A stretch of DNA of 64,000 bases from Prosthecobacter sp. GTDB taxonomy: Bacteria > Verrucomicrobiota > Verrucomicrobiia > Verrucomicrobiales > Verrucomicrobiaceae. The notes below the pieces were generated by a model. It did no database searches. It was not told the DNA's origin and saw only the letters and a list, made by a program, of their open reading frames with translations. The DNA lies in assembly GCA_019186985.1 (NCBI GenBank), contig JABARQ010000023.1, positions 20,548 to 84,547 on the forward strand. Direction: 5' to 3'. Below are positions 1 to 64,000 of this stretch, in pieces. Position 1 is the first letter of the stretch. Every line of letters starts with the position of its first letter. The translations under genes and the position numbers were made by a program.

Positions 1-1
1 A

Positions 2-1057
2 GTGGTCTGTGAAAAACCCTTCGGCAAGGACCTCGCCACAGCCCGCGCCCTCAACGAAACCGTCGCCGCCACCTTCGACGAAAAGGACACCTACCGCATT
101 GACCACTACCTGGGCAAGGAGACCGCCCAGAACATCATGGTCCTGCGCTTTGCCAACGCCCTCTTCGAACCCACCTGGAACAGCCGCTACATCGACAACG
201 TCCAGATCACCTGCGCCGAAAACCTCGGCATGGAAGGCGGCCGCGGCGGCTACTACGACACCGCCGGCGCCCTGCGGGACATGGTCCAGAACCATCTCTT
301 CCAGCTCCTCAGCCTCGTCGCCATGGAGCCTCCCACCGACCTCAGCGCCGACGCCGTCCGCGATGAAAAGGTGAAGGTCATCCGCGCCCTGCGTCCGCTC
401 GTTGGCCCCGAGGCCGTCGGGGCCAACGTCATCCGCGCCCAGTACACCGCCGGCAGTGTCGACGGCGTTTCCAGGGTCGGCTACCGCCAGGAGGACCGAG
501 TGAACCCCGAGTCGAAGACCGAGGCCTACGTCGCCCTGCGGCTCTACATCGACACCTGGCGCTGGCAGGGCGTGCCCTTTTACATCCGCGTCGGCAAGCA
601 GCTGCCCAAGAAGGCCACCGAGATCAGCATCCATTTCAAAAAGCCGCCGCAGGTGCCCTTTGCCACCCAGAAAATGCTCGGTTCCAGCAGCGAAAACACC
701 CTCGTCATCCGCATCCAGCCCGACGAAGGCGTCGCCCTGCGCTTCCTCTGCAAGCAGCCTGGCCAGGCCATGAACATGCAGCAGGTGAAGATGGACTTCC
801 GCTACTCCTCCAGCTTCGGCAAGGCCAGCCCCGAGGCCTACGAGCGCCTCCTGCTCGACGCCATGGCCGGCGACGCCACCCTCTTCGCCCGCCGCGACGA
901 AGTGGAGACCGCCTGGAAGTTCATCGACGAGCTCGAGCACGCCTGGCACAAGTCCGCCACTCCGCCGCCCATGTGCGAATATCCCGCCGGCAGCTGGGGC
1001 CCGAAGGAGGCCGACGACCTCCTCCGCGAAAACGGCCACGAATGGCGGCTGCTGTAA
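2..1057 (+). CDS. zwf: Glucose-6-phosphate 1-dehydrogenase, 5' end missing
   Basis: This enzyme oxidises glucose 6-phosphate to 6-phosphogluconolactone with NAD(P)+ in the oxidative pentose phosphate pathway, in the cytoplasm. The visible 351 residues open inside the EKPFGKDL motif and continue into the active-site motif RIDHYLGKE, so the N-terminal Rossmann domain (roughly 150 residues, judging from a usual family length near 500) lies left of the window. The rest of the C-terminal G6PD domain is intact, with RIQPDEG and a normal end at a TAA stop. The first GTG is an internal codon and not a start. An OpcA-like gene, whose product assists this enzyme in cyanobacteria and actinobacteria, lies about 10 kb downstream on the same strand. 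Family assignment is very secure; the partner relation is inference. Confidence 0.96.
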   Translation: MVCEKPFGKDLATARALNETVAATFDEKDTYRIDHYLGKETAQNIMVLRFANALFEPTWNSRYIDNVQITCAENLGMEGGRGGYYDTAGALRDMVQNHLFQLLSLVAMEPPTDLSADAVRDEKVKVIRALRPLVGPEAVGANVIRAQYTAGSVDGVSRVGYRQEDRVNPESKTEAYVALRLYIDTWRWQGVPFYIRVGKQLPKKATEISIHFKKPPQVPFATQKMLGSSSENTLVIRIQPDEGVALRFLCKQPGQAMNMQQVKMDFRYSSSFGKASPEAYERLLLDAMAGDATLFARRDEVETAWKFIDELEHAWHKSATPPPMCEYPAGSWGPKEADDLLRENGHEWRLL

Positions 1058-1130
1058 GGTCAAGCATGCTGTCTCTGCGCAACAGGCCATCCAGCCTACG
1101 AAGCCGCTCCGCACCACCCCTGCCCGCCAA

Positions 1131-1158
1131 CAAAGCGGACGCGACGCAGCGCGTCCCT
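1131..1158. repeat. Short GC palindrome of REP type
   Basis: In the gap after zwf there is a hairpin with arms GGACGCG (1137-1143) and CGCGTCC (1150-1156) around a 6-base loop. It has no T-run on either side and so is a poor intrinsic terminator. It looks like one copy of an interspersed palindromic repeat. Only one copy is visible here, so the repeat status is inferred. Confidence 0.4.
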
Positions 1159-1238
1159 ACCACCCGGCAGAGCCGACCTGCGTTTCGACCAAAAATGTCC
1201 GGGGCACGAAGGTGCAGGGAGGCGGGCGATTTGGATGC

Positions 1239-3146
1239 TCAGCCTTTCAAATACACCCGGGAGCCTTCGACTTGAGCCATCCTGTCAGCCTGCCGCTTCA
1301 GCTCTTTTTCGCGGGTGAACACAATGCACGATCCTTCGATCTCAAGCTTGGCCAGCACACGTTGCACAAGCCTGCCATTCGCACCGTCCAGGCGGAGCTT
1401 CCACCATGGGACCTTGATGCGCAGGGCGATCAGATGCATCGGAACATGCTTCAGATGCTTCGTGACCTTGCGGACACACCAAGCCTCCGCCACGGCCTTT
1501 TCAGCCTCCAGGATCCTCCTGAGCTGCATGATGCAAGCCTCTCCAAGCTGATGGTGCTCATAGACATCCGTCAGCAGGAGCAGGTCCCGCTCGCCTTGGG
1601 CCTCCGCCATCCTTCCTTCATAAGCCTCCCAGCGCCGACGAAGGACCTCAAGCTGCTCCTTGTTGCCATGTCGATGGTGATAGCCCCCGATCAGCTGCAG
1701 GGCCGACTCCTCCCAGCTTCCGTCGATGGACAGCGCCTTTTCAAGGTCCTCCAGCCCCCCTGACTCATCCTGGCTGACACGATGGGCCCCGCGGGCAAAC
1801 AATGCGCCGGCATGAGCAGGATCCAAGGCCAGGATCTCGTGAATCAAGGGCTGTGCGGCGGCGGACCCCTCAAGGCCGGCCGTGGCATCGGCACGTTTCC
1901 AGAGCACCGCAACCTGGTCAACGGCCTTGCCTGCCTCCGAGTCAGCCGAAGGCGCTTCAATCACTGCGGCAAGCTTCTCCGCCTCCGCATGCCGTTCCTT
2001 CCATCGTTCACATGCTTCCACGGCCCATTCGCGCCCCAGCGAGGCGGACAAGACCTCCTCCTGTGCCCCCAGATAGTACGCGGCGGCAGTCTCCCCTGAA
2101 AGCTTCGGCATCATCCCACGCTGCTCCTCGGAAGGGAGTTCGCCAAGCGCATCAAGCCGTTCACGCAGACAGGGATGCGTGTCCGCCGTCGTCGTGTTCA
2201 TCAGGTAGGACTGGCGCATCCATTTCTCAGCCTTCTCTGGATCCGGCCCACGACGCAGATGATCAGGAAGTTCGCTGTAGATGTTTGCCGGTGGCTCGGC
2301 TTCCCGGGCGGCGCGCATGTAGACATCATGCCAGAAGGACTCGTCCAGATGCCTGCTGTAGACTGAAATCCGCTTGAGGGCCGAAGCCATGTTGGTTTTG
2401 CCCGCCACTCGTGCCGCAAGAGCATCCGCAGCGTATTCATTGGCACGGGAGAGCACAAAGGCACGGGCATTGAAACGCGGCCAGAACCAGCCGATGAAAA
2501 CGGTGAGTATCTTCACGCCGCCCGTCTGCTGCCTGGCCAGCTGCTCAAAAAGGCGCTCCCAGGACTGACGCAGCCGGTAAAGCCAGTTTCCAAAACGCCC
2601 GTGCCCGCCGGCCAGATGGGCGAATTCATGGGCAAGCACGGCTTCAAACTCTGCCGGGGTCATGCTGTGCATCAAAGGCAGGCCGATGATGAGGAAGTTC
2701 TTATGCCAGCCAAACATCCCCAGCCTGGGATGCTGGACCACCGCCGCATTATACTCCCCCGTCAGAAGAACCTTGTGAAAACGGGTCGAACCAATCCTCT
2801 TCCTGAGCTGCTCAATCAAGGACATCAGCCCGGGTGCGTTGGAACGGCGGAGCTCAAGTCCTTCCGGCGCCCGCAGACGAACACAAAGCGCACGCAGGAT
2901 TGCCAGGGACAAGCCTCCAAATAGCAGCCCAAAAACCAAGGCCAGCTTGATGGTTGCGGCGTTGGGATGCGTGATCACCAGCCCCGCAAGCCCGAAGGTC
3001 AATGCCAGTGAACAAAGAAACACGGCAAGCAAATAGGCAAATCCCAGGCAGGCCAGCAGGCCCGTGCCCCAGACAAACCAGTTGGGATGCTTTTTCTCAG
3101 CCGCTTCCAGTCGGCGCACATGTTCTTCAAATCGTTCCGAGGTCAT
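1239..3146 (-). CDS. M48-family membrane metallopeptidase with C-terminal TPR-like region
   Basis: Predicted zinc peptidase of the HtpX/Ste24 (M48) superfamily. The start at 3146 (MTSERFEEHV) is preferred over one seven codons upstream because the latter only adds an unremarkable MPVLACR; neither has a good ribosome site. After a short cytosolic N-terminus there are two strongly hydrophobic stretches (about residues 25-85), then the zinc motif HEFAH near residue 175 in a typical AVLAHEFAHLAGGHGRF setting, with NEYAADALAAR as the likely third ligand region. The last 200 or so residues look like tetratricopeptide helices (for example HEILALDPAHAGALFARG) and end in a basic tail. The role is probably membrane or envelope protein turnover. 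It stands alone, with no operon partner on its strand. Confidence 0.87.
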   Translation of the reverse strand: MTSERFEEHVRRLEAAEKKHPNWFVWGTGLLACLGFAYLLAVFLCSLALTFGLAGLVITHPNAATIKLALVFGLLFGGLSLAILRALCVRLRAPEGLELRRSNAPGLMSLIEQLRKRIGSTRFHKVLLTGEYNAAVVQHPRLGMFGWHKNFLIIGLPLMHSMTPAEFEAVLAHEFAHLAGGHGRFGNWLYRLRQSWERLFEQLARQQTGGVKILTVFIGWFWPRFNARAFVLSRANEYAADALAARVAGKTNMASALKRISVYSRHLDESFWHDVYMRAAREAEPPANIYSELPDHLRRGPDPEKAEKWMRQSYLMNTTTADTHPCLRERLDALGELPSEEQRGMMPKLSGETAAAYYLGAQEEVLSASLGREWAVEACERWKERHAEAEKLAAVIEAPSADSEAGKAVDQVAVLWKRADATAGLEGSAAAQPLIHEILALDPAHAGALFARGAHRVSQDESGGLEDLEKALSIDGSWEESALQLIGGYHHRHGNKEQLEVLRRRWEAYEGRMAEAQGERDLLLLTDVYEHHQLGEACIMQLRRILEAEKAVAEAWCVRKVTKHLKHVPMHLIALRIKVPWWKLRLDGANGRLVQRVLAKLEIEGSCIVFTREKELKRQADRMAQVEGSRVYLKG

Positions 3147-3315
3147 TCGGCAGGCCAATACCGGCAACCCCGCCAGACGTCAGCAAAATAATCAGCAGTT
3201 CGCCTAAGCCCTTAAATCAACGGACAGTCCACAAGGGAAATGACACGGTCCTTCATGCCGTAAAAGGCCCGTCGCCGCTTGTCTCGTTTCGAGTCCAACA
3301 CGACAAGGATGCCCC

Positions 3316-4767
3316 TCACGCCTCCGGCAGCTCGAAGCCGGCGGCGTATTCTTCTTCGCAAAGTTTGTTGGCCTCGGCGGCAAAGGGGCCGGTGAAACGG
3401 TTCGCCGCAGGGTCATAGTCGAGCCAGGGGCCGGCGATGATCGGCTGGGCCGTCGGGTCGATGCCGTTGGCGGCGAGGTTTCTGAGAAACTCCTCAAACA
3501 GGTCCTGCCCCATCCTGTCACCCTGCAGACGCTCCTGGATTTCAGCAGGCTTCATCGACCGGCCAAGCCGGTAGGAGATGTTGGCCAGGTGCGACAGGCA
3601 GGCGGCGTGATGCCCGTGCCGGATGTGCAGCACGTCCTTCGTGTACTTTCCAGCCCGCACGCTCTCGATGAAGTTCTTCATGTGGTCCGGGCCGTTCTGG
3701 AAGTTGTCGAACTTGGTGATGGCCTTGCCCTCCTTGTCGTAGGCTTTCGACTCCGCCACATAACCGCCTTCACAATGGATGATGTTGCCGGTGCGGATGC
3801 CCTTGTAAGGCGGCTCGCCGCTCTTTGGATCCAGGTTCTTCGCAGGCAGGCCGAACTTGTCCATGATCAGCGGCACGGGCTCATACGGATGGAAGGCGAT
3901 CTGGCAGTTGGCGCTCTGGCCGTCATCAACGTAGCCCCAGCGGTTGCCAAAACTCATGACACGGGAGGGCAGCGTGTCCGGATCCCCCAGCGCCCAGCGT
4001 GCCACGTCATACTGGTGCGGCCCCTGGTTGCCGATGTCGCCACCTCCGTAAGGCCACTGCCAGTGCCAGTCATAATGGAACTGCTTGCGCAGGATGGGCA
4101 GCTCGGGACGTGGGGCGGACCAAAGCTTGTAATCCACGCTGGCCGGGGGCTGCTGCGGACCATCCACCTTGTCGATGCTTGGGCGCAGGCCGTGCACAAG
4201 CGCATGGGAAAGCTTCGGCCTGCCGATGTGGCCCTCCTTCACCCACTGCATCGCCGCCGCCCAGCCCAGGTCAGAGCGGCGCTGCATGCCGTGCTGGACG
4301 ACCAGCCCCTTCGCTGCAGCACGCCCCGCCGCCGCCATGAGCTTCGCGCTTTCGATCAGGTTATGGCTCACCGGTTTCTCCACATAGACATGCTTGCCGT
4401 GCTGCAGAGCCGTCAGGGCGATGAGCACATGGCTGTGGTTCGGCGTGGCGATGGTTACCGCGTCCACCTCCTTGTCCGCACAGCATTCACGGAAGTCGCG
4501 GTAGGTCCGCGGCTTGATGCCCTGCTTCGCCAGCTCGCCCAGCTGCTTGTCGATCACCTCCTGATCCACATCGCACAGGGCCACGAGCCGCACGCCCTTC
4601 TGTGCCAGCAGCTCCTTGATATGACCACGGCCACGGCCACGGAAGCCGATCACGGCGACCCGGACATCCCCGTTCGCGCCCAGCGGCGCCGCCCAGGCGG
4701 GCAGCACGCCGGCTCCGGCAAGGGACGTGGCAAGGAAACGACGACGCGAGGTGGTGGCGGTGTTCAT
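3316..4767 (-). CDS. Tat-exported Gfo/Idh/MocA-family oxidoreductase
   Basis: NAD(P)-dependent sugar oxidoreductase-like protein, 483 residues. The start at 4767 is chosen because it places a twin-arginine signal (TSRRRFLATSLAGAGVLPAWA) at the N-terminus; a longer reading frame upstream adds 48 arginine-rich residues with no signal. The Rossmann domain begins at DVRVAVIGFRGRG, and the family motif VYVEKPVSHN follows about 100 residues later, then a C-terminal substrate domain with GGGDIGNQGPHQYDVARW. PVC bacteria carry many exported members of this family, thought to act on unusual sugars in the periplasm, but the substrate cannot be read from sequence. It is monocistronic as far as can be seen. 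Confidence 0.92.
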   Translation of the reverse strand: MNTATTSRRRFLATSLAGAGVLPAWAAPLGANGDVRVAVIGFRGRGRGHIKELLAQKGVRLVALCDVDQEVIDKQLGELAKQGIKPRTYRDFRECCADKEVDAVTIATPNHSHVLIALTALQHGKHVYVEKPVSHNLIESAKLMAAAGRAAAKGLVVQHGMQRRSDLGWAAAMQWVKEGHIGRPKLSHALVHGLRPSIDKVDGPQQPPASVDYKLWSAPRPELPILRKQFHYDWHWQWPYGGGDIGNQGPHQYDVARWALGDPDTLPSRVMSFGNRWGYVDDGQSANCQIAFHPYEPVPLIMDKFGLPAKNLDPKSGEPPYKGIRTGNIIHCEGGYVAESKAYDKEGKAITKFDNFQNGPDHMKNFIESVRAGKYTKDVLHIRHGHHAACLSHLANISYRLGRSMKPAEIQERLQGDRMGQDLFEEFLRNLAANGIDPTAQPIIAGPWLDYDPAANRFTGPFAAEANKLCEEEYAAGFELPEA

Positions 4768-4900
4768 GGCGCAGGGAATACGCCGCCGCCCGCCCGTTTC
4801 CTCCGCACCACCTAACAAAAAGCGATCCAAGCGGCGGACGCCCCGGGCGCTTCGGCCGGCATGCAGGCCGGCCCAGCCGGGTGGAATGCGCCCATGCCAG

Positions 4901-4933
4901 AAAAAAAGCACGACCCCGTTCGAGGTCGTGCTT
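4901..4933 (-). terminator. Rho-independent terminator of the RRM gene
   Basis: A 10-bp perfect stem AAGCACGACC / GGTCGTGCTT (4906-4915 and 4924-4933) with an 8-base loop is followed, reading the minus strand, by a run of seven T (4907-4901). It lies 38 bases past the stop of the RNA-binding protein gene and is a textbook intrinsic terminator. Confidence 0.9.
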
Positions 4934-4970
4934 CACAATTTCAAGGCTGCCAGAAACTGGCGGGCCGGGA

Positions 4971-5354
4971 TTACCAGCGGTCGTTGCCGCCGTCGCGGCC
5001 GCGGCCACCGCCGCCGCCGCCATAACCACCGCGGCCACCACCACCACCGCCGCCGTAGCCACCACGGCCGCCGCCGCCGCCACCACCACCGTAGGGGGCG
5101 CGTTCTTCCTTGGGACGGGCTTCATTGATCGCGAGGCGACGGCCCATGAATTCCTTGTCGTTCAGGCCCTTGATGGCCTCTTCCATGGCGGTGACGGAGT
5201 CCATGGTGACGAAGGCAAAGCCGCGCGGGCGGCCGGTGACACGGTCCATGGGAAGGAACAGGTCGGTCACGGAGCCATACTGCGAAAAGAGGTCGCGAAG
5301 GTCGGATTCAAGGGCGGCGAAGGGCAGGTTGCCCACATACATTTTGGTGTTCAT
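4971..5354 (-). CDS. Glycine-rich RRM RNA-binding protein
   Basis: Small single-RRM protein of 127 residues, like the cold-induced Rbp proteins of cyanobacteria and plant glycine-rich RNA-binding proteins. RNP2 is MYVGNLPF at residues 5-12 and RNP1 is RGFAFVTM near residue 45; both carry the aromatic residues that stack on RNA. After residue 85 the chain becomes almost pure glycine, with arginine and tyrosine, a tail that commonly drives RNA or self association. It probably binds single-stranded RNA as a chaperone. It ends in a strong intrinsic terminator. The 315 bases upstream carry no convincing gene, so a long 5' leader is possible. Confidence 0.93.
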
Positions 5355-5669
5355 AACTTAATCTAGCTTGGGTATCGACAACCCGTACGGGCAGAAAAGC
5401 TCCAGTCGCGGATTTCAGAACACCAAAGAATCCGGAGAGTCACCTGATGAACGGCTTTGTCTGGCCTGCAGCAGGTTGACCGGTATTACATGGCCCTGTT
5501 TGGGCCTCTTCACAAGTGTTGTTTTTGTCACGCAGGGCCGCCCGGCCACGGAAACGTCCGTCTTCATCTGTCCAGAGGGACGCCTGGCAGGGGCGGCGCC
5601 GGTGTGTTCAGCAGGCTTGGCGGACGCTGAACCGGAAGGGCCGGCGCGCCAGAAAAAGAACCGCACTGC
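5355..5669 (-). other. Gap between mazG and the RRM gene, possible long leader
   Basis: No gene here can be supported. A reading frame at 5415-5666 on the minus strand begins 3 bases after the mazG stop, but its composition is unlike the neighbouring proteins and it has no recognisable motif. The segment nearest the RRM start contains a short palindrome CCCGTACGGG. A promoter for the RRM gene, or an untranslated leader, presumably lies here; I could not pick a convincing -35/-10 pair. Confidence 0.3.
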
Positions 5670-6470
5670 TCACGGTCTCGCGGCCTTTTTCACGGCATCC
5701 CAGGCGGCATCCATCTCCTCCAGGCTGAGGCCCGGATCCCCCAGCCTGCGCTCCCCGGCGTTCAGGCGCTCCTCCATGGCGTGGAAACGCTGAACAAACT
5801 TTTCGTTCGCCGCAGCCAGGGCCGGCTCGGACTCCACGCCCAGCTTGCGGGCCAGGTTGACGACGCTGAAGAGCAGGTCGCCCAGCTCCTCCTCCACCGC
5901 CTTCGGGCTGCCCTGTGCCAGGGCCTCCTCAAGTTCAGCGACCTCCTCCCGCAGCTTGCCAAAAACGGGAGCCACGTCCGGCCAGTCGAACCCAACCCGT
6001 GCCGCCTTTTTCTGCAGCTTCTGCGCCCGCATGAGGGCCGGCAGCCCTGCGCCAACCCCGTGCAGGTGCCCCTCCTTATGCGTGCCTTTTTCCTGCCGCT
6101 TGATGGCGTCCCACTGGGTGAGCACGGCTTCCGAATTGTCAGCGCTGGCCTCGCCAAAGACATGCGGATGACGGCGGATCAGCTTCTCGGACAGTCCATG
6201 CGCCATCCTGTCGATGTCAAAGGTGCCGGTCTCGCTGGCGATCTCCGCATGCAGGACCGGCTGAAGCAGCAGGTCGCCCAGCTCCTCGCAGATCAGGGCG
6301 GGATCGCCGCTCTTGATGGCGTCCACCACCTCATAGGCCTCCTCCAGCACATGGGGGATCAGGGATTCATGGGTCTGCTCACGGTCCCAGGGACAGCCGC
6401 CCGGGGCGCGCAGACGGTGCACGATGTAACGGAGACGGGTCAGGCCGTCGGGGTGGTCAAGGCTGCTCAT
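5670..6470 (-). CDS. mazG: Nucleoside triphosphate pyrophosphohydrolase MazG
   Basis: MazG hydrolyses (d)NTPs to NMP and pyrophosphate, clearing abnormal nucleotides and, in E. coli, affecting ppGpp-related survival. This 266-residue protein has the two MazG domains of the long form: the first with EEAYEVVDAIKSGD and EELGDLLLQ, the second with REEVAELEEALAQG and EEELGDLLFS, each giving the EExxE/ExxD magnesium site. The start at 6470 (MSSLDHPDGLTRL) is chosen because the family begins with a short lead into LRxxCPWDREQTHESL; a possible start 12 codons earlier adds only MPAPVFRASAGA. It is divergent from trxA across a gap of 134 bases. Confidence 0.94.
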   Translation of the reverse strand: MSSLDHPDGLTRLRYIVHRLRAPGGCPWDREQTHESLIPHVLEEAYEVVDAIKSGDPALICEELGDLLLQPVLHAEIASETGTFDIDRMAHGLSEKLIRRHPHVFGEASADNSEAVLTQWDAIKRQEKGTHKEGHLHGVGAGLPALMRAQKLQKKAARVGFDWPDVAPVFGKLREEVAELEEALAQGSPKAVEEELGDLLFSVVNLARKLGVESEPALAAANEKFVQRFHAMEERLNAGERRLGDPGLSLEEMDAAWDAVKKAARP

Positions 6471-6604
6471 GGCCCCTGCGCTAGCGCGAAAAACCGGGGC
6501 TGGCATGGAAAAAGTTTGCGCCGCCCGCCGCCGTGCCTACCGACTCCCCTGCCTCCTTTTCCGCCGCATCTGCGTAATCCATTCATCCATCCACCCACAC
6601 CTCC

Positions 6605-6934
6605 ATGGCCTCCGACCTTGTCCTGAACCTGAACGAATCCAACTTTGACGCCGAAATCTCCGCCGCCACCGTCCCCGTGATCGTGGATTTCTGGGCGGAA
6701 TGGTGCGGTCCCTGCCGCATGCTCGGCCCCGTGCTCGACCAGCTGGCCGAGGAAAAGGCCGGCGCCGTGAAGGTCGCCAAGGTCAACGTCGATGAAAATC
6801 CCGGCCTGGCCCAGAAGTTCAACGTCCGCTCCATCCCCATGCTGCTCTTCATCAAGGGCGGCGAGGTCCGCGAGACCGTGGTGGGCGTGCAGTCCAAGGG
6901 GGCGCTGGCCGCCAAGCTCGACGCCCTGGCCTGA
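6605..6934 (+). CDS. trxA: Thioredoxin
   Basis: Cytoplasmic thiol-disulfide oxidoreductase of 109 residues, the normal length. The redox motif WCGPC is at residues 33-37 in the expected setting VDFWAEWCGPCRMLGP, and the cis-proline region RSIPMLLFIKGG follows. No signal peptide is seen, so it should serve ribonucleotide reductase and general reduction in the cytoplasm. The start ATG has no clear Shine-Dalgarno sequence, which is common in this window. A strong hairpin terminator lies 25 bases past the stop. Confidence 0.96.
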   Translation: MASDLVLNLNESNFDAEISAATVPVIVDFWAEWCGPCRMLGPVLDQLAEEKAGAVKVAKVNVDENPGLAQKFNVRSIPMLLFIKGGEVRETVVGVQSKGALAAKLDALA

Positions 6935-6958
6935 TCCACTGCATTCACCTCATCCTCC

Positions 6959-6992
6959 AAGGGTGGTCCGGAGCCTCCGGATCACCCTTTTT
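6959..6992. terminator. Bidirectional hairpin terminator between trxA and the antiporter gene
   Basis: Arms AAGGGTGGTCCGGA and TCCGGATCACCCTT form a 14-bp stem with one wobble pair around a 3-base loop. A T-run follows on the plus strand for trxA. On the minus strand the flanking bases are AA-rich to a lesser degree, so it may also stop reading through from the convergent antiporter gene. Confidence 0.85.
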
Positions 6993-7004
6993 GTTGGGCA
7001 CCGG

Positions 7005-8696
7005 TCAGCCCTGCATCACCAGCGCCTGTTCGACGATGGACCGGCCGGCCTCCAGCTCGTCATTGACCACGGCCGTGGCGCCCAGGCGCTTCAGACGTTC
7101 GACATCGGAGGCGAAGCGGGCGCGGGCCAGGATGGCGATGTCCTGGCGCAGGTGCCGGACGATGGCGATGCCCTCGGCGATGACCGGCGCGTCCGGAAAG
7201 GTGAAGGCCACCAGGCGTGCCTCGCGCAGGCGGGAAAGCTCCCAGGTCTCCTCATGCGCGGCATCGGCGAAGAGCACCGGCTGGCCCTGGCGTTTCAAGG
7301 TGCGCACGGTGTCCGCGTTCAGGTCGATGACCAGCGTGGCGATGCCCTGGTCCTGGAGCGACTTGTTCAGCTTTTCGCCCACCGGCCCGTGTCCGACGAT
7401 GATGGCATGGTCCGACATGCCCTTGATGCGCTGGCTGAGGATGCCCGCATCAGGCAGCCTCGGCCGACGCCTGCCCCAGCCGCGCCTTTCCAGCCAGCCG
7501 CCCAGGGGCTCCCCGGCGCGCATCAAGGCCGGCAGCAGGCCCATGCTCAGGGCCGACGCGGCAATCAGCACCTGCTGGACGTCCGCACCCCACAGTTCCC
7601 CCGAGCCCGCCTTCTGGAGCAGCACCAGCGAGAACTCGCCCGCGCTGCTCAGGCCCAGGCCCGCCATCAACGCCTGACGGTGAACCAGCCCCATCCGGCG
7701 CGCGATGAAGGTGATCAGAAAGGACTTCACGATCATCAGCGAAACCGTCAGCAGCAGCACCGAAGGCCAGTGCAGGAAAGCCATGCGTACATCGACCATC
7801 AGGCCGACGGACACAAAGAAGAGCGTCAGGAACAGGTCCTTGATCGGCATGACGTCGGCCAGGATGCGCGGCTTGTAGATGGACTCGCTGACCGCCAGCC
7901 CGGCCACGAAGGCCCCCAGCGCCAGCCCCAGGTGCAGCATGCCGCCGAGGAAGGCCAGGCCGATGCAGCAGCCGACCACGCTCAGCGTGAAAAGCTCACG
8001 GTTGCGGGTGCGGGTGACGGCGTAGAGCAGCGCCGGAATCACCCAGCGGGCGCAGACGCCGGCCAGCAGCACAAACAGGCCGCCGCGCCAGGCCAGTGAA
8101 CCAACGCGGGCCAGCATCGACACCTTTTCATCCCCCGGCTGGGGCAGCAGCAGCGGCAGCACGAGGAAGAACACGATGATGAACAGGTCCTGGAAAATGG
8201 CCACCGCCAGGGCCATGCGCGCCCCGGGGCTGCCTTCCTGCCCCAGGTCCTGGAACGACTTCAGGCTGACCGCCGTGGAGCTCATCGCCATCGCCACCGC
8301 CACCAGCACCACCGCCGTGCCGGACAGGCCCGCCGCCAGGGCCCCGGCAGCCGCCGCGCCCATGCAGCCCGCCATCTGCCAGCCACCGCCCACAAAGGCC
8401 AGGCGCCGGACATATTTCAGGTCGCTCAACGAGAACTCCAGCCCCAGCGTAAACATCAGCAGCATGACGCCGAACTCCGACATCTGCGCGATGCCCGAGT
8501 GCATGGAGCCGCCGCCCAGCAGCTCAATCACCCCGCTGTTGGCAATCACCACGCCACAGAGGAAATAACCGGCGAGCAGCGACTGCTGAAGCCGCAGCAG
8601 CAGCAGGGAGATCAGCACCACGCCCACCAGCATCAGCGCCAGCAGGATGAACAGGGGTGGCAGATCGGCGGCGGCAAGCATCATCCCATCCGCCAT
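7005..8696 (-). CDS. CPA2 monovalent cation:proton antiporter with RCK domain (KefB-like)
   Basis: Inner-membrane exchanger, 563 residues from the chosen start at 8696 (MADGMMLAAADLPP), which leaves about 100 bases for the divergent promoters with the sulfatase gene; starts at 8714 and 8735 are possible. Residues 8-390 hold about 12 hydrophobic segments typical of the Na_H_Exchanger fold, including TLGLEFSLSDLKYVRR and the FGVMLLMF segment. From about residue 425 a TrkA-N/RCK domain begins with HAIIVGHGPVGEKL, whose GxGxxG binds a nucleotide and gates the channel. KefB-type potassium/proton exchange is the closest reading; sodium exchange cannot be excluded. No KefF/KefG partner is visible nearby. 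Confidence 0.9.
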   Translation of the reverse strand: MADGMMLAAADLPPLFILLALMLVGVVLISLLLLRLQQSLLAGYFLCGVVIANSGVIELLGGGSMHSGIAQMSEFGVMLLMFTLGLEFSLSDLKYVRRLAFVGGGWQMAGCMGAAAAGALAAGLSGTAVVLVAVAMAMSSTAVSLKSFQDLGQEGSPGARMALAVAIFQDLFIIVFFLVLPLLLPQPGDEKVSMLARVGSLAWRGGLFVLLAGVCARWVIPALLYAVTRTRNRELFTLSVVGCCIGLAFLGGMLHLGLALGAFVAGLAVSESIYKPRILADVMPIKDLFLTLFFVSVGLMVDVRMAFLHWPSVLLLTVSLMIVKSFLITFIARRMGLVHRQALMAGLGLSSAGEFSLVLLQKAGSGELWGADVQQVLIAASALSMGLLPALMRAGEPLGGWLERRGWGRRRPRLPDAGILSQRIKGMSDHAIIVGHGPVGEKLNKSLQDQGIATLVIDLNADTVRTLKRQGQPVLFADAAHEETWELSRLREARLVAFTFPDAPVIAEGIAIVRHLRQDIAILARARFASDVERLKRLGATAVVNDELEAGRSIVEQALVMQG

Positions 8697-8800
8697 AAAT
8701 GCTCGATGACGCATGTGCAATCCCGGTGTTGGCACGAAGGCCGCGCCAGTTCGAAATGAGAAAAAAGACCCGGCCTGAAGCAGCCGTTCCAGAAGGCATC

Positions 8801-10129
8801 ATGCGCCATTTCCTTTTCGGCACCTTCCTCCTCGGCCTGCTCAGCCCCGCCTCTGCCAAGGCCCCGAACTTCCTCCTCATCCTCGCCGACGACCATGGCT
8901 ATGGCGACGTCTCGGCTTATCACGAATCCGATGTCAGGACGCCGAACATCGACGGCATCGGCAGGAACGGCCTGCTCTTCACCTCCATGCGCGCCAACTG
9001 CACGGTCTGCTCACCCTCACGCGCGGCGCTGCTGACCGGACGCTATCCGGACCGGGTCGGCGTGCCCGGAGTGATCCGCACCCAGCCGGAAAATTCCTGG
9101 GGCTGGTTCGCGCCGGGCGTTCCGACGCTTGCCGACGAACTCAGAAAAGGCGGCTACCACACCGGCATCGTCGGCAAATGGCACCTGGGCCTCGAATCCC
9201 CCAACACGCCTAACGAAAGGGGCTTCGATCATTTCCACGGCTTCCTGGGCGACATGATGGACAGCTACACGACCCACCTCCGCCATGGTCAGAACTACAT
9301 GCGGCTTAACCGGGAGCCCGTCACGCCCGAGGGCCATGCCACGGAGATCTTCACCACCTGGGCCTCGGACTATGTCAAGGAACGCGCCCAGGCCGGGCGG
9401 CCCTTCTTTCTCTACCTGGCCTACAACGCCCCGCATTTCCCCATCGAACCTCCGGCTGAATGGCTGGCGAAGGTGAATGCCCGGCGGCCTGACCTGGAGG
9501 AAAAGCGCGCCATGAACGTGGCCTTCGTCGAACATCTTGACCACTGCATCGGCCAGGTGCTCGCCACGCTGAAGGAGACCGGTTTGGAAAAGGACACCCT
9601 GGTCGTCTTCAGCGCCGACAACGGCGGCTCACTGCCCCATGCCCAGAACAACGATCCCTGGCGCGGCGGCAAGCAGGACCACTATGACGGCGGTCTGCGC
9701 GTGCCCTTCCTGATGCGCTGGCCGGCCGTGATCAAGCCCGGCGGGCGCAGCAATTACCAGGGACTGAACTTCGACCTCATGCCCACCTTTCTCGAACTCG
9801 CCGGCCTCAGCCCCTCGCCTGAGCTGGATGCCGTCAGCCTCGCTCCCATCCTCAGGGGCGGTGAAGTCACCACGCCGCGCGACCTCTATTTTGTCAGGCG
9901 TGAAGGCGGACCCGCCCATGGCGGCAAAAGCTATGAAGCCGTCATCCGCAGCGACTGGAAGCTCATGCAGAACGACCCCTACAGCCCGCTCGAGCTCTAC
10001 AACCTGAAACACGATCCACAGGAAAGGACCAACCTGGCAGGCAAGGCTCCGAAGATCTTCAACGAGCTGTCCACAGCACTGCGCCATCATGTCCAGCAGG
10101 GAGGCCGGACACCCTGGCAGAAGCCCTGA
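8801..10129 (+). CDS. Secreted type I sulfatase (arylsulfatase family)
   Basis: Predicted sulfate-ester hydrolase of 442 residues. The start at 8801 is supported by a purine-rich AGAAGG 4 bases upstream and by the signal peptide it exposes (MRHFLFGTFLLGLLSPASA, cut before KAPN). The calcium site LADDHGYGD is at residues 28-36 and the formylglycine motif CSPSRAALLTG starts at Cys70, so the enzyme needs activation by a formylglycine-generating enzyme encoded elsewhere. The second sulfatase signature GKWHLG is at 125-130. Substrates in PVC bacteria are mostly sulfated polysaccharides from algae or mucus; which one cannot be told here. The closing residues overlap a hairpin shared with the convergent gene. 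Confidence 0.95.
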   Translation: MRHFLFGTFLLGLLSPASAKAPNFLLILADDHGYGDVSAYHESDVRTPNIDGIGRNGLLFTSMRANCTVCSPSRAALLTGRYPDRVGVPGVIRTQPENSWGWFAPGVPTLADELRKGGYHTGIVGKWHLGLESPNTPNERGFDHFHGFLGDMMDSYTTHLRHGQNYMRLNREPVTPEGHATEIFTTWASDYVKERAQAGRPFFLYLAYNAPHFPIEPPAEWLAKVNARRPDLEEKRAMNVAFVEHLDHCIGQVLATLKETGLEKDTLVVFSADNGGSLPHAQNNDPWRGGKQDHYDGGLRVPFLMRWPAVIKPGGRSNYQGLNFDLMPTFLELAGLSPSPELDAVSLAPILRGGEVTTPRDLYFVRREGGPAHGGKSYEAVIRSDWKLMQNDPYSPLELYNLKHDPQERTNLAGKAPKIFNELSTALRHHVQQGGRTPWQKP

Positions 10130-10140
10130 CGCCAGGGCTT
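10121..10140. terminator. Hairpin overlapping two convergent stop codons
   Basis: AAGCCCTG (10121-10128) pairs perfectly with CAGGGCTT (10133-10140). The sulfatase stop (10127-10129) and the last bases of the opposing gene both sit in the hairpin. There is no T-run of note, so termination would rest on the stem alone. Confidence 0.45.
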
Positions 10141-10813
10141 AGCGGAAAAGCTCGCGAAAGAAGCCCTTTGTCTCCGTGCGGGCTCGGTCAGTCCAGTTCC
10201 AGGCCTTGCGCGCCGCCTTCTTCACCGCCTTGGCGGCACGTTCGCCCTCGCCTTCCGCCGCAGGCGGCACCGTGCCGGTGAAACGCGGTGTCCAGTCCTG
10301 GAAGATCAGCGCCCCGGACTCTCCGGAAACCACGCAGAAACCGCACTCGTGACCGGTTTCATCCTTGAGGGCCAGCCCCCACTCAGGAGCGCCGGTGACG
10401 GCGTTTGCGGCGAGCTGATAGTCCACGCTGACAAAGGTGACCTGAGCCAGCGCCGCCGCACGGGCCGCAGCCTGACGGGCTTCGGCACTTCGCACCTGCA
10501 GCCTGGCAAACTCCAGGCTGCGCGGCGGCGCGGGGGAAAGGATGCGCTCACCCGCCCCTGCCGCCAGCGCCTTCCACTGCCCGCCCTCCATCTTCACGGA
10601 GATGCGCAGCTGTGCCTCCGCACGGAAGGCATCGCGGGCATACACCGACCACTCCACAGGCTCCGCCGTGGTGCCTGTGCCCTTCAGCAGCAGCACCTCC
10701 CGGGCCACGGCCTGGCCAAAGCTGGCGGACACCGCCTGTGAGATTTCAGGATTGGCGTGAAGCAGGGAGGCAAGTCCAAGCACAGGCAGCAGAAGCAGGA
10801 GGCGCGTCTTCAT
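10139..10813 (-). CDS. Exported protein of unknown function
   Basis: A 224-residue protein I do not recognise. It opens with a clear signal peptide (MKTRLLLLLPVLGLASLLHA, cut before NPEISQ). The middle is alanine-rich and probably helical, with a hydrophobic-polar pattern but no membrane segment. A CGFC pair of cysteines near residue 160 is the only thiol motif. The C-terminal 40 residues are basic and helical (AAKAVKKAARKAWNW), which could bind membrane or nucleic acid. It is convergent with the sulfatase and divergent from the opcA-like gene, so its context does not assign a role. Confidence 0.75.
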   Translation of the reverse strand: MKTRLLLLLPVLGLASLLHANPEISQAVSASFGQAVAREVLLLKGTGTTAEPVEWSVYARDAFRAEAQLRISVKMEGGQWKALAAGAGERILSPAPPRSLEFARLQVRSAEARQAAARAAALAQVTFVSVDYQLAANAVTGAPEWGLALKDETGHECGFCVVSGESGALIFQDWTPRFTGTVPPAAEGEGERAAKAVKKAARKAWNWTDRARTETKGFFRELFR

Positions 10814-10946
10814 AGGGGGATGGCCTCATGATGGAAAAGCGACGCCATGCTGGCAAGAAGGCTTTTCGACACCGTCGCACCGCCCGACGGCTTGATGAAT
10901 CAATCCAGGGTTGTGCGGCATGTCCTGTGCTGCATGATGAACCGCC

Positions 10947-11996
10947 ATGCCTCCTTCAGAAGCCACCCTCTCCCTCCTCGGCAGCGAAGTCGCCCTTCCC
11001 AGGATCGACCGCGCCCTCCAGGAAATCTGGTCGGCTGACGAGGCCAAGACCCGGGCCTCGCTCATCAACTTCGCCATCTATTCCGAAGACCCGGACGGCA
11101 TCGCCAGCAACAACGAACACCTCGCCAGGATCACCTCCGACCACTCCTGCCGTGCCCTGCTCATCACCTGCGTGCCGGATTCCAGCCCGCAGCGTGCCCG
11201 GGCCTGGATCAACGCCCTCTGCCGCCCCTACCAGGGAAAGCAGGTCGTCTGCAGCGAGCAGATCAGCTTCCTGCTGGAAGGCGGCGGCTCCGCCCAGGTT
11301 CAGAACGTCGTCTTCGGCCACCTCGACTCCGACCTGCCCCTCTTCATCTGGTGGCAGGGGGCGCTGACCCGGAATTTCGAGGAACGACTCTACTCACGCA
11401 TCCACACCCTCATCGTCGACAGCAGCGCCTGGAAGAATCCACAGGACGAGCTGGCGGGGCTGCTCGCCGCACGCAACGCCGCCGCCTTCGACGTGCGCGA
11501 CCTGAGCTGGACACGCAGCCACTTTTTGCGCACGGCCCTTGCCAGCGCCTTCCAGGATGCCAAGGCCCTCGAACATCTGCCCCAGCTCTCCCTGGTCGAG
11601 ATCACGCACGCGCCGGGCCAGCGCTGCTCCGCGCTGCTTCTGGCGGGCTGGATCTCCCAGCGTCTCGGCACCGCTCTCGATGAAGCCGTCGCAGGCCTGG
11701 TCTTCCGCAAGCAGGACGGCTCCACGATCCGCTTCCTCCTGAACGAATCCTCCTCCGCATGCGCCCTCTCCCGCCTGCGCCTCAGCGCCCCGTGCCTGGA
11801 GCTGATCGTCAGGCGCGAAGGCGGCTCGGCCTATGTCCACACCAGCGTCGTCTGCGAAGGCCACAGCCATGAGGAGATGCTGCCTGCGGACGTGGTCAGC
11901 GATGCCGAGCTGATCAGCGAGCAGCTCGGCCGTGCCGGAGGCAACACGCACTTCCGCGCCGCCCTGCCCCTGCTCGGCAGGATGCTCGGCCGCTGA
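10947..11996 (+). CDS. opcA: OpcA-like glucose-6-phosphate dehydrogenase assembly protein
   Basis: A 349-residue cytoplasmic protein matching the OpcA family, which in cyanobacteria and actinobacteria activates and assembles glucose-6-phosphate dehydrogenase. Family features visible are TRASLINFAIYSED early on, CRALLITCVPD, the VVCSEQISFLLEGG block, and the hallmark SDLPLFIWWQGAL around residue 135. No enzyme motif is seen, in keeping with an accessory subunit. zwf ends about 9.9 kb upstream on the same strand, which supports the link without placing them in one operon. The start at 10947 is the only one that fits the conserved N-terminus. The assignment rests on recognised blocks, not on a search. 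Confidence 0.82.
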   Translation: MPPSEATLSLLGSEVALPRIDRALQEIWSADEAKTRASLINFAIYSEDPDGIASNNEHLARITSDHSCRALLITCVPDSSPQRARAWINALCRPYQGKQVVCSEQISFLLEGGGSAQVQNVVFGHLDSDLPLFIWWQGALTRNFEERLYSRIHTLIVDSSAWKNPQDELAGLLAARNAAAFDVRDLSWTRSHFLRTALASAFQDAKALEHLPQLSLVEITHAPGQRCSALLLAGWISQRLGTALDEAVAGLVFRKQDGSTIRFLLNESSSACALSRLRLSAPCLELIVRREGGSAYVHTSVVCEGHSHEEMLPADVVSDAELISEQLGRAGGNTHFRAALPLLGRMLGR

Positions 11997-12012
11997 ACGA
12001 CGGGCCGCCGCC

Positions 12013-14277
12013 TCACGGGGGCGAGCGCAGAAACGCGATGATGTCCGCCACCTGCTCCGGCCTGAGCGCATCGCCAAGGCCCGCCGGCATCAGCGAGACA
12101 TTGCGCACCGTCCGGATGTCGGCGCGCTTTCGCAGCAAAGTTCGTTCGGCACCGCCCGGCAGCCTCAGGGTGATGCTGGCGGGCGAGTCGGAGGCCGTGA
12201 TTCCAAGCAGCGTCTCGCCGCGCCGCGTCCTCGCCATCATCGTCTCAAACCCGGGCCTTGCCGCCTCGCTCGGAAACAGGATGTCACGCAGGATGACCTC
12301 CGGGGCGCGCTGAAACTCGGCGTCCAGGTCCGGCCCCACGGCATAACCCACGTCATGACTGCGGTGGCAGCTCCCGCACACGGCGGTGAAAAGGGCGCGG
12401 CCCTGCACAGGGTCAGGCTTCTTTTTCAGGGCCTCGATGAACGCAGGCAGCTTTTTCTCCCAGGCGGCCAGCTGTCCGGCGCTGGGGGCTGTTGGAACGG
12501 ACGCCTCCACAACCTTCTCCAGCGGCCTGCCCTCCTCGAGCCCGAGCCTGAGTATGTCCTGCACCTTCCCGGCCGGAACCATCGCCAAACACCCGGAAAT
12601 TTCATGCGCATCACCCCGCGCCGCCAGGATGCCCGCGAGGTTGGCCATGACGGGCCCTGCCTGCCCCGGATCGGCAGCAAGCGCGATCAGCAGCCCCTTC
12701 TCAAGCCCGCGCGCCGAGCAGGCAATGGCGGCGTCCATCCACTTCAGGCCGCCAAAGCGACGCGCCAGCAGCAGCAGGCTGTCCCTGTCCGGCCCCAGGC
12801 TCAGGGCCAGCTGAAGGGCAAGCTGCGGCTCCAGCTTCACGGCGGCATCCAGCCTGACCTGACGCGCCAGGGCGTCATCCTGACGCAGCCTGAGCACCAG
12901 CGCGTCCGCCTCACCTAACGGAGGTTGCTTCCACGGATCCCGGGCCTCGAGGATCCAGATCCGCCCCCGGTCGTGTCCGTTCACCAGGCCGTACTGCTGC
13001 TGCAGGTGCCGCGGGATGGCGGAGTAGTCCTCGATGATCTCACGGTAGAAGTCGACGACCGCCATGTGCCCCTCCGGCGTCTGCGCCAGGGAGATCGGGT
13101 GAAACCAGGGGTCGCCGGAGGCGAGGAACTCGCGCTGCTCCTCGCCCCTGACTCGGCGGAGACGAAGCTGGGTGCCATCACGTACGATGTCCGCGCGGTG
13201 AACGAGGTTCTGCGCCGGTTCGCAGACGAAGTATTGTCCGCGCCAGACCAGCGGGCTGCAGGCGCTGGTGAAGTAGCCCGATGCCGCAGCGTCACTGAGG
13301 CTGATCTTGCGGTAGAAGGCGAAGTATTCGGCGTGCTGCTCGCGCTTCGTCCGCCAGGGATGCGGAGGCGCGATGGGATAAACGCGGGTGTCGTCGCTGG
13401 CAGGCGCATCCAGCACCGGCGCAGCGGCATCGGGATTGCGTTCGAGATACTTCCAGGGGATCGGCGTGACAAAGAGCCCGGGATGCGTGGTCGTGGCCAC
13501 AAACCGTCCGCCCCCGGGGGTGAACGCCATCCCTGTCGTCCTGGTGCTGCCGCTGACCGGCTCGATGACCGTGCCGTCGGCGCGGATGCGGAAGTCGGTG
13601 GGCGGCAGCGTGACGGGTTTCGCCAGGTGCGGGCCGGTGATCGTGCCGCCCGTGCTGCCACGTCCGAAATACAGCCAGCCGTCCGGCCCCCAGGTCGGGG
13701 AATTGATCCGACGCTCCAGGATCGGCGAACCAAATCCGCTGAACAAGTTTTCCTGCACGTCAGCCCTGTCATCCCCGTCGCTGTCCTTGAGAAACACGAT
13801 GTGCGGCGAGCAGGCGACAAGCACGCCGCCATTGCCCGCCGCGATGCCATGGCAGGGCGGCAGGCGGTCAGCCCACACCACGGCCTTGTCCATGACGCCG
13901 TCGCCATCGGTGTCGCGCAGCAGCTTCACCGTGCCGTAGGTCTGCTCCTCCGCCCGCCTCCTTGCCTCCTCTCCTGCCTGGATGCGCCGCACCTCGAGGT
14001 CGAGCCGGCCCGTCTTGTTCAGCTCATCGATGTCATACTGGCCCTCGAGGTTGTAACCATGCAGCTCACAGACAAAGCAGCGCCCCTTCTCATCCCAGCA
14101 GATGCCCGAGGGTTCGGTGATCAACGGCTCGGAGGCAAGCAGGCGGATTCGATGACCCGCAGGCACCTGGAACTTCGCCGCGCTCTCCGCCGGGGGCAGC
14201 GGCTTCGGCGCATCGTCAGGGCGCGGAATCTCAGCGCACGCGGAGGCGGCCCACAGGGCGAGGATCGGGACTCTCAT
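12013..14277 (-). CDS. PVC-type haem-binding dehydrogenase (beta-propeller plus cytochrome c motif)
   Basis: Periplasmic or membrane-associated protein of 754 residues, of a family expanded in Planctomycetes and Verrucomicrobia. The start at 14277 gives a short signal peptide (MRVPILALWAASACA); a start 19 codons upstream is possible. The N-terminal half is the six-bladed propeller of the family, opening with VPAGHRIRLLASEPLITEPSG and holding GPDGWLYFGRGS. A helical region follows, then a single cytochrome c motif CGSCH near residue 636 with HDVGYAVGPDLD after it, and the end is a compact domain with IIAFLRSPP. It presumably oxidises sugars or alcohols and passes electrons to its haem. It is divergent from a DUF1501 gene with a gap of about 55 bases, a pairing usual for this group. 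Confidence 0.87.
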   Translation of the reverse strand: MRVPILALWAASACAEIPRPDDAPKPLPPAESAAKFQVPAGHRIRLLASEPLITEPSGICWDEKGRCFVCELHGYNLEGQYDIDELNKTGRLDLEVRRIQAGEEARRRAEEQTYGTVKLLRDTDGDGVMDKAVVWADRLPPCHGIAAGNGGVLVACSPHIVFLKDSDGDDRADVQENLFSGFGSPILERRINSPTWGPDGWLYFGRGSTGGTITGPHLAKPVTLPPTDFRIRADGTVIEPVSGSTRTTGMAFTPGGGRFVATTTHPGLFVTPIPWKYLERNPDAAAPVLDAPASDDTRVYPIAPPHPWRTKREQHAEYFAFYRKISLSDAAASGYFTSACSPLVWRGQYFVCEPAQNLVHRADIVRDGTQLRLRRVRGEEQREFLASGDPWFHPISLAQTPEGHMAVVDFYREIIEDYSAIPRHLQQQYGLVNGHDRGRIWILEARDPWKQPPLGEADALVLRLRQDDALARQVRLDAAVKLEPQLALQLALSLGPDRDSLLLLARRFGGLKWMDAAIACSARGLEKGLLIALAADPGQAGPVMANLAGILAARGDAHEISGCLAMVPAGKVQDILRLGLEEGRPLEKVVEASVPTAPSAGQLAAWEKKLPAFIEALKKKPDPVQGRALFTAVCGSCHRSHDVGYAVGPDLDAEFQRAPEVILRDILFPSEAARPGFETMMARTRRGETLLGITASDSPASITLRLPGGAERTLLRKRADIRTVRNVSLMPAGLGDALRPEQVADIIAFLRSPP

Positions 14278-14332
14278 GCCGAGAATACACCCGGCCTGAC
14301 AAAGCTGTTTCATTTTCCCCGTATCAGTGCCC

Positions 14333-15715
14333 ATGCCCGGTCACGCCCACGGCCATGCCTTCACCTTCATGAACCCGCGGCTGCGGGACGGGGTGGTCGT
14401 GCATGGACGCCGCTCCGTGCTGAAGACCAGCCTCGCTGGCCTCGGGGCGCTGACCCTGCCCGGGCTGCTGAAGCTGCGCGCGGAGGGCGTCGCCAGGCAT
14501 AACCAAAAATCCGTCATCCTTCTCTGGATGACGGGCGGCCCCTCGCACATCGACACCTGGGACCCCAAGCCCGACCGCCCCATTGAAAACCGCGGCCCCT
14601 TCAAGACCATCCCCACGCGCCTGCCCGGCGTCCGCATCTGCGAGTTCCTGCCTAGGCAGGCCGCCATGCTCGACAGGTTCACGATCATCCGCTCGGTCGA
14701 CTGCCGCTTCAGCAACCATGAGCCGAACATGGTGATGCAGACGGCGAACCTCGCCAACGAGCCGCGCACCAACCCGAGGGCGAGGTTTTATCCTTCGTTC
14801 GGCAGCATCGTGGCGAAGCACCACGGCGCCAACCATCCCGCCATGCCGCCCTATGTGGTGCTGAACATGAAGTCGCGTTCCCATGTGGCCTGGGGCGGCT
14901 ACCTCGGCACCCAGTACGACCCCTTCGACGGCAACAACGCCGCCCGCCTCTTCCAGCTTCCGGCCGGCCTCAGCATGGACCGCCTGACCGCCCGCCAGTC
15001 CCTCAGCCGCCAGATGGACGGCCTGCGTGCGGAGATCGACGCCACCGGGATGATGGGCGCCATGGACGCCTTCGGCCAGAAGGCCTTCGACATCATCGCA
15101 GGCGGCCGCGCCCAGGAGGCCTTTGACCTCGAAAAGGAGCCGAAGCAGATGCGCGACCGCTACGGTGATCACGACTGGGCGAAGCAGGCGCTGCTGGCAC
15201 GCCGGCTGGTCGAACGCGGCTCCTCCTTCGTCACCATCGATCTCAGCAACCACGGCGCCTCCGGTACCTGGGACAACCATGGCGACAACATCCCGCCCTA
15301 CGGCGGCATCTGGAACGGCCTGCGCCCGCTGCTTCCGGTCTTCGACCATGTCATCACCACGCTGGTCGGCGACCTGGAGGAACGCGGCATGCTCGACGAC
15401 ACGCTCGTCATCGCCATGGGCGAGTTCGGCCGCACCCCGAACCTCGGCACCCAGGGCAGCACCGACGGACGCAACCACTGGCCTGTCGTGATGAGCATGT
15501 GCCTGGCGGGCGGCGGATTCCGTCACGGCCAGGTCATCGGCGCCAGCAGCAAGGACGGAGGCGAAATTGCCGAGCGTCCCGTCACGCCGGGCGACCTCGC
15601 CGCAACCATCTACCATCACATGGGCGTGCCGCTGGACACGACCTACACCGACCACCAGGGCAGGCCCCATTTCATCGTGGAACAGGGCAGGCCCATCACC
15701 GAGCTGACCGGCTGA
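14333..15715 (+). CDS. DUF1501-family protein with Tat-like N-terminus
   Basis: A 460-residue member of the DUF1501 family, which has an alkaline-phosphatase/sulfatase-like fold and is abundant in PVC bacteria. The N-terminus carries a late twin-arginine-like stretch (HGRRSVLKTSLAGLGALTLPG), as in most members, so export by Tat is likely. Then come VILLWMTGGPSHIDTWDPKP, FSNHEPNM, FVTIDLSNHG and the conserved GEFGRTPNL near residue 365 with NHWP after it; these hold the presumed metal ligands. The start may be the ATG at 14333 or a GTG two codons earlier. It is divergent from the haem-binding dehydrogenase and probably works with such proteins in breakdown of complex polymers, a role inferred from genome associations. 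Confidence 0.92.
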   Translation: MPGHAHGHAFTFMNPRLRDGVVVHGRRSVLKTSLAGLGALTLPGLLKLRAEGVARHNQKSVILLWMTGGPSHIDTWDPKPDRPIENRGPFKTIPTRLPGVRICEFLPRQAAMLDRFTIIRSVDCRFSNHEPNMVMQTANLANEPRTNPRARFYPSFGSIVAKHHGANHPAMPPYVVLNMKSRSHVAWGGYLGTQYDPFDGNNAARLFQLPAGLSMDRLTARQSLSRQMDGLRAEIDATGMMGAMDAFGQKAFDIIAGGRAQEAFDLEKEPKQMRDRYGDHDWAKQALLARRLVERGSSFVTIDLSNHGASGTWDNHGDNIPPYGGIWNGLRPLLPVFDHVITTLVGDLEERGMLDDTLVIAMGEFGRTPNLGTQGSTDGRNHWPVVMSMCLAGGGFRHGQVIGASSKDGGEIAERPVTPGDLAATIYHHMGVPLDTTYTDHQGRPHFIVEQGRPITELTG

Positions 15716-15774
15716 CCCGAGGAATCCGAATGTTCGTGCTTGAAGCGGCGGACGGCGTTCGACAAAGGGAGGCC

Positions 15775-16428
15775 ATGCCCTCCCTCAAAGCCTTCCTTTT
15801 CGACCTCGACGGAACCCTCATCGACTCCCTCGCGGACCTTGCCGCCGCCGTGAACCGCATGCTCGTCGAGCATGGTTATCCGGAACGCGAGCTGGCGGTC
15901 TTCCCCAAATACATCGGCGACGGCGTGCGCCAGCTTGTCGGACGCGCCCTGCCGGAGCACGCGCGCAGCGAGGAGAACATCGAAGCCTGCCTGCGTGACT
16001 ACCAGAGGCACTATGCCGAAGGCTGGCATGACAGGACCGTCGTCTATGAAGGCATTCAGGACGTCCTCAAGGAACTGAAGGCGCGCAGCTTCAAGGTCGG
16101 CTGCATCTCCAACAAGCCGCACCGCTTCACCAGGCTCTGCTGCGACCACTTCTTTCCGGCGGGCACCTTTGATGCCGTGCTCGGCCAGCGTGATGAAGTG
16201 CCGCGCAAGCCTGATCCTGCCGGCGCCCAGGAGGCCGCGGCGCTGCTCGGCGTGGACGTGGCTGAATGCGCCTACGTCGGCGACTCCGGAATCGACATGA
16301 GCTTCGCCAGGAACAGCGGCATGATGGGCATCGGCGTCAGCTGGGGATTCCGGTCCGTGGAGGAGCTGAGGGAAAATGGAGCGGCGATGATCGTCGATCA
16401 CCCCCGCGAAATCCTGGCCCGGGCCTGA
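15775..16428 (+). CDS. HAD-superfamily phosphatase, phosphoglycolate phosphatase type
   Basis: Cytoplasmic phosphatase of 217 residues. HAD motif I is FDLDGTLIDS at residues 7-16, motif II is the CISNKP strand, motif III holds the lysine of RKPDPAGAQEAAALLG, and motif IV is AYVGDSGIDMSFARN, so all catalytic positions are present. The cap is the helical type 1 cap of Gph proteins. Phosphoglycolate is the default substrate, though related enzymes use other small phosphates. The start at 15775 follows a GGGAGG, very close to the ATG; an ATG at 15730 preceded by GAGGA with 6-base spacing is a real alternative that would add 15 residues. It begins just after the DUF1501 stop and may be co-transcribed. 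Confidence 0.86.
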   Translation: MPSLKAFLFDLDGTLIDSLADLAAAVNRMLVEHGYPERELAVFPKYIGDGVRQLVGRALPEHARSEENIEACLRDYQRHYAEGWHDRTVVYEGIQDVLKELKARSFKVGCISNKPHRFTRLCCDHFFPAGTFDAVLGQRDEVPRKPDPAGAQEAAALLGVDVAECAYVGDSGIDMSFARNSGMMGIGVSWGFRSVEELRENGAAMIVDHPREILARA

Positions 16429-16507
16429 CGCCCTTGACGCAGGGCTTACGCATCCAGTTGACCCATGATGGGTTCCCATGGCCTCAGTGACAGGATTGAC
16501 GCGATTC

Positions 16508-16545
16508 GCAGGATGAACAGGATTTGTCAGACCTGTTCATCCTGC
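16508..16545. repeat. Perfect 14-bp inverted repeat of interspersed type
   Basis: GCAGGATGAACAGG (16508-16521) and CCTGTTCATCCTGC (16532-16545) form a perfect hairpin with a 10-base loop. The words AGGATGAACAGGATT are typical of a family of intergenic repeats seen in many bacterial genomes. No T-run follows, so a terminator role after the phosphatase gene is doubtful. Confidence 0.6.
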
Positions 16546-16619
16546 CCATCTTGTGGATCCTGCCGCAGGAACCCCTTTCTCACCTGGACGCGCAAGCCCT
16601 GCCCTTGACGGCCGAACAG

Positions 16620-17010
16620 GCACAAAGTCCTTGCATTCCCGCGGAAGCGTATAACCTATTATTGTCATGAACTCCGTGTCACGCCACGACGGAAAGACGG
16701 CCGCAACGGCCGGTCCGCGCGTGACCGCGCCCGCCTGCCACAGGCTTTGCGCCAGCCGGGCTTGAGCGGACAGCCCCCGCACGTTCACGGGCTGTCCGCA
16801 TACCTTCCAGGATCACGCATCCTGGAGCACCAACCGCCCAGACGCGCCCGTTGACCGGGCCGTCCGGAACTGCGTCCGCCGCCATCCGGCCGTGCGTGTG
16901 ATGACACGCATCCGGGCATGGACGGACGCTTCATGCCGCCGCCCGGAACCCCTGGGCGCACCATCGTCAGAAAGACACCATCCGTTCAAATCATCACACC
17001 CTCAAACATC
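16620..17010 (+). other. Hairpin-rich leader or candidate structured RNA
   Basis: Nearly 400 bases upstream of a small gene hold no supportable reading frame but a series of separate GC stems: CGGCCG on both sides of CAA near 16700; an 11-bp perfect stem GCGGACAGCCC / GGGCTGTCCGC at 16767-16799; CCAGGAT / ATCCTGG at 16807-16825; and a longer stem around GTGCGTGT-GATG-ACACGCAT at about 16892-16911. An AT-rich patch with TATAACCTATTAT at 16650-16662 precedes them and may hold the promoter. The purpose is unknown; a leader of the downstream small genes or a separate RNA are both open. Confidence 0.4.
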
Positions 17011-17259
17011 ATGAAAATCATCCAGGAACTCCTCAGCAGAAAACCCCTCCGCATGGAACGCCCCACTTGGCTCGTCACCTGCTCGCTGAAAAGGCGCGAG
17101 TCCTTCGGGACCGTGTCCAGCACCGCCCGCTATGAGCTGGCGGCCACCAGCGAGGACGAGGCGCGCTGCGCCGTGCGCGAATTCGTGCAGCAGGCCCATC
17201 CCAGGTGCTCCATCGAATCCATGCAGGTCAGCCGGCAGGCATGGGCGCACAGCAACTGA
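17011..17259 (+). CDS. Small protein of unknown function
   Basis: An 82-residue protein I do not recognise. The start at 17011 (MKIIQELLSRK) is chosen because upstream sequence is hairpin-rich and codes poorly. It has a basic, partly amphipathic N-terminus, then a stretch that alternates like a small alpha/beta fold (TWLVTCSLKRRES, ARYELAATSEDEARCAVREFVQQAH) and two or three cysteines. The pattern YELAATSEDEARCAVREF resembles small domains that modify or bind through a helix after two strands. It is followed after 91 bases by the GreA/GreB C-terminal domain gene, with a strong hairpin between them. Confidence 0.6.
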   Translation: MKIIQELLSRKPLRMERPTWLVTCSLKRRESFGTVSSTARYELAATSEDEARCAVREFVQQAHPRCSIESMQVSRQAWAHSN

Positions 17260-17284
17260 GAAAACGGCATCATCCATCCGCACG

Positions 17285-17314
17285 GACGGCGCCTCCCCGC
17301 AGGGAGGTGCCGTC
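17285..17314. promoter_or_regulatory. 13-bp hairpin between two small genes
   Basis: GACGGCGCCTCCC (17285-17297) pairs with GGGAGGTGCCGTC (17302-17314) with one G-T wobble and a 4-base loop. It lies 36 bases before the start of the GreA/GreB-domain gene. It lacks a T-run and may be a partial terminator, an mRNA processing or stability element, or a protein-binding hairpin. Confidence 0.55.
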
Positions 17315-17350
17315 ACCGGCTGCCCAGAAACCACCCTTTCCAGAACCGAA

Positions 17351-17632
17351 ATGACCCCTTCCAGCATCACCTATCACGATGAAGTCATCCTTCGCCCCCT
17401 CAATGTCCTTGGCGCCCTCCACGAGCCGGACCTGGTCATCCAGGTCGTGCCCGGCCACGAGGCGGATGCCGAGGCCGGCCGCATCTCCTCGGAGGCACCG
17501 CTCGGCCGGGCCCTGCTGCGCAGGCACTGCGGAGACACCATCACCATTCAAGTGGGAGGTCACAGCGTCTCCATGCGAGTCCTGGCCGTGAAAAAGCCTG
17601 CGGCGGAGGCTGTTCTCGACACGACGGACTGA
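17351..17632 (+). CDS. Stand-alone GreA/GreB C-terminal (FKBP-like) domain protein
   Basis: A 93-residue protein that matches the C-terminal domain of the transcript-cleavage factors GreA/GreB and of Rnk. The stretch EADAEAGRISSEAPLGRALL followed by GDTITI and a GG turn lines up with GreA positions that read EADxxxGKISxxSPxARALLGKKxGD. The N-terminal coiled-coil that reaches into the RNA polymerase channel is absent, so it cannot act as a cleavage factor on its own but could bind polymerase near the secondary channel. The start at 17351 leaves a short lead (MTPSSITYHDEVILRPL). It is preceded by a hairpin and an unknown small gene. Confidence 0.8.
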   Translation: MTPSSITYHDEVILRPLNVLGALHEPDLVIQVVPGHEADAEAGRISSEAPLGRALLRRHCGDTITIQVGGHSVSMRVLAVKKPAAEAVLDTTD

Positions 17633-17647
17633 GGGTCTGCGAAAGGA

Positions 17648-17670
17648 GGGGGACGCCGTGCGCGTCCCCC
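17648..17670. terminator. GC hairpin between convergent genes
   Basis: GGGGGACGC (17648-17656) pairs perfectly with GCGTCCCCC (17662-17670), loop 5. It lies between the stop of the GreA/GreB-domain gene and the stop of guaA on the other strand. No T-run is present, so its strength as a terminator is uncertain. Confidence 0.5.
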
Positions 17671-17693
17671 GTCCATGGATGATGAGCCTGCCG

Positions 17694-19214
17694 TCACTCC
17701 CACTCGATGCTTGCAGGCGGCTTGGTGCTGATGTCGTAAAGCACCCGGTTCACTCCCTTGACGCCGTTGAGTATCTTGTTGGAGGCGTTGCGCAGCACGC
17801 TGTAGGGCAGCTCCACCCAGTCGGCCGTCATGGCGTCCTCGCTGATGACGGCGCGCAGGCTGACCGCCTGTTCGTAGCTGCGCTCATCACCCTTGACGCC
17901 CACGGTCTTCACGGGCAGCAGCGCCGCGTAGGCCTGCCAGGTCTGCTCGTACCAGCCGCTGCGGCGCAGTTCACCAATGAAGATGGCGTCGGCCTGCTGC
18001 GTGATGGCGACACGCTCCGGCGTGATCTCTCCCGGAATGCGCACGGCCAGGCCAGGCCCTGGGAACGGATGCCGCCAGAGCGCGCGATGAGGAATGCCCA
18101 GGCTGGCACCCAGCGCGCGAACCTCGTCCTTGAAGAGCTCGGCCAGGGGCTCCAGCACCTTGCCCTGCTCCTTGAGCTCCATGATGCGGTCCACGCGGTT
18201 GTGATGCGTCTTGATCTTGCTGGCGATGCTGCCGCTGGTGGCGCTTTCGATCACGTCAGGATAAAGCGTGCCCTGGGCGAGCAGCTCGACGTTGTCCGCC
18301 ACCTTCCAGAACTCCTCGACAAACAGGGTGCCGATGATGCGGCGCTTCTGCTCGGGATCCGTGACGCCCTTGAGCGCTCCGAGGAAGGTTGCGCTGGCGT
18401 CAATCTGCTCGATCGGCACGCCAACCTCGGCGAAGAGCTCCTTCACCTCCTTCGACTCATTCAGGCGCATGAGACCGGTGTCGATGAAGATGCAGCGCAC
18501 CTTCACGCCCGCCTTGTGCAGCAGCACGGCCAGCACGGTGCTGTCGACGCCGCCGGAGACGCCGCAGATGACCTCGCGGCTGCCCACCTCCGCCCGGATG
18601 CTGTCGAGCATCTGCGCCTTGAAGGCGTTGATGTCGAACGCGGCGAGGGTGGCGCCGCTTTTGGTCAGGAAGTTCTTCAGGATCTCCGTCCCCTCGTGAC
18701 TGTGCGTGACTTCGGGGTGGAACTGGATGCCCCAGCAGCGGTCCGACCACTTGAGCGCCACAGGCACGGCGTCCTCGTTGGTGGCGATGACCTTGGTCGT
18801 GCCTGAAAGGTTCGCGCAGGTGTCGCTGTGGCTCATCCAGACCTGGGATTCGTGCGAGATGCCGCTGAAGAGGTCCTCATGGTCGGTGACGACAAGCTTG
18901 GCGGGGCCGTATTCACGGGTCACGCCCGGCTTCACCGTGCCGCCATGCTTGATGTTCAGAAGCTGCATGCCGTAGCAAACGCCAAGCACCGGCACCCCGA
19001 AGGCCATGAGCCTGTCGAAATCCACGTCAGGCGCATCCTTTTCTGACGTGCTGCGCGGACCGCCGGAAAGGATGATGGCGCCGGGGTTCTTCAGGTTCGC
19101 CAGCTCGGCCGGCGGATACAGGTGCGAGGCAAAGCCGAGCTCTCGGACACGGCGGACGATGAGCTGGGAATACTGGGAGCCGTAATCAAGGACGGCGACT
19201 TCTTGGGCGGTCAT
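17694..19214 (-). CDS. guaA: GMP synthase (glutamine-hydrolysing)
   Basis: Converts XMP, glutamine and ATP to GMP, the last step of guanine nucleotide synthesis, in the cytoplasm. The protein is 506 residues, the usual length. The class I amidotransferase domain has the nucleophile in VLGVCYGMQLL and the His/Glu pair in WGIQFHPEVTHS; the ATP-pyrophosphatase domain has the P-loop GVSGGVDSTVLAVLL; and the C-terminal dimerisation domain ends in PPASIEWE, the typical GuaA terminus. The start at 19214 (MTAQEVAVLDYGSQYSQLI) is fixed by family alignment; a longer frame adds 53 unrelated residues. It lies 43 bases behind guaB and is surely in one operon with it. Confidence 0.98.
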   Translation of the reverse strand: MTAQEVAVLDYGSQYSQLIVRRVRELGFASHLYPPAELANLKNPGAIILSGGPRSTSEKDAPDVDFDRLMAFGVPVLGVCYGMQLLNIKHGGTVKPGVTREYGPAKLVVTDHEDLFSGISHESQVWMSHSDTCANLSGTTKVIATNEDAVPVALKWSDRCWGIQFHPEVTHSHEGTEILKNFLTKSGATLAAFDINAFKAQMLDSIRAEVGSREVICGVSGGVDSTVLAVLLHKAGVKVRCIFIDTGLMRLNESKEVKELFAEVGVPIEQIDASATFLGALKGVTDPEQKRRIIGTLFVEEFWKVADNVELLAQGTLYPDVIESATSGSIASKIKTHHNRVDRIMELKEQGKVLEPLAELFKDEVRALGASLGIPHRALWRHPFPGPGLAVRIPGEITPERVAITQQADAIFIGELRRSGWYEQTWQAYAALLPVKTVGVKGDERSYEQAVSLRAVISEDAMTADWVELPYSVLRNASNKILNGVKGVNRVLYDISTKPPASIEWE

Positions 19215-19257
19215 GAGAGAATGGGGCGGACGAACAAAAAACAGGGAGGCCGCCGCA

Positions 19258-20718
19258 TCAATGCGGCTCGTAGTTGACGGGCTCCTCGGTGATGACGACA
19301 TCATGCGGGTGGCTTTCCTTGAGGCCGCCGGCGGTGATGCGGACGAACCGGGCCTTGGCGCGGAGTTCCTCAAGGTTGCCTGCGCCCACGTAGCCCATGC
19401 CGCTGCGCAGCCCTCCCATGAGTTGGAACACGACGTCCGCCAGAGGCCCCTTGAAGGGCACGCGGGCCTCGACGCCCTCGGGCACCAGCTTGCCGGAGCT
19501 GTTCTGGCCGTAGCGGTCGCCAGCGCCCTTGCGCATGGCCTTCAGGCTGCCCATGCCACGGTATTCCTTGAAGGTGCGGCCCTGCCATTTGACCATGTTT
19601 CCCGGGCTTTCCGCCGTGCCAGCCAGGAGGGATCCGAGCATGACGCAGTCCGCGCCGCCGGCGATCGCCTTGACGATGTCCCCCGAGTAACGGATGCCAC
19701 CGTCGGCGATGACGGTGATGCCGCGCTCGCGGCAGACGGAGGCGGTCTCCTGCACGGCGGTGAACTGGGCCATGCCGACGCCGGAGATGACCCGCGTGGT
19801 GCAGATGGAGCCCGGCCCGACGCCGACCTTGATGGCGGAGGCTCCGGCCTTGATCAGGTGCAGGGCTCCGTCCGCCGTGACCACGTTGCCGGCCACGACC
19901 GGAACGCCCGAACCAACTTTGTCACGAAGCCTTTCAATGACCGAGGCGACGCGCGTGGTGTGCCCGGTGGCGGCGTCGATGAAAAGGGCGTCCGCACCTG
20001 CGGCAACGAGCGCGGCGCCGCGGTCGGCGCAGTCCTCGCCCACGCCGACGGCGGCGCCGACGCGAAGCTGGCCGTTCCGGTCCTTGGCGGCATGGGTGAA
20101 GGTGTTGCGCTTGGTGACGTCCTGCTTGGTGATGAGGCCGGCCAGGCGACCCTGCTCATCAACCAGCGGCAGCTTCTCGATGCGGTGGGTGTAGAGGATC
20201 TTGAGGGCCTCCTCAAAGGAGGTGTTGGCCGTGCCCGTGGCCAGGCGCTCACGGGGCGTCATGATGGCCGACACGGGGGTGGCAGTGTCCTCAATGTACC
20301 ACATGTCACGGCTGGTGACCATGCCGACGAGCTTGTTGTCCGGGTCGACGACCGGGAAGCCGCTGACACCCTTGGTCTGCATGAGCCACTGAAGCTCGCC
20401 CAGGGTTGTTTCAGGGCGGACGGAGTGGGGGTTCTGGATGACGGTGTTTTCAGAGCGCTTCACCCTGGCCACCTGCTCGGCCTGGTAGTCGATCGGGCAG
20501 TTGCGGTGGATGACCCCCAGGCCGCCTTCACGCGCCAGCGCAATGGCCAGCTCGGATTCCGTCACCGTGTCCATGGCGGAGGAGAGGACCGGTACGTTGA
20601 GGCGGATGGACCCGCCAAAGGTCGTGCTGATGTCCACGTCACCAGGGAGCACTTCGCTCAGCCCGGGCAGGAGCAACACATCATCAAAACTGAGTGCAAG
20701 AGAAGGTAGATCGCCCAT
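19258..20718 (-). CDS. guaB: Inosine-5'-monophosphate dehydrogenase
   Basis: Oxidises IMP to XMP with NAD+, the rate-limiting step to GMP. The 486-residue protein starts at 20718 ([19 protein letters not shown]), the family start, six codons after a possible GTG. The TIM barrel is split by two CBS domains (roughly residues 95-210, for example [10 protein letters not shown]). The catalytic loop [11 protein letters not shown] holds the active cysteine; [12 protein letters not shown] and [11 protein letters not shown] follow. The flap tail ends [19 protein letters not shown]. Downstream is guaA. Only 51 bases separate it from the last gene of the pilin-like cassette and I see no strong terminator there. 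Confidence 0.98.
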
Positions 20719-20769
20719 AGGCCATCTAATCAGCACTCACGCCCCTGTCACGCGGAAAATCACAGCCGC

Positions 20770-21498
20770 TCAGGGGCGGTAGATGCGCGCCTTGCCGGTG
20801 TAGGCGTCGATCTGGATGCAATAGTAGTTCGGGGGGGGCATGGTCGGGGAGTCCACGTTTTGAGACTCGACGAGGGTCATGAAGCTTTCGTTCAGGGGAG
20901 GGATGGTGTAGGCGGTCGCCTGGGCGGCGGCGGTGTTGCCAGGCTGGCCCCTGGTCAGCAGACGGCAGCTGCCGTCGGGGTAGAAACGAAGCGCTGAATA
21001 GTTGACGGAATCCCCCCCCGCACCCGTGCCCGGCTGAAAGACAAAGGTCCCGGAGATGGGCCCCTTGGTCTGGTTGGCCGTGGTCTGCAGCAGGGGTGAC
21101 AGCTGTGACTGGGGTGACAGGACGATGCCTGAGTCAAAGTAATAGGGTTCTGAGATGGCGACAGGATCCGTGCCTGAAGGCGTCTCCACCACCTGATAGG
21201 CATAAAAAAGCTCGGCGGTCGGCCGGTCTGAGTCAGGATTGACGTAACGATAGAACCGCATCTCGACCTCCCGGCTGCGGGCAATGGCCTCCTGCTGGGC
21301 CAGGCTGAGACGATTGAGGAGGCTGTCCCCGGCCGAACTCAGGCGGGTTGAACGGATCACATCCACCAGCGTGGGCGTGGCCAGGGCGACCAGAAGCGCG
21401 ATGATGCCGACCACCGTCAGCATTTCGACGAGGGTGAAACCCGGGGTGGCGAGACGCGTGCGGCTTCGGGCGATGGGGGCGTGCAGGTGCATGACCAT
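20770..21498 (-). CDS. Pseudopilin, Verru_Chthon cassette protein D type (GspH/FimT-like)
   Basis: Pilin-like protein with a prepilin peptidase site PG/FTLVE: the basic leader (LHAPIARSRTRLATPG) is followed by FTLVEMLTVVGIIALLVALATP, whose Glu at +5 is needed for methylation and assembly. The globular part is about 190 residues and is rich in Gly, Ser and Thr, as in GspH and FimT. The start is taken at 21498; ATGs at 21531 and 21492 are also possible, and 21531 would overlap the preceding gene by 13 bases. Two G/C runs of eight bases lie in it (20831-20838 and 21012-21019). It is the last gene of the B-giant-A-C-D unit. The letter name is assigned from length, order and N-terminus. Confidence 0.83.
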   Translation of the reverse strand: MVMHLHAPIARSRTRLATPGFTLVEMLTVVGIIALLVALATPTLVDVIRSTRLSSAGDSLLNRLSLAQQEAIARSREVEMRFYRYVNPDSDRPTAELFYAYQVVETPSGTDPVAISEPYYFDSGIVLSPQSQLSPLLQTTANQTKGPISGTFVFQPGTGAGGDSVNYSALRFYPDGSCRLLTRGQPGNTAAAQATAYTIPPLNESFMTLVESQNVDSPTMPPPNYYCIQIDAYTGKARIYRP

Positions 21499-21518
21499 GA
21501 CAGGGCGGAAAGGTTGGG

Positions 21519-22646
21519 TTAGATGCTCCACTTGGAACCGCGGAGCTGGATCGTGGCGGAAAACACCCGGTAGTTCACCTTGCGCTGCTGAAGCATGGTG
21601 GTGATTTCATTCACCTCGGACTCCAGGTTGTGCGCCTGGGTGAGCTTGGTGCCGATCTCAGAGCCAAGCGGCGGAGTCCCCCCTCCTCCCGCCTGCTGGT
21701 CGAGCATGTCTGCGGAGCGTTCATCAATGGCGACCAAGACAACACGCACCATGGGAGGCAGGAGGTGCTGGGTTCCCTGCGGCGAATCGTTGGTGGGATT
21801 GACGATGGCGCTGGAGTCATAGGTGTAGGCCGGTGCAATCTGGGTCGGACCACTGGTGGACTCGGGCTCGTTGGCCACCAGAGGCTCACGGCGGGGGGAG
21901 ATGATGAGGGCCACGATGTTGTCGGCCACGGGACGCGTGAGGAGCGTCGAAGCCTGCTGGTTGCCGCCGCGGCCTCCGCCATTCGCCGACTGTCCAGCCT
22001 TTTCAAACCAGGTCCTGGGAATCGGCGCCTTGGGGTTGGACGCCACCGTGGCGGACGCTGCATACATGGTGTTGAGCTCCGTCGGCGGGCTGAACTCCAT
22101 GAGGCGGTAGCGGAACTTGCTCTGCCTGTTTTGAATGAACTGGGGCGCCCAGGATTCATCGGAGGAGAACTGAACGAAATAGCCCCTGGCGCACAGCAGC
22201 TTGTCGAGCCCCACATAGGCGGGGGTGTTGGAGACACCCAGCGGAGCCTGGAAAAACACCGCATGGCCCGGCAGCATCGTGTCCCCCCCGGCAACGAGGT
22301 CGGAGGCTCTTCCGCAGACAAAGTGCAGGTCCGAACGCCGGACATAGGTGGTGGGCGCCGCAGTGGTGGCCGCCGCGTCGGCGCTGGCGAGATAGTTGGC
22401 GTCGTAATCGATGTAGGTGTTGAGCGTCGCCTGGCCCAGGTTGCGGGTCAGGATGTCGAAGGCCGTCCTGGCCTCGCGGAACTGGCTGACGCGTGCATTG
22501 GAGGCGGACCAGGTGGACTGCACCTGGCCGATGACCTGGGCGCTGATCAGCAGCAGGATGGTGAGCACGGCGAGCGACACCATGATTTCAACCAGGGTGA
22601 ATCCCGTCCGCAGCTGGCGTTGCGCGATGAAGGGTTTAGCATTCAT
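21519..22646 (-). CDS. Pseudopilin, Verru_Chthon cassette protein C type (GspJ/PilW-like)
   Basis: Pilin-like protein of 375 residues. The short leader MNAKPFIAQRQLRTG is followed by FTLVEIMVSLAVLTILLLIS, a canonical class III signal with cut after Gly. The next segment, ARVSQFREARTAFDILTRNLGQATLN, matches the helix seen in GspJ/PilW-type minor pilins (AFDILTRDL), and the rest is a large beta-rich globular part. It begins 32 bases after the end of protein A and its stop overlaps the region where protein D starts, so the genes are tightly coupled. By analogy it would sit in the tip complex of a pilus or pseudopilus; that is inference. Confidence 0.86.
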   Translation of the reverse strand: MNAKPFIAQRQLRTGFTLVEIMVSLAVLTILLLISAQVIGQVQSTWSASNARVSQFREARTAFDILTRNLGQATLNTYIDYDANYLASADAAATTAAPTTYVRRSDLHFVCGRASDLVAGGDTMLPGHAVFFQAPLGVSNTPAYVGLDKLLCARGYFVQFSSDESWAPQFIQNRQSKFRYRLMEFSPPTELNTMYAASATVASNPKAPIPRTWFEKAGQSANGGGRGGNQQASTLLTRPVADNIVALIISPRREPLVANEPESTSGPTQIAPAYTYDSSAIVNPTNDSPQGTQHLLPPMVRVVLVAIDERSADMLDQQAGGGGTPPLGSEIGTKLTQAHNLESEVNEITTMLQQRKVNYRVFSATIQLRGSKWSI

Positions 22647-22678
22647 GGTGAAGTGAAGGGATGTTTCGTTCAGGATGA

Positions 22679-25600
22679 TCAGGGGGCGAAGCGCTTGGAT
22701 TCGATCACACGGAAGCGGTAATAGCTGTCCAGGGGCGGATGAGCGGTTTCGTCCAGGGGGTCGCCGGTGGTGAAATCAGCCGCCGTGCCGGCCCTGGCGA
22801 GGTCCGTCATGTCCACATAGCGTTCGAGCAGGAACGAACCGCGGTACTCACCGGTGACCTCATCAATTCCAGGCGTGAACTTGTCCACCGCCCAGCCATC
22901 ACTCTCGGAGCCGCGCAAGGCCTTCTTCAGGGTCTGCACCCTCACATGCACGCGGAAGGTGTTCGAACGGGTGGTCAGCTTGGCATAAAGGTTGGAATAA
23001 GGCGCTTCACGCGTGTTGTCCCCCGTGGAGAGATGATTGTTCCAGAAGTTCGCCATGGCATCCTCCCGTCCCCGGATACTGTCGAGTTGATCCTGACTGA
23101 CGTTTTCCCTTGATGGTTCATTGGCACCAGCGACAACGATAGCGGGGTCAGAGGCTGGGATGCCTGGTATAGGGGTTGCGGGGCGATTTCCTGAGGTTGA
23201 AATCCTCGAAGGGATCAGATGCAGCTCACAAATCTGGGAGGCACTGCGGAACAACCCGGACCTGAAGGCGCTCGGCATGCCATCGTTGGCAGTGTCACCT
23301 CCACTCACCCCGGAAGGCCCGTGCCCTTTTTCTGTCACCCCAAAATTGAAGCGCTCCTCAAACTGGCGGAGGGTACCCACAACCCGCCTGCTGGCAGCCT
23401 TGTAGGTCCACCAGGGGCTGTCGGCACTACCATTTTCATTGTTGAACCTGTCCACCACAATCGAGCGGTGCCAGCGGGCTGCCGGGCGCTGTTCGGCTGA
23501 AGGGATGTCACCGCGCACGGCTTCGTACCTGAAGAGGGGAGCGGTCTGTCCAAACGGACCAAACCCAATGCTATTGCTCCTTGCATATGCATGATCCACG
23601 TTAGGCAGCGCGGCAAAGACCTCCGCCTTCATGACGGCATGAAGGGCTGTCGCCCTTCGGATATGGGTGAATGGGAGCATCTGGTAGTTCATGTTCACCT
23701 TGCCAGCCGTGGAGAGGGGTTCGCTGATGGCATAAGGCTCAACCACAGGCATCCAGAAGAGATCCAGGAGGTAATGATCCGGTGGGGTGGCCTGGCCTGG
23801 GTGCCGCGGAAGACCGCCGTTCATCAGCACATGCGGCCGGAACAACAAGTTGGTCCAGGCGCCATGGCCACCGGAAGAAGCATCCGCACCATTGGGGTTG
23901 GAAAAGTACACTCGGCTGGGAAGCGAGCCCATCACGACAGGTGAACTGATCACCCGGTTCGGAGTAAAGAAGGAGCGCCCTGCGGCACCAAACCTGGCAC
24001 CAACCGATGGGGGACGGAAATAGGAAAAGCGGTATTCAACATCTTTTGTCCAGCCGCTGCCCCGGTAAAAACCTACAGCCATGTTGCCTTCATCTGGCTT
24101 GTTGATGAAGGAGCCGACTCGCCCACCTGGGTCGGATTCATCAAAGTCAAAGTATCGTTGTGCAAGCCTCGCTGGCGGCAGACTGTTTGTTACTGGATGT
24201 GCCAGATCTGCGTTCGTGCCGGCGAATGGTGCGTCAGGCATCAGCCCCTCACCAACCCTGACGGTGGTTGGCAGCAGGGCCTTGTCATAATCGACTTTTC
24301 CCATGAGTTGCTTCACAACATTGCCGGAACGATCAAAACCAGGCTCGGAGCCTGCTCCATACGAGGAGAAATTGTGGGCCATGAACGCATTAGGCTCATC
24401 ATAGAGGGGATGGCGGGACCAGTCCTCAGCCTGAACGATAGCCTTGGCAAAGAGAAGGCGTGCATCTCCATGCCCCGGCAGCAACGAACGGACCACATCT
24501 GTTCCCGAATGCAGCGCCATGCTGTTATAGGCCTTCCCCTCCGGATCTGGACCATAACTGATGCGCGCCATGCGCACATTATCCCGATTATCCCTAACTT
24601 CGTAAAGTTTGACACCTTTATAATTGTCGTTGTATTCATAGCCGTAAATCAGAGCACGACTGCCGGGGTATCTCTGACTTCTCCCACCAGCGCCAGGCGC
24701 CTCATACTTGGCTGAGTCACCGTTCACTGTGATCCTTCCCGCAGGTTCGGTAAGCCGACCGGGAAAAATTGTTTGTGACTGACCAGTTCGATTAAAGCGT
24801 CCGAGCGCCCCCCCCCGGTGGAAAGCCCACCAGCGTGGAGCCTGCAATGTAGGATGGGCGAACCTTACCTGATCCGATGAACGAACCCAGCCAAACCTCA
24901 TGCTGGGTTGAGTCACCAAGTCCGGACTTGGCATATTGCCAGTGGGAAAGTTGAAAAAGATGGTTTGGACCCTGTTTCTCTGATCATGCCCATCATAAAT
25001 ATCCAATCGTAGAGGCGATGTAGACCTAAATTGTAGGGGCACATCACTTTGGACTTTAAAAAAGTTAGACACCAGGTCCATATTCACCAACCCTGAATGG
25101 ACCCTGCTCGTGACCGAGTCACTGTAGTTGGAATCAGGTGGCATCTGCCCTATTCCAGGGAGGTTTCTATTGAATGCCAGGCGCCTGAAACTAGCATAAC
25201 CACCCACTTCAGGAGCGCTATCAAGGGTAAAAATGGAATCCGCACTCTTGAGGATAACATCTTCTGACTTGCTAAAGACAGACCTAAACCCTGTCCCGCC
25301 ATTAACTTCTAACTTCTGAAGTTCCTGGGCACGCAGCACAACGGTAAACTCGGGAAAAATGGTGGTATATCCAACAGAGGGGCAGAAAAACTCGAGGTGA
25401 AACATCGCCTGAACTTGTTTTTCATCGGGAGATAAGGGTGGCTCATCCGCTGGCAGAGTGTAGTTCCAGTTCTCTTCCTTGAGTCCTGGGTGATAGTCGG
25501 CGTGCCTGCCACGGTTTTCATCAGTCACCGGACCGCTTTCAGTGCCATAGTATAAAGCTCCATAAGCATTCTTGTTTCTGGTAATTGGGGGGAAGTTTGA

Positions 25601-28075
25601 GTAAAAACGCATCTTGATGGCATTGGTTTGAAGACCAGCGTCCTGCCAACAGATGTTGTCACCTCCTCCTGGACCAAGGTTTTGAATCTCCACAGGACCA
25701 TCACCAAAACCCTCTGGAGCAAGGTGATCAACAAAGTAAAAGTTGGCATCGTCCTTGAGTCGCAGGGCAGTCCTGCCACCGGAAACCTTGCCCTCCCTGG
25801 CCCAACCCTCCAACACCGACATGTTAACCTGAGGCGGAATTTTACCTGGATTATCCCGATCACTAAGGTCGGGCTGCACCCAGCCCGGGTTCAGGAACTT
25901 GTATTGTTTCACCCCCGGTTTATCGGGATTATTAGGGGCCAGCTCAAGATGACGCCAGCTGTACATGTCTGGCTGGCCATCGGCCGTACAGATGAACTGA
26001 AGGCCAATTTCACTGATGGAAACGGACCTGCCAAAACCCCGATAATTTTGTCCGCCGACATTCCAAACGGAAGGCGTGACCTGTCCATGGCCGGGAAAAA
26101 CACGGTCTTCCAAAGGGTTTTGCTGGTTAGCTGCACCCAAATTTCGGTGAGCCCCAGGGGTGAACGTCCTGAAGGTGTCCAACAAATTATCACGCTCGTC
26201 ATAGAGGTTTTTGATCTCGTTCGTGTAGTTGACTGCCAGCCTAGGCCAGTCTTCCCGACTCCCTGATAAATAGCTGTCATGCAGATTGGTGGAGCGAATA
26301 TAATCGAACATCTCCACGATGACCTGACGGTAATTGTCATAGCCACCAGCGCTACGCATTTTGGTTTTGAAGGTGTTTCCCGCCCCTCCCACTGCGGTCT
26401 CAGCTGGAAAAATCGCCGTCGACAGGATTTTGTCGAGCATGTTGAGCAGGGCCTTGTTGCGCGGCAGGTTGATGTCCGTGGTCGGGCTTCGAGCCAGTTC
26501 ACGTTGGAAATAATAAAGGTTGGTCGAATTGCGGGCACCCAGGCGCGAGCAAAACATGATCAGGTTGTCAAATCCCGTCCGTTTATCGCTCTGTGTATTG
26601 ATCGGCCACATGGCGATTCGAGGCAGCCCCAGCATGCTGATTTCGCTTGCCCGGCTGTGCGCGGTCAGGAAGGCGGAGGCTCGTTCCAGAGTCTGTTTGG
26701 TGAACAATTCCCCCCCCTGAATGGAGGTCTCATTCAACGTCCGCGTCGTGCCGCCCAGGGCGGAGAAAAGCAACTCATCCACGCTTGCGTAAAGCCTCTC
26801 CGTCAGTGCGTTCCTCATCTCCACTGCATTCGCCAAACCACCTCTGCCCTGGTCATAGGTATCTGCGGCAAACAAACTGGTCCCCGCATTGCTTCCGCCC
26901 GAGTGAATCCTTGGGATAAGGTTGTAAATCCGGTTCTTGACGGATAGCGCTGCCTCAAAGGCGGCGGATCCTGCGGTACGTGGAGTGTATCCAATTGGGT
27001 AAACCTCCAGAACCCGGTTCAAGTCCAGCATTGGATTGGGATAGAGCACACTGCTCAGGGCCACGGTGGCGGGATGACCAGGAAAACGTTGGTACTCATT
27101 GCGGGCCGCAGAATAATCGGCCCAGCGATGATCACGTTCATGATAGTAGATGGGACGCCCCTGGAAGGTGGGTTCCGAGGCGGTGTTGATGTTGATCTTG
27201 CAGGTTTCGTCATCCGTCCAGAAGGCCAGGCGGGCCACAATCGGATTGCGCGCACTTGCATCCTGCGTGCCGACAAACTTCAGGCTGTCGTTCAATGTTC
27301 CAAGCGTGCCGTCCTTGAGCATGTACAGCCACTGCACCGGCATCGCCAGCCTGAGCGAATCAATGCCTCCGCCGGAGGCGGGCGGCTGGACAATCGTCTG
27401 CTGCCCTGTCTTCGGGTCTACATTGGCAATGTTCCTGCCTGTAATCGCCGTGCTGGTTGAATACTGGAAGCCCTCCACTGGAATCGACGTCCCGGCACCC
27501 GGGTTCATGCTGTAGGCCGCACGAGGGTCAATGATTGGAAAGTAGGTCTGAGTGGAGGCCACGGCTCCATCCGTCGAAACCACGCCTTTGACGACGGGTT
27601 CGTTCAAGTCCACATAGCGTGCGACATTGTTTTGTTCATTCCACTTCGCAGGTGGCTCAGACTCGCGAACAAAGTTGTACTCCTCTCCGACGCTGGTGGC
27701 GCCGGCGGAGGCTCCCGACCCCTGATAGATCATGGAGGCATCGGAAAACAGCTTGTAACCGGCCAGGAAGGCGCCGCTGGCCGTGTATTTCCGCACCGCA
27801 CCGGGCTGGGTGGCGTGAATCTCACGACCACTGACACCAGTGTCCTGATCCGACCCCGCTCGAATCTGGCCAACCACAATGTTCACCGCCGTGTCGGCGA
27901 GGCGCCGGGCCGACTGTGACGAGGAGTAGGTCATCGTGCCCTTGTGCTCGGTGTCCGCCACGCTGAGGAAGGCAAGCATGACAATCGTCGCCAGCGCAAT
28001 CATCGAAAGAACGATGATGAGAGCCAGACCACGACTTCTCCTGGCGTCCTTGAGGAAGGTTCGAATGGTTTTCAT
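22679..28075 (-). CDS. Giant PilX/GspK-like protein, Verru_Chthon cassette protein A type
   Basis: A 1798-residue protein with the start of a GspK/PilX-type component: basic leader then SRGLALIIVLSMIALATIVM, and ADTEHKGTMTYSSSQSARRLADTAVN, a helix typical of PilX-like proteins. True GspK proteins have about 300 residues, so some 1500 are extra, forming a large, probably surface-exposed body rich in Asn, Tyr and Pro. The ATG at 28075 is preferred over a TTG four codons before it. A possible sigma70 promoter lies at 28105-28133, so A, C and D could be read separately from the giant gene. Base composition falls sharply over about 23.1-26.6 kb. Tracts of nine G (24808-24816) and eight G (26710-26717) occur on the coding strand. 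Confidence 0.86.
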   Translation of the reverse strand: MKTIRTFLKDARRSRGLALIIVLSMIALATIVMLAFLSVADTEHKGTMTYSSSQSARRLADTAVNIVVGQIRAGSDQDTGVSGREIHATQPGAVRKYTASGAFLAGYKLFSDASMIYQGSGASAGATSVGEEYNFVRESEPPAKWNEQNNVARYVDLNEPVVKGVVSTDGAVASTQTYFPIIDPRAAYSMNPGAGTSIPVEGFQYSTSTAITGRNIANVDPKTGQQTIVQPPASGGGIDSLRLAMPVQWLYMLKDGTLGTLNDSLKFVGTQDASARNPIVARLAFWTDDETCKININTASEPTFQGRPIYYHERDHRWADYSAARNEYQRFPGHPATVALSSVLYPNPMLDLNRVLEVYPIGYTPRTAGSAAFEAALSVKNRIYNLIPRIHSGGSNAGTSLFAADTYDQGRGGLANAVEMRNALTERLYASVDELLFSALGGTTRTLNETSIQGGELFTKQTLERASAFLTAHSRASEISMLGLPRIAMWPINTQSDKRTGFDNLIMFCSRLGARNSTNLYYFQRELARSPTTDINLPRNKALLNMLDKILSTAIFPAETAVGGAGNTFKTKMRSAGGYDNYRQVIVEMFDYIRSTNLHDSYLSGSREDWPRLAVNYTNEIKNLYDERDNLLDTFRTFTPGAHRNLGAANQQNPLEDRVFPGHGQVTPSVWNVGGQNYRGFGRSVSISEIGLQFICTADGQPDMYSWRHLELAPNNPDKPGVKQYKFLNPGWVQPDLSDRDNPGKIPPQVNMSVLEGWAREGKVSGGRTALRLKDDANFYFVDHLAPEGFGDGPVEIQNLGPGGGDNICWQDAGLQTNAIKMRFYSNFPPITRNKNAYGALYYGTESGPVTDENRGRHADYHPGLKEENWNYTLPADEPPLSPDEKQVQAMFHLEFFCPSVGYTTIFPEFTVVLRAQELQKLEVNGGTGFRSVFSKSEDVILKSADSIFTLDSAPEVGGYASFRRLAFNRNLPGIGQMPPDSNYSDSVTSRVHSGLVNMDLVSNFFKVQSDVPLQFRSTSPLRLDIYDGHDQRNRVQTIFFNFPTGNMPSPDLVTQPSMRFGWVRSSDQVRFAHPTLQAPRWWAFHRGGALGRFNRTGQSQTIFPGRLTEPAGRITVNGDSAKYEAPGAGGRSQRYPGSRALIYGYEYNDNYKGVKLYEVRDNRDNVRMARISYGPDPEGKAYNSMALHSGTDVVRSLLPGHGDARLLFAKAIVQAEDWSRHPLYDEPNAFMAHNFSSYGAGSEPGFDRSGNVVKQLMGKVDYDKALLPTTVRVGEGLMPDAPFAGTNADLAHPVTNSLPPARLAQRYFDFDESDPGGRVGSFINKPDEGNMAVGFYRGSGWTKDVEYRFSYFRPPSVGARFGAAGRSFFTPNRVISSPVVMGSLPSRVYFSNPNGADASSGGHGAWTNLLFRPHVLMNGGLPRHPGQATPPDHYLLDLFWMPVVEPYAISEPLSTAGKVNMNYQMLPFTHIRRATALHAVMKAEVFAALPNVDHAYARSNSIGFGPFGQTAPLFRYEAVRGDIPSAEQRPAARWHRSIVVDRFNNENGSADSPWWTYKAASRRVVGTLRQFEERFNFGVTEKGHGPSGVSGGDTANDGMPSAFRSGLFRSASQICELHLIPSRISTSGNRPATPIPGIPASDPAIVVAGANEPSRENVSQDQLDSIRGREDAMANFWNNHLSTGDNTREAPYSNLYAKLTTRSNTFRVHVRVQTLKKALRGSESDGWAVDKFTPGIDEVTGEYRGSFLLERYVDMTDLARAGTAADFTTGDPLDETAHPPLDSYYRFRVIESKRFAP

Positions 28076-28104
28076 GGGGGGAGGCAATTTCGGGATTTAT
28101 GTCA

Positions 28105-28133
28105 ATTAAATCGAAATCGGAGAAAAATTTCAA
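28105..28133 (-). promoter_or_regulatory. Candidate sigma70-type promoter before protein A
   Basis: On the minus strand TTGAAA (28128-28133) and TTTAAT (28105-28110) are separated by 17 bases, in an AT-rich part of the gap after the giant gene. It lies about 30 bases before the A start. One mismatch in the -10 box and two in the -35 box. Confidence 0.5.
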
Positions 28134-28227
28134 GCCATGAAGTCAATGCACAGTATTTACTTGGTTAATACAAAGGCGGACCAGCGTAGCGCCATCCATG
28201 ACTCGTCTGGCAGAAATCACCGTTTTT

Positions 28228-31200
28228 TCAGCGGTCCTGGAAAATAAAGATTCCTGACTGCTGGGGGCTGGTGGTCGGTTTCTCCAAACCAACAGGTTTT
28301 TGGTCGATGATGAAATAACCCACACCCATGACATCTGTATCGCGTGTGGGAGCCCCCGGAGCGCTCAGAAGCCTGCGAACTGCCAGGCCCTGGAAGGAAA
28401 CCGAACGTTTAAGGGCGCCGTCCACCAGTTTGAAGCTGCCGCTGAGGCCGCCCGTCTTGGTGGCCGCGATCTTGGTGAGCGCCGTGATGAAGGGGATGTC
28501 CAGCTTGTTGCCTGCTCTCACCGTGATGGGAGTGCCCCCGTTCAGGTTGGGATTGGTGAGCGTGTCCACATCTCCACCAGTGGGGATGGAGTCATCAAAC
28601 GTACCGTCCTCGCTGAAAAGAAGGTCGGCCAGAATATCCACGGGACCGGGATTAAGGGGATCCAGGTCAAAGAGAGTGCCCGTGGCGACGGTGGGGGAAT
28701 AGAAGCCGCCATACACCTCCAGCACGACTGGCGTGGGCACGGTCATGCCGGCAAGCCCGAAGCCATTCTTGTAAAGGCGGGACTTGGGATTGGCCGGGCG
28801 GACCCAGTCAAACCCGCCGCTGATGTCATTGTCACGAGGCACGGCACCCTTCAGGATTTCAAAGGAGCCGAGGACGGAGCCCTTGGGCTTGGTGGTGTAA
28901 AGGGTCTGGAAGACAAAGCACTGGCCTTCGGGTCCGACCCAGGCGGCACCGGTGAGCTTTTCATTGTCAGCCGTCCTGCCAGCCAGGGTGTAGGCACCAT
29001 TGCTGCCGACAGTGAAGGAGGCAAAGCCGGATCCCTGGGGCACGGCATCGTTTCCAATCAAGGAGTCTCCCTCCTCCAGGCCAAAGGCCAGGTTGTAAAG
29101 ACCGATGAACTCGGTGGCGGGCCTGGCAACACCGGCCACCACGGATTTGCCAAAGTTGTTGCGCCAGGCCTCAAAGGCCACGGATCCCGTCTTGGCGGTG
29201 ATGGTCGGCGTGGACAACACCGTGACCGGGGGATCGGCCAGGTTCGACGGGGCGGTGATGTCGAGGCCAAACGCGATGGTGAGGGCAGGCGCGGTTTTGG
29301 TGGCGGCGATGAAGATTTCAGCCTCAGGCGCCGCCGTGAGGGCGCCGGTGTTGTCGAACTGGAGGTTGAAGGCGCCGGCGAAGGAACGGCTGGCATCACC
29401 GCCCATGGTGAGCTTGCCGGAAAGGGTGCCGGTGGAGGTGACGGTCATGTCGAAGCGGCCGCCCAGATTTTGGTTCAAATCACTGCGCTCAACCGGTCCG
29501 GCGTAGGTGCCGGCGATTCCGGCAGGCAGGGGCCTGATGTTGATGACCGTGTCCCATTTGGCGGCGGCAACGGCCTCCGGAGTGGTCAGCTTCACGGCAT
29601 TGGACACCTGGATGGTGACCGGGTAGCCGGAGGGAGACTTGCTCACTGCGGTTGGCCGGCCCGTGATCCAGCCTGTCGTGGCGTCCACCTTCAGCCCCGG
29701 GGGCAGGCCCTTCACCTCGTATTTTTGAGGTGTGACGAGGCCTGGTTCGGGGAGTTCCGTCGTGGGTGCCTGGTCACTGGTGACCGGAATCTTCCAGGCA
29801 TAGGCGGCGCCGATCATGCCGACGTCAGGCGGCGTCGTTTTCACCAGCGCCGGACCCTGGTTGTAAACATTCAGGTGGGTGGTGCCGCCGACAACCGGTG
29901 TCGTGCCGGCCGCACCACTGACCTCGCAGGTGTAAACGTCCGCGTCCGTCAGTTCCAGCTTGTCGATGGAAAGGGTTTTGGTGGTGACGCCCTTGAACCG
30001 GCCGCCAAAGCCATTCTCAGCGATTTCAATGCCGTTCTTCCTCCAGCGGAACTGAGGCTTGACCTTGGAGGGAGCGCCCACGTTGACCGTGAGCTTCACC
30101 GACTTGCCGACCTGGGCGGGAACAACCCGCCCGGCGTTTTCCACCACGACGACAAAGGCGGGAGCACTGGTTGCATTGGCGGCCTTGCCCGTCGTCAGGT
30201 TCACGTTGTCCACGCGGAAGGTGTATTCACCCGCCTGGGCGAGCGTGATGTCAGGCACGTTCAGGGTGTCCGAATCCTCGCCAAAAAGCTGGGTGCTGCC
30301 ACGACGCCACTGGAGCACGCGCCGGTTGTTGTCACCGCCGGCCTGGGCGGTGAGCACCACGTCATCACCCGCCAGAACCGTCTGCGAACCCGGCGGGTCC
30401 AGGACCACTGCATTGCCCAGGGAGATGCTGAATGCACAGGCCTGGCTCAGGAGGCCGGGGGCAGGATTGAACGGCCCGATCACCTTCACCTGATAAGTGC
30501 CGGTGTCGGCGTTCTGCACGCTGCTGATGGTGTAAGTCGGGCCGGTTTCACCCGGGATGGGATCACTGCCCTTGAACCACTGGTAGGAGATCGGCGCCTC
30601 GCCGTTCATGGTCACGCGGAAGGTGACCGGGTCGCCCAGGGATCCCATCTTGGTGGCGGGCAGGTTCACGGCGAAGGACAGGGGCCAGTCAACCTGAAGG
30701 GTCGCGGGATTGCTGATGGCGCCCGTGGGATTGACGGGGTTCATCACACGGACCTTGTAAACCCCCTCATGATCCTGCCTGGCATTGGGAATGCTGTAGG
30801 TCGCGGAGGTGGCTCCAGGAATGTCGGCGTCATTGCGCATCCACTGGATGGAAACAGGGCCCGTGCCCGTGTAAGTCACGGTGAAGCTCACCGGCTCACC
30901 CTGCTGAACCGTTCTTGACAGGGGGTGCCCCGTCACCTGGGTCGGCTCGGAATCCTCCATGGCGATGATCTTGCCTTCCGTCATGAACTTGCTGGTGTCC
31001 CAGACCTTCTCGACGGGCAGCAGCAGCAGGTTCAGCAGGTTGGAGACACCGCCGAAGAGGTTGATGCCGCCGGAGATGTCCAGGATGTCAAACTCCTTGC
31101 CCTGCTCGGGCAGGTAGCCGGGGGCAAGCTGCACGAGGATGTTGGAGCTGCTGGTGCTGAGGCTGAGGCTGTTGCCGGCCAGCCTGGTCAGGTTGGTGGC

Positions 31201-34200
31201 GCCCACCGTGAATTCCACGACGGAATGAGCGCCCACCGTGAGCGGCTGGTTGATGGTGAGCAGTTCCGCGGAGGCACTGCTGGATGTCGGATCCCCGGGA
31301 CGGAGGATGGCCTTGTTGCCAACAGCACCGGCCAGGGTGACCGCACCGCCGATGGTTCCGGTGCCACCAAGCACGGCCCCGGCGTTGACCTGGACCGCAC
31401 CCGAACCGGTGCCTGAACTTGTGGGAGCCGACGGCGTGTTCATCACCAGGAGCGTGCCCTGGTTGATGGTGATGCCGCCGGTGAAGGTGTTGTTGCCTGC
31501 CAGGGTCGCAACACCCGTCCCCTCCTTGATCAGGGTGAGCCTGTCCTTGGTTGCCCCCGTGCCGCCGTCGGCCTCAGAAATGACCCCGCTAAGACGCACG
31601 CCAAAGCCGGTGCTTGTCGAGGAGGTGAGATGCAGGTTCTGCAGCTCCTGGCCCGCCTGCACCAGGTTTTGCAAGGTCAGCACCCCTGTGTAGTCAACCA
31701 CCCCGGAGGTCACCGAGGAAGCCGCACCCAGCGTCAGCTTCACCCCGCCGCCCTGGGTGTTGATGTCAATGCCATTGCCCAGGGTGACATCATCGTCACT
31801 GGCGAGAAGCGAGATATCGACATTCATGGCGTCCTCCACCCAATGGACGGCGGACAGGTTCAGAGTCTGCGGTGTTCCCGTCACAAAGAAGGTCTTGCCG
31901 GCGGAACTGCCCGCCTGGACATGAACACGGGACCCGGAGATCATCTCCGCCACGCTGTCCATGCTGGAATCACGGGCCAGGTTGATCCGGTTTTCGGAGC
32001 GGTCCAGGGTGTCCGTGGTGATCACGACGCGGTAGATGCCGTTGCGTTCAGGGTGCTCAGCTTCGTCCTTGACCAGAATCCTGGAGGAGAGTTTCGAGGC
32101 CTCCATGTAAAACACATCCTGGCCGGCAGCTTCGATGTTTACAGCCGTGCCGTTCAAAGTGGCGGAAACCCTGAAATTGGTGCCGGTGCTGTCCCTGACG
32201 AAATAGGGAACACCACCCTGGATGGGGTTGGGATTGATCGAGAAGTAGAAGATGATTTCCGTGCCGTTCGCCAGATTGCCGGTGAAGCGGTTTGAGATGC
32301 TGTCGGCCGTTGTCGCCGTCAGCCCGTAATGCCTGCCGTCTATGGTGGCGTTCACCCCCAGGAAAGCCCCGGGGCCGTTGGCAGTGACGTTTTCACCATC
32401 ATGTTCAGGATCGAAGGAGCCCCCAAGCCGCGTGATCGATATCGCGGTCGCCCGGTCTACCGTCACCTCGCGGGGAACGGCATCGCCTAGCTCCACCGTT
32501 CCCAGGCCAAGCGCACCGCTCGCCCCGGCAAGCAGGGTGCCTGAACGCATGATCACGGAGCCATTGACAGCCGCCCCGGGACCGTTGGTGACACCGGGCT
32601 GCGCCAGCGATGACCCAAAGGTGTTGGCGGCGTGCAGAAGACTGAGCACCCCTTGACCGACGAGACGGAAGCCGGCGTCACCGCTGACCAGCCCGCTGAG
32701 CTGCACCGTGGCCCCAGCCGCCGGCGAAAGGATCGTCGTTCCACCGAGCTGCACCGCACCCCCGAGTGTGGTGTCGGCCGTGAACGCGATGCGCGAATAA
32801 CCGCTGGCCTTGCTCATGACCACGAAGTCAATGTCACCAGCCGTGACATTGTAGTAGGCCACCGCTGGCAGGCCGTCGGTCATCATCAGGTTGGTGGCCC
32901 TGCCCACATCCTGAAGGGAAACCAGGGTTGCAGGGCTGCTCCAGGTGCTGCCGGCGGTGTCGGCGGCCGCTGCAAATTTCAGGTCGCCATTGGCGGCGTC
33001 GTAGTAACTGACCGCAGGCAGGGCGGCCCCGGAGCCTGTCAGCCCCGTCACGATGGCGAGCGAGGGGAAGGCCCCCACATTCGCAGAGGGGTCAATGATG
33101 ACGGGGGCCGACCAGGCTGGAGTAAGCACCAGCTCGCTGACCTTGATGTTGGTGAAGAGTTCGAAGGTGTCAGGATCACGCAGGTTGTGGCTGAAGCCCG
33201 CGACATTCGAGGCCCGCACATACTTCAGGTTCTGGCTGACCTTGTCCTGATAGGCGATCGCCGGAATGCCCTGCACGATGCCGAAGCTCAGGTGATCGTC
33301 CACCCTGCCAGCGGTGCCAGGGACCACGATGGAGGGGAACCAGTTTGTGAGAGGGGCGGTGAGGGCGTTGGCATTCACGTTCAGGGCCAGGCTGTAACGG
33401 ATCGAGGAGGTGGTCGCGTCCGTGAACACAATCGCCGGCGTGCCGATGTTGGCGACGTTGGCGACATTGCCGGTGCCTGTGACAAAGACGGTGTCATCCC
33501 CGGTGTCCTGGTTGCCCTGGTCGTTCTTGGAGAAAAGGTCACCGCCGATGTTGGACATGCCCAGGGAGATGGCGGCCCCCAGGTCACCGCCGGCCTCGAC
33601 AAGCTCTGGGTTCGGCCAGTTCACGCCGTTGGCGTCGGTTGAGCGCACATAATAGACATCCTTGTTTGCCACATCCTGGAAGGCGATGGCCGGTGCGCCA
33701 TTGATGAAGGCAAGGGAGGATGCACGGCCCCAGTCAATGGCCCTGCGGGCGTTGAACCCCGAGTCTGCGGTGCCCGAAGCCTGGAGTCTTCCGACCATCT
33801 GGTGCCCCTGGCCGCCGACCTGGGTGAAAAGGCCTCCAATGACGATCTTGCCGTCGGCCAGGGTCGTCATGTCCCGCACTTCATAATCGGGGTCTGGATT
33901 GAACGACGCATCCACCTCGCCATCGGGCTGCAGCCTTGCTGAAAAGTTGCGCTGGTAGTCGCCAACCTGGGTGAACACACCGGCCAGCAGCACGGAACCA
34001 TCCGTCTGCAGGTACATGTCGCGCACCTCGTTGTTGACCTCCTGGGCAAAGGTCTCATCCACAGTGCCGTCATTGTTCAGACGTGCCAGGCGAGTGCGGG
34101 CAATGTTTCCACCCGAGAGGGCCGTGAAGGCGCCGCCAACAAGGAACTTGCCGCTGGAAAGGCCGATGATGTCATAGACGACGTTGTTGGCGTCCGGATT

Positions 34201-37200
34201 GAAGGCGAGAACTGAAGAGCCGTTTGCGGCGATACGGGCCAGACGGTTGCGGTTTCCATCCCCTCTCACGCTGGTGAAGGATCCCCCGATGACGTAGCTG
34301 CTGACGACACCGCCGACCTCCTCCGGAAGTATGGCCCTGACCTCGTTGTTGCGGATGTCCGGGCTGACAAAACTGGTGTCCAGCACACCGTTTGAATTGA
34401 GGCGGGCGAGGCGGGTGCGCCCAACGCCGGAAATCGCCGTGAAGCTGCCGCCCACCATGATTTTGCCGTCGCTCTGTTTGAGCAGCACACGGACATCACC
34501 GTTGGCATTCGGGTCCAGGGCCAGGTCCAGTGAACCATCGGCATTCAGGCGGGCGAGACGGTTGCGGGTGGTGTTCGTGTTGTTTTCATCCGCCGTCTTG
34601 TTCTGACGGAGGGTGGTGAAGGTGCCGCCGATGAGAATCTTGTCATCCGGCAGCACCAGGATGCTGCGCACTTCGCCGTTCATGATGTAGGCCTTGAAGG
34701 TGGTGTCCACCGATCCGTCCTGGTTCAGACGCACAAGGCGGCTGCGCACATGATACTCCGGATTGTTCGGATCATAGCCGGCATCGGTCGCTTTGGGGGC
34801 GGGCTTGGTGGGCTGTCCGTCAAAACGGGTGAACGAACCACCCACAAGCACCTTGCCATCCGGCTGGACGGCGACGGCCAGGACGGGAACGGAGGTGCCG
34901 AGCAAGGCGACCGGTGTGCCCCAGGAAACCCCCTGGGCATCGTTGCAACGGCTGTAGAGCAGCATGCCCGCCGTCTCGTCATAGAAGGTGACGGCAGGGT
35001 TGCCGTTGATGATGGAAAGGGACGGATGGCGTCCCGTCACTCCGCGGCTTGCCACCGTCACAGGAACCCCCCAGGCCGTGCCGCGGGCATCCAGGGCACG
35101 AACGAACTTGAGATCCTGGGTGGTGGCATCGTAGTAGGCCACCGCAGGATAGCCGCTGACAACTACAGCGGACATTTCCTGCCCGACATCCGTCGTCGTC
35201 TGGCTGCTCTCCACCTTGCCACCCTTTTTCCAGGGCCCCGCAGATGCGTTGACCGAACCCACCTGGATGCTGTTGCCGATCGTGCCTCCTTCGACAATCA
35301 GGTCAATCCCCGCCTCGGGGGAGGTGTTGGTGAGACTGGTGCCAAGCAGCACGCTTCCGACAGCCTGACCGAAAACATTCGGAACGTTTGCGGCGACAAG
35401 CAGTCCTTCGGCGATCTCGATGCCTCCGGCGTGGTCGTTGGACACCCCAAGCCTGAGGGTGCCGAGGCCGAACTTGATCAGCCGTCCCAGGCCTGAAAGC
35501 GCCCCACCCAGCTCCGCTTCGACAGCAATCGGACTGTCCTGAACACGCACCGCCTGACTGAAGGAGCCGAGGTCGATGGGGTTGGCGAACGTCAGCTTGT
35601 GAGTGGCGTCATGACTGCCGAGGATAAGCGAGGCTCCATCCGGAACAAAGCCGTTGTTGCCAAAGCGCAGCGGTTCGGAAACCGGCGCACCACCAATGTT
35701 GACAACCCGGTCAGCTCCATAGGCCGCGAAGCCGCCGCTGCCCGTGAACTGAATCTGATGAACACCTGTGCCCAGGCTGCGCTGGAAGTCCGACAGGCCC
35801 AGTCCTATGACACCTCCGTTGACAATGAGCGAACTCGTTCCGCCGGAGGCACCGATGCCACCCGGAACTGCATTGGCCGAATCCAGCCTCAGCACGCCGC
35901 CGTGGACATACGTGTTGCCAGAATAGGTGTTGGTGCCGGACAGGACCGTGGTTCCAATGCCTGTCTGGATGAAGTTAACCACATCCTTGAAGGTGTAGAC
36001 CTGGTTCGTCTGGTTGCTCAAGGCGGGCTGGCTCAGGATGAGCCGACTATAAACAATTTCAACCGAGGTCACCGTCGTCCCAGGCTGGATGCCCGGACCC
36101 GAAACCTCCATGCCGGGACGAACCATCAGGAAAAAGTCCAGGTCTACGCCGCCGGCCACCTTCATGTCCACTTCACCTGCCTTCAGGCTGCCTTTACCGG
36201 CGGTTGGATTCGAGCTGGGTGCGGCTAGGATCTGCCGGTCCACAATGCCAGCACCAATGGTGAACGGCGCAGAAGTGTTGTAGTTGTGAAGGATAAGGTC
36301 GCTGTTGACGGCGTTCTGAGCCCCGCCGGTTAGGCTGCCAGGCCCGATGATGCTCTTGATTGCATCCTGGACAGCGCTGGTCACGAGGATCGCACCGTCT
36401 ACCAGTTCCACCGTCTGTCCGGCGTTAATCGAGACACTGCCATCCACCCGCGATGCATAACGAAGGACATTGACGTAACGGTTGCCGGTAACTGTGCCAT
36501 TGAAGCTAAGGTCAAACTGCTCACTGGGGCTGGTGTTCCTGGCACTGCTGCGTGCAGTCTTCCAGTCGTCTGGATTCGATAGATAAGAGTCCGGATTATA
36601 GCGCGCTTCGGCAGAGATAATCGCCCCCGTCAACGAGTTGACCGTCGCAAAATGATTGACTCCTTCAGTCAGGCTGTTGGTCGCCTGATAGGTGGCCCAG
36701 GGAAGGATGCGCTGACGGAGGAAAGTATCGAGCATTAGGAAGATATTGGCCGCACCCCCGCCCTCCTCAGGGTTCTCAACAAAGTGGACGGTACCGCCTG
36801 CATAGCGAAGCACGTCCGTCAGCTCCTCCTGTCCCATGAGATTCAGGGTCATGCTGCGGGCGGGTGTGAGGTCGACCAGATTGTTGGGATCATAGCCGGC
36901 CACGCTCGTGGCGATGACCTTGGAGGCTCCAGCCTCGACCACCATCTGGGTGCCAAGAGTCTGGGTGACGTTGCCTTCAGGCGCTCCCCTGGCCTCCAGG
37001 ACACCGCCTGAGAGAACCAGCTGGGTGAGGCTGCCCGTGGCAAAGTTACTGGGGGAGAAGGTGGCCGGAGCAGGGTTGGAATCGACGGCCTGCAGAAGCA
37101 GCTTGCCCTGCATGACACGAATGGCCGCCAGGTTGGCGTTGCCATTGAGGATAAGCGTGCCAGGGCCGTCCTTCTCCAGCCGGTCCTGGCCGGAGGCAAT

Positions 37201-40200
37201 GGCACCCGAGAAGGTGACCTCGGTCTTTTCATGCCCGATGTTCAGCCTGGCAAAATCCGCCACAGTGAAGCCGCGGTTGGTCTGGTTGCTGTCCCCCACA
37301 TACTGCAGGGTTCCACCGTTGAAAACCAGGTTTGCAGAGGCCGCCGAGGAGGCTCCAAGACTGCCGACAACACTGCCGTCGGTCAGCTTCCCGGCACGGA
37401 TGGTTCCGTCGGCGATGAAAGTCACACCCGTATAATCGCTTACCCCGTTGAGGGCGACCACCCCGGAGCCGAGCTTCTCAAGCCCGATGCTTGGGGTGAA
37501 TGTCACCGTCCTCTTGTCTCCGGTGTAGAAATGGTTGGTACTGACCTCAATGTCACTCTCGTTGTAGATGAAGGTGATGGTCGAGCCAAAAGGGATGCCA
37601 GGTCCGCGAACCGGCATGCCGATGTAAAGGTCTGTCGTGGTGACCATGCTCACGGGGTTGCCCCCTCCGGAGGGCTTGACCATGCCGATGACCCGGCGGC
37701 GATAGGTGTCCGTGGTGCTGGCGCGACGTGTGGTGCTGCCAGCTCCGAGAGTTCCACCGCTGAAGGTGTAATCCGCCCTGCGATAGTTGCCGTCGTGATC
37801 ACGGCTGAGCCTGATGGCGTGACCGTCAAGAATTTCCTCAATGGTGGTCGGATTGACCACTCCGGCTCCAGTCACCGTCATGCCCACCTCCAGCCCGGCG
37901 GTGCCGGTCGCGTTGGTCGCGGAAAGATTGCTGATGCCCGCGATGATCCTTCGGCCTGGATTGCTATAGACGCCCTGGCGGACAATAGTCTGGCTGCTGT
38001 CAGGGCTGGTAAAGGTGTAGTTGATGGCGCCGCGGTAGGTGTTGTCCGTGTTGCGGTCCAGGATGATCTTGCCACCGGCAGCATCCACCTGGTCAATCAC
38101 GGAGCCGGAGGTGATGCCGGTTCCGGAAACCGTCCATCCAGGCTGCAGGTCCGAAAGGTCGGTGAGGTAGATGTACCTGCGAAGGTCCGCCGTCAGATAG
38201 CCCGAACGCTGGAAGGCCGCCCGATCCGTGATGCTGTTGTTGATGACCAGGGACCCAAACTTGTTATGCTGCTGAAGGATGAAGTTCTGAAGGTTGCCCT
38301 GGTTCTCCGTGGTCAGGCGTCCTGTGCCTGTGATGGTGGAGTCATTGCCTCCGACGGTGGGTGAAACCAGGATGCCGCCGCTGCGGATGGAATGAACACC
38401 GTTGAACAGCAGCGAGACAGTGGCATCGATCTGGCTGGCAAACCTCACTGAGAAGGTGTTGCGCTGGGCGGCCAAGTTCAGGTCCCCGACGATGTTGCTG
38501 TTGATGTTGGAATCCCATCCCGTGCCATAGCTGTCGTAAGGCATGATGAAGCCGTCATTGAGGGTGGTGGAGTTGCCGGGCAGACCGGCGTTCTTCGCCC
38601 AGCCAAGATCCTGGCGTCCGTCGTCGAAGGTGCCGTTGGCCAGGGCGGTGGGGGCCCCGTAGCTTCCATTGTCGGCGATGCGGGTGTAGTCCGGATAAAG
38701 GGTGCCGCTGGGCAGCGAGGGCGAGAGCTGGGCCTTGAGGATGTCGGATACCGGAAGCCCCCCGACGTTGTCCCCGCTGACGAAGGCGACGAGGTCATTG
38801 GTGGTGTTGAAGTCGTTGGTGGTGAAAACGGTGTAGATGTAAGGATCACCGAGGGTGCCCTGCCCTGTCAGCGTCGAGGTGATCGGCCCTGTTGTGTTGC
38901 CATGCTGGACGGCAACCCGGACGCGGTCATTGCCGTCGGAACCCGGGAAGAAGTCCTGGTTGACGCTGAAGGTGAGTGCAGCGGGTCCGGCACGACGTTC
39001 CGCCCCCTGGGTATGGATGACGTGGGCGCCGCTGCCATTGGTGGTGATGTTCACCGGCTGTCCGTTGGGAGCCGTGCTCAGGCGGAAGCCAAGGCTTTCA
39101 GCACGCACCACATAATAGTCCGTGTCCGGCAGCAGCCCCTGGGGGAGGATGCCATAGGACTTGACCCTCACCCTCACCCCGTTGGCCAGGCCATTGCCTT
39201 CAGCCGTGGTGAAGAGATCCTGGGCGGCGTTGGCCTGGAAGCCTTGTTCAACCGCCATGGTGATCGTACCGCTGCCAGCGGAGGTCAGGTCGACCCTGGG
39301 AGAGCCGGCGCTCATGCTTGTCGCAAGCAGGAGCCGTCGGTTGGCGCCGTTGCAGTCCACCGCAAAATAAGGCGTGTCTGGCATCAGCCCGCCTGGAAGG
39401 TCGCCCGTGGAACTGAAACGAACGACGCTGCCCCTTGTCACGACATGATTGACGGCGGTGAGCACCTGGTTCGTGACAGGGTCCACCGTCACATCATAGC
39501 TGCGCTCGGTGGAACCAGGGATGACCCAGTAGGCGTTGACGATCGCATCACGAATGATCGCCCAGGCCCCCAGGATGCCGGCCGAGCCGAGGATGCCGTT
39601 GCTGTTGTTGGCCTGGTCAACCTTCGCAATCCTGCCGCCGTCGACATAAAGCGTGCTGCCCGTGCTGCGGATGAGGTTGTTGAGCCGGATGGTGCCCGCC
39701 CCTGATTCACGAAAGATCTTGCTAGCCCCAGCCTCAAGCACGGTCTGTGCGACTACCTCCTCATGAGAGCCTCCCCTGAGGATCAGGGTGCCCCCGCGAC
39801 GGGAGCCGCCCAGGCGAAGGTTGGCGGTGTCCGACAGTTTCGAGGAGTTGTTCAGCCCATAGTCAAGGATGAGGGTGCCGGCGCGCACGGCCCACTCACG
39901 GTTGTTGCTGGCCACCGTGCTGGGGGTGAGCATCTCCCCGCTGAAGATGAGGGTGCCCTCACCCTCCTGGTTCAGGCCGTGATAACCCAGCAGGTTGCCA
40001 CCCAGGTTCAGGACGCCGTTGGCACCGACGGTGATTCTCGCTGGCGCGTTGGTGAACAGGTCGCCCGCCCAGGAGGATGTGGCATTGGCTGGCACGGACA
40101 CAAAGCCTCCTTCAAAAAGGATGTCCTCCGTCGCCAGGTACTTCACATTGTTAAGCTCAAGCGTGCCGGAGACCAGGTTCACACCCGCACCGCTGTTGCC

Positions 40201-43200
40201 GCGGGCGTCGGTCACATAATATAGCGTGTCCGGCGTCCCTTCAGAGATCGGCGTGACCAGGTTCGTACCTTCCGGATCCGTGGCGATTTGAAAGGTGCCT
40301 CCGCTGGAGTTGACCACATAGTAAGTGGTGTTTGTCAGGAGGCCTCCCGGCAGCACGGGAGTCACCCCCGGAATGGACTTCGTGTTGAAGGTGACCTTCG
40401 ATCCGTTGGGAAGCAGTCCGGTGAAGCGGTTGCCTGAGGAGCTGTAGCTGGTGGACCGGTAATTGTCGATCTTCGCCGCCACCTTCACATTGACCCCGAC
40501 GCTGGTGAGCGTGATGGCGGTGCCGCCAGGCGTGGCAGCCACCTTGAACGTGCTGCCCGTGGACTCCACCACATAGTATTGCGTGTCCGGACGAAGACCG
40601 GCAGGAAGGGTGGTGGCGGCAAAAAGCGGAAAGCTGACGGGGGTTCCATCCGGATAGTTGCCCGTAAAGGTTGAGCCGGACACTGTCGTGGCCGCCCCGA
40701 CGGTTCCCAGCGCATCGTTCTTGGTGATGGCCAGGGTGCCGTTCTGGACGGTTGTCAGACCGGAATACGGGGCCGCCTTGGAAAGCAGCCAGCGACCCGT
40801 GCCCGCCTTGAAGATGCTCGAGGGCTCGGAGGGCGACTTGTCACCCAGCTCGATCTGGAAACGGTTGTCCCCAACGCCAGTTCCGGAAAGGGTCAGCGTG
40901 CGGGGACCTGAATCCTTGAAGGCGATCGGGGTCGTGATGGAGGATGTTCCGGCTACAATGTCCCTGAACTCGGTGCCGAGGGTCACGGTGGCGGCACGGA
41001 TCGTTCCGTTGGCGGCAACCGTCGCACCGTTGGGACCGGTTCCCATGGTGAAAGAGCGGTTGGTCGACTGTGCCACCGACGGTGCAACAATCAGCGTTCC
41101 CTTATCAATGAGCAGAAGTGACGGATCATCTGCTTCAACCCTTCCGAGCACAGAGCTCGTTTCAAAAACACGCCCCAGGGAAGCCACCTCCACCGCCCCC
41201 GCCTGGATTTCCAGGCCGCCGCTGAAGGTGCTGCTGGAATTGTTCAGCCGAAGCGTTCCCGGACCTTGCTTGACCAGCTTCAGGGCAGCCAGATTGCCGC
41301 CGACGGTGAACCCATCATTGAGAACTCCGTTATAAACCTGATTGATATCCAGGTTGAAGAACACGGATGTCGCGCCGCTGATGGAGTCAGGTGCATCCGT
41401 GTTGCTGATGACCGAGCCTTGGACGCTGTTGATTCTCCTGATGGTCTGGCTGATGCCCATGAGATTGACGGAGGTGCCGCCAATGTCCAGGATCAACCCG
41501 CCTGTCCCCCATGCCTGGGCCGAAGCAAGCCTGAGGGTGCCAGAATTCATGACCAGCGGCTCAGTGAAGTTGGAGTCACCACGCCAGGTGTTGCTTCCCA
41601 GGATGGTGATGTCTCCAATGAGCGCCCGGATGGGGGCCGTGAAGTCATTGTTGCCCTCCAGGACGAACCTGCCCCCCTCGCTGAAGATGCCGCCGATGCT
41701 GTTGTTACCGCGAACCACCATCAGGCCTTCGAAACTGCCCTCCGTCTTGATGCCGGCACGGTAGGTGTTGGTGCTGGACGGCGTGCCCAGGATGATGCTG
41801 TTGGTCTGCCTTGGATTGAGCCCGGTGTTGGCAAGAACCGCCAGTTCAAGCACGCCGATGGCGTTGATCGGGTTGGCGATGGTGAAGTTGATCTGCGGCA
41901 CGGAAGCCCCGCCGTCATTGTTGTTGTTAGGAATGGCGGTGCCGATCTCGATGCGCCCGCCGCCCGCCCCGATGGTCAGCCCCGTCTTGCCGTCATTGAG
42001 GCTCAGGTTATAATCCTCAACCGGCGGTGTGCCTGTGGTGACATGCGTGATCCGCAGCGTGCCTCCGTTAATCTGGATCTTGTCCGGAACAAAGGCTTCT
42101 GGCTCCTGGCCCAGCGAACTCAGGATGGACAGCTGCACGATGCCGTTGTTGATGTAGGTCTTGCCGGTGTAGTTGTTGGTACCGCCCATGATCAGCAGGC
42201 CAGCGCCCGATTTCGCAAGGCTGACCGAACCTCCGGAAAAGCGCAGCTGGGAGCTGGTGGGCAGCGCGCCGACAAGCGGAACGCTGATAGTGACCTGGTT
42301 GTTGTTGGTGTTGATGCCCAGGATCCTGGTTCCTTGGGCGACACTTGGCGCAGCAGCCCCGAGGCCGGTAATTTCCATGCCCACGGTCAGGCCGATAACG
42401 TTGTTCATGGTCACGACACTTGAACCCGCCGACACAGCGCCGTTGGTTACGATGTCCGCGAGGAAATCAGTGACCACGGTGCCCAGGGTAAGCTGGGTGG
42501 AGTTGATGATGTTCAGCACCGCTGAATCATTCTTACCCGCCCCGACGGTCAGCGCCCCACCGCCTGAGATGGTTGCCGTACCGGTGTGAACAAGCAATCC
42601 GCCGGACTCAATGCTCAGACGCCTGCCGCTCATGTTCAGCGTCTGCCCCTGCATGTTCAACGAGTTGATGACACGGTTGTCTGACAGCGTCCTGGCCGCC
42701 TGCATCTTGACGTTGTTGCTGGTGCCCCAGCCCGTCTGGTCTCCTGTGTTGTAACCGCTGGCAGCCAGGCGCTTAACGCCGTCCTGGCCGTCAGCGACAT
42801 TGGTATCATAGGTGGCCCACTCATTGTCAATGGTCGCCCACCCTCCCAGGATGCCATCATCAAGCACCGGGGTCTGGCTGAAGAGAATGCGGTTGCGGTT
42901 GATCGCGGCGGTGCTGCCGCCCTCACCAATCGAATTAACCACTGTGGTAATGGATCCACCGTCGTTCTGCCGGCCCAGGAAGTCGATGGTTGCCCCAGGT
43001 TCAACCTTCAGGGAGTCGAAGGTCAGCGTGCTGGTGCCCGAAGTGCCGGCTCGATAGGTCTGCAGCTGGAGCTGACCCTGGCTGAGCAGCAGCTGTCCCA
43101 CGGTCTCCGCGAAGGTGCTGTTGACCATGTTGTTGTGGAAGGTGAAAAGCCCTCCGTTGGACTCCAGCGTCACCGTGTTGCCGATGCGGTTGGAGTTGTT

Positions 43201-46200
43201 GCGGTTGACCAGCGGGCCATTGGCCGGATCAGTCGTGGCGGAGGTCGTCACCTCGTTGCGCAGCTCAATGCCACCCCCCCCCCCGACGCGACCCGCGATG
43301 CTCAACGTCGTCTTTGTTCCGCTGAAGGTATCGTTGACGGAGGTCGACCAGCTAGCGGCATCGGTGGTGGCCAGCCCGCCGTTGCCGAGGGCGAGCGTGC
43401 GCCCCCCTGCCGTGATCAGGCTGCGGATGGTGTCTATGCTTCGGATGTCATTCAAGGCCGGGCTGTCCGCCGCCCGGATCGCCGTCCAGTTCGCGCCGTT
43501 GTCCGTGGACGACAGGATCAGGCCGTTTTCACCAGCGGCCAGAAGACGGGTTCCGGACAGGCCGACAGAATAAAGGTCGCGGCCCGTGCCAGAATTTCTC
43601 ATGCTCCAGGTCGTTCCGTCGGCGGAGACGTAGAGAGCCCCATAATCACCCACGGCGACAAACTGGCTGCCGGTCCAGAACACATCACGCATTTCGGGAA
43701 GGAAAACGATCGGAGGCAGCTCCCCAATGCGGTTGCTGATGCTGGTCACCGTGTTCTGACCGCTGGTCACCCTTCCCGTGAAAACGCCCATCGAGACTGT
43801 CGTGGCGCCGGATGTGGCGTTGAGGGCGGGGGATGTTGAAAGGGTGATCGTGCCCGCCGTGCTGTTCAGATCCGCGATCGTGAAGGTGTTGTTGGCCCAG
43901 CCCGAGGTGCCGTCCGCCGCCCCTGTGATGTAAATCTGCATGTCTTTGGAAATGCCGGCGAAAGATCCGGCCGACACACCCTCGATGATGTTCGAACCAT
44001 TGGTCGTGCTGCCCGTGAAGGTCAGCAGGGGAATGTCTCCCGTCCCGGAGGCCGGCACAGCAAGCGTCACCTGGTTGGTCGCCACGTTGTAGCTGGAGAT
44101 CGTGGTTGCGGAATTGATGAATCCAGGGATGGCGGCCACCGGCCGGCCGTTGACCAGGTGCGCGGAGGCTCCTCCCAGTGTCTGGTTGAACGAACCGAGG
44201 CGAATGTTCGTGATCGTGGTGCTGCCACTCGTCCTGTCGCCATAAAGCACGCCAAATCCAGCGCGTGTGCTCAGGTTGGCCGGGCCGGCCAGAAGGATTC
44301 GCCGTCCGGGTATATCCAGGGTCAGGATGGTCGTCGGGGACGGCAGGGCCGTTCCATGGAGCGCCATGCCCGGCATCAATCCCTTGAAGTCAGTGACCTC
44401 GGTGATGATGGAAGATCCGTTTTTGGACACGCCAAGCAGCGTCTGGATGGGCGTCCCCTGCTCATTGCTGGCAGGATTTGCAACGAGTGTGTTCGTCGCC
44501 GACGCGGACAAAACCATGGAGAAGGCCGCCTCGTTCACCGAGCGGATGGTGGTGCCGGACTGGATGCCTGCGGTCGAGAAGACATACATCCCCGGCCTCA
44601 GGGCGTGCATGCCGCTGACATTGGAGACGGTGGAGCTTCCCAGGGCTGTTGTTCCCTTGAATGCGTCAAAGCTGACGTTGCTGCCGCCGGTCAGCGCATT
44701 GTTGTTCAATGTCATCTGACGCGTGGTGCTGTTAAATCCCAGAATCACGTTCTGCGCATCAGCCAGGGGCGGCGTCTGCCTTGTCCAGCTCAGTCCGGTG
44801 GTCGAACGCGCCAGCAGGCCGTTGCCACCGGCGGTCACCAGCACGCTGCCGGAGGACCATGAGACAGCGTTCAGTGACTCCGTCGAAGCGGGGGATGGCA
44901 GCGGCACCCAGGTGTCCGAGCCCCCTCCCACAGAGCCAAGAACAAGGCCTGACTCACCCACGGCGACCAGGTTGAAGCCGACAAAGAACTCTGCCCCGGG
45001 GAAAGGCCCGAGAGCGTTCTTGGACAGCACGATGGTGCCGGAACCCACCGACTGAATCACCGTGCCCGCAGGAAGGATCCCTGGGGCGGAGACCGGCATG
45101 TTGGCCAGGAGCCCGTCCGTCGAGGACACGGAGGTCACTGTGCTGCCGCCTGCCGAAAAACTGCCCGTCCGCCTCAAGGCCGTCCTTGCGGCAACCAGAG
45201 GTGCCGCTGCCGCCGTCGCCTGAACTGGCTGGGAAAGCTCCAGTGTGTTGGCAGTACTGCTGGAAACGTAGGTTCCGGGTTCAACGATCACACCCCGCGC
45301 AGCCATGCCGGCGGTGAACGAGCCTGCGGAGGTCACGTCCTCCAGGATGGGCGAATTAAGAACGGTTCGTCCTGTAAACACGCTCAGTGGCACCGTAGTG
45401 CCATTGGCCACCGCAGGCAGCGACAGCGTCAGCGTTCCTGCACCAGGATTGATGGCCGTGATGACCGAGCCCGGGGCGATGGAGTTTCCACGCAGAACCA
45501 TGCCAACGACAAGCCCCTGGGTGTTCGTCAGGCCGGTCACTGTCGTGCTGTTCAGGGTGGTGTTGCCCGCCAGGGTGTAAAGGGTGACACCGGCGGAGCT
45601 GGCCGAGGCGATCTGGTTCATGGTGACCCTGCTTGCTGGCCCGTCGAGGGCACTGATGGTTGCCCCCACGGGAATGCCCGCTCCGCTGATGGGCAGGTTG
45701 GTGACCAGCGTTTGCACCGTGCGCACGTTTGAAACGGTCGTGCTTCCCACCCCCACCGAGGTGTTGCCGCGGAAGTATCCGAAGTTCACGTTGGTGGCGG
45801 CTGCCAGGGCGGAGCTGTCAATCACCATGGAGACATCAGCGCCATTGACGGTCACCGAGACAATCCGGGCGTCCGGGGGCGTGGCAAAGCTGTGCACCAG
45901 GGTGCCCGCAGGATAGCTTGTGCCGTTGCTCACACCCGTCACGGTCACATTTCCAACCGTGGTCACACCGGTCAGCGACACGGTTGTTGAAGCCACGGAA
46001 TGTAGGTTCTGGGCAACGCCGCTGTCCTGCTCAGACCAGGCCTCACCAGTGGTCGAAGTCAGCACCCTGCCTCCATGGCCGACCGCGACAAACTTCGCGC
46101 CAGTCCAGCTGAGGCTTCGAAGGGGCTCTTCGGAAGGATCGGAATACACCTGCTCCCAGAGGCTTCCGTTCAAGGACGTGTGGATCGTCCCCCTGGCGGT

Positions 46201-49200
46201 CACGGCGACATACTTGCGCCCGTCGAACACGACATCCGCAAAGTTCAGGGACTCCCCGCGGAACGCACCGTCGGTCTGGTTGGAATAGGTGAAGGTCACG
46301 TCCGTGCCCGCCACAATGTTGACCGCCTTGCTCAGCTCCACCACGCGCGTCAACAGATTCACGGCCACGACGCGGGTGTCCTGGGGGATCTTGCGGTTGG
46401 CCGCCGAGGTCAGGCCCTGCCCCAGCGTCAGAACCGAACCCACGACGACATTGTTGGCGTCATTCAGCGTGATGAACGTGTTGGTGCTGGTGTTGGCCAC
46501 CCTCCTGTTGAGGGTGTAGACGCTGCCGCTGAGCAGCATGGAGGTGTTGGAGAGCGTCACCGGACCGCTGGACTCCAGCACCGAATCCACGAAGGTGGCC
46601 ATGTTGGCCACGCTCAGGGTTGTCCCGCTGACCACAAGGTTGCTGCCCAGCTGGCCGTACAACCCGTCAATCTGCATGCCCCCCACCGAAAGCCCGGCGC
46701 CAATGGTCACACTGCGCGAGAGGCCCGGCACGCTGATGGCCGTAAAGTCATTCCTGACTTCATTCCTGCCCCCCCGAAGGGTTGCCGGACCCGGGAGGAA
46801 GGAGACACTGCCTGAGTCCACTGACAGGTTGTCCAGGATCGTCTCCCCACCGCTGAAGTTCACGACGCCGAGGCCGACCTTGCGGATGTCGGCATCACCC
46901 AGGATGGGGTCGTTGAAGTTCATGACGTTGCCCGCCGCCTGCGCATCCAGCAGGATCGAGGTGCCGGAGGCGGCGCTGATGGTGCTGGCAAAGTTGCCCG
47001 CATTGATCAGCCGGAGCTGGCCTTCGAGCAGCGTAGTCGGACCAGTGTAGGTGATGTTGCCGCCGAAGAGGGTCAGCGCGCCCGTGCCAAGCTTGGTGAG
47101 GCCCAGGGTTCCCGTGCCGCTGCCTCCGGCACGGTTGCGGATGAAGCCGCCCACATAGGAGTCCAGGTTGTTCCCGCCCAGGGTCAGCACGGCATCCGTG
47201 TTCACGGTTTCACCCTCCATGTTTTCGATGATCAGGGCGTTTCCAACATCCACGATGTTGCCGATGGTTTCATCGCCCCCCATGAGCTTGAAATAGGCCC
47301 AGCGGTTGGTCACTCCGTCCGCAAGGATCGTCGCCCCATCCTGGATTTGATCAAGCTGGTCATCCCCCCTGCCCTGAAGCAGCTGAAGAACGGCGAAGCC
47401 TGTGTCACCACGGCTCGCGCTGCCCAGGCGGATGTTGTTGAACGCAGGACCGTTGGTGCTGCCCAGCTCAACCTGGGCGCCGTTGTTGTTGGAGCCCCGG
47501 TTCCACAGCCACAGATCCACGGTGCTGGACTCGGTGACCCCGGTCACGGTGAGGATCGCGTTGCCGCTCGTCACCAGGGATCCTGGCCCTGAAACCCCGC
47601 CGGAGAGGGTCAGGCGTCCCGTGTTGATCCGGGCATTCAGCTGGTTGGCAAGATAAAGCGGCACGCTGATGCTGTCCTGATCCCCCTGCAGCTTCTGCAG
47701 GAAGGACTGCCCGCCGCCGATCGCCCCCATGTCGAAGGCAAGCGTGTTGGTGATGCCGCCGGTGCCGGTTGTCAGGGCAAAGTCCTCGGCATTGATCCAG
47801 TCACCGATTGAAAACGAACCCACCGTGCGCGCCGCATCCAGCGTGATGGTGCTGTTGGCGCCGATGTTGTTGTTGAAATGCACATACGACCCCACACCCC
47901 CAGGGGCCAGCTGAGTCGGGGTCACCACCCCGCCAGGAGCGGCGATGCTGATGGTCGGGTTCAAGGTGTAGCCAGTGCCGGCGTTGGTGACATTGACGGC
48001 GCTCAGGCTTCCATCTGCCGCACGCACCGCCACAGCCGTCGCAGCCACGGCGCCCCCCGCCGTGTTGATCGTCACGGAGCCCACCGTCAGGCCGTCCATC
48101 ACAGGTGTCGCCGTGGCATGAACACCCCCGTTGGCGATGCCGCCCGAAAACGTCACGGTTGGCGCCGCGGAATAGCCGGATCCGGCATAAACCATGTTGA
48201 TGGCGCTCAGGCGTCCTGCGTTGACCGTGGACGTGGCCACGGCATGAGTGACCCCTCCGCTGGTGAAGGTCACCACCGGTGAACTTGTGTATCCCGTGCC
48301 CTGGCTGGTGATCGTCACGCCCACCACGGCTCCATTGGCGTTGACGACGGCCGTGCCGGCCGCACCCGTGCCCCCGCCGCCGACAAATCCCACCGTCGGG
48401 GGCGTCCCCTGCGAGTAACCAACTCCACCATAATTCACCGTCACGCTGCTGACACCCGTGCCAGTCCTGTTTGCGGTGGCAATGGCCCCGGTGACCCCGC
48501 TGCGGCTGAAACGCACCTGAGGAGCGGAGGTGTAGCCCTGCCAGCCATTGGTTCCAATCGTCACTGCGGGAGCGGTCAGATAACCTGCGCCGGGATTGGT
48601 CAGATTGATGGCGCTGAGGCTGTTGCCGGACCTGATGGAAACGGCGGTCGCCGTCCTGACCAGGGGGGCGCCAATGACCACAGTCGGGGCCGAAACATAA
48701 CCCTGTCCGCGCTGAACAAGCGTGAATGAAGCCAGTGAGCCGTCCGGGGCGAGCGTCGCAACGGCCTCCGCCCCGCTGGCACCGCCCAGCGGAAAGGTTG
48801 CCGGTGGGTTGCCGGTGCTGCCCGGCACAAGCACGGAGGTCACGCTGCCATCCTCGATGACCGCATCCAGATAGGAGCCCCCGTTGCCCGTGGCCCCACC
48901 CCCGCTGACATCCACCCGCGGCGCACTCGTGTAACCGGCCCCTGGATTGGTGATCTCCACCTCCGTCAGGCGTCCGTCGACGATCACCGCAGTGCCGGTG
49001 GCGGTGTTGTTCACAAAGCTCACCGCAGGCGATGAACTGTATCCCGAACCACCGCTGATCACCTGGATCGACGTGATCACCCCGCCGGAAACCGTGGCTG
49101 AAACCGAGGCACCGGAACCTCCGCCGCCGGTCAGATTGACCGTCGGAGGCGCGCCATAACCCGATCCGCCGTTCGAGATGTTGAAGCCGGTCACCTGACC

Positions 49201-49803
49201 GCCGCTGACCGTGGCGGTCGCCACCGCTCCCGAGCCGTTGCCACCAACAAAGGTCACGGTCGGGACCGACGTGTAGGCACCGCCTCCGGTGAAGGCGATC
49301 CTTGGCGGCACCGAATATCCTGACCCGGGATCAATGATGTCAAAGCTCGCGACTTCACCCGTGATCGTCACCGTGGGGTTCGCCGTATAGCCGCTGCCCC
49401 CGTTGGTCACCACGATCTGCGAGACTTCACCCGAGCCGTTGATCGTGGCATAAGCACGTGCGCCCACCCCGTTCCCGCCGGTGATGATCACCGAGGGAGG
49501 AACGGTGTATCCGGCCCCCGGGTTTCCAACCGTGATCGCCGTGATCGCGTTGGAGACGCGGGTGACGGTGCCGCTGGTGGCCCTCTGGTTGAGCACCGGC
49601 ACCACGTTGGCCGGACGCATTGGCTGGGCAAAGGACCACGGGCTTCCCGTGAGGTTAAAGTTACCCCAGGAGCCGCCATTCGTGTTCCATGAGCCGTCAA
49701 CAGCGCTTTGGGCGGACACATCCGCCGCAGCCATGAAGACTCCCGCAGCCAGCAGCAGTCCCAGGGCGGCGCGTCTGGCTGAATCTGAAAATTTCAGCTT
49801 CAT
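28228..49803 (-). CDS. Giant secreted mosaic protein with autotransporter-type beta-strand repeats
   Basis: One uninterrupted frame of 7191 residues, over a third of the window. A signal peptide (MKLKFSDSARRAALGLLLAAG onward, cut near residue 31) is followed by about 13 GxGYxxxP repeats (residues 85-625); many autotransporter-associated beta-strand (PATR) units such as GTGALTLFGGNITYTGPTTL; BNR/Ycf48-like segments (VAVGHGGRVLTSTTGEAW); repeated modules with the pattern GMxVxGxGIxxGTxI; five LPxGLxPDTxYYVV modules; seven delta-60 repeats inside PAIAYYD-type repeats; four Ig-like domains; a putative-Ig domain; and a C-terminal region of about 430 residues. No autotransporter beta-barrel, PEP-CTERM or LPxTG sorting end was seen. 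It lies between pilin-like genes, which suggests export or anchoring by them. The length and composition suggest a surface adhesin or matrix protein; function unproven. Confidence 0.9.
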   Translation of the reverse strand: MKLKFSDSARRAALGLLLAAGVFMAAADVSAQSAVDGSWNTNGGSWGNFNLTGSPWSFAQPMRPANVVPVLNQRATSGTVTRVSNAITAITVGNPGAGYTVPPSVIITGGNGVGARAYATINGSGEVSQIVVTNGGSGYTANPTVTITGEVASFDIIDPGSGYSVPPRIAFTGGGAYTSVPTVTFVGGNGSGAVATATVSGGQVTGFNISNGGSGYGAPPTVNLTGGGGSGASVSATVSGGVITSIQVISGGSGYSSSPAVSFVNNTATGTAVIVDGRLTEVEITNPGAGYTSAPRVDVSGGGATGNGGSYLDAVIEDGSVTSVLVPGSTGNPPATFPLGGASGAEAVATLAPDGSLASFTLVQRGQGYVSAPTVVIGAPLVRTATAVSIRSGNSLSAINLTNPGAGYLTAPAVTIGTNGWQGYTSAPQVRFSRSGVTGAIATANRTGTGVSSVTVNYGGVGYSQGTPPTVGFVGGGGTGAAGTAVVNANGAVVGVTITSQGTGYTSSPVVTFTSGGVTHAVATSTVNAGRLSAINMVYAGSGYSAAPTVTFSGGIANGGVHATATPVMDGLTVGSVTINTAGGAVAATAVAVRAADGSLSAVNVTNAGTGYTLNPTISIAAPGGVVTPTQLAPGGVGSYVHFNNNIGANSTITLDAARTVGSFSIGDWINAEDFALTTGTGGITNTLAFDMGAIGGGQSFLQKLQGDQDSISVPLYLANQLNARINTGRLTLSGGVSGPGSLVTSGNAILTVTGVTESSTVDLWLWNRGSNNNGAQVELGSTNGPAFNNIRLGSASRGDTGFAVLQLLQGRGDDQLDQIQDGATILADGVTNRWAYFKLMGGDETIGNIVDVGNALIIENMEGETVNTDAVLTLGGNNLDSYVGGFIRNRAGGSGTGTLGLTKLGTGALTLFGGNITYTGPTTLLEGQLRLINAGNFASTISAASGTSILLDAQAAGNVMNFNDPILGDADIRKVGLGVVNFSGGETILDNLSVDSGSVSFLPGPATLRGGRNEVRNDFTAISVPGLSRSVTIGAGLSVGGMQIDGLYGQLGSNLVVSGTTLSVANMATFVDSVLESSGPVTLSNTSMLLSGSVYTLNRRVANTSTNTFITLNDANNVVVGSVLTLGQGLTSAANRKIPQDTRVVAVNLLTRVVELSKAVNIVAGTDVTFTYSNQTDGAFRGESLNFADVVFDGRKYVAVTARGTIHTSLNGSLWEQVYSDPSEEPLRSLSWTGAKFVAVGHGGRVLTSTTGEAWSEQDSGVAQNLHSVASTTVSLTGVTTVGNVTVTGVSNGTSYPAGTLVHSFATPPDARIVSVTVNGADVSMVIDSSALAAATNVNFGYFRGNTSVGVGSTTVSNVRTVQTLVTNLPISGAGIPVGATISALDGPASRVTMNQIASASSAGVTLYTLAGNTTLNSTTVTGLTNTQGLVVGMVLRGNSIAPGSVITAINPGAGTLTLSLPAVANGTTVPLSVFTGRTVLNSPILEDVTSAGSFTAGMAARGVIVEPGTYVSSSTANTLELSQPVQATAAAAPLVAARTALRRTGSFSAGGSTVTSVSSTDGLLANMPVSAPGILPAGTVIQSVGSGTIVLSKNALGPFPGAEFFVGFNLVAVGESGLVLGSVGGGSDTWVPLPSPASTESLNAVSWSSGSVLVTAGGNGLLARSTTGLSWTRQTPPLADAQNVILGFNSTTRQMTLNNNALTGGSNVSFDAFKGTTALGSSTVSNVSGMHALRPGMYVFSTAGIQSGTTIRSVNEAAFSMVLSASATNTLVANPASNEQGTPIQTLLGVSKNGSSIITEVTDFKGLMPGMALHGTALPSPTTILTLDIPGRRILLAGPANLSTRAGFGVLYGDRTSGSTTITNIRLGSFNQTLGGASAHLVNGRPVAAIPGFINSATTISSYNVATNQVTLAVPASGTGDIPLLTFTGSTTNGSNIIEGVSAGSFAGISKDMQIYITGAADGTSGWANNTFTIADLNSTAGTITLSTSPALNATSGATTVSMGVFTGRVTSGQNTVTSISNRIGELPPIVFLPEMRDVFWTGSQFVAVGDYGALYVSADGTTWSMRNSGTGRDLYSVGLSGTRLLAAGENGLILSSTDNGANWTAIRAADSPALNDIRSIDTIRSLITAGGRTLALGNGGLATTDAASWSTSVNDTFSGTKTTLSIAGRVGGGGGIELRNEVTTSATTDPANGPLVNRNNSNRIGNTVTLESNGGLFTFHNNMVNSTFAETVGQLLLSQGQLQLQTYRAGTSGTSTLTFDSLKVEPGATIDFLGRQNDGGSITTVVNSIGEGGSTAAINRNRILFSQTPVLDDGILGGWATIDNEWATYDTNVADGQDGVKRLAASGYNTGDQTGWGTSNNVKMQAARTLSDNRVINSLNMQGQTLNMSGRRLSIESGGLLVHTGTATISGGGALTVGAGKNDSAVLNIINSTQLTLGTVVTDFLADIVTNGAVSAGSSVVTMNNVIGLTVGMEITGLGAAAPSVAQGTRILGINTNNNQVTISVPLVGALPTSSQLRFSGGSVSLAKSGAGLLIMGGTNNYTGKTYINNGIVQLSILSSLGQEPEAFVPDKIQINGGTLRITHVTTGTPPVEDYNLSLNDGKTGLTIGAGGGRIEIGTAIPNNNNDGGASVPQINFTIANPINAIGVLELAVLANTGLNPRQTNSIILGTPSSTNTYRAGIKTEGSFEGLMVVRGNNSIGGIFSEGGRFVLEGNNDFTAPIRALIGDITILGSNTWRGDSNFTEPLVMNSGTLRLASAQAWGTGGLILDIGGTSVNLMGISQTIRRINSVQGSVISNTDAPDSISGATSVFFNLDINQVYNGVLNDGFTVGGNLAALKLVKQGPGTLRLNNSSSTFSGGLEIQAGAVEVASLGRVFETSSVLGRVEADDPSLLLIDKGTLIVAPSVAQSTNRSFTMGTGPNGATVAANGTIRAATVTLGTEFRDIVAGTSSITTPIAFKDSGPRTLTLSGTGVGDNRFQIELGDKSPSEPSSIFKAGTGRWLLSKAAPYSGLTTVQNGTLAITKNDALGTVGAATTVSGSTFTGNYPDGTPVSFPLFAATTLPAGLRPDTQYYVVESTGSTFKVAATPGGTAITLTSVGVNVKVAAKIDNYRSTSYSSSGNRFTGLLPNGSKVTFNTKSIPGVTPVLPGGLLTNTTYYVVNSSGGTFQIATDPEGTNLVTPISEGTPDTLYYVTDARGNSGAGVNLVSGTLELNNVKYLATEDILFEGGFVSVPANATSSWAGDLFTNAPARITVGANGVLNLGGNLLGYHGLNQEGEGTLIFSGEMLTPSTVASNNREWAVRAGTLILDYGLNNSSKLSDTANLRLGGSRRGGTLILRGGSHEEVVAQTVLEAGASKIFRESGAGTIRLNNLIRSTGSTLYVDGGRIAKVDQANNSNGILGSAGILGAWAIIRDAIVNAYWVIPGSTERSYDVTVDPVTNQVLTAVNHVVTRGSVVRFSSTGDLPGGLMPDTPYFAVDCNGANRRLLLATSMSAGSPRVDLTSAGSGTITMAVEQGFQANAAQDLFTTAEGNGLANGVRVRVKSYGILPQGLLPDTDYYVVRAESLGFRLSTAPNGQPVNITTNGSGAHVIHTQGAERRAGPAALTFSVNQDFFPGSDGNDRVRVAVQHGNTTGPITSTLTGQGTLGDPYIYTVFTTNDFNTTNDLVAFVSGDNVGGLPVSDILKAQLSPSLPSGTLYPDYTRIADNGSYGAPTALANGTFDDGRQDLGWAKNAGLPGNSTTLNDGFIMPYDSYGTGWDSNINSNIVGDLNLAAQRNTFSVRFASQIDATVSLLFNGVHSIRSGGILVSPTVGGNDSTITGTGRLTTENQGNLQNFILQQHNKFGSLVINNSITDRAAFQRSGYLTADLRRYIYLTDLSDLQPGWTVSGTGITSGSVIDQVDAAGGKIILDRNTDNTYRGAINYTFTSPDSSQTIVRQGVYSNPGRRIIAGISNLSATNATGTAGLEVGMTVTGAGVVNPTTIEEILDGHAIRLSRDHDGNYRRADYTFSGGTLGAGSTTRRASTTDTYRRRVIGMVKPSGGGNPVSMVTTTDLYIGMPVRGPGIPFGSTITFIYNESDIEVSTNHFYTGDKRTVTFTPSIGLEKLGSGVVALNGVSDYTGVTFIADGTIRAGKLTDGSVVGSLGASSAASANLVFNGGTLQYVGDSNQTNRGFTVADFARLNIGHEKTEVTFSGAIASGQDRLEKDGPGTLILNGNANLAAIRVMQGKLLLQAVDSNPAPATFSPSNFATGSLTQLVLSGGVLEARGAPEGNVTQTLGTQMVVEAGASKVIATSVAGYDPNNLVDLTPARSMTLNLMGQEELTDVLRYAGGTVHFVENPEEGGGAANIFLMLDTFLRQRILPWATYQATNSLTEGVNHFATVNSLTGAIISAEARYNPDSYLSNPDDWKTARSSARNTSPSEQFDLSFNGTVTGNRYVNVLRYASRVDGSVSINAGQTVELVDGAILVTSAVQDAIKSIIGPGSLTGGAQNAVNSDLILHNYNTSAPFTIGAGIVDRQILAAPSSNPTAGKGSLKAGEVDMKVAGGVDLDFFLMVRPGMEVSGPGIQPGTTVTSVEIVYSRLILSQPALSNQTNQVYTFKDVVNFIQTGIGTTVLSGTNTYSGNTYVHGGVLRLDSANAVPGGIGASGGTSSLIVNGGVIGLGLSDFQRSLGTGVHQIQFTGSGGFAAYGADRVVNIGGAPVSEPLRFGNNGFVPDGASLILGSHDATHKLTFANPIDLGSFSQAVRVQDSPIAVEAELGGALSGLGRLIKFGLGTLRLGVSNDHAGGIEIAEGLLVAANVPNVFGQAVGSVLLGTSLTNTSPEAGIDLIVEGGTIGNSIQVGSVNASAGPWKKGGKVESSQTTTDVGQEMSAVVVSGYPAVAYYDATTQDLKFVRALDARGTAWGVPVTVASRGVTGRHPSLSIINGNPAVTFYDETAGMLLYSRCNDAQGVSWGTPVALLGTSVPVLAVAVQPDGKVLVGGSFTRFDGQPTKPAPKATDAGYDPNNPEYHVRSRLVRLNQDGSVDTTFKAYIMNGEVRSILVLPDDKILIGGTFTTLRQNKTADENNTNTTRNRLARLNADGSLDLALDPNANGDVRVLLKQSDGKIMVGGSFTAISGVGRTRLARLNSNGVLDTSFVSPDIRNNEVRAILPEEVGGVVSSYVIGGSFTSVRGDGNRNRLARIAANGSSVLAFNPDANNVVYDIIGLSSGKFLVGGAFTALSGGNIARTRLARLNNDGTVDETFAQEVNNEVRDMYLQTDGSVLLAGVFTQVGDYQRNFSARLQPDGEVDASFNPDPDYEVRDMTTLADGKIVIGGLFTQVGGQGHQMVGRLQASGTADSGFNARRAIDWGRASSLAFINGAPAIAFQDVANKDVYYVRSTDANGVNWPNPELVEAGGDLGAAISLGMSNIGGDLFSKNDQGNQDTGDDTVFVTGTGNVANVANIGTPAIVFTDATTSSIRYSLALNVNANALTAPLTNWFPSIVVPGTAGRVDDHLSFGIVQGIPAIAYQDKVSQNLKYVRASNVAGFSHNLRDPDTFELFTNIKVSELVLTPAWSAPVIIDPSANVGAFPSLAIVTGLTGSGAALPAVSYYDAANGDLKFAAAADTAGSTWSSPATLVSLQDVGRATNLMMTDGLPAVAYYNVTAGDIDFVVMSKASGYSRIAFTADTTLGGAVQLGGTTILSPAAGATVQLSGLVSGDAGFRLVGQGVLSLLHAANTFGSSLAQPGVTNGPGAAVNGSVIMRSGTLLAGASGALGLGTVELGDAVPREVTVDRATAISITRLGGSFDPEHDGENVTANGPGAFLGVNATIDGRHYGLTATTADSISNRFTGNLANGTEIIFYFSINPNPIQGGVPYFVRDSTGTNFRVSATLNGTAVNIEAAGQDVFYMEASKLSSRILVKDEAEHPERNGIYRVVITTDTLDRSENRINLARDSSMDSVAEMISGSRVHVQAGSSAGKTFFVTGTPQTLNLSAVHWVEDAMNVDISLLASDDDVTLGNGIDINTQGGGVKLTLGAASSVTSGVVDYTGVLTLQNLVQAGQELQNLHLTSSTSTGFGVRLSGVISEADGGTGATKDRLTLIKEGTGVATLAGNNTFTGGITINQGTLLVMNTPSAPTSSGTGSGAVQVNAGAVLGGTGTIGGAVTLAGAVGNKAILRPGDPTSSSASAELLTINQPLTVGAHSVVEFTVGATNLTRLAGNSLSLSTSSSNILVQLAPGYLPEQGKEFDILDISGGINLFGGVSNLLNLLLLPVEKVWDTSKFMTEGKIIAMEDSEPTQVTGHPLSRTVQQGEPVSFTVTYTGTGPVSIQWMRNDADIPGATSATYSIPNARQDHEGVYKVRVMNPVNPTGAISNPATLQVDWPLSFAVNLPATKMGSLGDPVTFRVTMNGEAPISYQWFKGSDPIPGETGPTYTISSVQNADTGTYQVKVIGPFNPAPGLLSQACAFSISLGNAVVLDPPGSQTVLAGDDVVLTAQAGGDNNRRVLQWRRGSTQLFGEDSDTLNVPDITLAQAGEYTFRVDNVNLTTGKAANATSAPAFVVVVENAGRVVPAQVGKSVKLTVNVGAPSKVKPQFRWRKNGIEIAENGFGGRFKGVTTKTLSIDKLELTDADVYTCEVSGAAGTTPVVGGTTHLNVYNQGPALVKTTPPDVGMIGAAYAWKIPVTSDQAPTTELPEPGLVTPQKYEVKGLPPGLKVDATTGWITGRPTAVSKSPSGYPVTIQVSNAVKLTTPEAVAAAKWDTVINIRPLPAGIAGTYAGPVERSDLNQNLGGRFDMTVTSTGTLSGKLTMGGDASRSFAGAFNLQFDNTGALTAAPEAEIFIAATKTAPALTIAFGLDITAPSNLADPPVTVLSTPTITAKTGSVAFEAWRNNFGKSVVAGVARPATEFIGLYNLAFGLEEGDSLIGNDAVPQGSGFASFTVGSNGAYTLAGRTADNEKLTGAAWVGPEGQCFVFQTLYTTKPKGSVLGSFEILKGAVPRDNDISGGFDWVRPANPKSRLYKNGFGLAGMTVPTPVVLEVYGGFYSPTVATGTLFDLDPLNPGPVDILADLLFSEDGTFDDSIPTGGDVDTLTNPNLNGGTPITVRAGNKLDIPFITALTKIAATKTGGLSGSFKLVDGALKRSVSFQGLAVRRLLSAPGAPTRDTDVMGVGYFIIDQKPVGLEKPTTSPQQSGIFIFQDR
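33800..34880 (-). repeat. Seven delta-60 repeats in the giant protein
   Basis: Seven units of about 50-60 residues read like VQPDGKVLVGGSFTRFDG, LPDDKILIGGTFTTL, QSDGKIMVGGSFTAI and so on, each followed by RLARLNxDGxxDxxF. This is the delta-60 beta-propeller repeat first noted in Deltaproteobacteria. The block is embedded between units of a different repeat (PAVAYYDATTQDLKFVRA and relatives). Confidence 0.85.
43274..43284 (-). repeat. Eleven-base G tract in the giant gene
   Basis: The minus strand holds 11 consecutive G that encode part of RVGGGGGIELR near residue 2170. Slippage by one base would stop translation of the remaining 5000 or so residues, so the tract could act as a phase-variation switch. 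Confidence 0.7.
47929..49551 (-). repeat. N-terminal GxGYxxxP repeat block of the giant protein
   Basis: Residues 85-625 contain about 13 degenerate units of 35-45 residues with the core GxGYtsxPxVxfxGG and then an Ala/Thr-rich strand (GAVATATV, ASVSATV). The units are clearly related in protein but have diverged in DNA, so they are not a recent tandem array. Confidence 0.85.
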
Positions 49804-49846
49804 AGTGGGTTCTCAGCTTGAATTTTGAACACTCAGGAACACGGCC

Positions 49847-50377
49847 TCAGGGACGCATCTTTGCCACCAGGCAGGTGAAGCGCTTGACCACGGCGGCGGG
49901 CGGTGCGTTGTCGAAGTTAAAGTCGTTGGACTGCGTGGCGGCGACCTCGATCTTCACCCGCCTCAAGTTCTTGTTGCGCTCGGCGCCGCCCTTGTTGGAC
50001 GGCAGCAGCATGCCCTGGTTGCGTTCAGCGCCTTCGGTCAGTGTAACCCGGGCGACATAGGTCGTCAGCGCAGGACTGAGCGCCTTCAATCCCTGATCAT
50101 CAAACCGCAGCCGGGTTTCGCCATTGTCCAGAAGACCTCCCAGCGAGGCCCAGTCTGAAGACTGCAACTCGCCCACAATCTGATCCACAATGCGGGTTTC
50201 CGCCTGTTCATTCGCCGTCCGACGGGACATTTCCAACCCATGCGGGAGCAATCCCAGGATCGTCACGACCCCAAGGGCCATGATCCCGACGGCCAGCACC
50301 ACCTCAACCAGGGAGAATCCATGCGGGGAAAACGGCTTGAACTGATGGCCGGAAACTGTCGGGATGTTCGCATTCAT
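49847..50377 (-). CDS. Pseudopilin, Verru_Chthon cassette protein B type (GspI/PilV-like)
   Basis: First gene of the five-gene unit, 176 residues from the chosen ATG at 50377 (MNANIPTVSG); an upstream start would read through the candidate promoter and is less likely. A basic leader of about 20 residues ends at HG, followed by FSLVEVVLAVGIMALGVVTILGLLPHG, the class III signal, with Glu at +5 and the VEVVLAVGI pattern typical of PilV/GspI minor pilins. The body is short, again as in PilV/GspI. It is 43 bases upstream of the giant gene. By analogy it starts a pilus tip complex, with C, D and A as the other members. Confidence 0.87.
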   Translation of the reverse strand: MNANIPTVSGHQFKPFSPHGFSLVEVVLAVGIMALGVVTILGLLPHGLEMSRRTANEQAETRIVDQIVGELQSSDWASLGGLLDNGETRLRFDDQGLKALSPALTTYVARVTLTEGAERNQGMLLPSNKGGAERNKNLRRVKIEVAATQSNDFNFDNAPPAAVVKRFTCLVAKMRP

Positions 50378-50435
50378 GACGGGATGAGGTTGGGTATGCG
50401 TTGTTGAATTAGACCTAATTCGAAATTTTGTGTTG

Positions 50436-50465
50436 AGAATACCAAGACGCACCTCGTATCGTCAA
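50436..50465 (-). promoter_or_regulatory. Candidate sigma70-type promoter of the B-giant-A-C-D unit
   Basis: On the minus strand TTGACG (50460-50465) and TATTCT (50436-50441) are 18 bases apart. They match the consensus at five and four positions and lie 59 bases before the B start in a conspicuously AT-rich gap. This suggests the unit has its own promoter and is not merely read through from the histidine kinase gene. Confidence 0.6.
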
Positions 50466-50570
50466 TTTAAATACATGGTAAATACCAAGTTGGTCGGCAT
50501 ACGGCTACCCCACTTCTTTTTAACTTGCTGCCTCAGAAGCCCCGGCCCGGCCACTCTCCCACGGCTTGGC

Positions 50571-53495
50571 CTATTCGACTGCTGAAACCGGGAATTTGAG
50601 CCGAATCTCCGTACCTCCCCCTTCTGGGCGGGTGAAAAGCAGCTTGCCACGCATCTGTTCGGCAAATACAGCAAGAATCTTAAGGCCCAGCCCAGAGCCG
50701 CTGCCGGGGTGCAGCCCCTCAGCCAAGCCCACTCCATTATCACTGACGACAAGCTCTCCTGTCGCCCCGGATTGATGGAGGCTCACACGGACCTCTCCTT
50801 CGCATCCGCCTGGGAAAGCATGTTCAAAGCAGTTGGAGAGCGTTTCGTTCAGGGTGAGCGCCAGAGGCATGAGCCACTCCTGCTGAATCTCCACGCCCTC
50901 CAGGTCCAGGTGCACGGGAACCCGCTCGGCTGAAACAGCATAACACTCACGCAGCCTGCCAAGAAGAACTTCGGCAAAGTCCCGGAAGCTTTCACAGGCA
51001 CCCAGGACGGATTGATACAGGTGCTGGTGCAGGTCCGCAATCGAGCGGACACGGTTCTGGCTGGAACGCAGGGCGTTTCTGGCCTCAGGATCGGCGATCG
51101 TGTTGGATTCAAGATTCAGCAGGCTGGATATGATCTGCAGATGGTTCTTGATCCTGTGGTGAGTTTCTGAAAGCAGCAGCTTCTCCCTGGCTAGGTTGAC
51201 CAGGGGAGTCTGGACTGCGCCCGGATGCTCCAGGGCCGCCAGAATTGGAGTGCCGTCCCGGACCTGGGCCGCCAGGACAGCTTCGGAGGCTTCAAACACG
51301 GCGAAATCAAGTCCGTCCCCCCCCAGGGCTTCGACCCTGACCTTCAAGGGATGCCGCACCCCCGTGTGCGAAAAGCACATCAGGTCATGACACTGGCCAT
51401 GCTCCTGGGCATAGGCCTTCAGGTCGGTGTAAAATCCCGTGGCATCACTGGGGCGGAAAAACTGATGCAGCGGACGGCCCAGAGCTTCTTCCAGGGCCAG
51501 CCCAAGAAGGTCCAGACCCCTCTCCTGACACTCCTTGATCCTCCCGTTCACATTGGTTCTGAACAACAACACCTCGGACTGTGCGACCGGGGCTGGCACG
51601 GCCGGGGGAGCCGTCGGCGCTGTGTTGATGGGCATGAAGGCGGAGCCGGCCTCCGTGACGGGCACGATCACCGGCGTTTCCAGCTTTTCAAAAAAATGAA
51701 TGGTGCAGTGTGGCTCGCCTTCTGCGTCCAACACCTGGGCCATGTGCAGCCTGGTGGAAACAGAAGGGCCGTCACCAGCGGGAGCCACCCTGACTCCAAG
51801 GGTTGCCTGGCGCGCCCCGCCCAGAACCAGGTCCTTTCTGACCTCCGCAAAGGCGGCGGCGCTCTCGGAAGTGAAGCAACGCTCCAGCGGATGCCTGCGC
51901 ATTTCACTCTTCGGCTGCCCAAAAATTTGTTCAGCCGCAGGATTCACCTCGAAAACTGACCCGGCCTTGTCCATCAGGACGACCGGCAGGGGGGACTCAT
52001 GCAGCAGGGCCCTGAACTTGGCTTCCGTGGCCCTGAGCTGCTCCTCATGGCGGCATTTTTCCGTGGCATCCTGAATGCACACAATCACCCCGCCACCGGG
52101 CAGGCTGGCCGGCGAAAATTCCAGGTCCTTCAACAGCCCGTCCGCCGTGGCCAGTGTGAAAACCCGTGTCAGCTGGCGCCTCCATACGTCCTCCCGCCAC
52201 AAGGAGGTGACCTGCTCACGATGCTGCTCGTTCGGACAGGCTGTGGCCAGCCACTGCTCGACGTTCTCCTCAGGCCTGACCGGACGGCCCAGCAGGCGCG
52301 TGAGCTGCTGGCTTTGAAACAGCACCGCACCCAGCTCATCCAGGACCAGAACCCCAAACGGAAGCGTGTCCAGATAGCCCTTCAACCGGGTTTCCCTCTG
52401 GGAAAACGTGCGTTCCGCCTCATGCAGAGTCCTAAGCTCCTGCCGCGCTCGTGCCAGGTCATCCTGAAGCCGTCGAAGCTCGAGACCGCCGCTGGCGGCG
52501 GCTTCCTGCACCGGCGGCTGGGCGATCGCAGCCACCGCATTCGCAATTGCCGAAAGATTCGGAGGCGTTGATGTGGAAGGCTGCGCAGGCTCGGCTGGCA
52601 TGGCCATCGCAGCATACCCCCTCACCCCTGCTCCTTCACGGCGTGCAAGCAGCCAGCGTGTCGGCATCGACGCATCAGCGGCGACACCCCACACAGCTTG
52701 CCCATCGCCAGCAGCCGGCACCTGAAGGATGATGGAATCACAAACTTCCTCGTCCTTGAGGCTTTCGAGGCACGAAAAAAACTGCTGTTTCAACCTCAGG
52801 CTCCCAGAACCTCCCCCCCCGAACACATCCCAGAAAGCACTGCTCCCTTCGACAAGCCCCCGGGCCAGAGACAGCCTGGCGGCCGACGGATTGGCATGCA
52901 CCACCACTCCTGACGGGTCAAGGTGGACCATTGGCAGGGCTAGTTCCGCCGCCTTTTCCGCCTGTGGAGACGATGCCCCCCCTGTCGGCTCGACCGGCTC
53001 GTCTGCCGTCACAGGGACCGCCATCTGCCTGACAAAACGTTCACAGATGATCATGAGCCCGCCAACCATGGCGTTGGCATGACGCCTCCAGGGACGAACC
53101 TCCCAGCGGTACACGAGCTTGCTGCCGTTCTCCGAGGCCAGCGCATCATGTTCACTGCGAACAACATGCCCCTGCAGGGCCCGGTCATAGACTTGCCGCC
53201 AGCCGGGATGCAGGCTGGGAAACACCTCATATTGACTGCGTCCGGCCAGAGGCTGCATGGCGCTCAGTCCGAACTCCTCCACCCAGGCCCTGTTTGCCAG
53301 CATGTACCTCATCCGATGATCAAACATGGCCATGGCCACGGGTGCGTTTTCCACCAGCACCCCCAGCACCTGCCCCATGTCAGCCTCGGGCGCCTCCATG
53401 GCATCTTCCTTGTTCGGAACTTCGTCCGCCAAGGGTGCCGTCTGCGGCGATGTCTGGCGTGGATGAATCACGTTTTGGAGCACGGAAGAAGACAT
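50571..53495 (-). CDS. Orphan multi-PAS sensor histidine kinase (HisKA_2 type), soluble
   Basis: A 974-residue cytoplasmic kinase. No signal peptide or membrane segment is seen. Four PAS-like domains are visible, at about residues 45-160 (ENAPVAMAMFDHRMRYML), 375-490 (TLPFGVLVLDELGAVLF), 495-610 (ESPLPVVLMDKAGSVFEV) and 640-760 (weaker), with a coiled-coil before the second. The dimerisation and phosphoacceptor helix is LLSETHHRIKNHLQIIS at about residue 780, the HisKA_2 / HWE-related type, and the ATPase has an N-box LNETLSNCFEHAF and a G2 box GSGLGLKIL. No response regulator lies adjacent, so the partner is elsewhere. Located directly upstream of the giant cassette on the same strand, it might regulate it. 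Confidence 0.93.
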   Translation of the reverse strand: MSSSVLQNVIHPRQTSPQTAPLADEVPNKEDAMEAPEADMGQVLGVLVENAPVAMAMFDHRMRYMLANRAWVEEFGLSAMQPLAGRSQYEVFPSLHPGWRQVYDRALQGHVVRSEHDALASENGSKLVYRWEVRPWRRHANAMVGGLMIICERFVRQMAVPVTADEPVEPTGGASSPQAEKAAELALPMVHLDPSGVVVHANPSAARLSLARGLVEGSSAFWDVFGGGGSGSLRLKQQFFSCLESLKDEEVCDSIILQVPAAGDGQAVWGVAADASMPTRWLLARREGAGVRGYAAMAMPAEPAQPSTSTPPNLSAIANAVAAIAQPPVQEAAASGGLELRRLQDDLARARQELRTLHEAERTFSQRETRLKGYLDTLPFGVLVLDELGAVLFQSQQLTRLLGRPVRPEENVEQWLATACPNEQHREQVTSLWREDVWRRQLTRVFTLATADGLLKDLEFSPASLPGGGVIVCIQDATEKCRHEEQLRATEAKFRALLHESPLPVVLMDKAGSVFEVNPAAEQIFGQPKSEMRRHPLERCFTSESAAAFAEVRKDLVLGGARQATLGVRVAPAGDGPSVSTRLHMAQVLDAEGEPHCTIHFFEKLETPVIVPVTEAGSAFMPINTAPTAPPAVPAPVAQSEVLLFRTNVNGRIKECQERGLDLLGLALEEALGRPLHQFFRPSDATGFYTDLKAYAQEHGQCHDLMCFSHTGVRHPLKVRVEALGGDGLDFAVFEASEAVLAAQVRDGTPILAALEHPGAVQTPLVNLAREKLLLSETHHRIKNHLQIISSLLNLESNTIADPEARNALRSSQNRVRSIADLHQHLYQSVLGACESFRDFAEVLLGRLRECYAVSAERVPVHLDLEGVEIQQEWLMPLALTLNETLSNCFEHAFPGGCEGEVRVSLHQSGATGELVVSDNGVGLAEGLHPGSGSGLGLKILAVFAEQMRGKLLFTRPEGGGTEIRLKFPVSAVE

Positions 53496-53530
53496 GAGAA
53501 ACTCATGAGAAAGAAATTTGGACTTTTAAA

Positions 53531-53559
53531 AATATAAACTCTTCTTAGCCTATCAACAA
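53531..53559 (-). promoter_or_regulatory. Candidate promoter of the histidine kinase gene
   Basis: On the minus strand TTGTTG (53554-53559) and TATATT (53531-53536) are 17 bases apart in AT-rich DNA, about 35 bases before the start codon. The -35 box is weak. Confidence 0.45.
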
Positions 53560-53620
53560 GGAGAAACCCAATCACTTTTGAGTCTCAGCCTGGGCTGTTC
53601 TAACCTGGCTTTTTTGAATC

Positions 53621-54061
53621 CTATTCACGGTGATAGGGCTCCTTTCTCAAAATGCTATATGACCGGTAAATCTGCTCAGCCAGCACCACCAGGGCTATTT
53701 CATGCTGAAGCGTGAAAGTCGACAAGCTCCAACACTCGTCTGCAGCGGCACGAATCTGCTTCGAATGCCCGTTCGCTCCACCAATCATCAGGTTGATGCG
53801 CTTGACCCCGCGAATTTGCTTATCCTCAACCCATTGCGCCAATTCCAGACTGCGCCGCATTTTGCCGCGTTCATCCAAAACAATCCTCAGCCCACCCTGG
53901 CTGGCTGACATCATCGCTTGTTCTACCACCTCCTGCGGGCCTTCCTTCACCACCACATGCTCGAATTTCGCCACGCGCTGTAGCCTTGCCAGATAATCCT
54001 CCATCCCTGACCTCGCCCAGGGCAGACTAGGTTTTCCTACAGTAATGAGCCGCCATTGCAT
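53621..54061 (-). CDS. rlmH: 23S rRNA (pseudouridine1915-N3)-methyltransferase
   Basis: Methylates pseudouridine 1915 in helix 69 of 23S rRNA using S-adenosylmethionine. The 146-residue protein is the family length. It carries the SPOUT-fold motifs: LVLDERGK-type strand ([11 protein letters not shown]), [11 protein letters not shown] for the knotted cofactor loop, and the C-terminal [20 protein letters not shown] followed by PYHRE, the classic RlmH end. The RlmH dimer acts on 70S ribosomes. It is divergent from the lipoprotein gene and upstream of the kinase gene, with a gap of 125 bases. The protein is chromosomal housekeeping and not related to mobile elements here. Confidence 0.97.
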
Positions 54062-54158
54062 GTCCCTACATCACAAGTTCCCTTCACGAAGTCCAGTTAT
54101 GATAAAAATCAAATAACTAAATATTTAACAGTTCTTATGAATTATGAACTCATTGAGG

Positions 54159-54186
54159 TTGCAAAAACAAAAAAGTTCACTAAAAT
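54159..54186 (+). promoter_or_regulatory. Candidate promoter of the lipoprotein gene
   Basis: TTGCAA (54159-54164) and TAAAAT (54181-54186) with a 16-base spacer lie in the most AT-rich part of the gap. Transcription would begin near 54193, which favours the start codon at 54224 over earlier ones. Confidence 0.5.
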
Positions 54187-54223
54187 GGGAATGCTTAATT
54201 TAAAAAACAGTCTCTCGCACGCC

Positions 54224-55042
54224 ATGTCTTCCACCTCAGCGCTCTCCCGTCTGTCGCTCTTGGCTCTTGCCTCAATGGCAATCACCTCCTGCTCGGTGCC
54301 GCCCCGTGAAGCTTGGAATCAGATTCAAAGCCGTGGCCTGATCACCTACTACATGAATAAGCCCTCCGGTGCCCCTTTAAGCAGCACGGCGGCCAATCGT
54401 CAGATCCTGGCAAGTTCAACCGGCACCTCCTATTCTGCCCCGAGTTCCTCCTATCGATCTCAGCCTGAACAAAGGGTCGATACCCCGCCGCCATCCCAGA
54501 TTTCGAACGAGCTGCCTGTCGCCAATGCTGTGGCAGACCTCCCTGGATATGTTCGCACTCCCTACACCTCTCCCGGTCGTCTGGTTGACGTCCGCGGCAT
54601 GAGCCCCGGCTCGAAAGTCGTCTGCCCTTACACCCAGAAGCCCTTCATTGTGCCAGGCATCCCCAATCGCCCAGGCCCCGTGGCTTCCGTTCCACCAACT
54701 CCCCGTGTTCGCACCATCAACCCGGAAACCCAGTCCAAACCCAAGTCGTCCGTGGCCCCAACCTCACCTGCCGTCACTCCAAACACCCAGGTGGCTGCCA
54801 TGACCCAGCCGGCGCCTGAACCCAGGTTGGAACCCACTCCACCCACCACTCCTGCTCCTCAGACCACCCCTGCCCCCACCGCCTCCGACCTTCCATATGG
54901 CACTTCCATCCCAGGGCGCCCCGGCTTCGTCAACAGCCCTTACGCCGCCAAGCATCAGCTCGTGGATGTCACCGGCCTGCCCACCGGCATGGAAGTCAAA
55001 TGCCCCTACACCGGCAAGCTCTTCCGCGTTCCGCCGCAGTAA
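54224..55042 (+). CDS. Probable lipoprotein with duplicated CPYT module
   Basis: A 272-residue exported protein. The start at 54224 ([23 protein letters not shown]) is chosen because it places a lipobox-like ITSC directly after a hydrophobic stretch and lies after a candidate promoter; ATGs at 54185 and 54191 are possible. Two related modules of about 45 residues follow: one with [19 protein letters not shown] and [11 protein letters not shown], the other with [19 protein letters not shown] and [11 protein letters not shown]. Each has a single conserved cysteine in CPYT. They are separated by a long proline/threonine-rich linker. I know of no function; the modules may bind a ligand or the envelope. 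A strong terminator follows. Confidence 0.78.
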
Positions 55043-55064
55043 GCCGGAACCCGCCCGTTTTCCC

Positions 55065-55097
55065 AGCCCCGTTTCCTCACCGGAACGGGGCTTTTTC
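55065..55097 (+). terminator. Rho-independent terminator of the lipoprotein gene
   Basis: AGCCCCGTT (55065-55073) pairs perfectly with AACGGGGCT (55084-55092) around a 10-base loop and is followed by five T (55092-55096). It begins 22 bases after the stop codon. Confidence 0.9.
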
Positions 55098-55168
55098 ATG
55101 ACTGCGGCGGATTAGGCCCAAAAAATGTCTGCCACCCCACAGAGACCGGACCGTAGCATTCAGCCCTC

Positions 55169-58100
55169 ATGAAAAAGCCGCTGATCCTCCGGGCACTCGC
55201 CACGCTTTCCCTCTGCCTGAATTTCACCGCAGCAGGCAAGGAGCTCACCGGCACCTACCTGCCCTCCACCAACACCTGCCCCACACCCGATGAGGCCCGG
55301 GGTAAAATGAGCGTGCCGGACGGCTACGAAGTGCGCTGCTTCGCCCATGAGCCGATGGTGCAAAACCCGGTCGCCATGACCTGGGATCACCGGGGCCGCC
55401 TCTGGGTCGTCGAAGCCTACGAATACCCCAATGGCTCCGAACATCCTGCCCCCTTCGGCGGCGAGGCCAGGGATGATCAATACCACCCGCTTCCCAAAAC
55501 CAGCGGCGCCCTTCCCCGCGATCGCGTCATCGTCCTCGAAGACACCGACAACGATGGCTCCGCCGACAAACGCACCGTGTTCGTCGAAGGCCTCAACCTC
55601 GCCTCCGCCATCCTCTGCGGTGACAACGGCATCTATGTCGGCCAGCAGCCCCACCTCCTGCACTTCCGCGACGATGACCAGGATGACAAGCCGGACGCCT
55701 GGCGCGTCGTGCTCACGGGTTTTGGCCGCGAGGACACTCATGAACTGCTCAATTCCTTCTGCTGGGGCCCCGACGGCTGGCTTTACATGACCCACGGCGT
55801 CTTCACCCACAGCAAGGTCCGCCGCCCTGGACAGCCCGGGAGCGAAGGCTTCAAGTTCGATGCAGGGATTGGCCGGGCGAGGCCTTTGCGTGGGGTTCAG
55901 TCGTCCGGACTGAAATCCTCGAACGCAGCCGAATCGGGCGCTCCCCCCTGGGAATTCGAAGTCTTCGCCGACGGCACCAGCAACCCCTGGGGCTGCGACT
56001 ACGACGCCGCAGGCAACTTTTTCGTCAGCGCCTGCGTCATCGACCACTTCTTCCACATGGCCCCTGGCGGCATCTATGTGCGCCAGGGCGGCGCGCCGGA
56101 GAATCCGTATGCCTACGAGCAACTGCCGAGCATCGTGAAGCACAAGCACTTCCGCGCCGCCTACGCCGGCGTGCAGATCTACCAGGGCGGCCGCTATCCC
56201 GCCGACACGCACGGCCACGCCTTCATCGGCAACATCCACGACAACGCCATCCACGAGGAAATCCTCACGCCCGTCGGCGCCACCTTCAAATGCGAGCCAC
56301 GTCGCGACTTCCTCCGCGCCAACGACGGCTGGTTCCGCCCCGTCAGCACCCAGACCGGCCCCGACGGCTTCCTCTGGATCATGGACTGGTGCGACAAGTA
56401 TCCCTGCTACCAGAACGCCAAGGCGAATCCCGAAGGCGTGGACCGCCAATACGGCCGCATCTGGCGTGTCATCACGACCCAAAGCGGTTCTGTAGTTCCG
56501 GCTTCAGCCGGTTCAGATACAGCACCGCCTAAAGGCGGAACTACAGAACACGCCTCAAGGCCCACGAACGACCTCGACCTCAAAAAACTCTCCACCACCG
56601 ACCTCGTGAAGACCCTGGAGCATCCCAACAACTGGATGCGAAGGATGGCGAGGCGGATGCTCATCGAGCAACACGCGGAAGGCACACAGGAGTCACTGCA
56701 ACAGATCGCAAAGAGTGATGCTCCAGTTCCTGCTCGGCTCGAAGCCATCTGGACTTTGTCCGCCCTCAACCCCCAAGACTATCGAGCCATCGGGTGGCTT
56801 GCCAAAAACGATCCAAATCCGGCGCTGAAAGCATGGGCCGCACGCCTATCCGGTGAAGGAGGCCATGTGGGACATGACCGGCTTGATGAGTTGGCGGAAA
56901 ACCCAGACCCCAGCGTCAGACTGGCAGTAAGCATCGCGCTGCGTCAGAAACGTGAGGTGCATCTTACCTCGGATCGAGCACGCCCATCCCTGGACTCCAT
57001 GGGAAGGTCAAACGGCCCGACCATTCTTGAAACAAAACTGCTCAAGGCAGGAGTCGATCCAGACGACAAAGTGCTGCCGACGGCCATCTGGATGGCGATT
57101 GAACCCGTTTTGGCTGATGGGGCCAAACAGTGGTTAGATTGGCTTGCAGACATTGCCCCCACCACCCAGCCCCTCTCCCGCGTCCTCTCCCACAAGGCCA
57201 TGCGCCGGCTTTGCGACACGCGGAAGGCGGAGAACCTCGATCTCGCGGTCGAGTTCTGCGACAAGATCGCCGAACACGACATCCTGCTCGCACATGCTCT
57301 CGACGGACTCGTCAAAGGGCAGGAAGGCGGCGTGATCAAGCCGGTGAAGGAAGTCTCGGCCAGCCTCGCGGAGTGGCGTTCATCCTCGAATGCGGACGTG
57401 CGGAAGCATGCGCAGACGCTCGCGGTGATGTGGGGCGATGCGGCGGCGGTAAAGGAGATGATCGCCGTGCTGCACGACGGCTCCAAGCCGGAGAAGGAGC
57501 GCATCACGGTGCTGCAATCGCTGCAAAAGGTGCGCACGGATGCGGTGAGGGACGGTTTGATGCCGCTGCTCACGTCGCAGACCTCCACCGCGCTCGCCGT
57601 GGCGGCGATTCGCGCAGCGGCGGACCTCGGAGGCGATGAGTTCATCGTGCCGCTGCTTCAACAATCGGCCTCGAAGGACTTCAACGTGCGCAACGCGGCA
57701 ATCGAGGCGCTTTCCAATCGCGAGGCGTGGACGAAGACGCTGCTCAACGCCATCGCCGAACAAAAAGTCAGCGCGAGCGGTTTCCCCGCGCCGGTGCGTC
57801 GGGCACTGGCGACGCACAAGGACAAGGCCGTCCGCGATCTTGCTTATGAAGTGCTCGGCGCATGGCAGGACTCGTCGGAGGACGTGAAATCACTCATCGC
57901 GCAGAAGAAGCAGGCCTGCCTCACGGGCGAGCCGGACCTGGCGAACGGCAAACTCATGTTTACGGCCACCTGCATGGTCTGCCATGAGTTCCACGGTGGC
58001 GGGCAGAAGGTGGGGCCGGACCTGATCGGCAGCGGACGCAGCAACCTGGACGCCCTCCTGACGAACGTGATCGACCCCAACCAGATCATCGGCAACGGCT

Positions 58101-58843
58101 ACGAAAACATCACGGTCAGCACAAAGGACGGACGCACGCTTGCCGGCCGCATCGTGGAGGACACGCCCGGGCATGTGAAGCTGCTCGCAGCGGGTGGAGC
58201 CGCGCAAGTCGTGCCTCGCGATCAAATCGCCTCGCTCACGAACACGAAGCAAAGCCTCATGCCGATGGGATTCGGCAATTTGCCCGATCCAGCCTTCCGC
58301 GACCTCGTTTGGTACATTCTCGCTCCGCCGGAAGAAGGCCCGCTCACCTCGGAAAAAAAGAAGCTGCTCATCCAGGGCGTCGAACTTCCCGAGGCCTCAC
58401 CGCAGCCCGCCAGAACAAACTGGCGCGCCATCGACTGGGAAAGCGTCAGCCTGTGGAATCCCGACTGGAAGGTCACCGCGCCCGATTTCGAGCGCACCCC
58501 GGTCAAACTGGCCGAATACCACGGCAAAACGAACGTGCTGCTCCTGCATCCGTTCCCGGACAAGAAGACGCCTGCCAGCCTGGAACGCACTTTCAAGGTG
58601 GCCGGCAAGACCCGCCTACATGTCCATGTGGCTTCCGATGACCGAGGCGACTGGCAGCTTAAAGTCCTCGTCAACAGCAGCAGGGTCAGCGAGGTCATCG
58701 TGGATCATGAGAAGCCACGCTGGAAGGAGGTGGAGGTCGATCTCACGAAATGGAAAGGCCAGGACATCACCGTTCGGCTCGAGGCACACGCCAACGGCTG
58801 GGCCTGGGAGTTCGCCTACTGGCAGGGCATCACCCTGGAATGA
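55169..58843 (+). CDS. Large PVC-type haem-binding dehydrogenase with HEAT repeats
   Basis: A 1224-residue exported protein of the PVC membrane-bound dehydrogenase family. After a signal peptide (MKKPLILRALATLSLCLNFTA) come the conserved N-terminal propeller with VPDGYEVRCFAHEPMVQNPVAMT and GPDGWLYMTHGVFTHSKV, alpha-helical repeats (residues about 470-900), the cytochrome c motif CMVCHEFHGGGQKVGPDL near residue 935 with the PVC haem-binding extension, and a C-terminal carbohydrate-binding-like beta domain. It likely oxidises a sugar or polyol and hands electrons to the haem. Two segments look inserted: residues about 232-262, coded by palindrome-bearing DNA at 55887-55927, and a 63-bp inverted-repeat element at 56487-56549. 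Both keep the frame. Confidence 0.9.
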   Translation: MKKPLILRALATLSLCLNFTAAGKELTGTYLPSTNTCPTPDEARGKMSVPDGYEVRCFAHEPMVQNPVAMTWDHRGRLWVVEAYEYPNGSEHPAPFGGEARDDQYHPLPKTSGALPRDRVIVLEDTDNDGSADKRTVFVEGLNLASAILCGDNGIYVGQQPHLLHFRDDDQDDKPDAWRVVLTGFGREDTHELLNSFCWGPDGWLYMTHGVFTHSKVRRPGQPGSEGFKFDAGIGRARPLRGVQSSGLKSSNAAESGAPPWEFEVFADGTSNPWGCDYDAAGNFFVSACVIDHFFHMAPGGIYVRQGGAPENPYAYEQLPSIVKHKHFRAAYAGVQIYQGGRYPADTHGHAFIGNIHDNAIHEEILTPVGATFKCEPRRDFLRANDGWFRPVSTQTGPDGFLWIMDWCDKYPCYQNAKANPEGVDRQYGRIWRVITTQSGSVVPASAGSDTAPPKGGTTEHASRPTNDLDLKKLSTTDLVKTLEHPNNWMRRMARRMLIEQHAEGTQESLQQIAKSDAPVPARLEAIWTLSALNPQDYRAIGWLAKNDPNPALKAWAARLSGEGGHVGHDRLDELAENPDPSVRLAVSIALRQKREVHLTSDRARPSLDSMGRSNGPTILETKLLKAGVDPDDKVLPTAIWMAIEPVLADGAKQWLDWLADIAPTTQPLSRVLSHKAMRRLCDTRKAENLDLAVEFCDKIAEHDILLAHALDGLVKGQEGGVIKPVKEVSASLAEWRSSSNADVRKHAQTLAVMWGDAAAVKEMIAVLHDGSKPEKERITVLQSLQKVRTDAVRDGLMPLLTSQTSTALAVAAIRAAADLGGDEFIVPLLQQSASKDFNVRNAAIEALSNREAWTKTLLNAIAEQKVSASGFPAPVRRALATHKDKAVRDLAYEVLGAWQDSSEDVKSLIAQKKQACLTGEPDLANGKLMFTATCMVCHEFHGGGQKVGPDLIGSGRSNLDALLTNVIDPNQIIGNGYENITVSTKDGRTLAGRIVEDTPGHVKLLAAGGAAQVVPRDQIASLTNTKQSLMPMGFGNLPDPAFRDLVWYILAPPEEGPLTSEKKKLLIQGVELPEASPQPARTNWRAIDWESVSLWNPDWKVTAPDFERTPVKLAEYHGKTNVLLLHPFPDKKTPASLERTFKVAGKTRLHVHVASDDRGDWQLKVLVNSSRVSEVIVDHEKPRWKEVEVDLTKWKGQDITVRLEAHANGWAWEFAYWQGITLE
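55887..55927. repeat. Imperfect palindrome inside the PVC dehydrogenase gene
   Basis: TTCAGTC (55896-55902) and GACTGAA (55908-55914) form a stem with a 5-base loop, extended outward by GG/CC and by TGCGT/ACGCA (55887-55891 and 55923-55927). The coded peptide, GRARPLRGVQSSGLKSS, is arginine-rich and out of character at a place where relatives usually have a short propeller strand. Confidence 0.5.
56487..56549. repeat. In-frame REP-type inverted pair, 63 bp
   Basis: The ends GTTCTGTAGTTCCG and CGGAACTACAGAAC are perfect 14-bp inverted repeats. Each end is followed by its own small palindrome: CCGGCTTCAGCCGG (56498-56511) and CCGCCTAAAGGCGG (56525-56538). This is the arrangement of a pair of inverted REP units. 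The element is 63 bp, exactly 21 codons, and is read as GSVVPASAGSDTAPPKGGTTE with no stop. Confidence 0.8.
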
Positions 58844-58846
58844 CGG

Positions 58847-59737
58847 TCAGGGTTGGTGGCGCCTTGAGCTTCGCAGCCACAGCTCCAGGCAGAACACGGC
58901 CACCGCCGACCAGATGAAGGCGAAGGCGGCCAGCGAGGCCGGTGGCAGCGGCTCGTCATAGATGAAGGCCCCCACCAGGAACTGTCCGGTCGGCGCCAGG
59001 AACTGCAGCAGGCCGAGAAGGCTGAAGGGAAGCTTGCGCGCGCCATTGGCAAAGCCCAGCAGCGGCACCGTGGTGACCGCCCCCAGGCCCATGATGTAAA
59101 GCTGGTCATGCCATGAGCCGTCGCCAAACACCGCCCGTCCTTCCTCATGCCACCAACCAAGAAAGCCCAGGGCCACAGGCATGGCGATGAGCGACTCGGT
59201 GGCGAGCCCCGTGAGCGGCCCCTGGCTGGAACGGCGTCGGACGAGGCCGTAAAAGCCGAAGGACAGCGCCAGCAGCAGCGCGATCCACGGCGGCCGGCCC
59301 ACCGCCAGCATCTGCAGGCCGACGCCTGCGGCCGCCAGAGCAATGCTGGTCTTCTGCCAGCCGTTCAAGCTTTCACCCAGCAGCACGCAGCCGATCAGCA
59401 CATTGAGCAGCGGGTTCAGGAAATAGCCCAGGCTGCATTCCAGGATGCGTCCATGCAGGGCGCCCCAGATGAACACGCCCCAGTTGATGCCCAGCAGCAA
59501 GGCTGACAACGCATGAGCGCGCAGCACCTCCGGACGGCGCAGCTCACGCCACCAAGCCCTGGTTTCCCTCCTGCCCAGCAGCAGAAGCAGGCAGGTCAGC
59601 AGCGTCCATACCACTCGTTGGGCGATGGAGATGTCCGCGCCCAGGTGGCCGATCTGCTTCCAGTAAACAGGCAGAAAGCCCCACAGGCTGAAGGCCGTCA
59701 CGGCGCTCAGCACGGCGGAGGCGGGCGGACGCTGCAT
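58847..59737 (-). CDS. rarD: EamA/DMT-family permease of RarD type
   Basis: Inner-membrane transporter of 296 residues with ten hydrophobic segments in two EamA halves. RarD signatures are present: FLPVYWKQIG after the first helix, LLLGINWGVFIWGALHGR, and LGYFLNPLLNVLIGCVLLGES. The substrate of RarD is not known; the name comes from a chloramphenicol-sensitivity phenotype. The start is 6 bases after the stop of the methyltransferase gene, so both are in one operon read leftwards. The 3' end is 3 bases from the end of the convergent PVC dehydrogenase gene. Confidence 0.94.
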   Translation of the reverse strand: MQRPPASAVLSAVTAFSLWGFLPVYWKQIGHLGADISIAQRVVWTLLTCLLLLLGRRETRAWWRELRRPEVLRAHALSALLLGINWGVFIWGALHGRILECSLGYFLNPLLNVLIGCVLLGESLNGWQKTSIALAAAGVGLQMLAVGRPPWIALLLALSFGFYGLVRRRSSQGPLTGLATESLIAMPVALGFLGWWHEEGRAVFGDGSWHDQLYIMGLGAVTTVPLLGFANGARKLPFSLLGLLQFLAPTGQFLVGAFIYDEPLPPASLAAFAFIWSAVAVFCLELWLRSSRRHQP

Positions 59738-59743
59738 GACGGG

Positions 59744-60337
59744 TCAGGAAGCACCGGTTTTACGCAGCACCCGCAGCCGCTCGCGTCCAACCCGCCCCTC
59801 ATACCCGGACTCGGGCACACGATCCTCGACCACCTCCCAGCGCTTCGCCGGAAACAGCTCCCCCAGCTCTTCGACCGAGATGCCAAAGGGTGGGCCGGAC
59901 TCGCCCGGGTCCATCTCAGGATGGATGAACCAGATGCCCGCCAGCAGTCCGCCCGGACGCAGAAGCTCATGCACCGCCTTTTCGTACTCGATGCGCAGCG
60001 ACGGCGGCAGGGCGCAGAGGCAGGTATGCTCCGCCACCAGGTCAAAGCTTCCCCGCCAGTCCTGCGGCGTGGCAAACAGGTCCCCCAGGACAAAGCGTGA
60101 AGCCAGAGCTGGATAGGCCGCCCTGGCCCGCTCCACCGCCGAGGGTGCAATGTCGAGCCCGACGGCGTCCACACCCTCCTGCACCAGCATCGCCACATCA
60201 TGACCGGCACCGCAGCCCGGAACAAGCGCCCGGCCTGCGGGACGGCTTCCACGAACCCACTCCGCCAGCGGTGGCGAGCCCGTCCCCTTGTCCCAGGGCG
60301 TCTGTCCGTCGAGATAGCACTGTTCCCAGTTGGTCAT
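59744..60337 (-). CDS. SAM-dependent methyltransferase, TPMT-like
   Basis: A 197-residue soluble methyltransferase. The start at 60337 (MTNWEQCYLDGQTPWDKG) is chosen because WEQxYLxGxTPWDxGxxSP is how thiopurine S-methyltransferase-like proteins begin; an upstream extension of 59 residues on this strand lies over the opposing gene and is spurious. Motif I is RALVPGCGAGHDVAML, then GLDIAPSAVERA binding the ribose, and LLRPGGLLAGIWF after the catalytic region. Bacterial members methylate thiols, tellurite/selenite or halides; which one cannot be told here. It is coupled to rarD downstream and is divergent from the ceramidase-like gene with a 40-base gap. Confidence 0.9.
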   Translation of the reverse strand: MTNWEQCYLDGQTPWDKGTGSPPLAEWVRGSRPAGRALVPGCGAGHDVAMLVQEGVDAVGLDIAPSAVERARAAYPALASRFVLGDLFATPQDWRGSFDLVAEHTCLCALPPSLRIEYEKAVHELLRPGGLLAGIWFIHPEMDPGESGPPFGISVEELGELFPAKRWEVVEDRVPESGYEGRVGRERLRVLRKTGAS

Positions 60338-60377
60338 GCTGCAATAGAGGACGGACTGCGGCTGTATCAAGAAGGTC

Positions 60378-61739
60378 ATGCATCTCCGCCTCATTCTCCC
60401 GGCCCTGGCCCTTCTCATGAACCCGCTTTTGGTTCGCGGCGCCGAATGGAGGCTGGCGGTCTTCGAGGCTGATGTCACCCCGCCTGTCGGCCACGCCTGC
60501 ATGGGCGGAGGCATCTCGCCTGTAAAATCGGTCGCCGACCCGCTTCATGCACGCGGCTGCGTCCTGCTCGGTCCTGAGAAGCCCGTGGTCATCGTCAGCA
60601 TCGAATGGTGCGAGATCCGCAACGGCTCCTATGACCAGTGGCGCAGCGCCCTCGCCACCGCCGCCGGAACCGAACCGGCAAGGGTCATGGTCAGCGCCAC
60701 CCATGCCCACAACGCACCGGTGATGGACGCCGAGGCCGAAGCCTTTTTGAAAAAAGCCGGCTCGGCGGGCAGCGTCTGCGACCCGGCCTTTGGGGATCAG
60801 GCCGTCCAAAAAACGGTCCAGGCCCTGACCACGGCCTTGGCCAGCCCAAGGCCGGTCAGCCACTATGGCATCGGCCAGGCCAGGGTGCGCGAGGTGGCCT
60901 CCAACCGCCGTGTCATCCTGCCAGACGGCCGCGTCAGCTACTCTCGCATGAGCCGCTGCACCGACCCCGTGCTCTGCGCCGCCGATGACGGTGACATCGA
61001 CCCCTGGCTGAAGACCCTCTCCTTCTGGTCCGGAGAAACCTGCCTTTTCGCACTTCATGGTTATGCCGTTCATCCCATGAGCTACTACGGACAGGGGGAT
61101 GTCACCCCAGACTTCCCCGGCCTCGCCCTCAAGTCCATGCGGGAGTCCAGCCCCGGCACCCTGCACGTCTATGCCAGCGGCTGCTCCGGCAATGTCACGG
61201 CCGGCAAGTACAACGACGGCAGTCACGAGGCCAGGCTGCGGCTTGCCCGACGGCTGCACGAGGCCATGCAGGAGTCCCTGAAGACCACCCGCCGGCATTC
61301 CCTGGAAACATCCCGCTTCTCCAGGGCGGAGCTGCACCTCGAGCCACGCAACACGCCCGGTTTCACCCAGAAAGGCCTGGAGCAGATCCTTTCCAACGCC
61401 TCCGAACGTCCCTTCAGCCACTGCCTGGCCGCCATGGGCCTGAGCTGGCGCGCCCGTGTCGCACGTGGCACGCCCATTGATGTTGTCGCCCTCCACCTGG
61501 GCTCCGCCAGTGTGCTGCTGCTGCCCGCAGAGTCCTATGTGGAGTACCAATTGCTGGCTCAAAAGCTGGCCGGTGAAACCCCCGTGCTGGTCATGGGCTA
61601 TGGCGAGTCCGCACCCGGCTACATCCCCGTCGAACGCGCCTGGAAAGAGCGTGACAGCAATCTCCACGACTGGTGCTGGGTCGCCCCGGGGGGCGAAGGC
61701 CGCATGAAGGCTGCAATCGAGGCCGTCATGGCGCGTTGA
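60378..61739 (+). CDS. Neutral/alkaline ceramidase-like exported protein
   Basis: A 453-residue protein with a signal peptide (MHLRLILPALALLMNPLLVRG). It resembles the N-terminal domain of neutral/alkaline non-lysosomal ceramidase: FEADVTPPVGHACMGGG at the start, VSATHAHNAP (probable zinc ligands) around residue 110, CSGNVTAGKYN, and ESYVEYQLLAQKL and MGYGESAPGYIPVERAW near the end. The C-terminal Ig-like domain of true ceramidases is absent, as in most PVC homologues, so the substrate may not be ceramide. It is 15 bases from the next gene, a DUF1549/DUF1553 protein, and most likely forms an operon with it. Confidence 0.88.
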   Translation: MHLRLILPALALLMNPLLVRGAEWRLAVFEADVTPPVGHACMGGGISPVKSVADPLHARGCVLLGPEKPVVIVSIEWCEIRNGSYDQWRSALATAAGTEPARVMVSATHAHNAPVMDAEAEAFLKKAGSAGSVCDPAFGDQAVQKTVQALTTALASPRPVSHYGIGQARVREVASNRRVILPDGRVSYSRMSRCTDPVLCAADDGDIDPWLKTLSFWSGETCLFALHGYAVHPMSYYGQGDVTPDFPGLALKSMRESSPGTLHVYASGCSGNVTAGKYNDGSHEARLRLARRLHEAMQESLKTTRRHSLETSRFSRAELHLEPRNTPGFTQKGLEQILSNASERPFSHCLAAMGLSWRARVARGTPIDVVALHLGSASVLLLPAESYVEYQLLAQKLAGETPVLVMGYGESAPGYIPVERAWKERDSNLHDWCWVAPGGEGRMKAAIEAVMAR

Positions 61740-61754
61740 TATCCCTTCCTCCTG

Positions 61755-63620
61755 ATGCCCAAGCTCCTGAAAATGCTTATCTGGCTTCCGCTGGCCGCCC
61801 TGCCCTGCCTGGTCGCCGCAGCACCCCCGGGCATTGAGCAAAACCGCGGCCACTGGGCCTTTCAGCCGCTGCAGAAGGCATCGCCACCGGAGGTGATAGA
61901 CAACTCCTGGCCCAGGAACGACATCGACCGCTTCGTGCTTGCCAGGCTGGAGGCATCGGGCTTGAAGCCGGCTCCGGAGGCCGGACGTGCCACGCTGATC
62001 CGTCGTCTGTCGCTTGACCTCACCGGCCTGCCGCCCTCCCCCGAGGAGGTCGAACAATTTGTTGGCGATCCGTCACCCCGGGCCTACGAAGCCCTCGTCG
62101 AGCGGCTCCTGGCCAGCCCGCACTACGGCGAACGCTGGGCGCGGCACTGGCTGGATCTGGCGCGCTACGCCGACACCAGCGGCTTCCACAACGACCTCGA
62201 CCGCCCCTACGCCTGGAAGTACCGCGACTATGTCATCCGCAGCTTCAACGACGACAAGCCCTACGCCCGCTTCATTGCCGAACAAATCGCCGGTGACGAA
62301 ATTGAAGGAGCAGGCGCGCAGGGGCTCATCGCCACCGGCTTCTGCCGCAACGGCCCGAGCAATGATGACAACATGGGCAAGACGCCCGAGGCCATCGCCC
62401 AGTACCGGGCCGACCAGATGGATGATGTCATCTCCACCACCTCCTCGGTCTTTTTAGGACTCACCCTGGGCTGCGCACGCTGCCACGATCACAAGACGGA
62501 ACCCCTCGCCGCACGCGACTACTACAGCTTCTACGCCATCTTCGCCGGAACCGAACGCCTGGGCCTGCCCAAGGGAGCGACGAACGAAAAGGACGACAAG
62601 ATCAAGGATGACGCACAGGTCATGGCCCTTGTCGAAACCCGGCCCGAGGCGCCCGCCACCCACATCCTGCTGCGCGGACTGGCGTCCAGCCGGGGGGCTC
62701 TAGTCGGGCCTGCCGTGCCCGCCGTCCTGACGACCCAGCCGCCCCGCTTTCCCGCCCCGGCCGCGAAGTCCACGCTGCGCCGCAAAACCCTCGCCGATTG
62801 GATCGCATCCCCAGAAACCACCCTGACCTGGCGGGTGATGGCCAACCGTGTCTGGCAGCATCATTTCGGGTCTGGCATCGTCGCCACTCCAAGCAATCTG
62901 GGCTTGTCCGGCGCCAGGCCCTCCCATCCGGAGCTGCTCGACTGGCTGGCGGAGCGCCTTCTCGACAGCGGAGGCAGCATCAAGGATCTGCACCGCCTGA
63001 TCCTCCTCTCCGCCACCTACCGCCAGCAGCGCAGGGCGGGCCCGCCTGAAAACCCGGGCCTCCGGCTGCAGCGCATGGAGGCCGAGGTCATCCGCGACAG
63101 CATCCTGGCCGTGTCAGGCAGGCTGAACCCCAGGATGGGAGGTCCAGGCATCAAGCCGCGCATCCGTGCCGAGCTTCTCGACGCCAGCCAGCGCAACAAA
63201 TGGCCCGTGCTGAAGGAGGAAGGACCCGATCAGTGGCGGCGCAGCATCTACATCTATGTGAAGCGCCAGCTGCTCATGCCCAGCCTGGAGCTCTTCGACG
63301 CTCCTACGACCACGGACAGCTGCGCCCTGCGCTCCCAGAGCACCGTGCCCACCCAGGCTTTGGTGCTGATGAATGACGAGTTCGTCGAGGAACAGGCAGG
63401 TCACCTCGCAAGCCGGGCCATGAAGGAGGCCGGCGATGATCCTTCCATGGCCGTGGAGCGCCTGTTCATGATCACGCTGTCCCATCCGCCGACGCCAGAA
63501 AAAAAGGCACAGGCACTCGGCTTTCTCCGTGAACGTACCGCCGCCGAAGGCGGTGAATCCGCCCTGCAAGACCTCGCCCACGTCCTGCTCAACAGCAGCG
63601 GGTTTGTGTACATCGACTAG
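61755..63620 (+). CDS. DUF1549/DUF1553 protein
   Basis: A 621-residue exported protein of the DUF1549 plus DUF1553 type found in large numbers in PVC bacteria. A signal peptide (MPKLLKMLIWLPLAALPCLVAA) is followed by HWAFQPL and the DUF1549 block DRFVLARLEASGLKPAPEA with LIRRLSLDLTGLPPSPEE, YGERWARHWLDLARYADTSG, and the conserved motif GCARCHDHKTEPL, whose CxxCH resembles a haem site. The DUF1553 half begins around residue 340 (LADWIASPETTLTWRVMANR) and holds RMEAEVIRDSILAVSG. It lacks the usual N-terminal cytochrome domain that many paralogues carry. No DUF1501 gene adjoins it, though that is its common neighbour. Function is unknown; links to polysaccharide breakdown are inferred. Confidence 0.92.
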   Translation: MPKLLKMLIWLPLAALPCLVAAAPPGIEQNRGHWAFQPLQKASPPEVIDNSWPRNDIDRFVLARLEASGLKPAPEAGRATLIRRLSLDLTGLPPSPEEVEQFVGDPSPRAYEALVERLLASPHYGERWARHWLDLARYADTSGFHNDLDRPYAWKYRDYVIRSFNDDKPYARFIAEQIAGDEIEGAGAQGLIATGFCRNGPSNDDNMGKTPEAIAQYRADQMDDVISTTSSVFLGLTLGCARCHDHKTEPLAARDYYSFYAIFAGTERLGLPKGATNEKDDKIKDDAQVMALVETRPEAPATHILLRGLASSRGALVGPAVPAVLTTQPPRFPAPAAKSTLRRKTLADWIASPETTLTWRVMANRVWQHHFGSGIVATPSNLGLSGARPSHPELLDWLAERLLDSGGSIKDLHRLILLSATYRQQRRAGPPENPGLRLQRMEAEVIRDSILAVSGRLNPRMGGPGIKPRIRAELLDASQRNKWPVLKEEGPDQWRRSIYIYVKRQLLMPSLELFDAPTTTDSCALRSQSTVPTQALVLMNDEFVEEQAGHLASRAMKEAGDDPSMAVERLFMITLSHPPTPEKKAQALGFLRERTAAEGGESALQDLAHVLLNSSGFVYID

Positions 63621-63874
63621 GCGCTTTAAACCAGCCGGAGGATGCGGAAAATGCGCCAGCCAGTCACGATGCCCTGACGACTGCGGATAAGCGCAAGCAT
63701 CGTCGCCATCTTGCTCCGCAAGATGAGCAACACGCTGGCGCAGACACGCAGAGCCTTCGAACTTCCAAAACGCCCGGCTCCACGATGCCCCCAGGCTCAT
63801 CTCGACGGAGCGAGATGGCTACTTTGCTTCGCCTGCCACGATGCCCGGACGACTGCCGATGCGCGCTAGCATCG
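63621..63874. repeat. Repeat-rich gap with REP-like hairpins and direct repeats
   Basis: No gene is supported here. A 20-base word CACGATGCCCTGACGACTGC at 63665-63684 recurs with one change at 63837-63856, and CACGATGCCC also at 63781. Two related hairpins in opposite orientation are present: CATCTTGC/GCAAGATG at 63707-63725 and CATCTCG/CGAGATG at 63798-63817. The set reads as a cluster of interspersed palindromic repeats in front of the intron end. Confidence 0.6.
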
Positions 63875-64000
63875 ATAGGGGTAGGAACGGCGCGTTGACC
63901 GCGCCGCCCCTCCCTCCGAACCGGACGGGCGGGTTTCCCGCATCCGGCTCTCCGGTCAGAAGTTGGCTGCTGCACGCAGGCTCATGAGTTCCAGCTTCCG
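63875..64000 (-). mobile_element. 3' end of a group II intron (domains V and VI), runs off the window
   Basis: On the minus strand 63950-63918 reads GAGCCGGATGCGGGAAACCC then GCCCGTCCGGTTC, the 33-base hairpin of group II intron domain V: the outer stem GAGCCGGA pairs with TCCGGTTC (one wobble in the catalytic triad AGC), with a 2-base bulge and a GAAA-like cap. After it comes a GC stem closed by CGCGGTCAACGCG and a CCTACCCCTAT end, as expected of domain VI with a bulged A. A stop codon lies 5 bases before domain V. The 5' part lies beyond 64000. Recognised by pattern only, no structure search. Confidence 0.72.
63956..64000 (-). CDS. Possible C-terminus of the intron-encoded reverse transcriptase
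   Basis: The minus strand reads an open frame ending RKLELMSLRAAANF and a TGA at 63956-63958, 5 bases before domain V. Intron-encoded proteins usually end just before domain V, so this is probably the tail of the intron ORF; only 14 residues are visible, too few to identify. Confidence 0.45.
   Translation of the reverse strand, partial: RKLELMSLRAAANF

Follow-up and report, generated by a model that had tools for sequence, protein, structure and literature searches.

The locus lies on the minus strand at positions 20770-50377 of the window, by which we mean the whole stretch of 64,000 nucleotides of Prosthecobacter sp. DNA that was analysed. Five genes follow one another, namely B, the gene of the giant (7,191 aa), A, C and D, so that the giant gene parts B from A-C-D. 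A preliminary description of this DNA had reported five genes on one strand, and their coordinates, signals and four families were borne out. The gaps it had given as 43, about 150, 32 and near 0 bases were measured from B to D as 43, 140, 32 and −13 bp. The prepilin signals GFSLVE, GFTLVE and GFTLVE were confirmed in B, C and D, respectively, and the assignment to the Verru_Chthon cassette proteins A-D, which the same description had offered, is now supported by four NCBIfam models that all score above their curated cut-offs within a single cluster. The features are collected in Table 1.

Table 1. Features of the cassette-giant locus in window coordinates. Positions of the PATR matches are contig positions minus 20547.
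Feature	Position	Strand	Evidence and remarks
B	49847-50452	-	TIGR02598 95.6 bits (cut-off 51.4); GFSLVE; likely start ATG at 50377
Giant, PATR protein	28228-49803	-	ORF, 7,191 aa; homologous giants
Predicted Sec signal peptide of giant	49711-49803	-	about residues 1-31; by eye from translation
PATR/beta-strand repeat span of giant	31444-47103	-	seven TIGR02601 matches
PATR matches 1-4	47011-47103, 42127-42222, 41185-41277, 40723-40815	-	TIGR02601
PATR matches 5-7	37390-37485, 35884-35976, 31444-31536	-	TIGR02601
Delta-60/DUF5122 region of giant	33754-34896	-	residues ~4970-5350; PF17164 191 bits, TIGR02608 131 bits; borders by eye
Ig-like domains of giant	29854-30936	-	residues ~6290-6650; PF13927, PF07679, PF13895; borders by eye
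C-terminal module of giant	28231-29523	-	431 aa; AlphaFold2 pLDDT 86, pTM 0.85
A	22679-28087	-	1,802 aa; TIGR02600 878.3 bits (cut-off 332.3)
C	21519-22646	-	TIGR02599 360.2 bits (cut-off 256.5); GFTLVE
D	20770-21531	-	TIGR02596 111.9 bits (cut-off 70); GFTLVE
guaB (IMP dehydrogenase)	19258-20736	-	PF00478 498 bits; 33 bp after D

Three members of the set, B, C and D, carry a class III prepilin signal with Glu5, and one K-like member, A, is without it, the absence of Glu5 being the mark of a K-like member in the available text of PMC10191384 and PMC7541494. The N-terminal motif of the window A, RG-LALIIVLS, has no Glu at mature position +5, and none of the 62 A proteins compared has Glu5, as judged from the motif in 60 of them and by eye in L086 and L094. 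Across the loci read, a GFxLxE-type motif was present in 45 of 46 B, 51 of 54 C and 47 of 49 D proteins. Resemblance of the four proteins to Gsp-type models was below cut-off and N-terminal throughout: A weakly resembled GspK (26.1 bits against a cut-off of 130, N-terminus only), B resembled PilV/GspI below the curated cut-off, and C and D gave 30.5 bits with the GspJ model and 34.4 bits with the GspH model, both sub-cut-off. Judged by sequence, the cassette resembles a single minor-pilin set of the H-I-J-K type in which A is K-like and B, C and D are Glu5 prepilins. The A proteins compared measured 1,220-1,841 residues. A structural model of A (residues 1-1121) was of middling confidence (pLDDT 72, pTM 0.58), with a long N-terminal helix at residues 18-79, and gave no useful match against the PDB. 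Two tandem A genes were seen before B-C-D at L171 (9950-18443) and L176 (9890-18849).

A consensus scan found no terminator-like sites on the minus strand in the gaps between the genes, and the counts of such sites were no higher than in shuffled sequence; a promoter-like site at 50465-50436 lies 59 bp before the ATG of B in the same scan. On the downstream side guaB is followed by guaA, and we think of guaB as a conserved flank outside the export unit. A plus-strand ORF opposite guaB (19213-20709) had no Pfam match. The gene immediately before B, which runs in the same direction, encodes a PAS-type histidine kinase of 974 aa (50571-53495). A DUF7133-type protein is encoded on the other strand at 55169-58843.

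In the giant, the predicted signal peptide is followed by the PATR/TIGR02601 repeats, the delta-60/DUF5122 region, as many as four Ig domains and the 431-residue C-terminal module. The C-terminus is common to 17 proteins of 5,708-7,609 aa, the window's own included, and one of 7,193 aa on another contig is 100% identical to the giant there; on these grounds the long frame is not an accident of assembly. Among Pfam hits with E up to 1, neither a PilY1/PilC domain nor an autotransporter barrel was found in the giant, and it bears no PEP-CTERM tail (TIGR02595). The C-terminal module was predicted by AlphaFold2 as three runs of eight strands, which would form three 8-stranded barrels. It had no Pfam match with E up to 1, and the corresponding part of a relative (L105) had no NCBIfam match. 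By pattern, a PEP-CTERM-type tail was present on 28 of 37 in-genus giants and on none of the nine window-type giants; TIGR02595 itself matched the giants of L053, L068 and L046, the last a PATR protein of 2,482 residues. The giants hence have two alternative C-termini, newly described here: a PEP-CTERM-type tail or the triple-barrel module.

The home genome (5.9 Mb, 55 contigs, 96% complete) carries the module well beyond this locus. At E up to 0.001 a module profile gave 54 matches, spread over 44 open frames, two of which, at the beginning of C14 and of C50, appear to be a single sequence. Where its position was read (37 of the 44 frames, many of them partial, 7 of the 37 with HMMER filters off), the module ended 35 residues or fewer from the stop in 35 of 37, both exceptions falling in L263. 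One carrier is a subtilase with a P-domain and Ig/He_PIG domains before the module, and homologues of this carrier show varied Pfam domains; a second carrier scanned has a He_PIG domain in the same place. A small carrier of 485 aa occurs at L260. Standing as it does behind varied exported domains, this stretch of about 420 residues is, on sequence grounds, a candidate sorting module. Across the 56 genomes searched at E up to 1e-10, with about 32 candidates per genome scored, at least 14-33 matches were found among the candidates in all 10 genomes with a class III (window-type) A and none in all 19 genomes with a class I A, which have the PEP-CTERM form at the guaB-linked locus. Since classes I and III are probably two clades, this contrast may reflect a single event. 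Among the candidates scored in other in-genus genomes, matches numbered at least 31 in G024 and at least 25 in G034, whereas G021 and G025 had none. Outside the genus, matches occurred in 4 of the 21 remaining genomes of the order (G043 at least 13, G047 at least 9, G038 and G041 at least 1 each). No A was found in G003 (93% complete) or G020 (68% complete), which have at least 17 and at least 12 module matches, respectively, and the module thus works without the cassette.

The home genome contains only two A genes, compared with 43 module-bearing frames besides the giant, and 43 of the 44 module frames are not cassette neighbours. The second cassette, on C16, is a contiguous A-B-C-D set, and no PATR was seen on C16 among the 60 matches listed, from 150 scored of 174 candidates. 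At least seven PATR frames occur in the genome; for the six outside the window, no A-D match was found in the 20-40 kb read around each. A second giant of 8,033 aa (L037/L038, on C1) matches the Ig and C-terminal part of the window giant (33% over 1,014 aa) and has no cassette beside it. Type IV filament parts lie elsewhere in the genome, with 7 secretin matches, 13 ATPase matches over cut-off and 14 platform-domain matches, none of them on the window's contig. Two exosortases were also found.

To follow the pairing among relatives we used A as the marker. Of 56 genomes, the home genome among them, 52 gave a match to A, 45 of these over the cut-off; several of the sub-cut-off matches cover the N-terminus only. 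The loci read were 60 A places picked by hand, mostly full length, together with the two at home; partial A places, at least one long place within the genus (G018:C9) and a number of places in the order's other families stayed outside this selection. Within the genus this gave 52 distinct A loci from 30 genomes, two of them lacking upstream DNA. A pair was counted when the closest frame upstream of A on its strand encoded a PATR protein and lay no more than 1.5 kb away. By this definition a PATR protein lay directly upstream of A in 37 of 50 in-genus loci and in 28 of 30 genomes, with a length of 1,921-13,369 aa where complete. The other 13 loci (L065, L067, L069, L070, L098, L005, L072, L073, L075, L092, L094, L096 and L099) had no upstream PATR protein, nor did any of the 10 loci fetched from two other families of the order. 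A genome scan supplied 80 further named loci, of which 8 were set aside for a short or split A and 35 repeated loci already in the set. Among the remaining 37, which bring the total to 99 loci, a PATR protein lay upstream in 5 and downstream of the cassette only in 5, and none was shown in 27; these 27 include three with no data, four with the giant's C-terminal module upstream and one with split PATR frames. Whether other cassettes also sit beside a large repeat protein, the check proposed in the preliminary description, is thus answered positively for most of the genus, and negatively for the home cassette on C16 and for the 10 loci fetched from other families. As a general rule the pairing is not supported: the C16 cassette is without a giant, six of seven PATR frames at home have no cassette in the stretches read, and whole clades of cassettes are without a giant.

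Some individual loci deserve mention. At L096 (2549-15015) two module-bearing proteins of 1,626 and 1,204 aa stand directly before A, with no PATR, and the second overlaps A by 4 bp. The window-type A of L099 has an unrelated enzyme-like frame upstream, while a module-bearing frame of 7,452 residues occurs at another place in that genome. L140 (7153-19169) has a class I cassette and a guaB-like gene, with a topoisomerase-like gene (by eye) in the place of the giant, which was apparently lost here while the cassette was retained. Two neighbouring frames of 434 and 399 aa at L007 (995-4001) have a nearly identical N-terminus and are likely a recent tandem duplication. Window-type operons were found in Brevifollis gellanilyticus NBRC 108608 (G005, L089/L108), and the genus-mate contigs include a match to a Prosthecobacter debontii MAG (G010, L085/L107).

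We sorted the loci into four classes of our own. In class I (18 loci) a giant of 10,134-13,369 residues (10 complete) is followed by A-B-C-D. Class III, the window type, has B, a giant of 5,620-7,756 residues (7 complete) and A-C-D in nine loci with a giant; B was upstream of the giant in 7 of the 7 read past the giant, window included, L090 and L091 running off their contigs and standing outside this count. Class II comprises seven loci with giants of 2,786-7,309 residues (5 complete). In class IV, 2 of 8 cassettes have a PATR protein (1,921 and 2,205 residues), whose gene in each case overlaps A by 4 bp, a stop-start overlap that suggests translational coupling. By our own repeat profile, 16 class I giants with more than 5,500 residues read contained 19-31 repeats, compared with 7 in the window giant. 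A guaB match adjoins the cassette at 14 of the 18 class I loci and, the window aside, at 6 of the 8 loci of class III, some of the misses being explained by contig ends and simple frame picking; in 19 relatives with both genes called (L047-L091), guaB lies 23-115 bp after D in the same direction. A housekeeping gene is in this way found downstream of a surface operon. On the other side, a DUF7133-type protein precedes both the class I giant of L047 and the class III unit of L085, and each of the 10 complete class I giants has a frame of 1,132-1,245 residues before it. From these flanks, and from the window's own DUF7133-type protein on the other strand, classes I and III likely occupy one chromosomal place.

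The history of the pairing was followed on a FastTree phylogeny of 99 A proteins (1,042 columns, without branch supports). L110, L111, L112 and L162, with the C-terminal module upstream, and L120, whose PATR frames are split in the draft, were scored as giant present, L096 as none, and L023, L082, L109, L125 and L179 as no data. The giant neighbour required 10 changes on this tree, whereas 500 shuffles averaged 30.9 changes and never needed fewer than 24. The test mainly tells us that the pairing is inherited with the A clade, and the pairing may go back to few events.

A precedent for such a unit comes from type IV pili. In the available text of PMC7541494, Myxococcus xanthus has three clusters, each of four minor pilins and PilY1, GspK and PilX are without Glu5, and the authors suggest that PilY1 is an analogue of type II substrates; the available text of a review (PMC10191384) places the H-I-J-K set at the tip, where cargo is met. 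Our pattern fits a tip set of minor pilins that moves together with the gene of its cargo, and we accordingly suggest that the giant is loaded by A-D onto a machine shared with other functions of the cell. We give close to an even chance, on its lower side, to the reading in which A-D form a dedicated tip complex, predicted to recognise the giant in the periplasm and to push it through a secretin with a motor encoded elsewhere. The giant would enter the periplasm by Sec. At the tip, A would take the K-like role, B the I-like, C the J-like and D the H-like one, and the enlarged A would cap the tip and hold the cargo. A narrow beta-solenoid body is expected for PATR-type repeats, and in that form the giant could pass the secretin lengthwise. 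The motor and the outer-membrane secretin would be supplied from elsewhere in the genome by a shared type IV filament machine. Once outside, the C-terminal module (or PEP-CTERM processing in most relatives) would anchor the giant at the cell surface, and there the protein would serve as a long adhesive fibre. Overall, a pilus tip would be put to a use like that in type II secretion, each giant cargo having a tip set of its own; we infer all four elements, namely the export step, the tip, which machine is used and the function as an adhesin. The tip-complex reading of the preliminary description thus gains from the H-I-J-K-like set, the recurrent pairing and the motors and secretins elsewhere, and loses its generality. 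This export is opposed most strongly by cassettes that lack a giant, by giants that lack a cassette and by module carriers in genomes in which no cassette was found. Bulky fusions of PilY1 and PilW did not support pilus function in M. xanthus (PMC7541494, available text), a warning for any giant placed at a tip.

These same observations lend weight to a reading in which giant and cassette are mere neighbours. The cassette would then be a general pilus or pseudopilus, and the giant, exported by another route that is exosortase-linked or served by the module, would be co-expressed with it for attachment. The PATR and module frames at home that are not beside a cassette, the module in G003 and the many cassettes without a giant all speak for it. 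It does not readily account for a pairing that holds in several sub-clades despite different C-termini, spacing and gene order, for the two PATR genes that overlap A, or for other lineages in which large PATR proteins lie on the other side of the cassette, and we hold it to be unlikely. An adhesin in the manner of PilY1, which would stay capped on A-D at the tip of an extended type IV pilus without being released, would share the operon logic of FimU-PilV-PilW-PilX-PilY1 in the available text of PMC7541494 and PMC10191384. Pfam annotates the delta-60 region as a beta-propeller, and several cassettes per genome could give several tips. However, no PilY1/PilC domain is among the Pfam hits with E up to 1, the PEP-CTERM-type tails or the widespread module suggest that the giant has its own fixation, and for a tip protein it would be extremely large. 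Such a display is quite unlikely in our judgement. A type V autotransporter independent of the pilins is disfavoured and highly improbable: PATR, the passenger-associated transport repeat, is named from autotransporter passengers, but no barrel of that kind was among the Pfam hits with E up to 1, and the C-terminus is predicted as the three runs of strands or, in relatives, is a PEP-CTERM tail.

Compared with the type IVa FimU-PilV-PilW-PilX-PilY1 operons, the tip complex proposed here has in common the clustering of four H/I/J/K minor pilins with a large exported non-pilin, the K/X member without Glu5 and several clusters per genome; it differs in a PATR giant, of 1,921-13,369 aa where complete, in which no PilY1 domain was found, and in a K-like protein of 1,220-1,841 aa. 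With the type II pseudopilus it shares, by weak profile resemblance, the same four pilin kinds of GspH-I-J-K, whereas the cassette locus has no ATPase, platform or secretin of its own and the presumed cargo gene sits inside the tip set. PEP-CTERM was first met in Verrucomicrobium spinosum, according to the available text of PMC1569441. The giants of the sister operons resemble PEP-CTERM/exosortase proteins in their PEP-CTERM-type tails beside guaB, whereas the window giant ends in the triple-barrel module. Omnitrophota and other PVC giants are likewise very large predicted surface proteins, whereas the giant here is tied to a minor-pilin set; the available portions of reports on Akkermansia (PMC4960237), Omnitrophota (PMC10066038) and PVC giants (PMC12057145) made no mention of such a pairing. 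Our literature search found no published account of it.

A broader form of the proposal, verrucomicrobial export with one tip per cargo, is possible though on balance doubtful. Each giant of about 2,000-13,000 residues would have a private A-D set, one member of which has 1,200-1,840 residues, and would use a shared machine, its end being finished by exosortase or by a second, previously undescribed sorting module of three small beta-barrels that in some lineages is spread over dozens of exported proteins. The names of the Verru_Chthon cassette families carry no role, and a frequent giant neighbour and two C-terminal types are described for them here; four families known only by cassette letters thereby gain a testable role. 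As B. gellanilyticus NBRC 108608 carries the window-type operon, the idea is testable in culture. The locus also exposes a C-terminal module without Pfam match in dozens of frames of one genome, a subtilase included, and it offers a possible answer to the question of how diderm bacteria carry proteins as long as 13,000 residues through two membranes.
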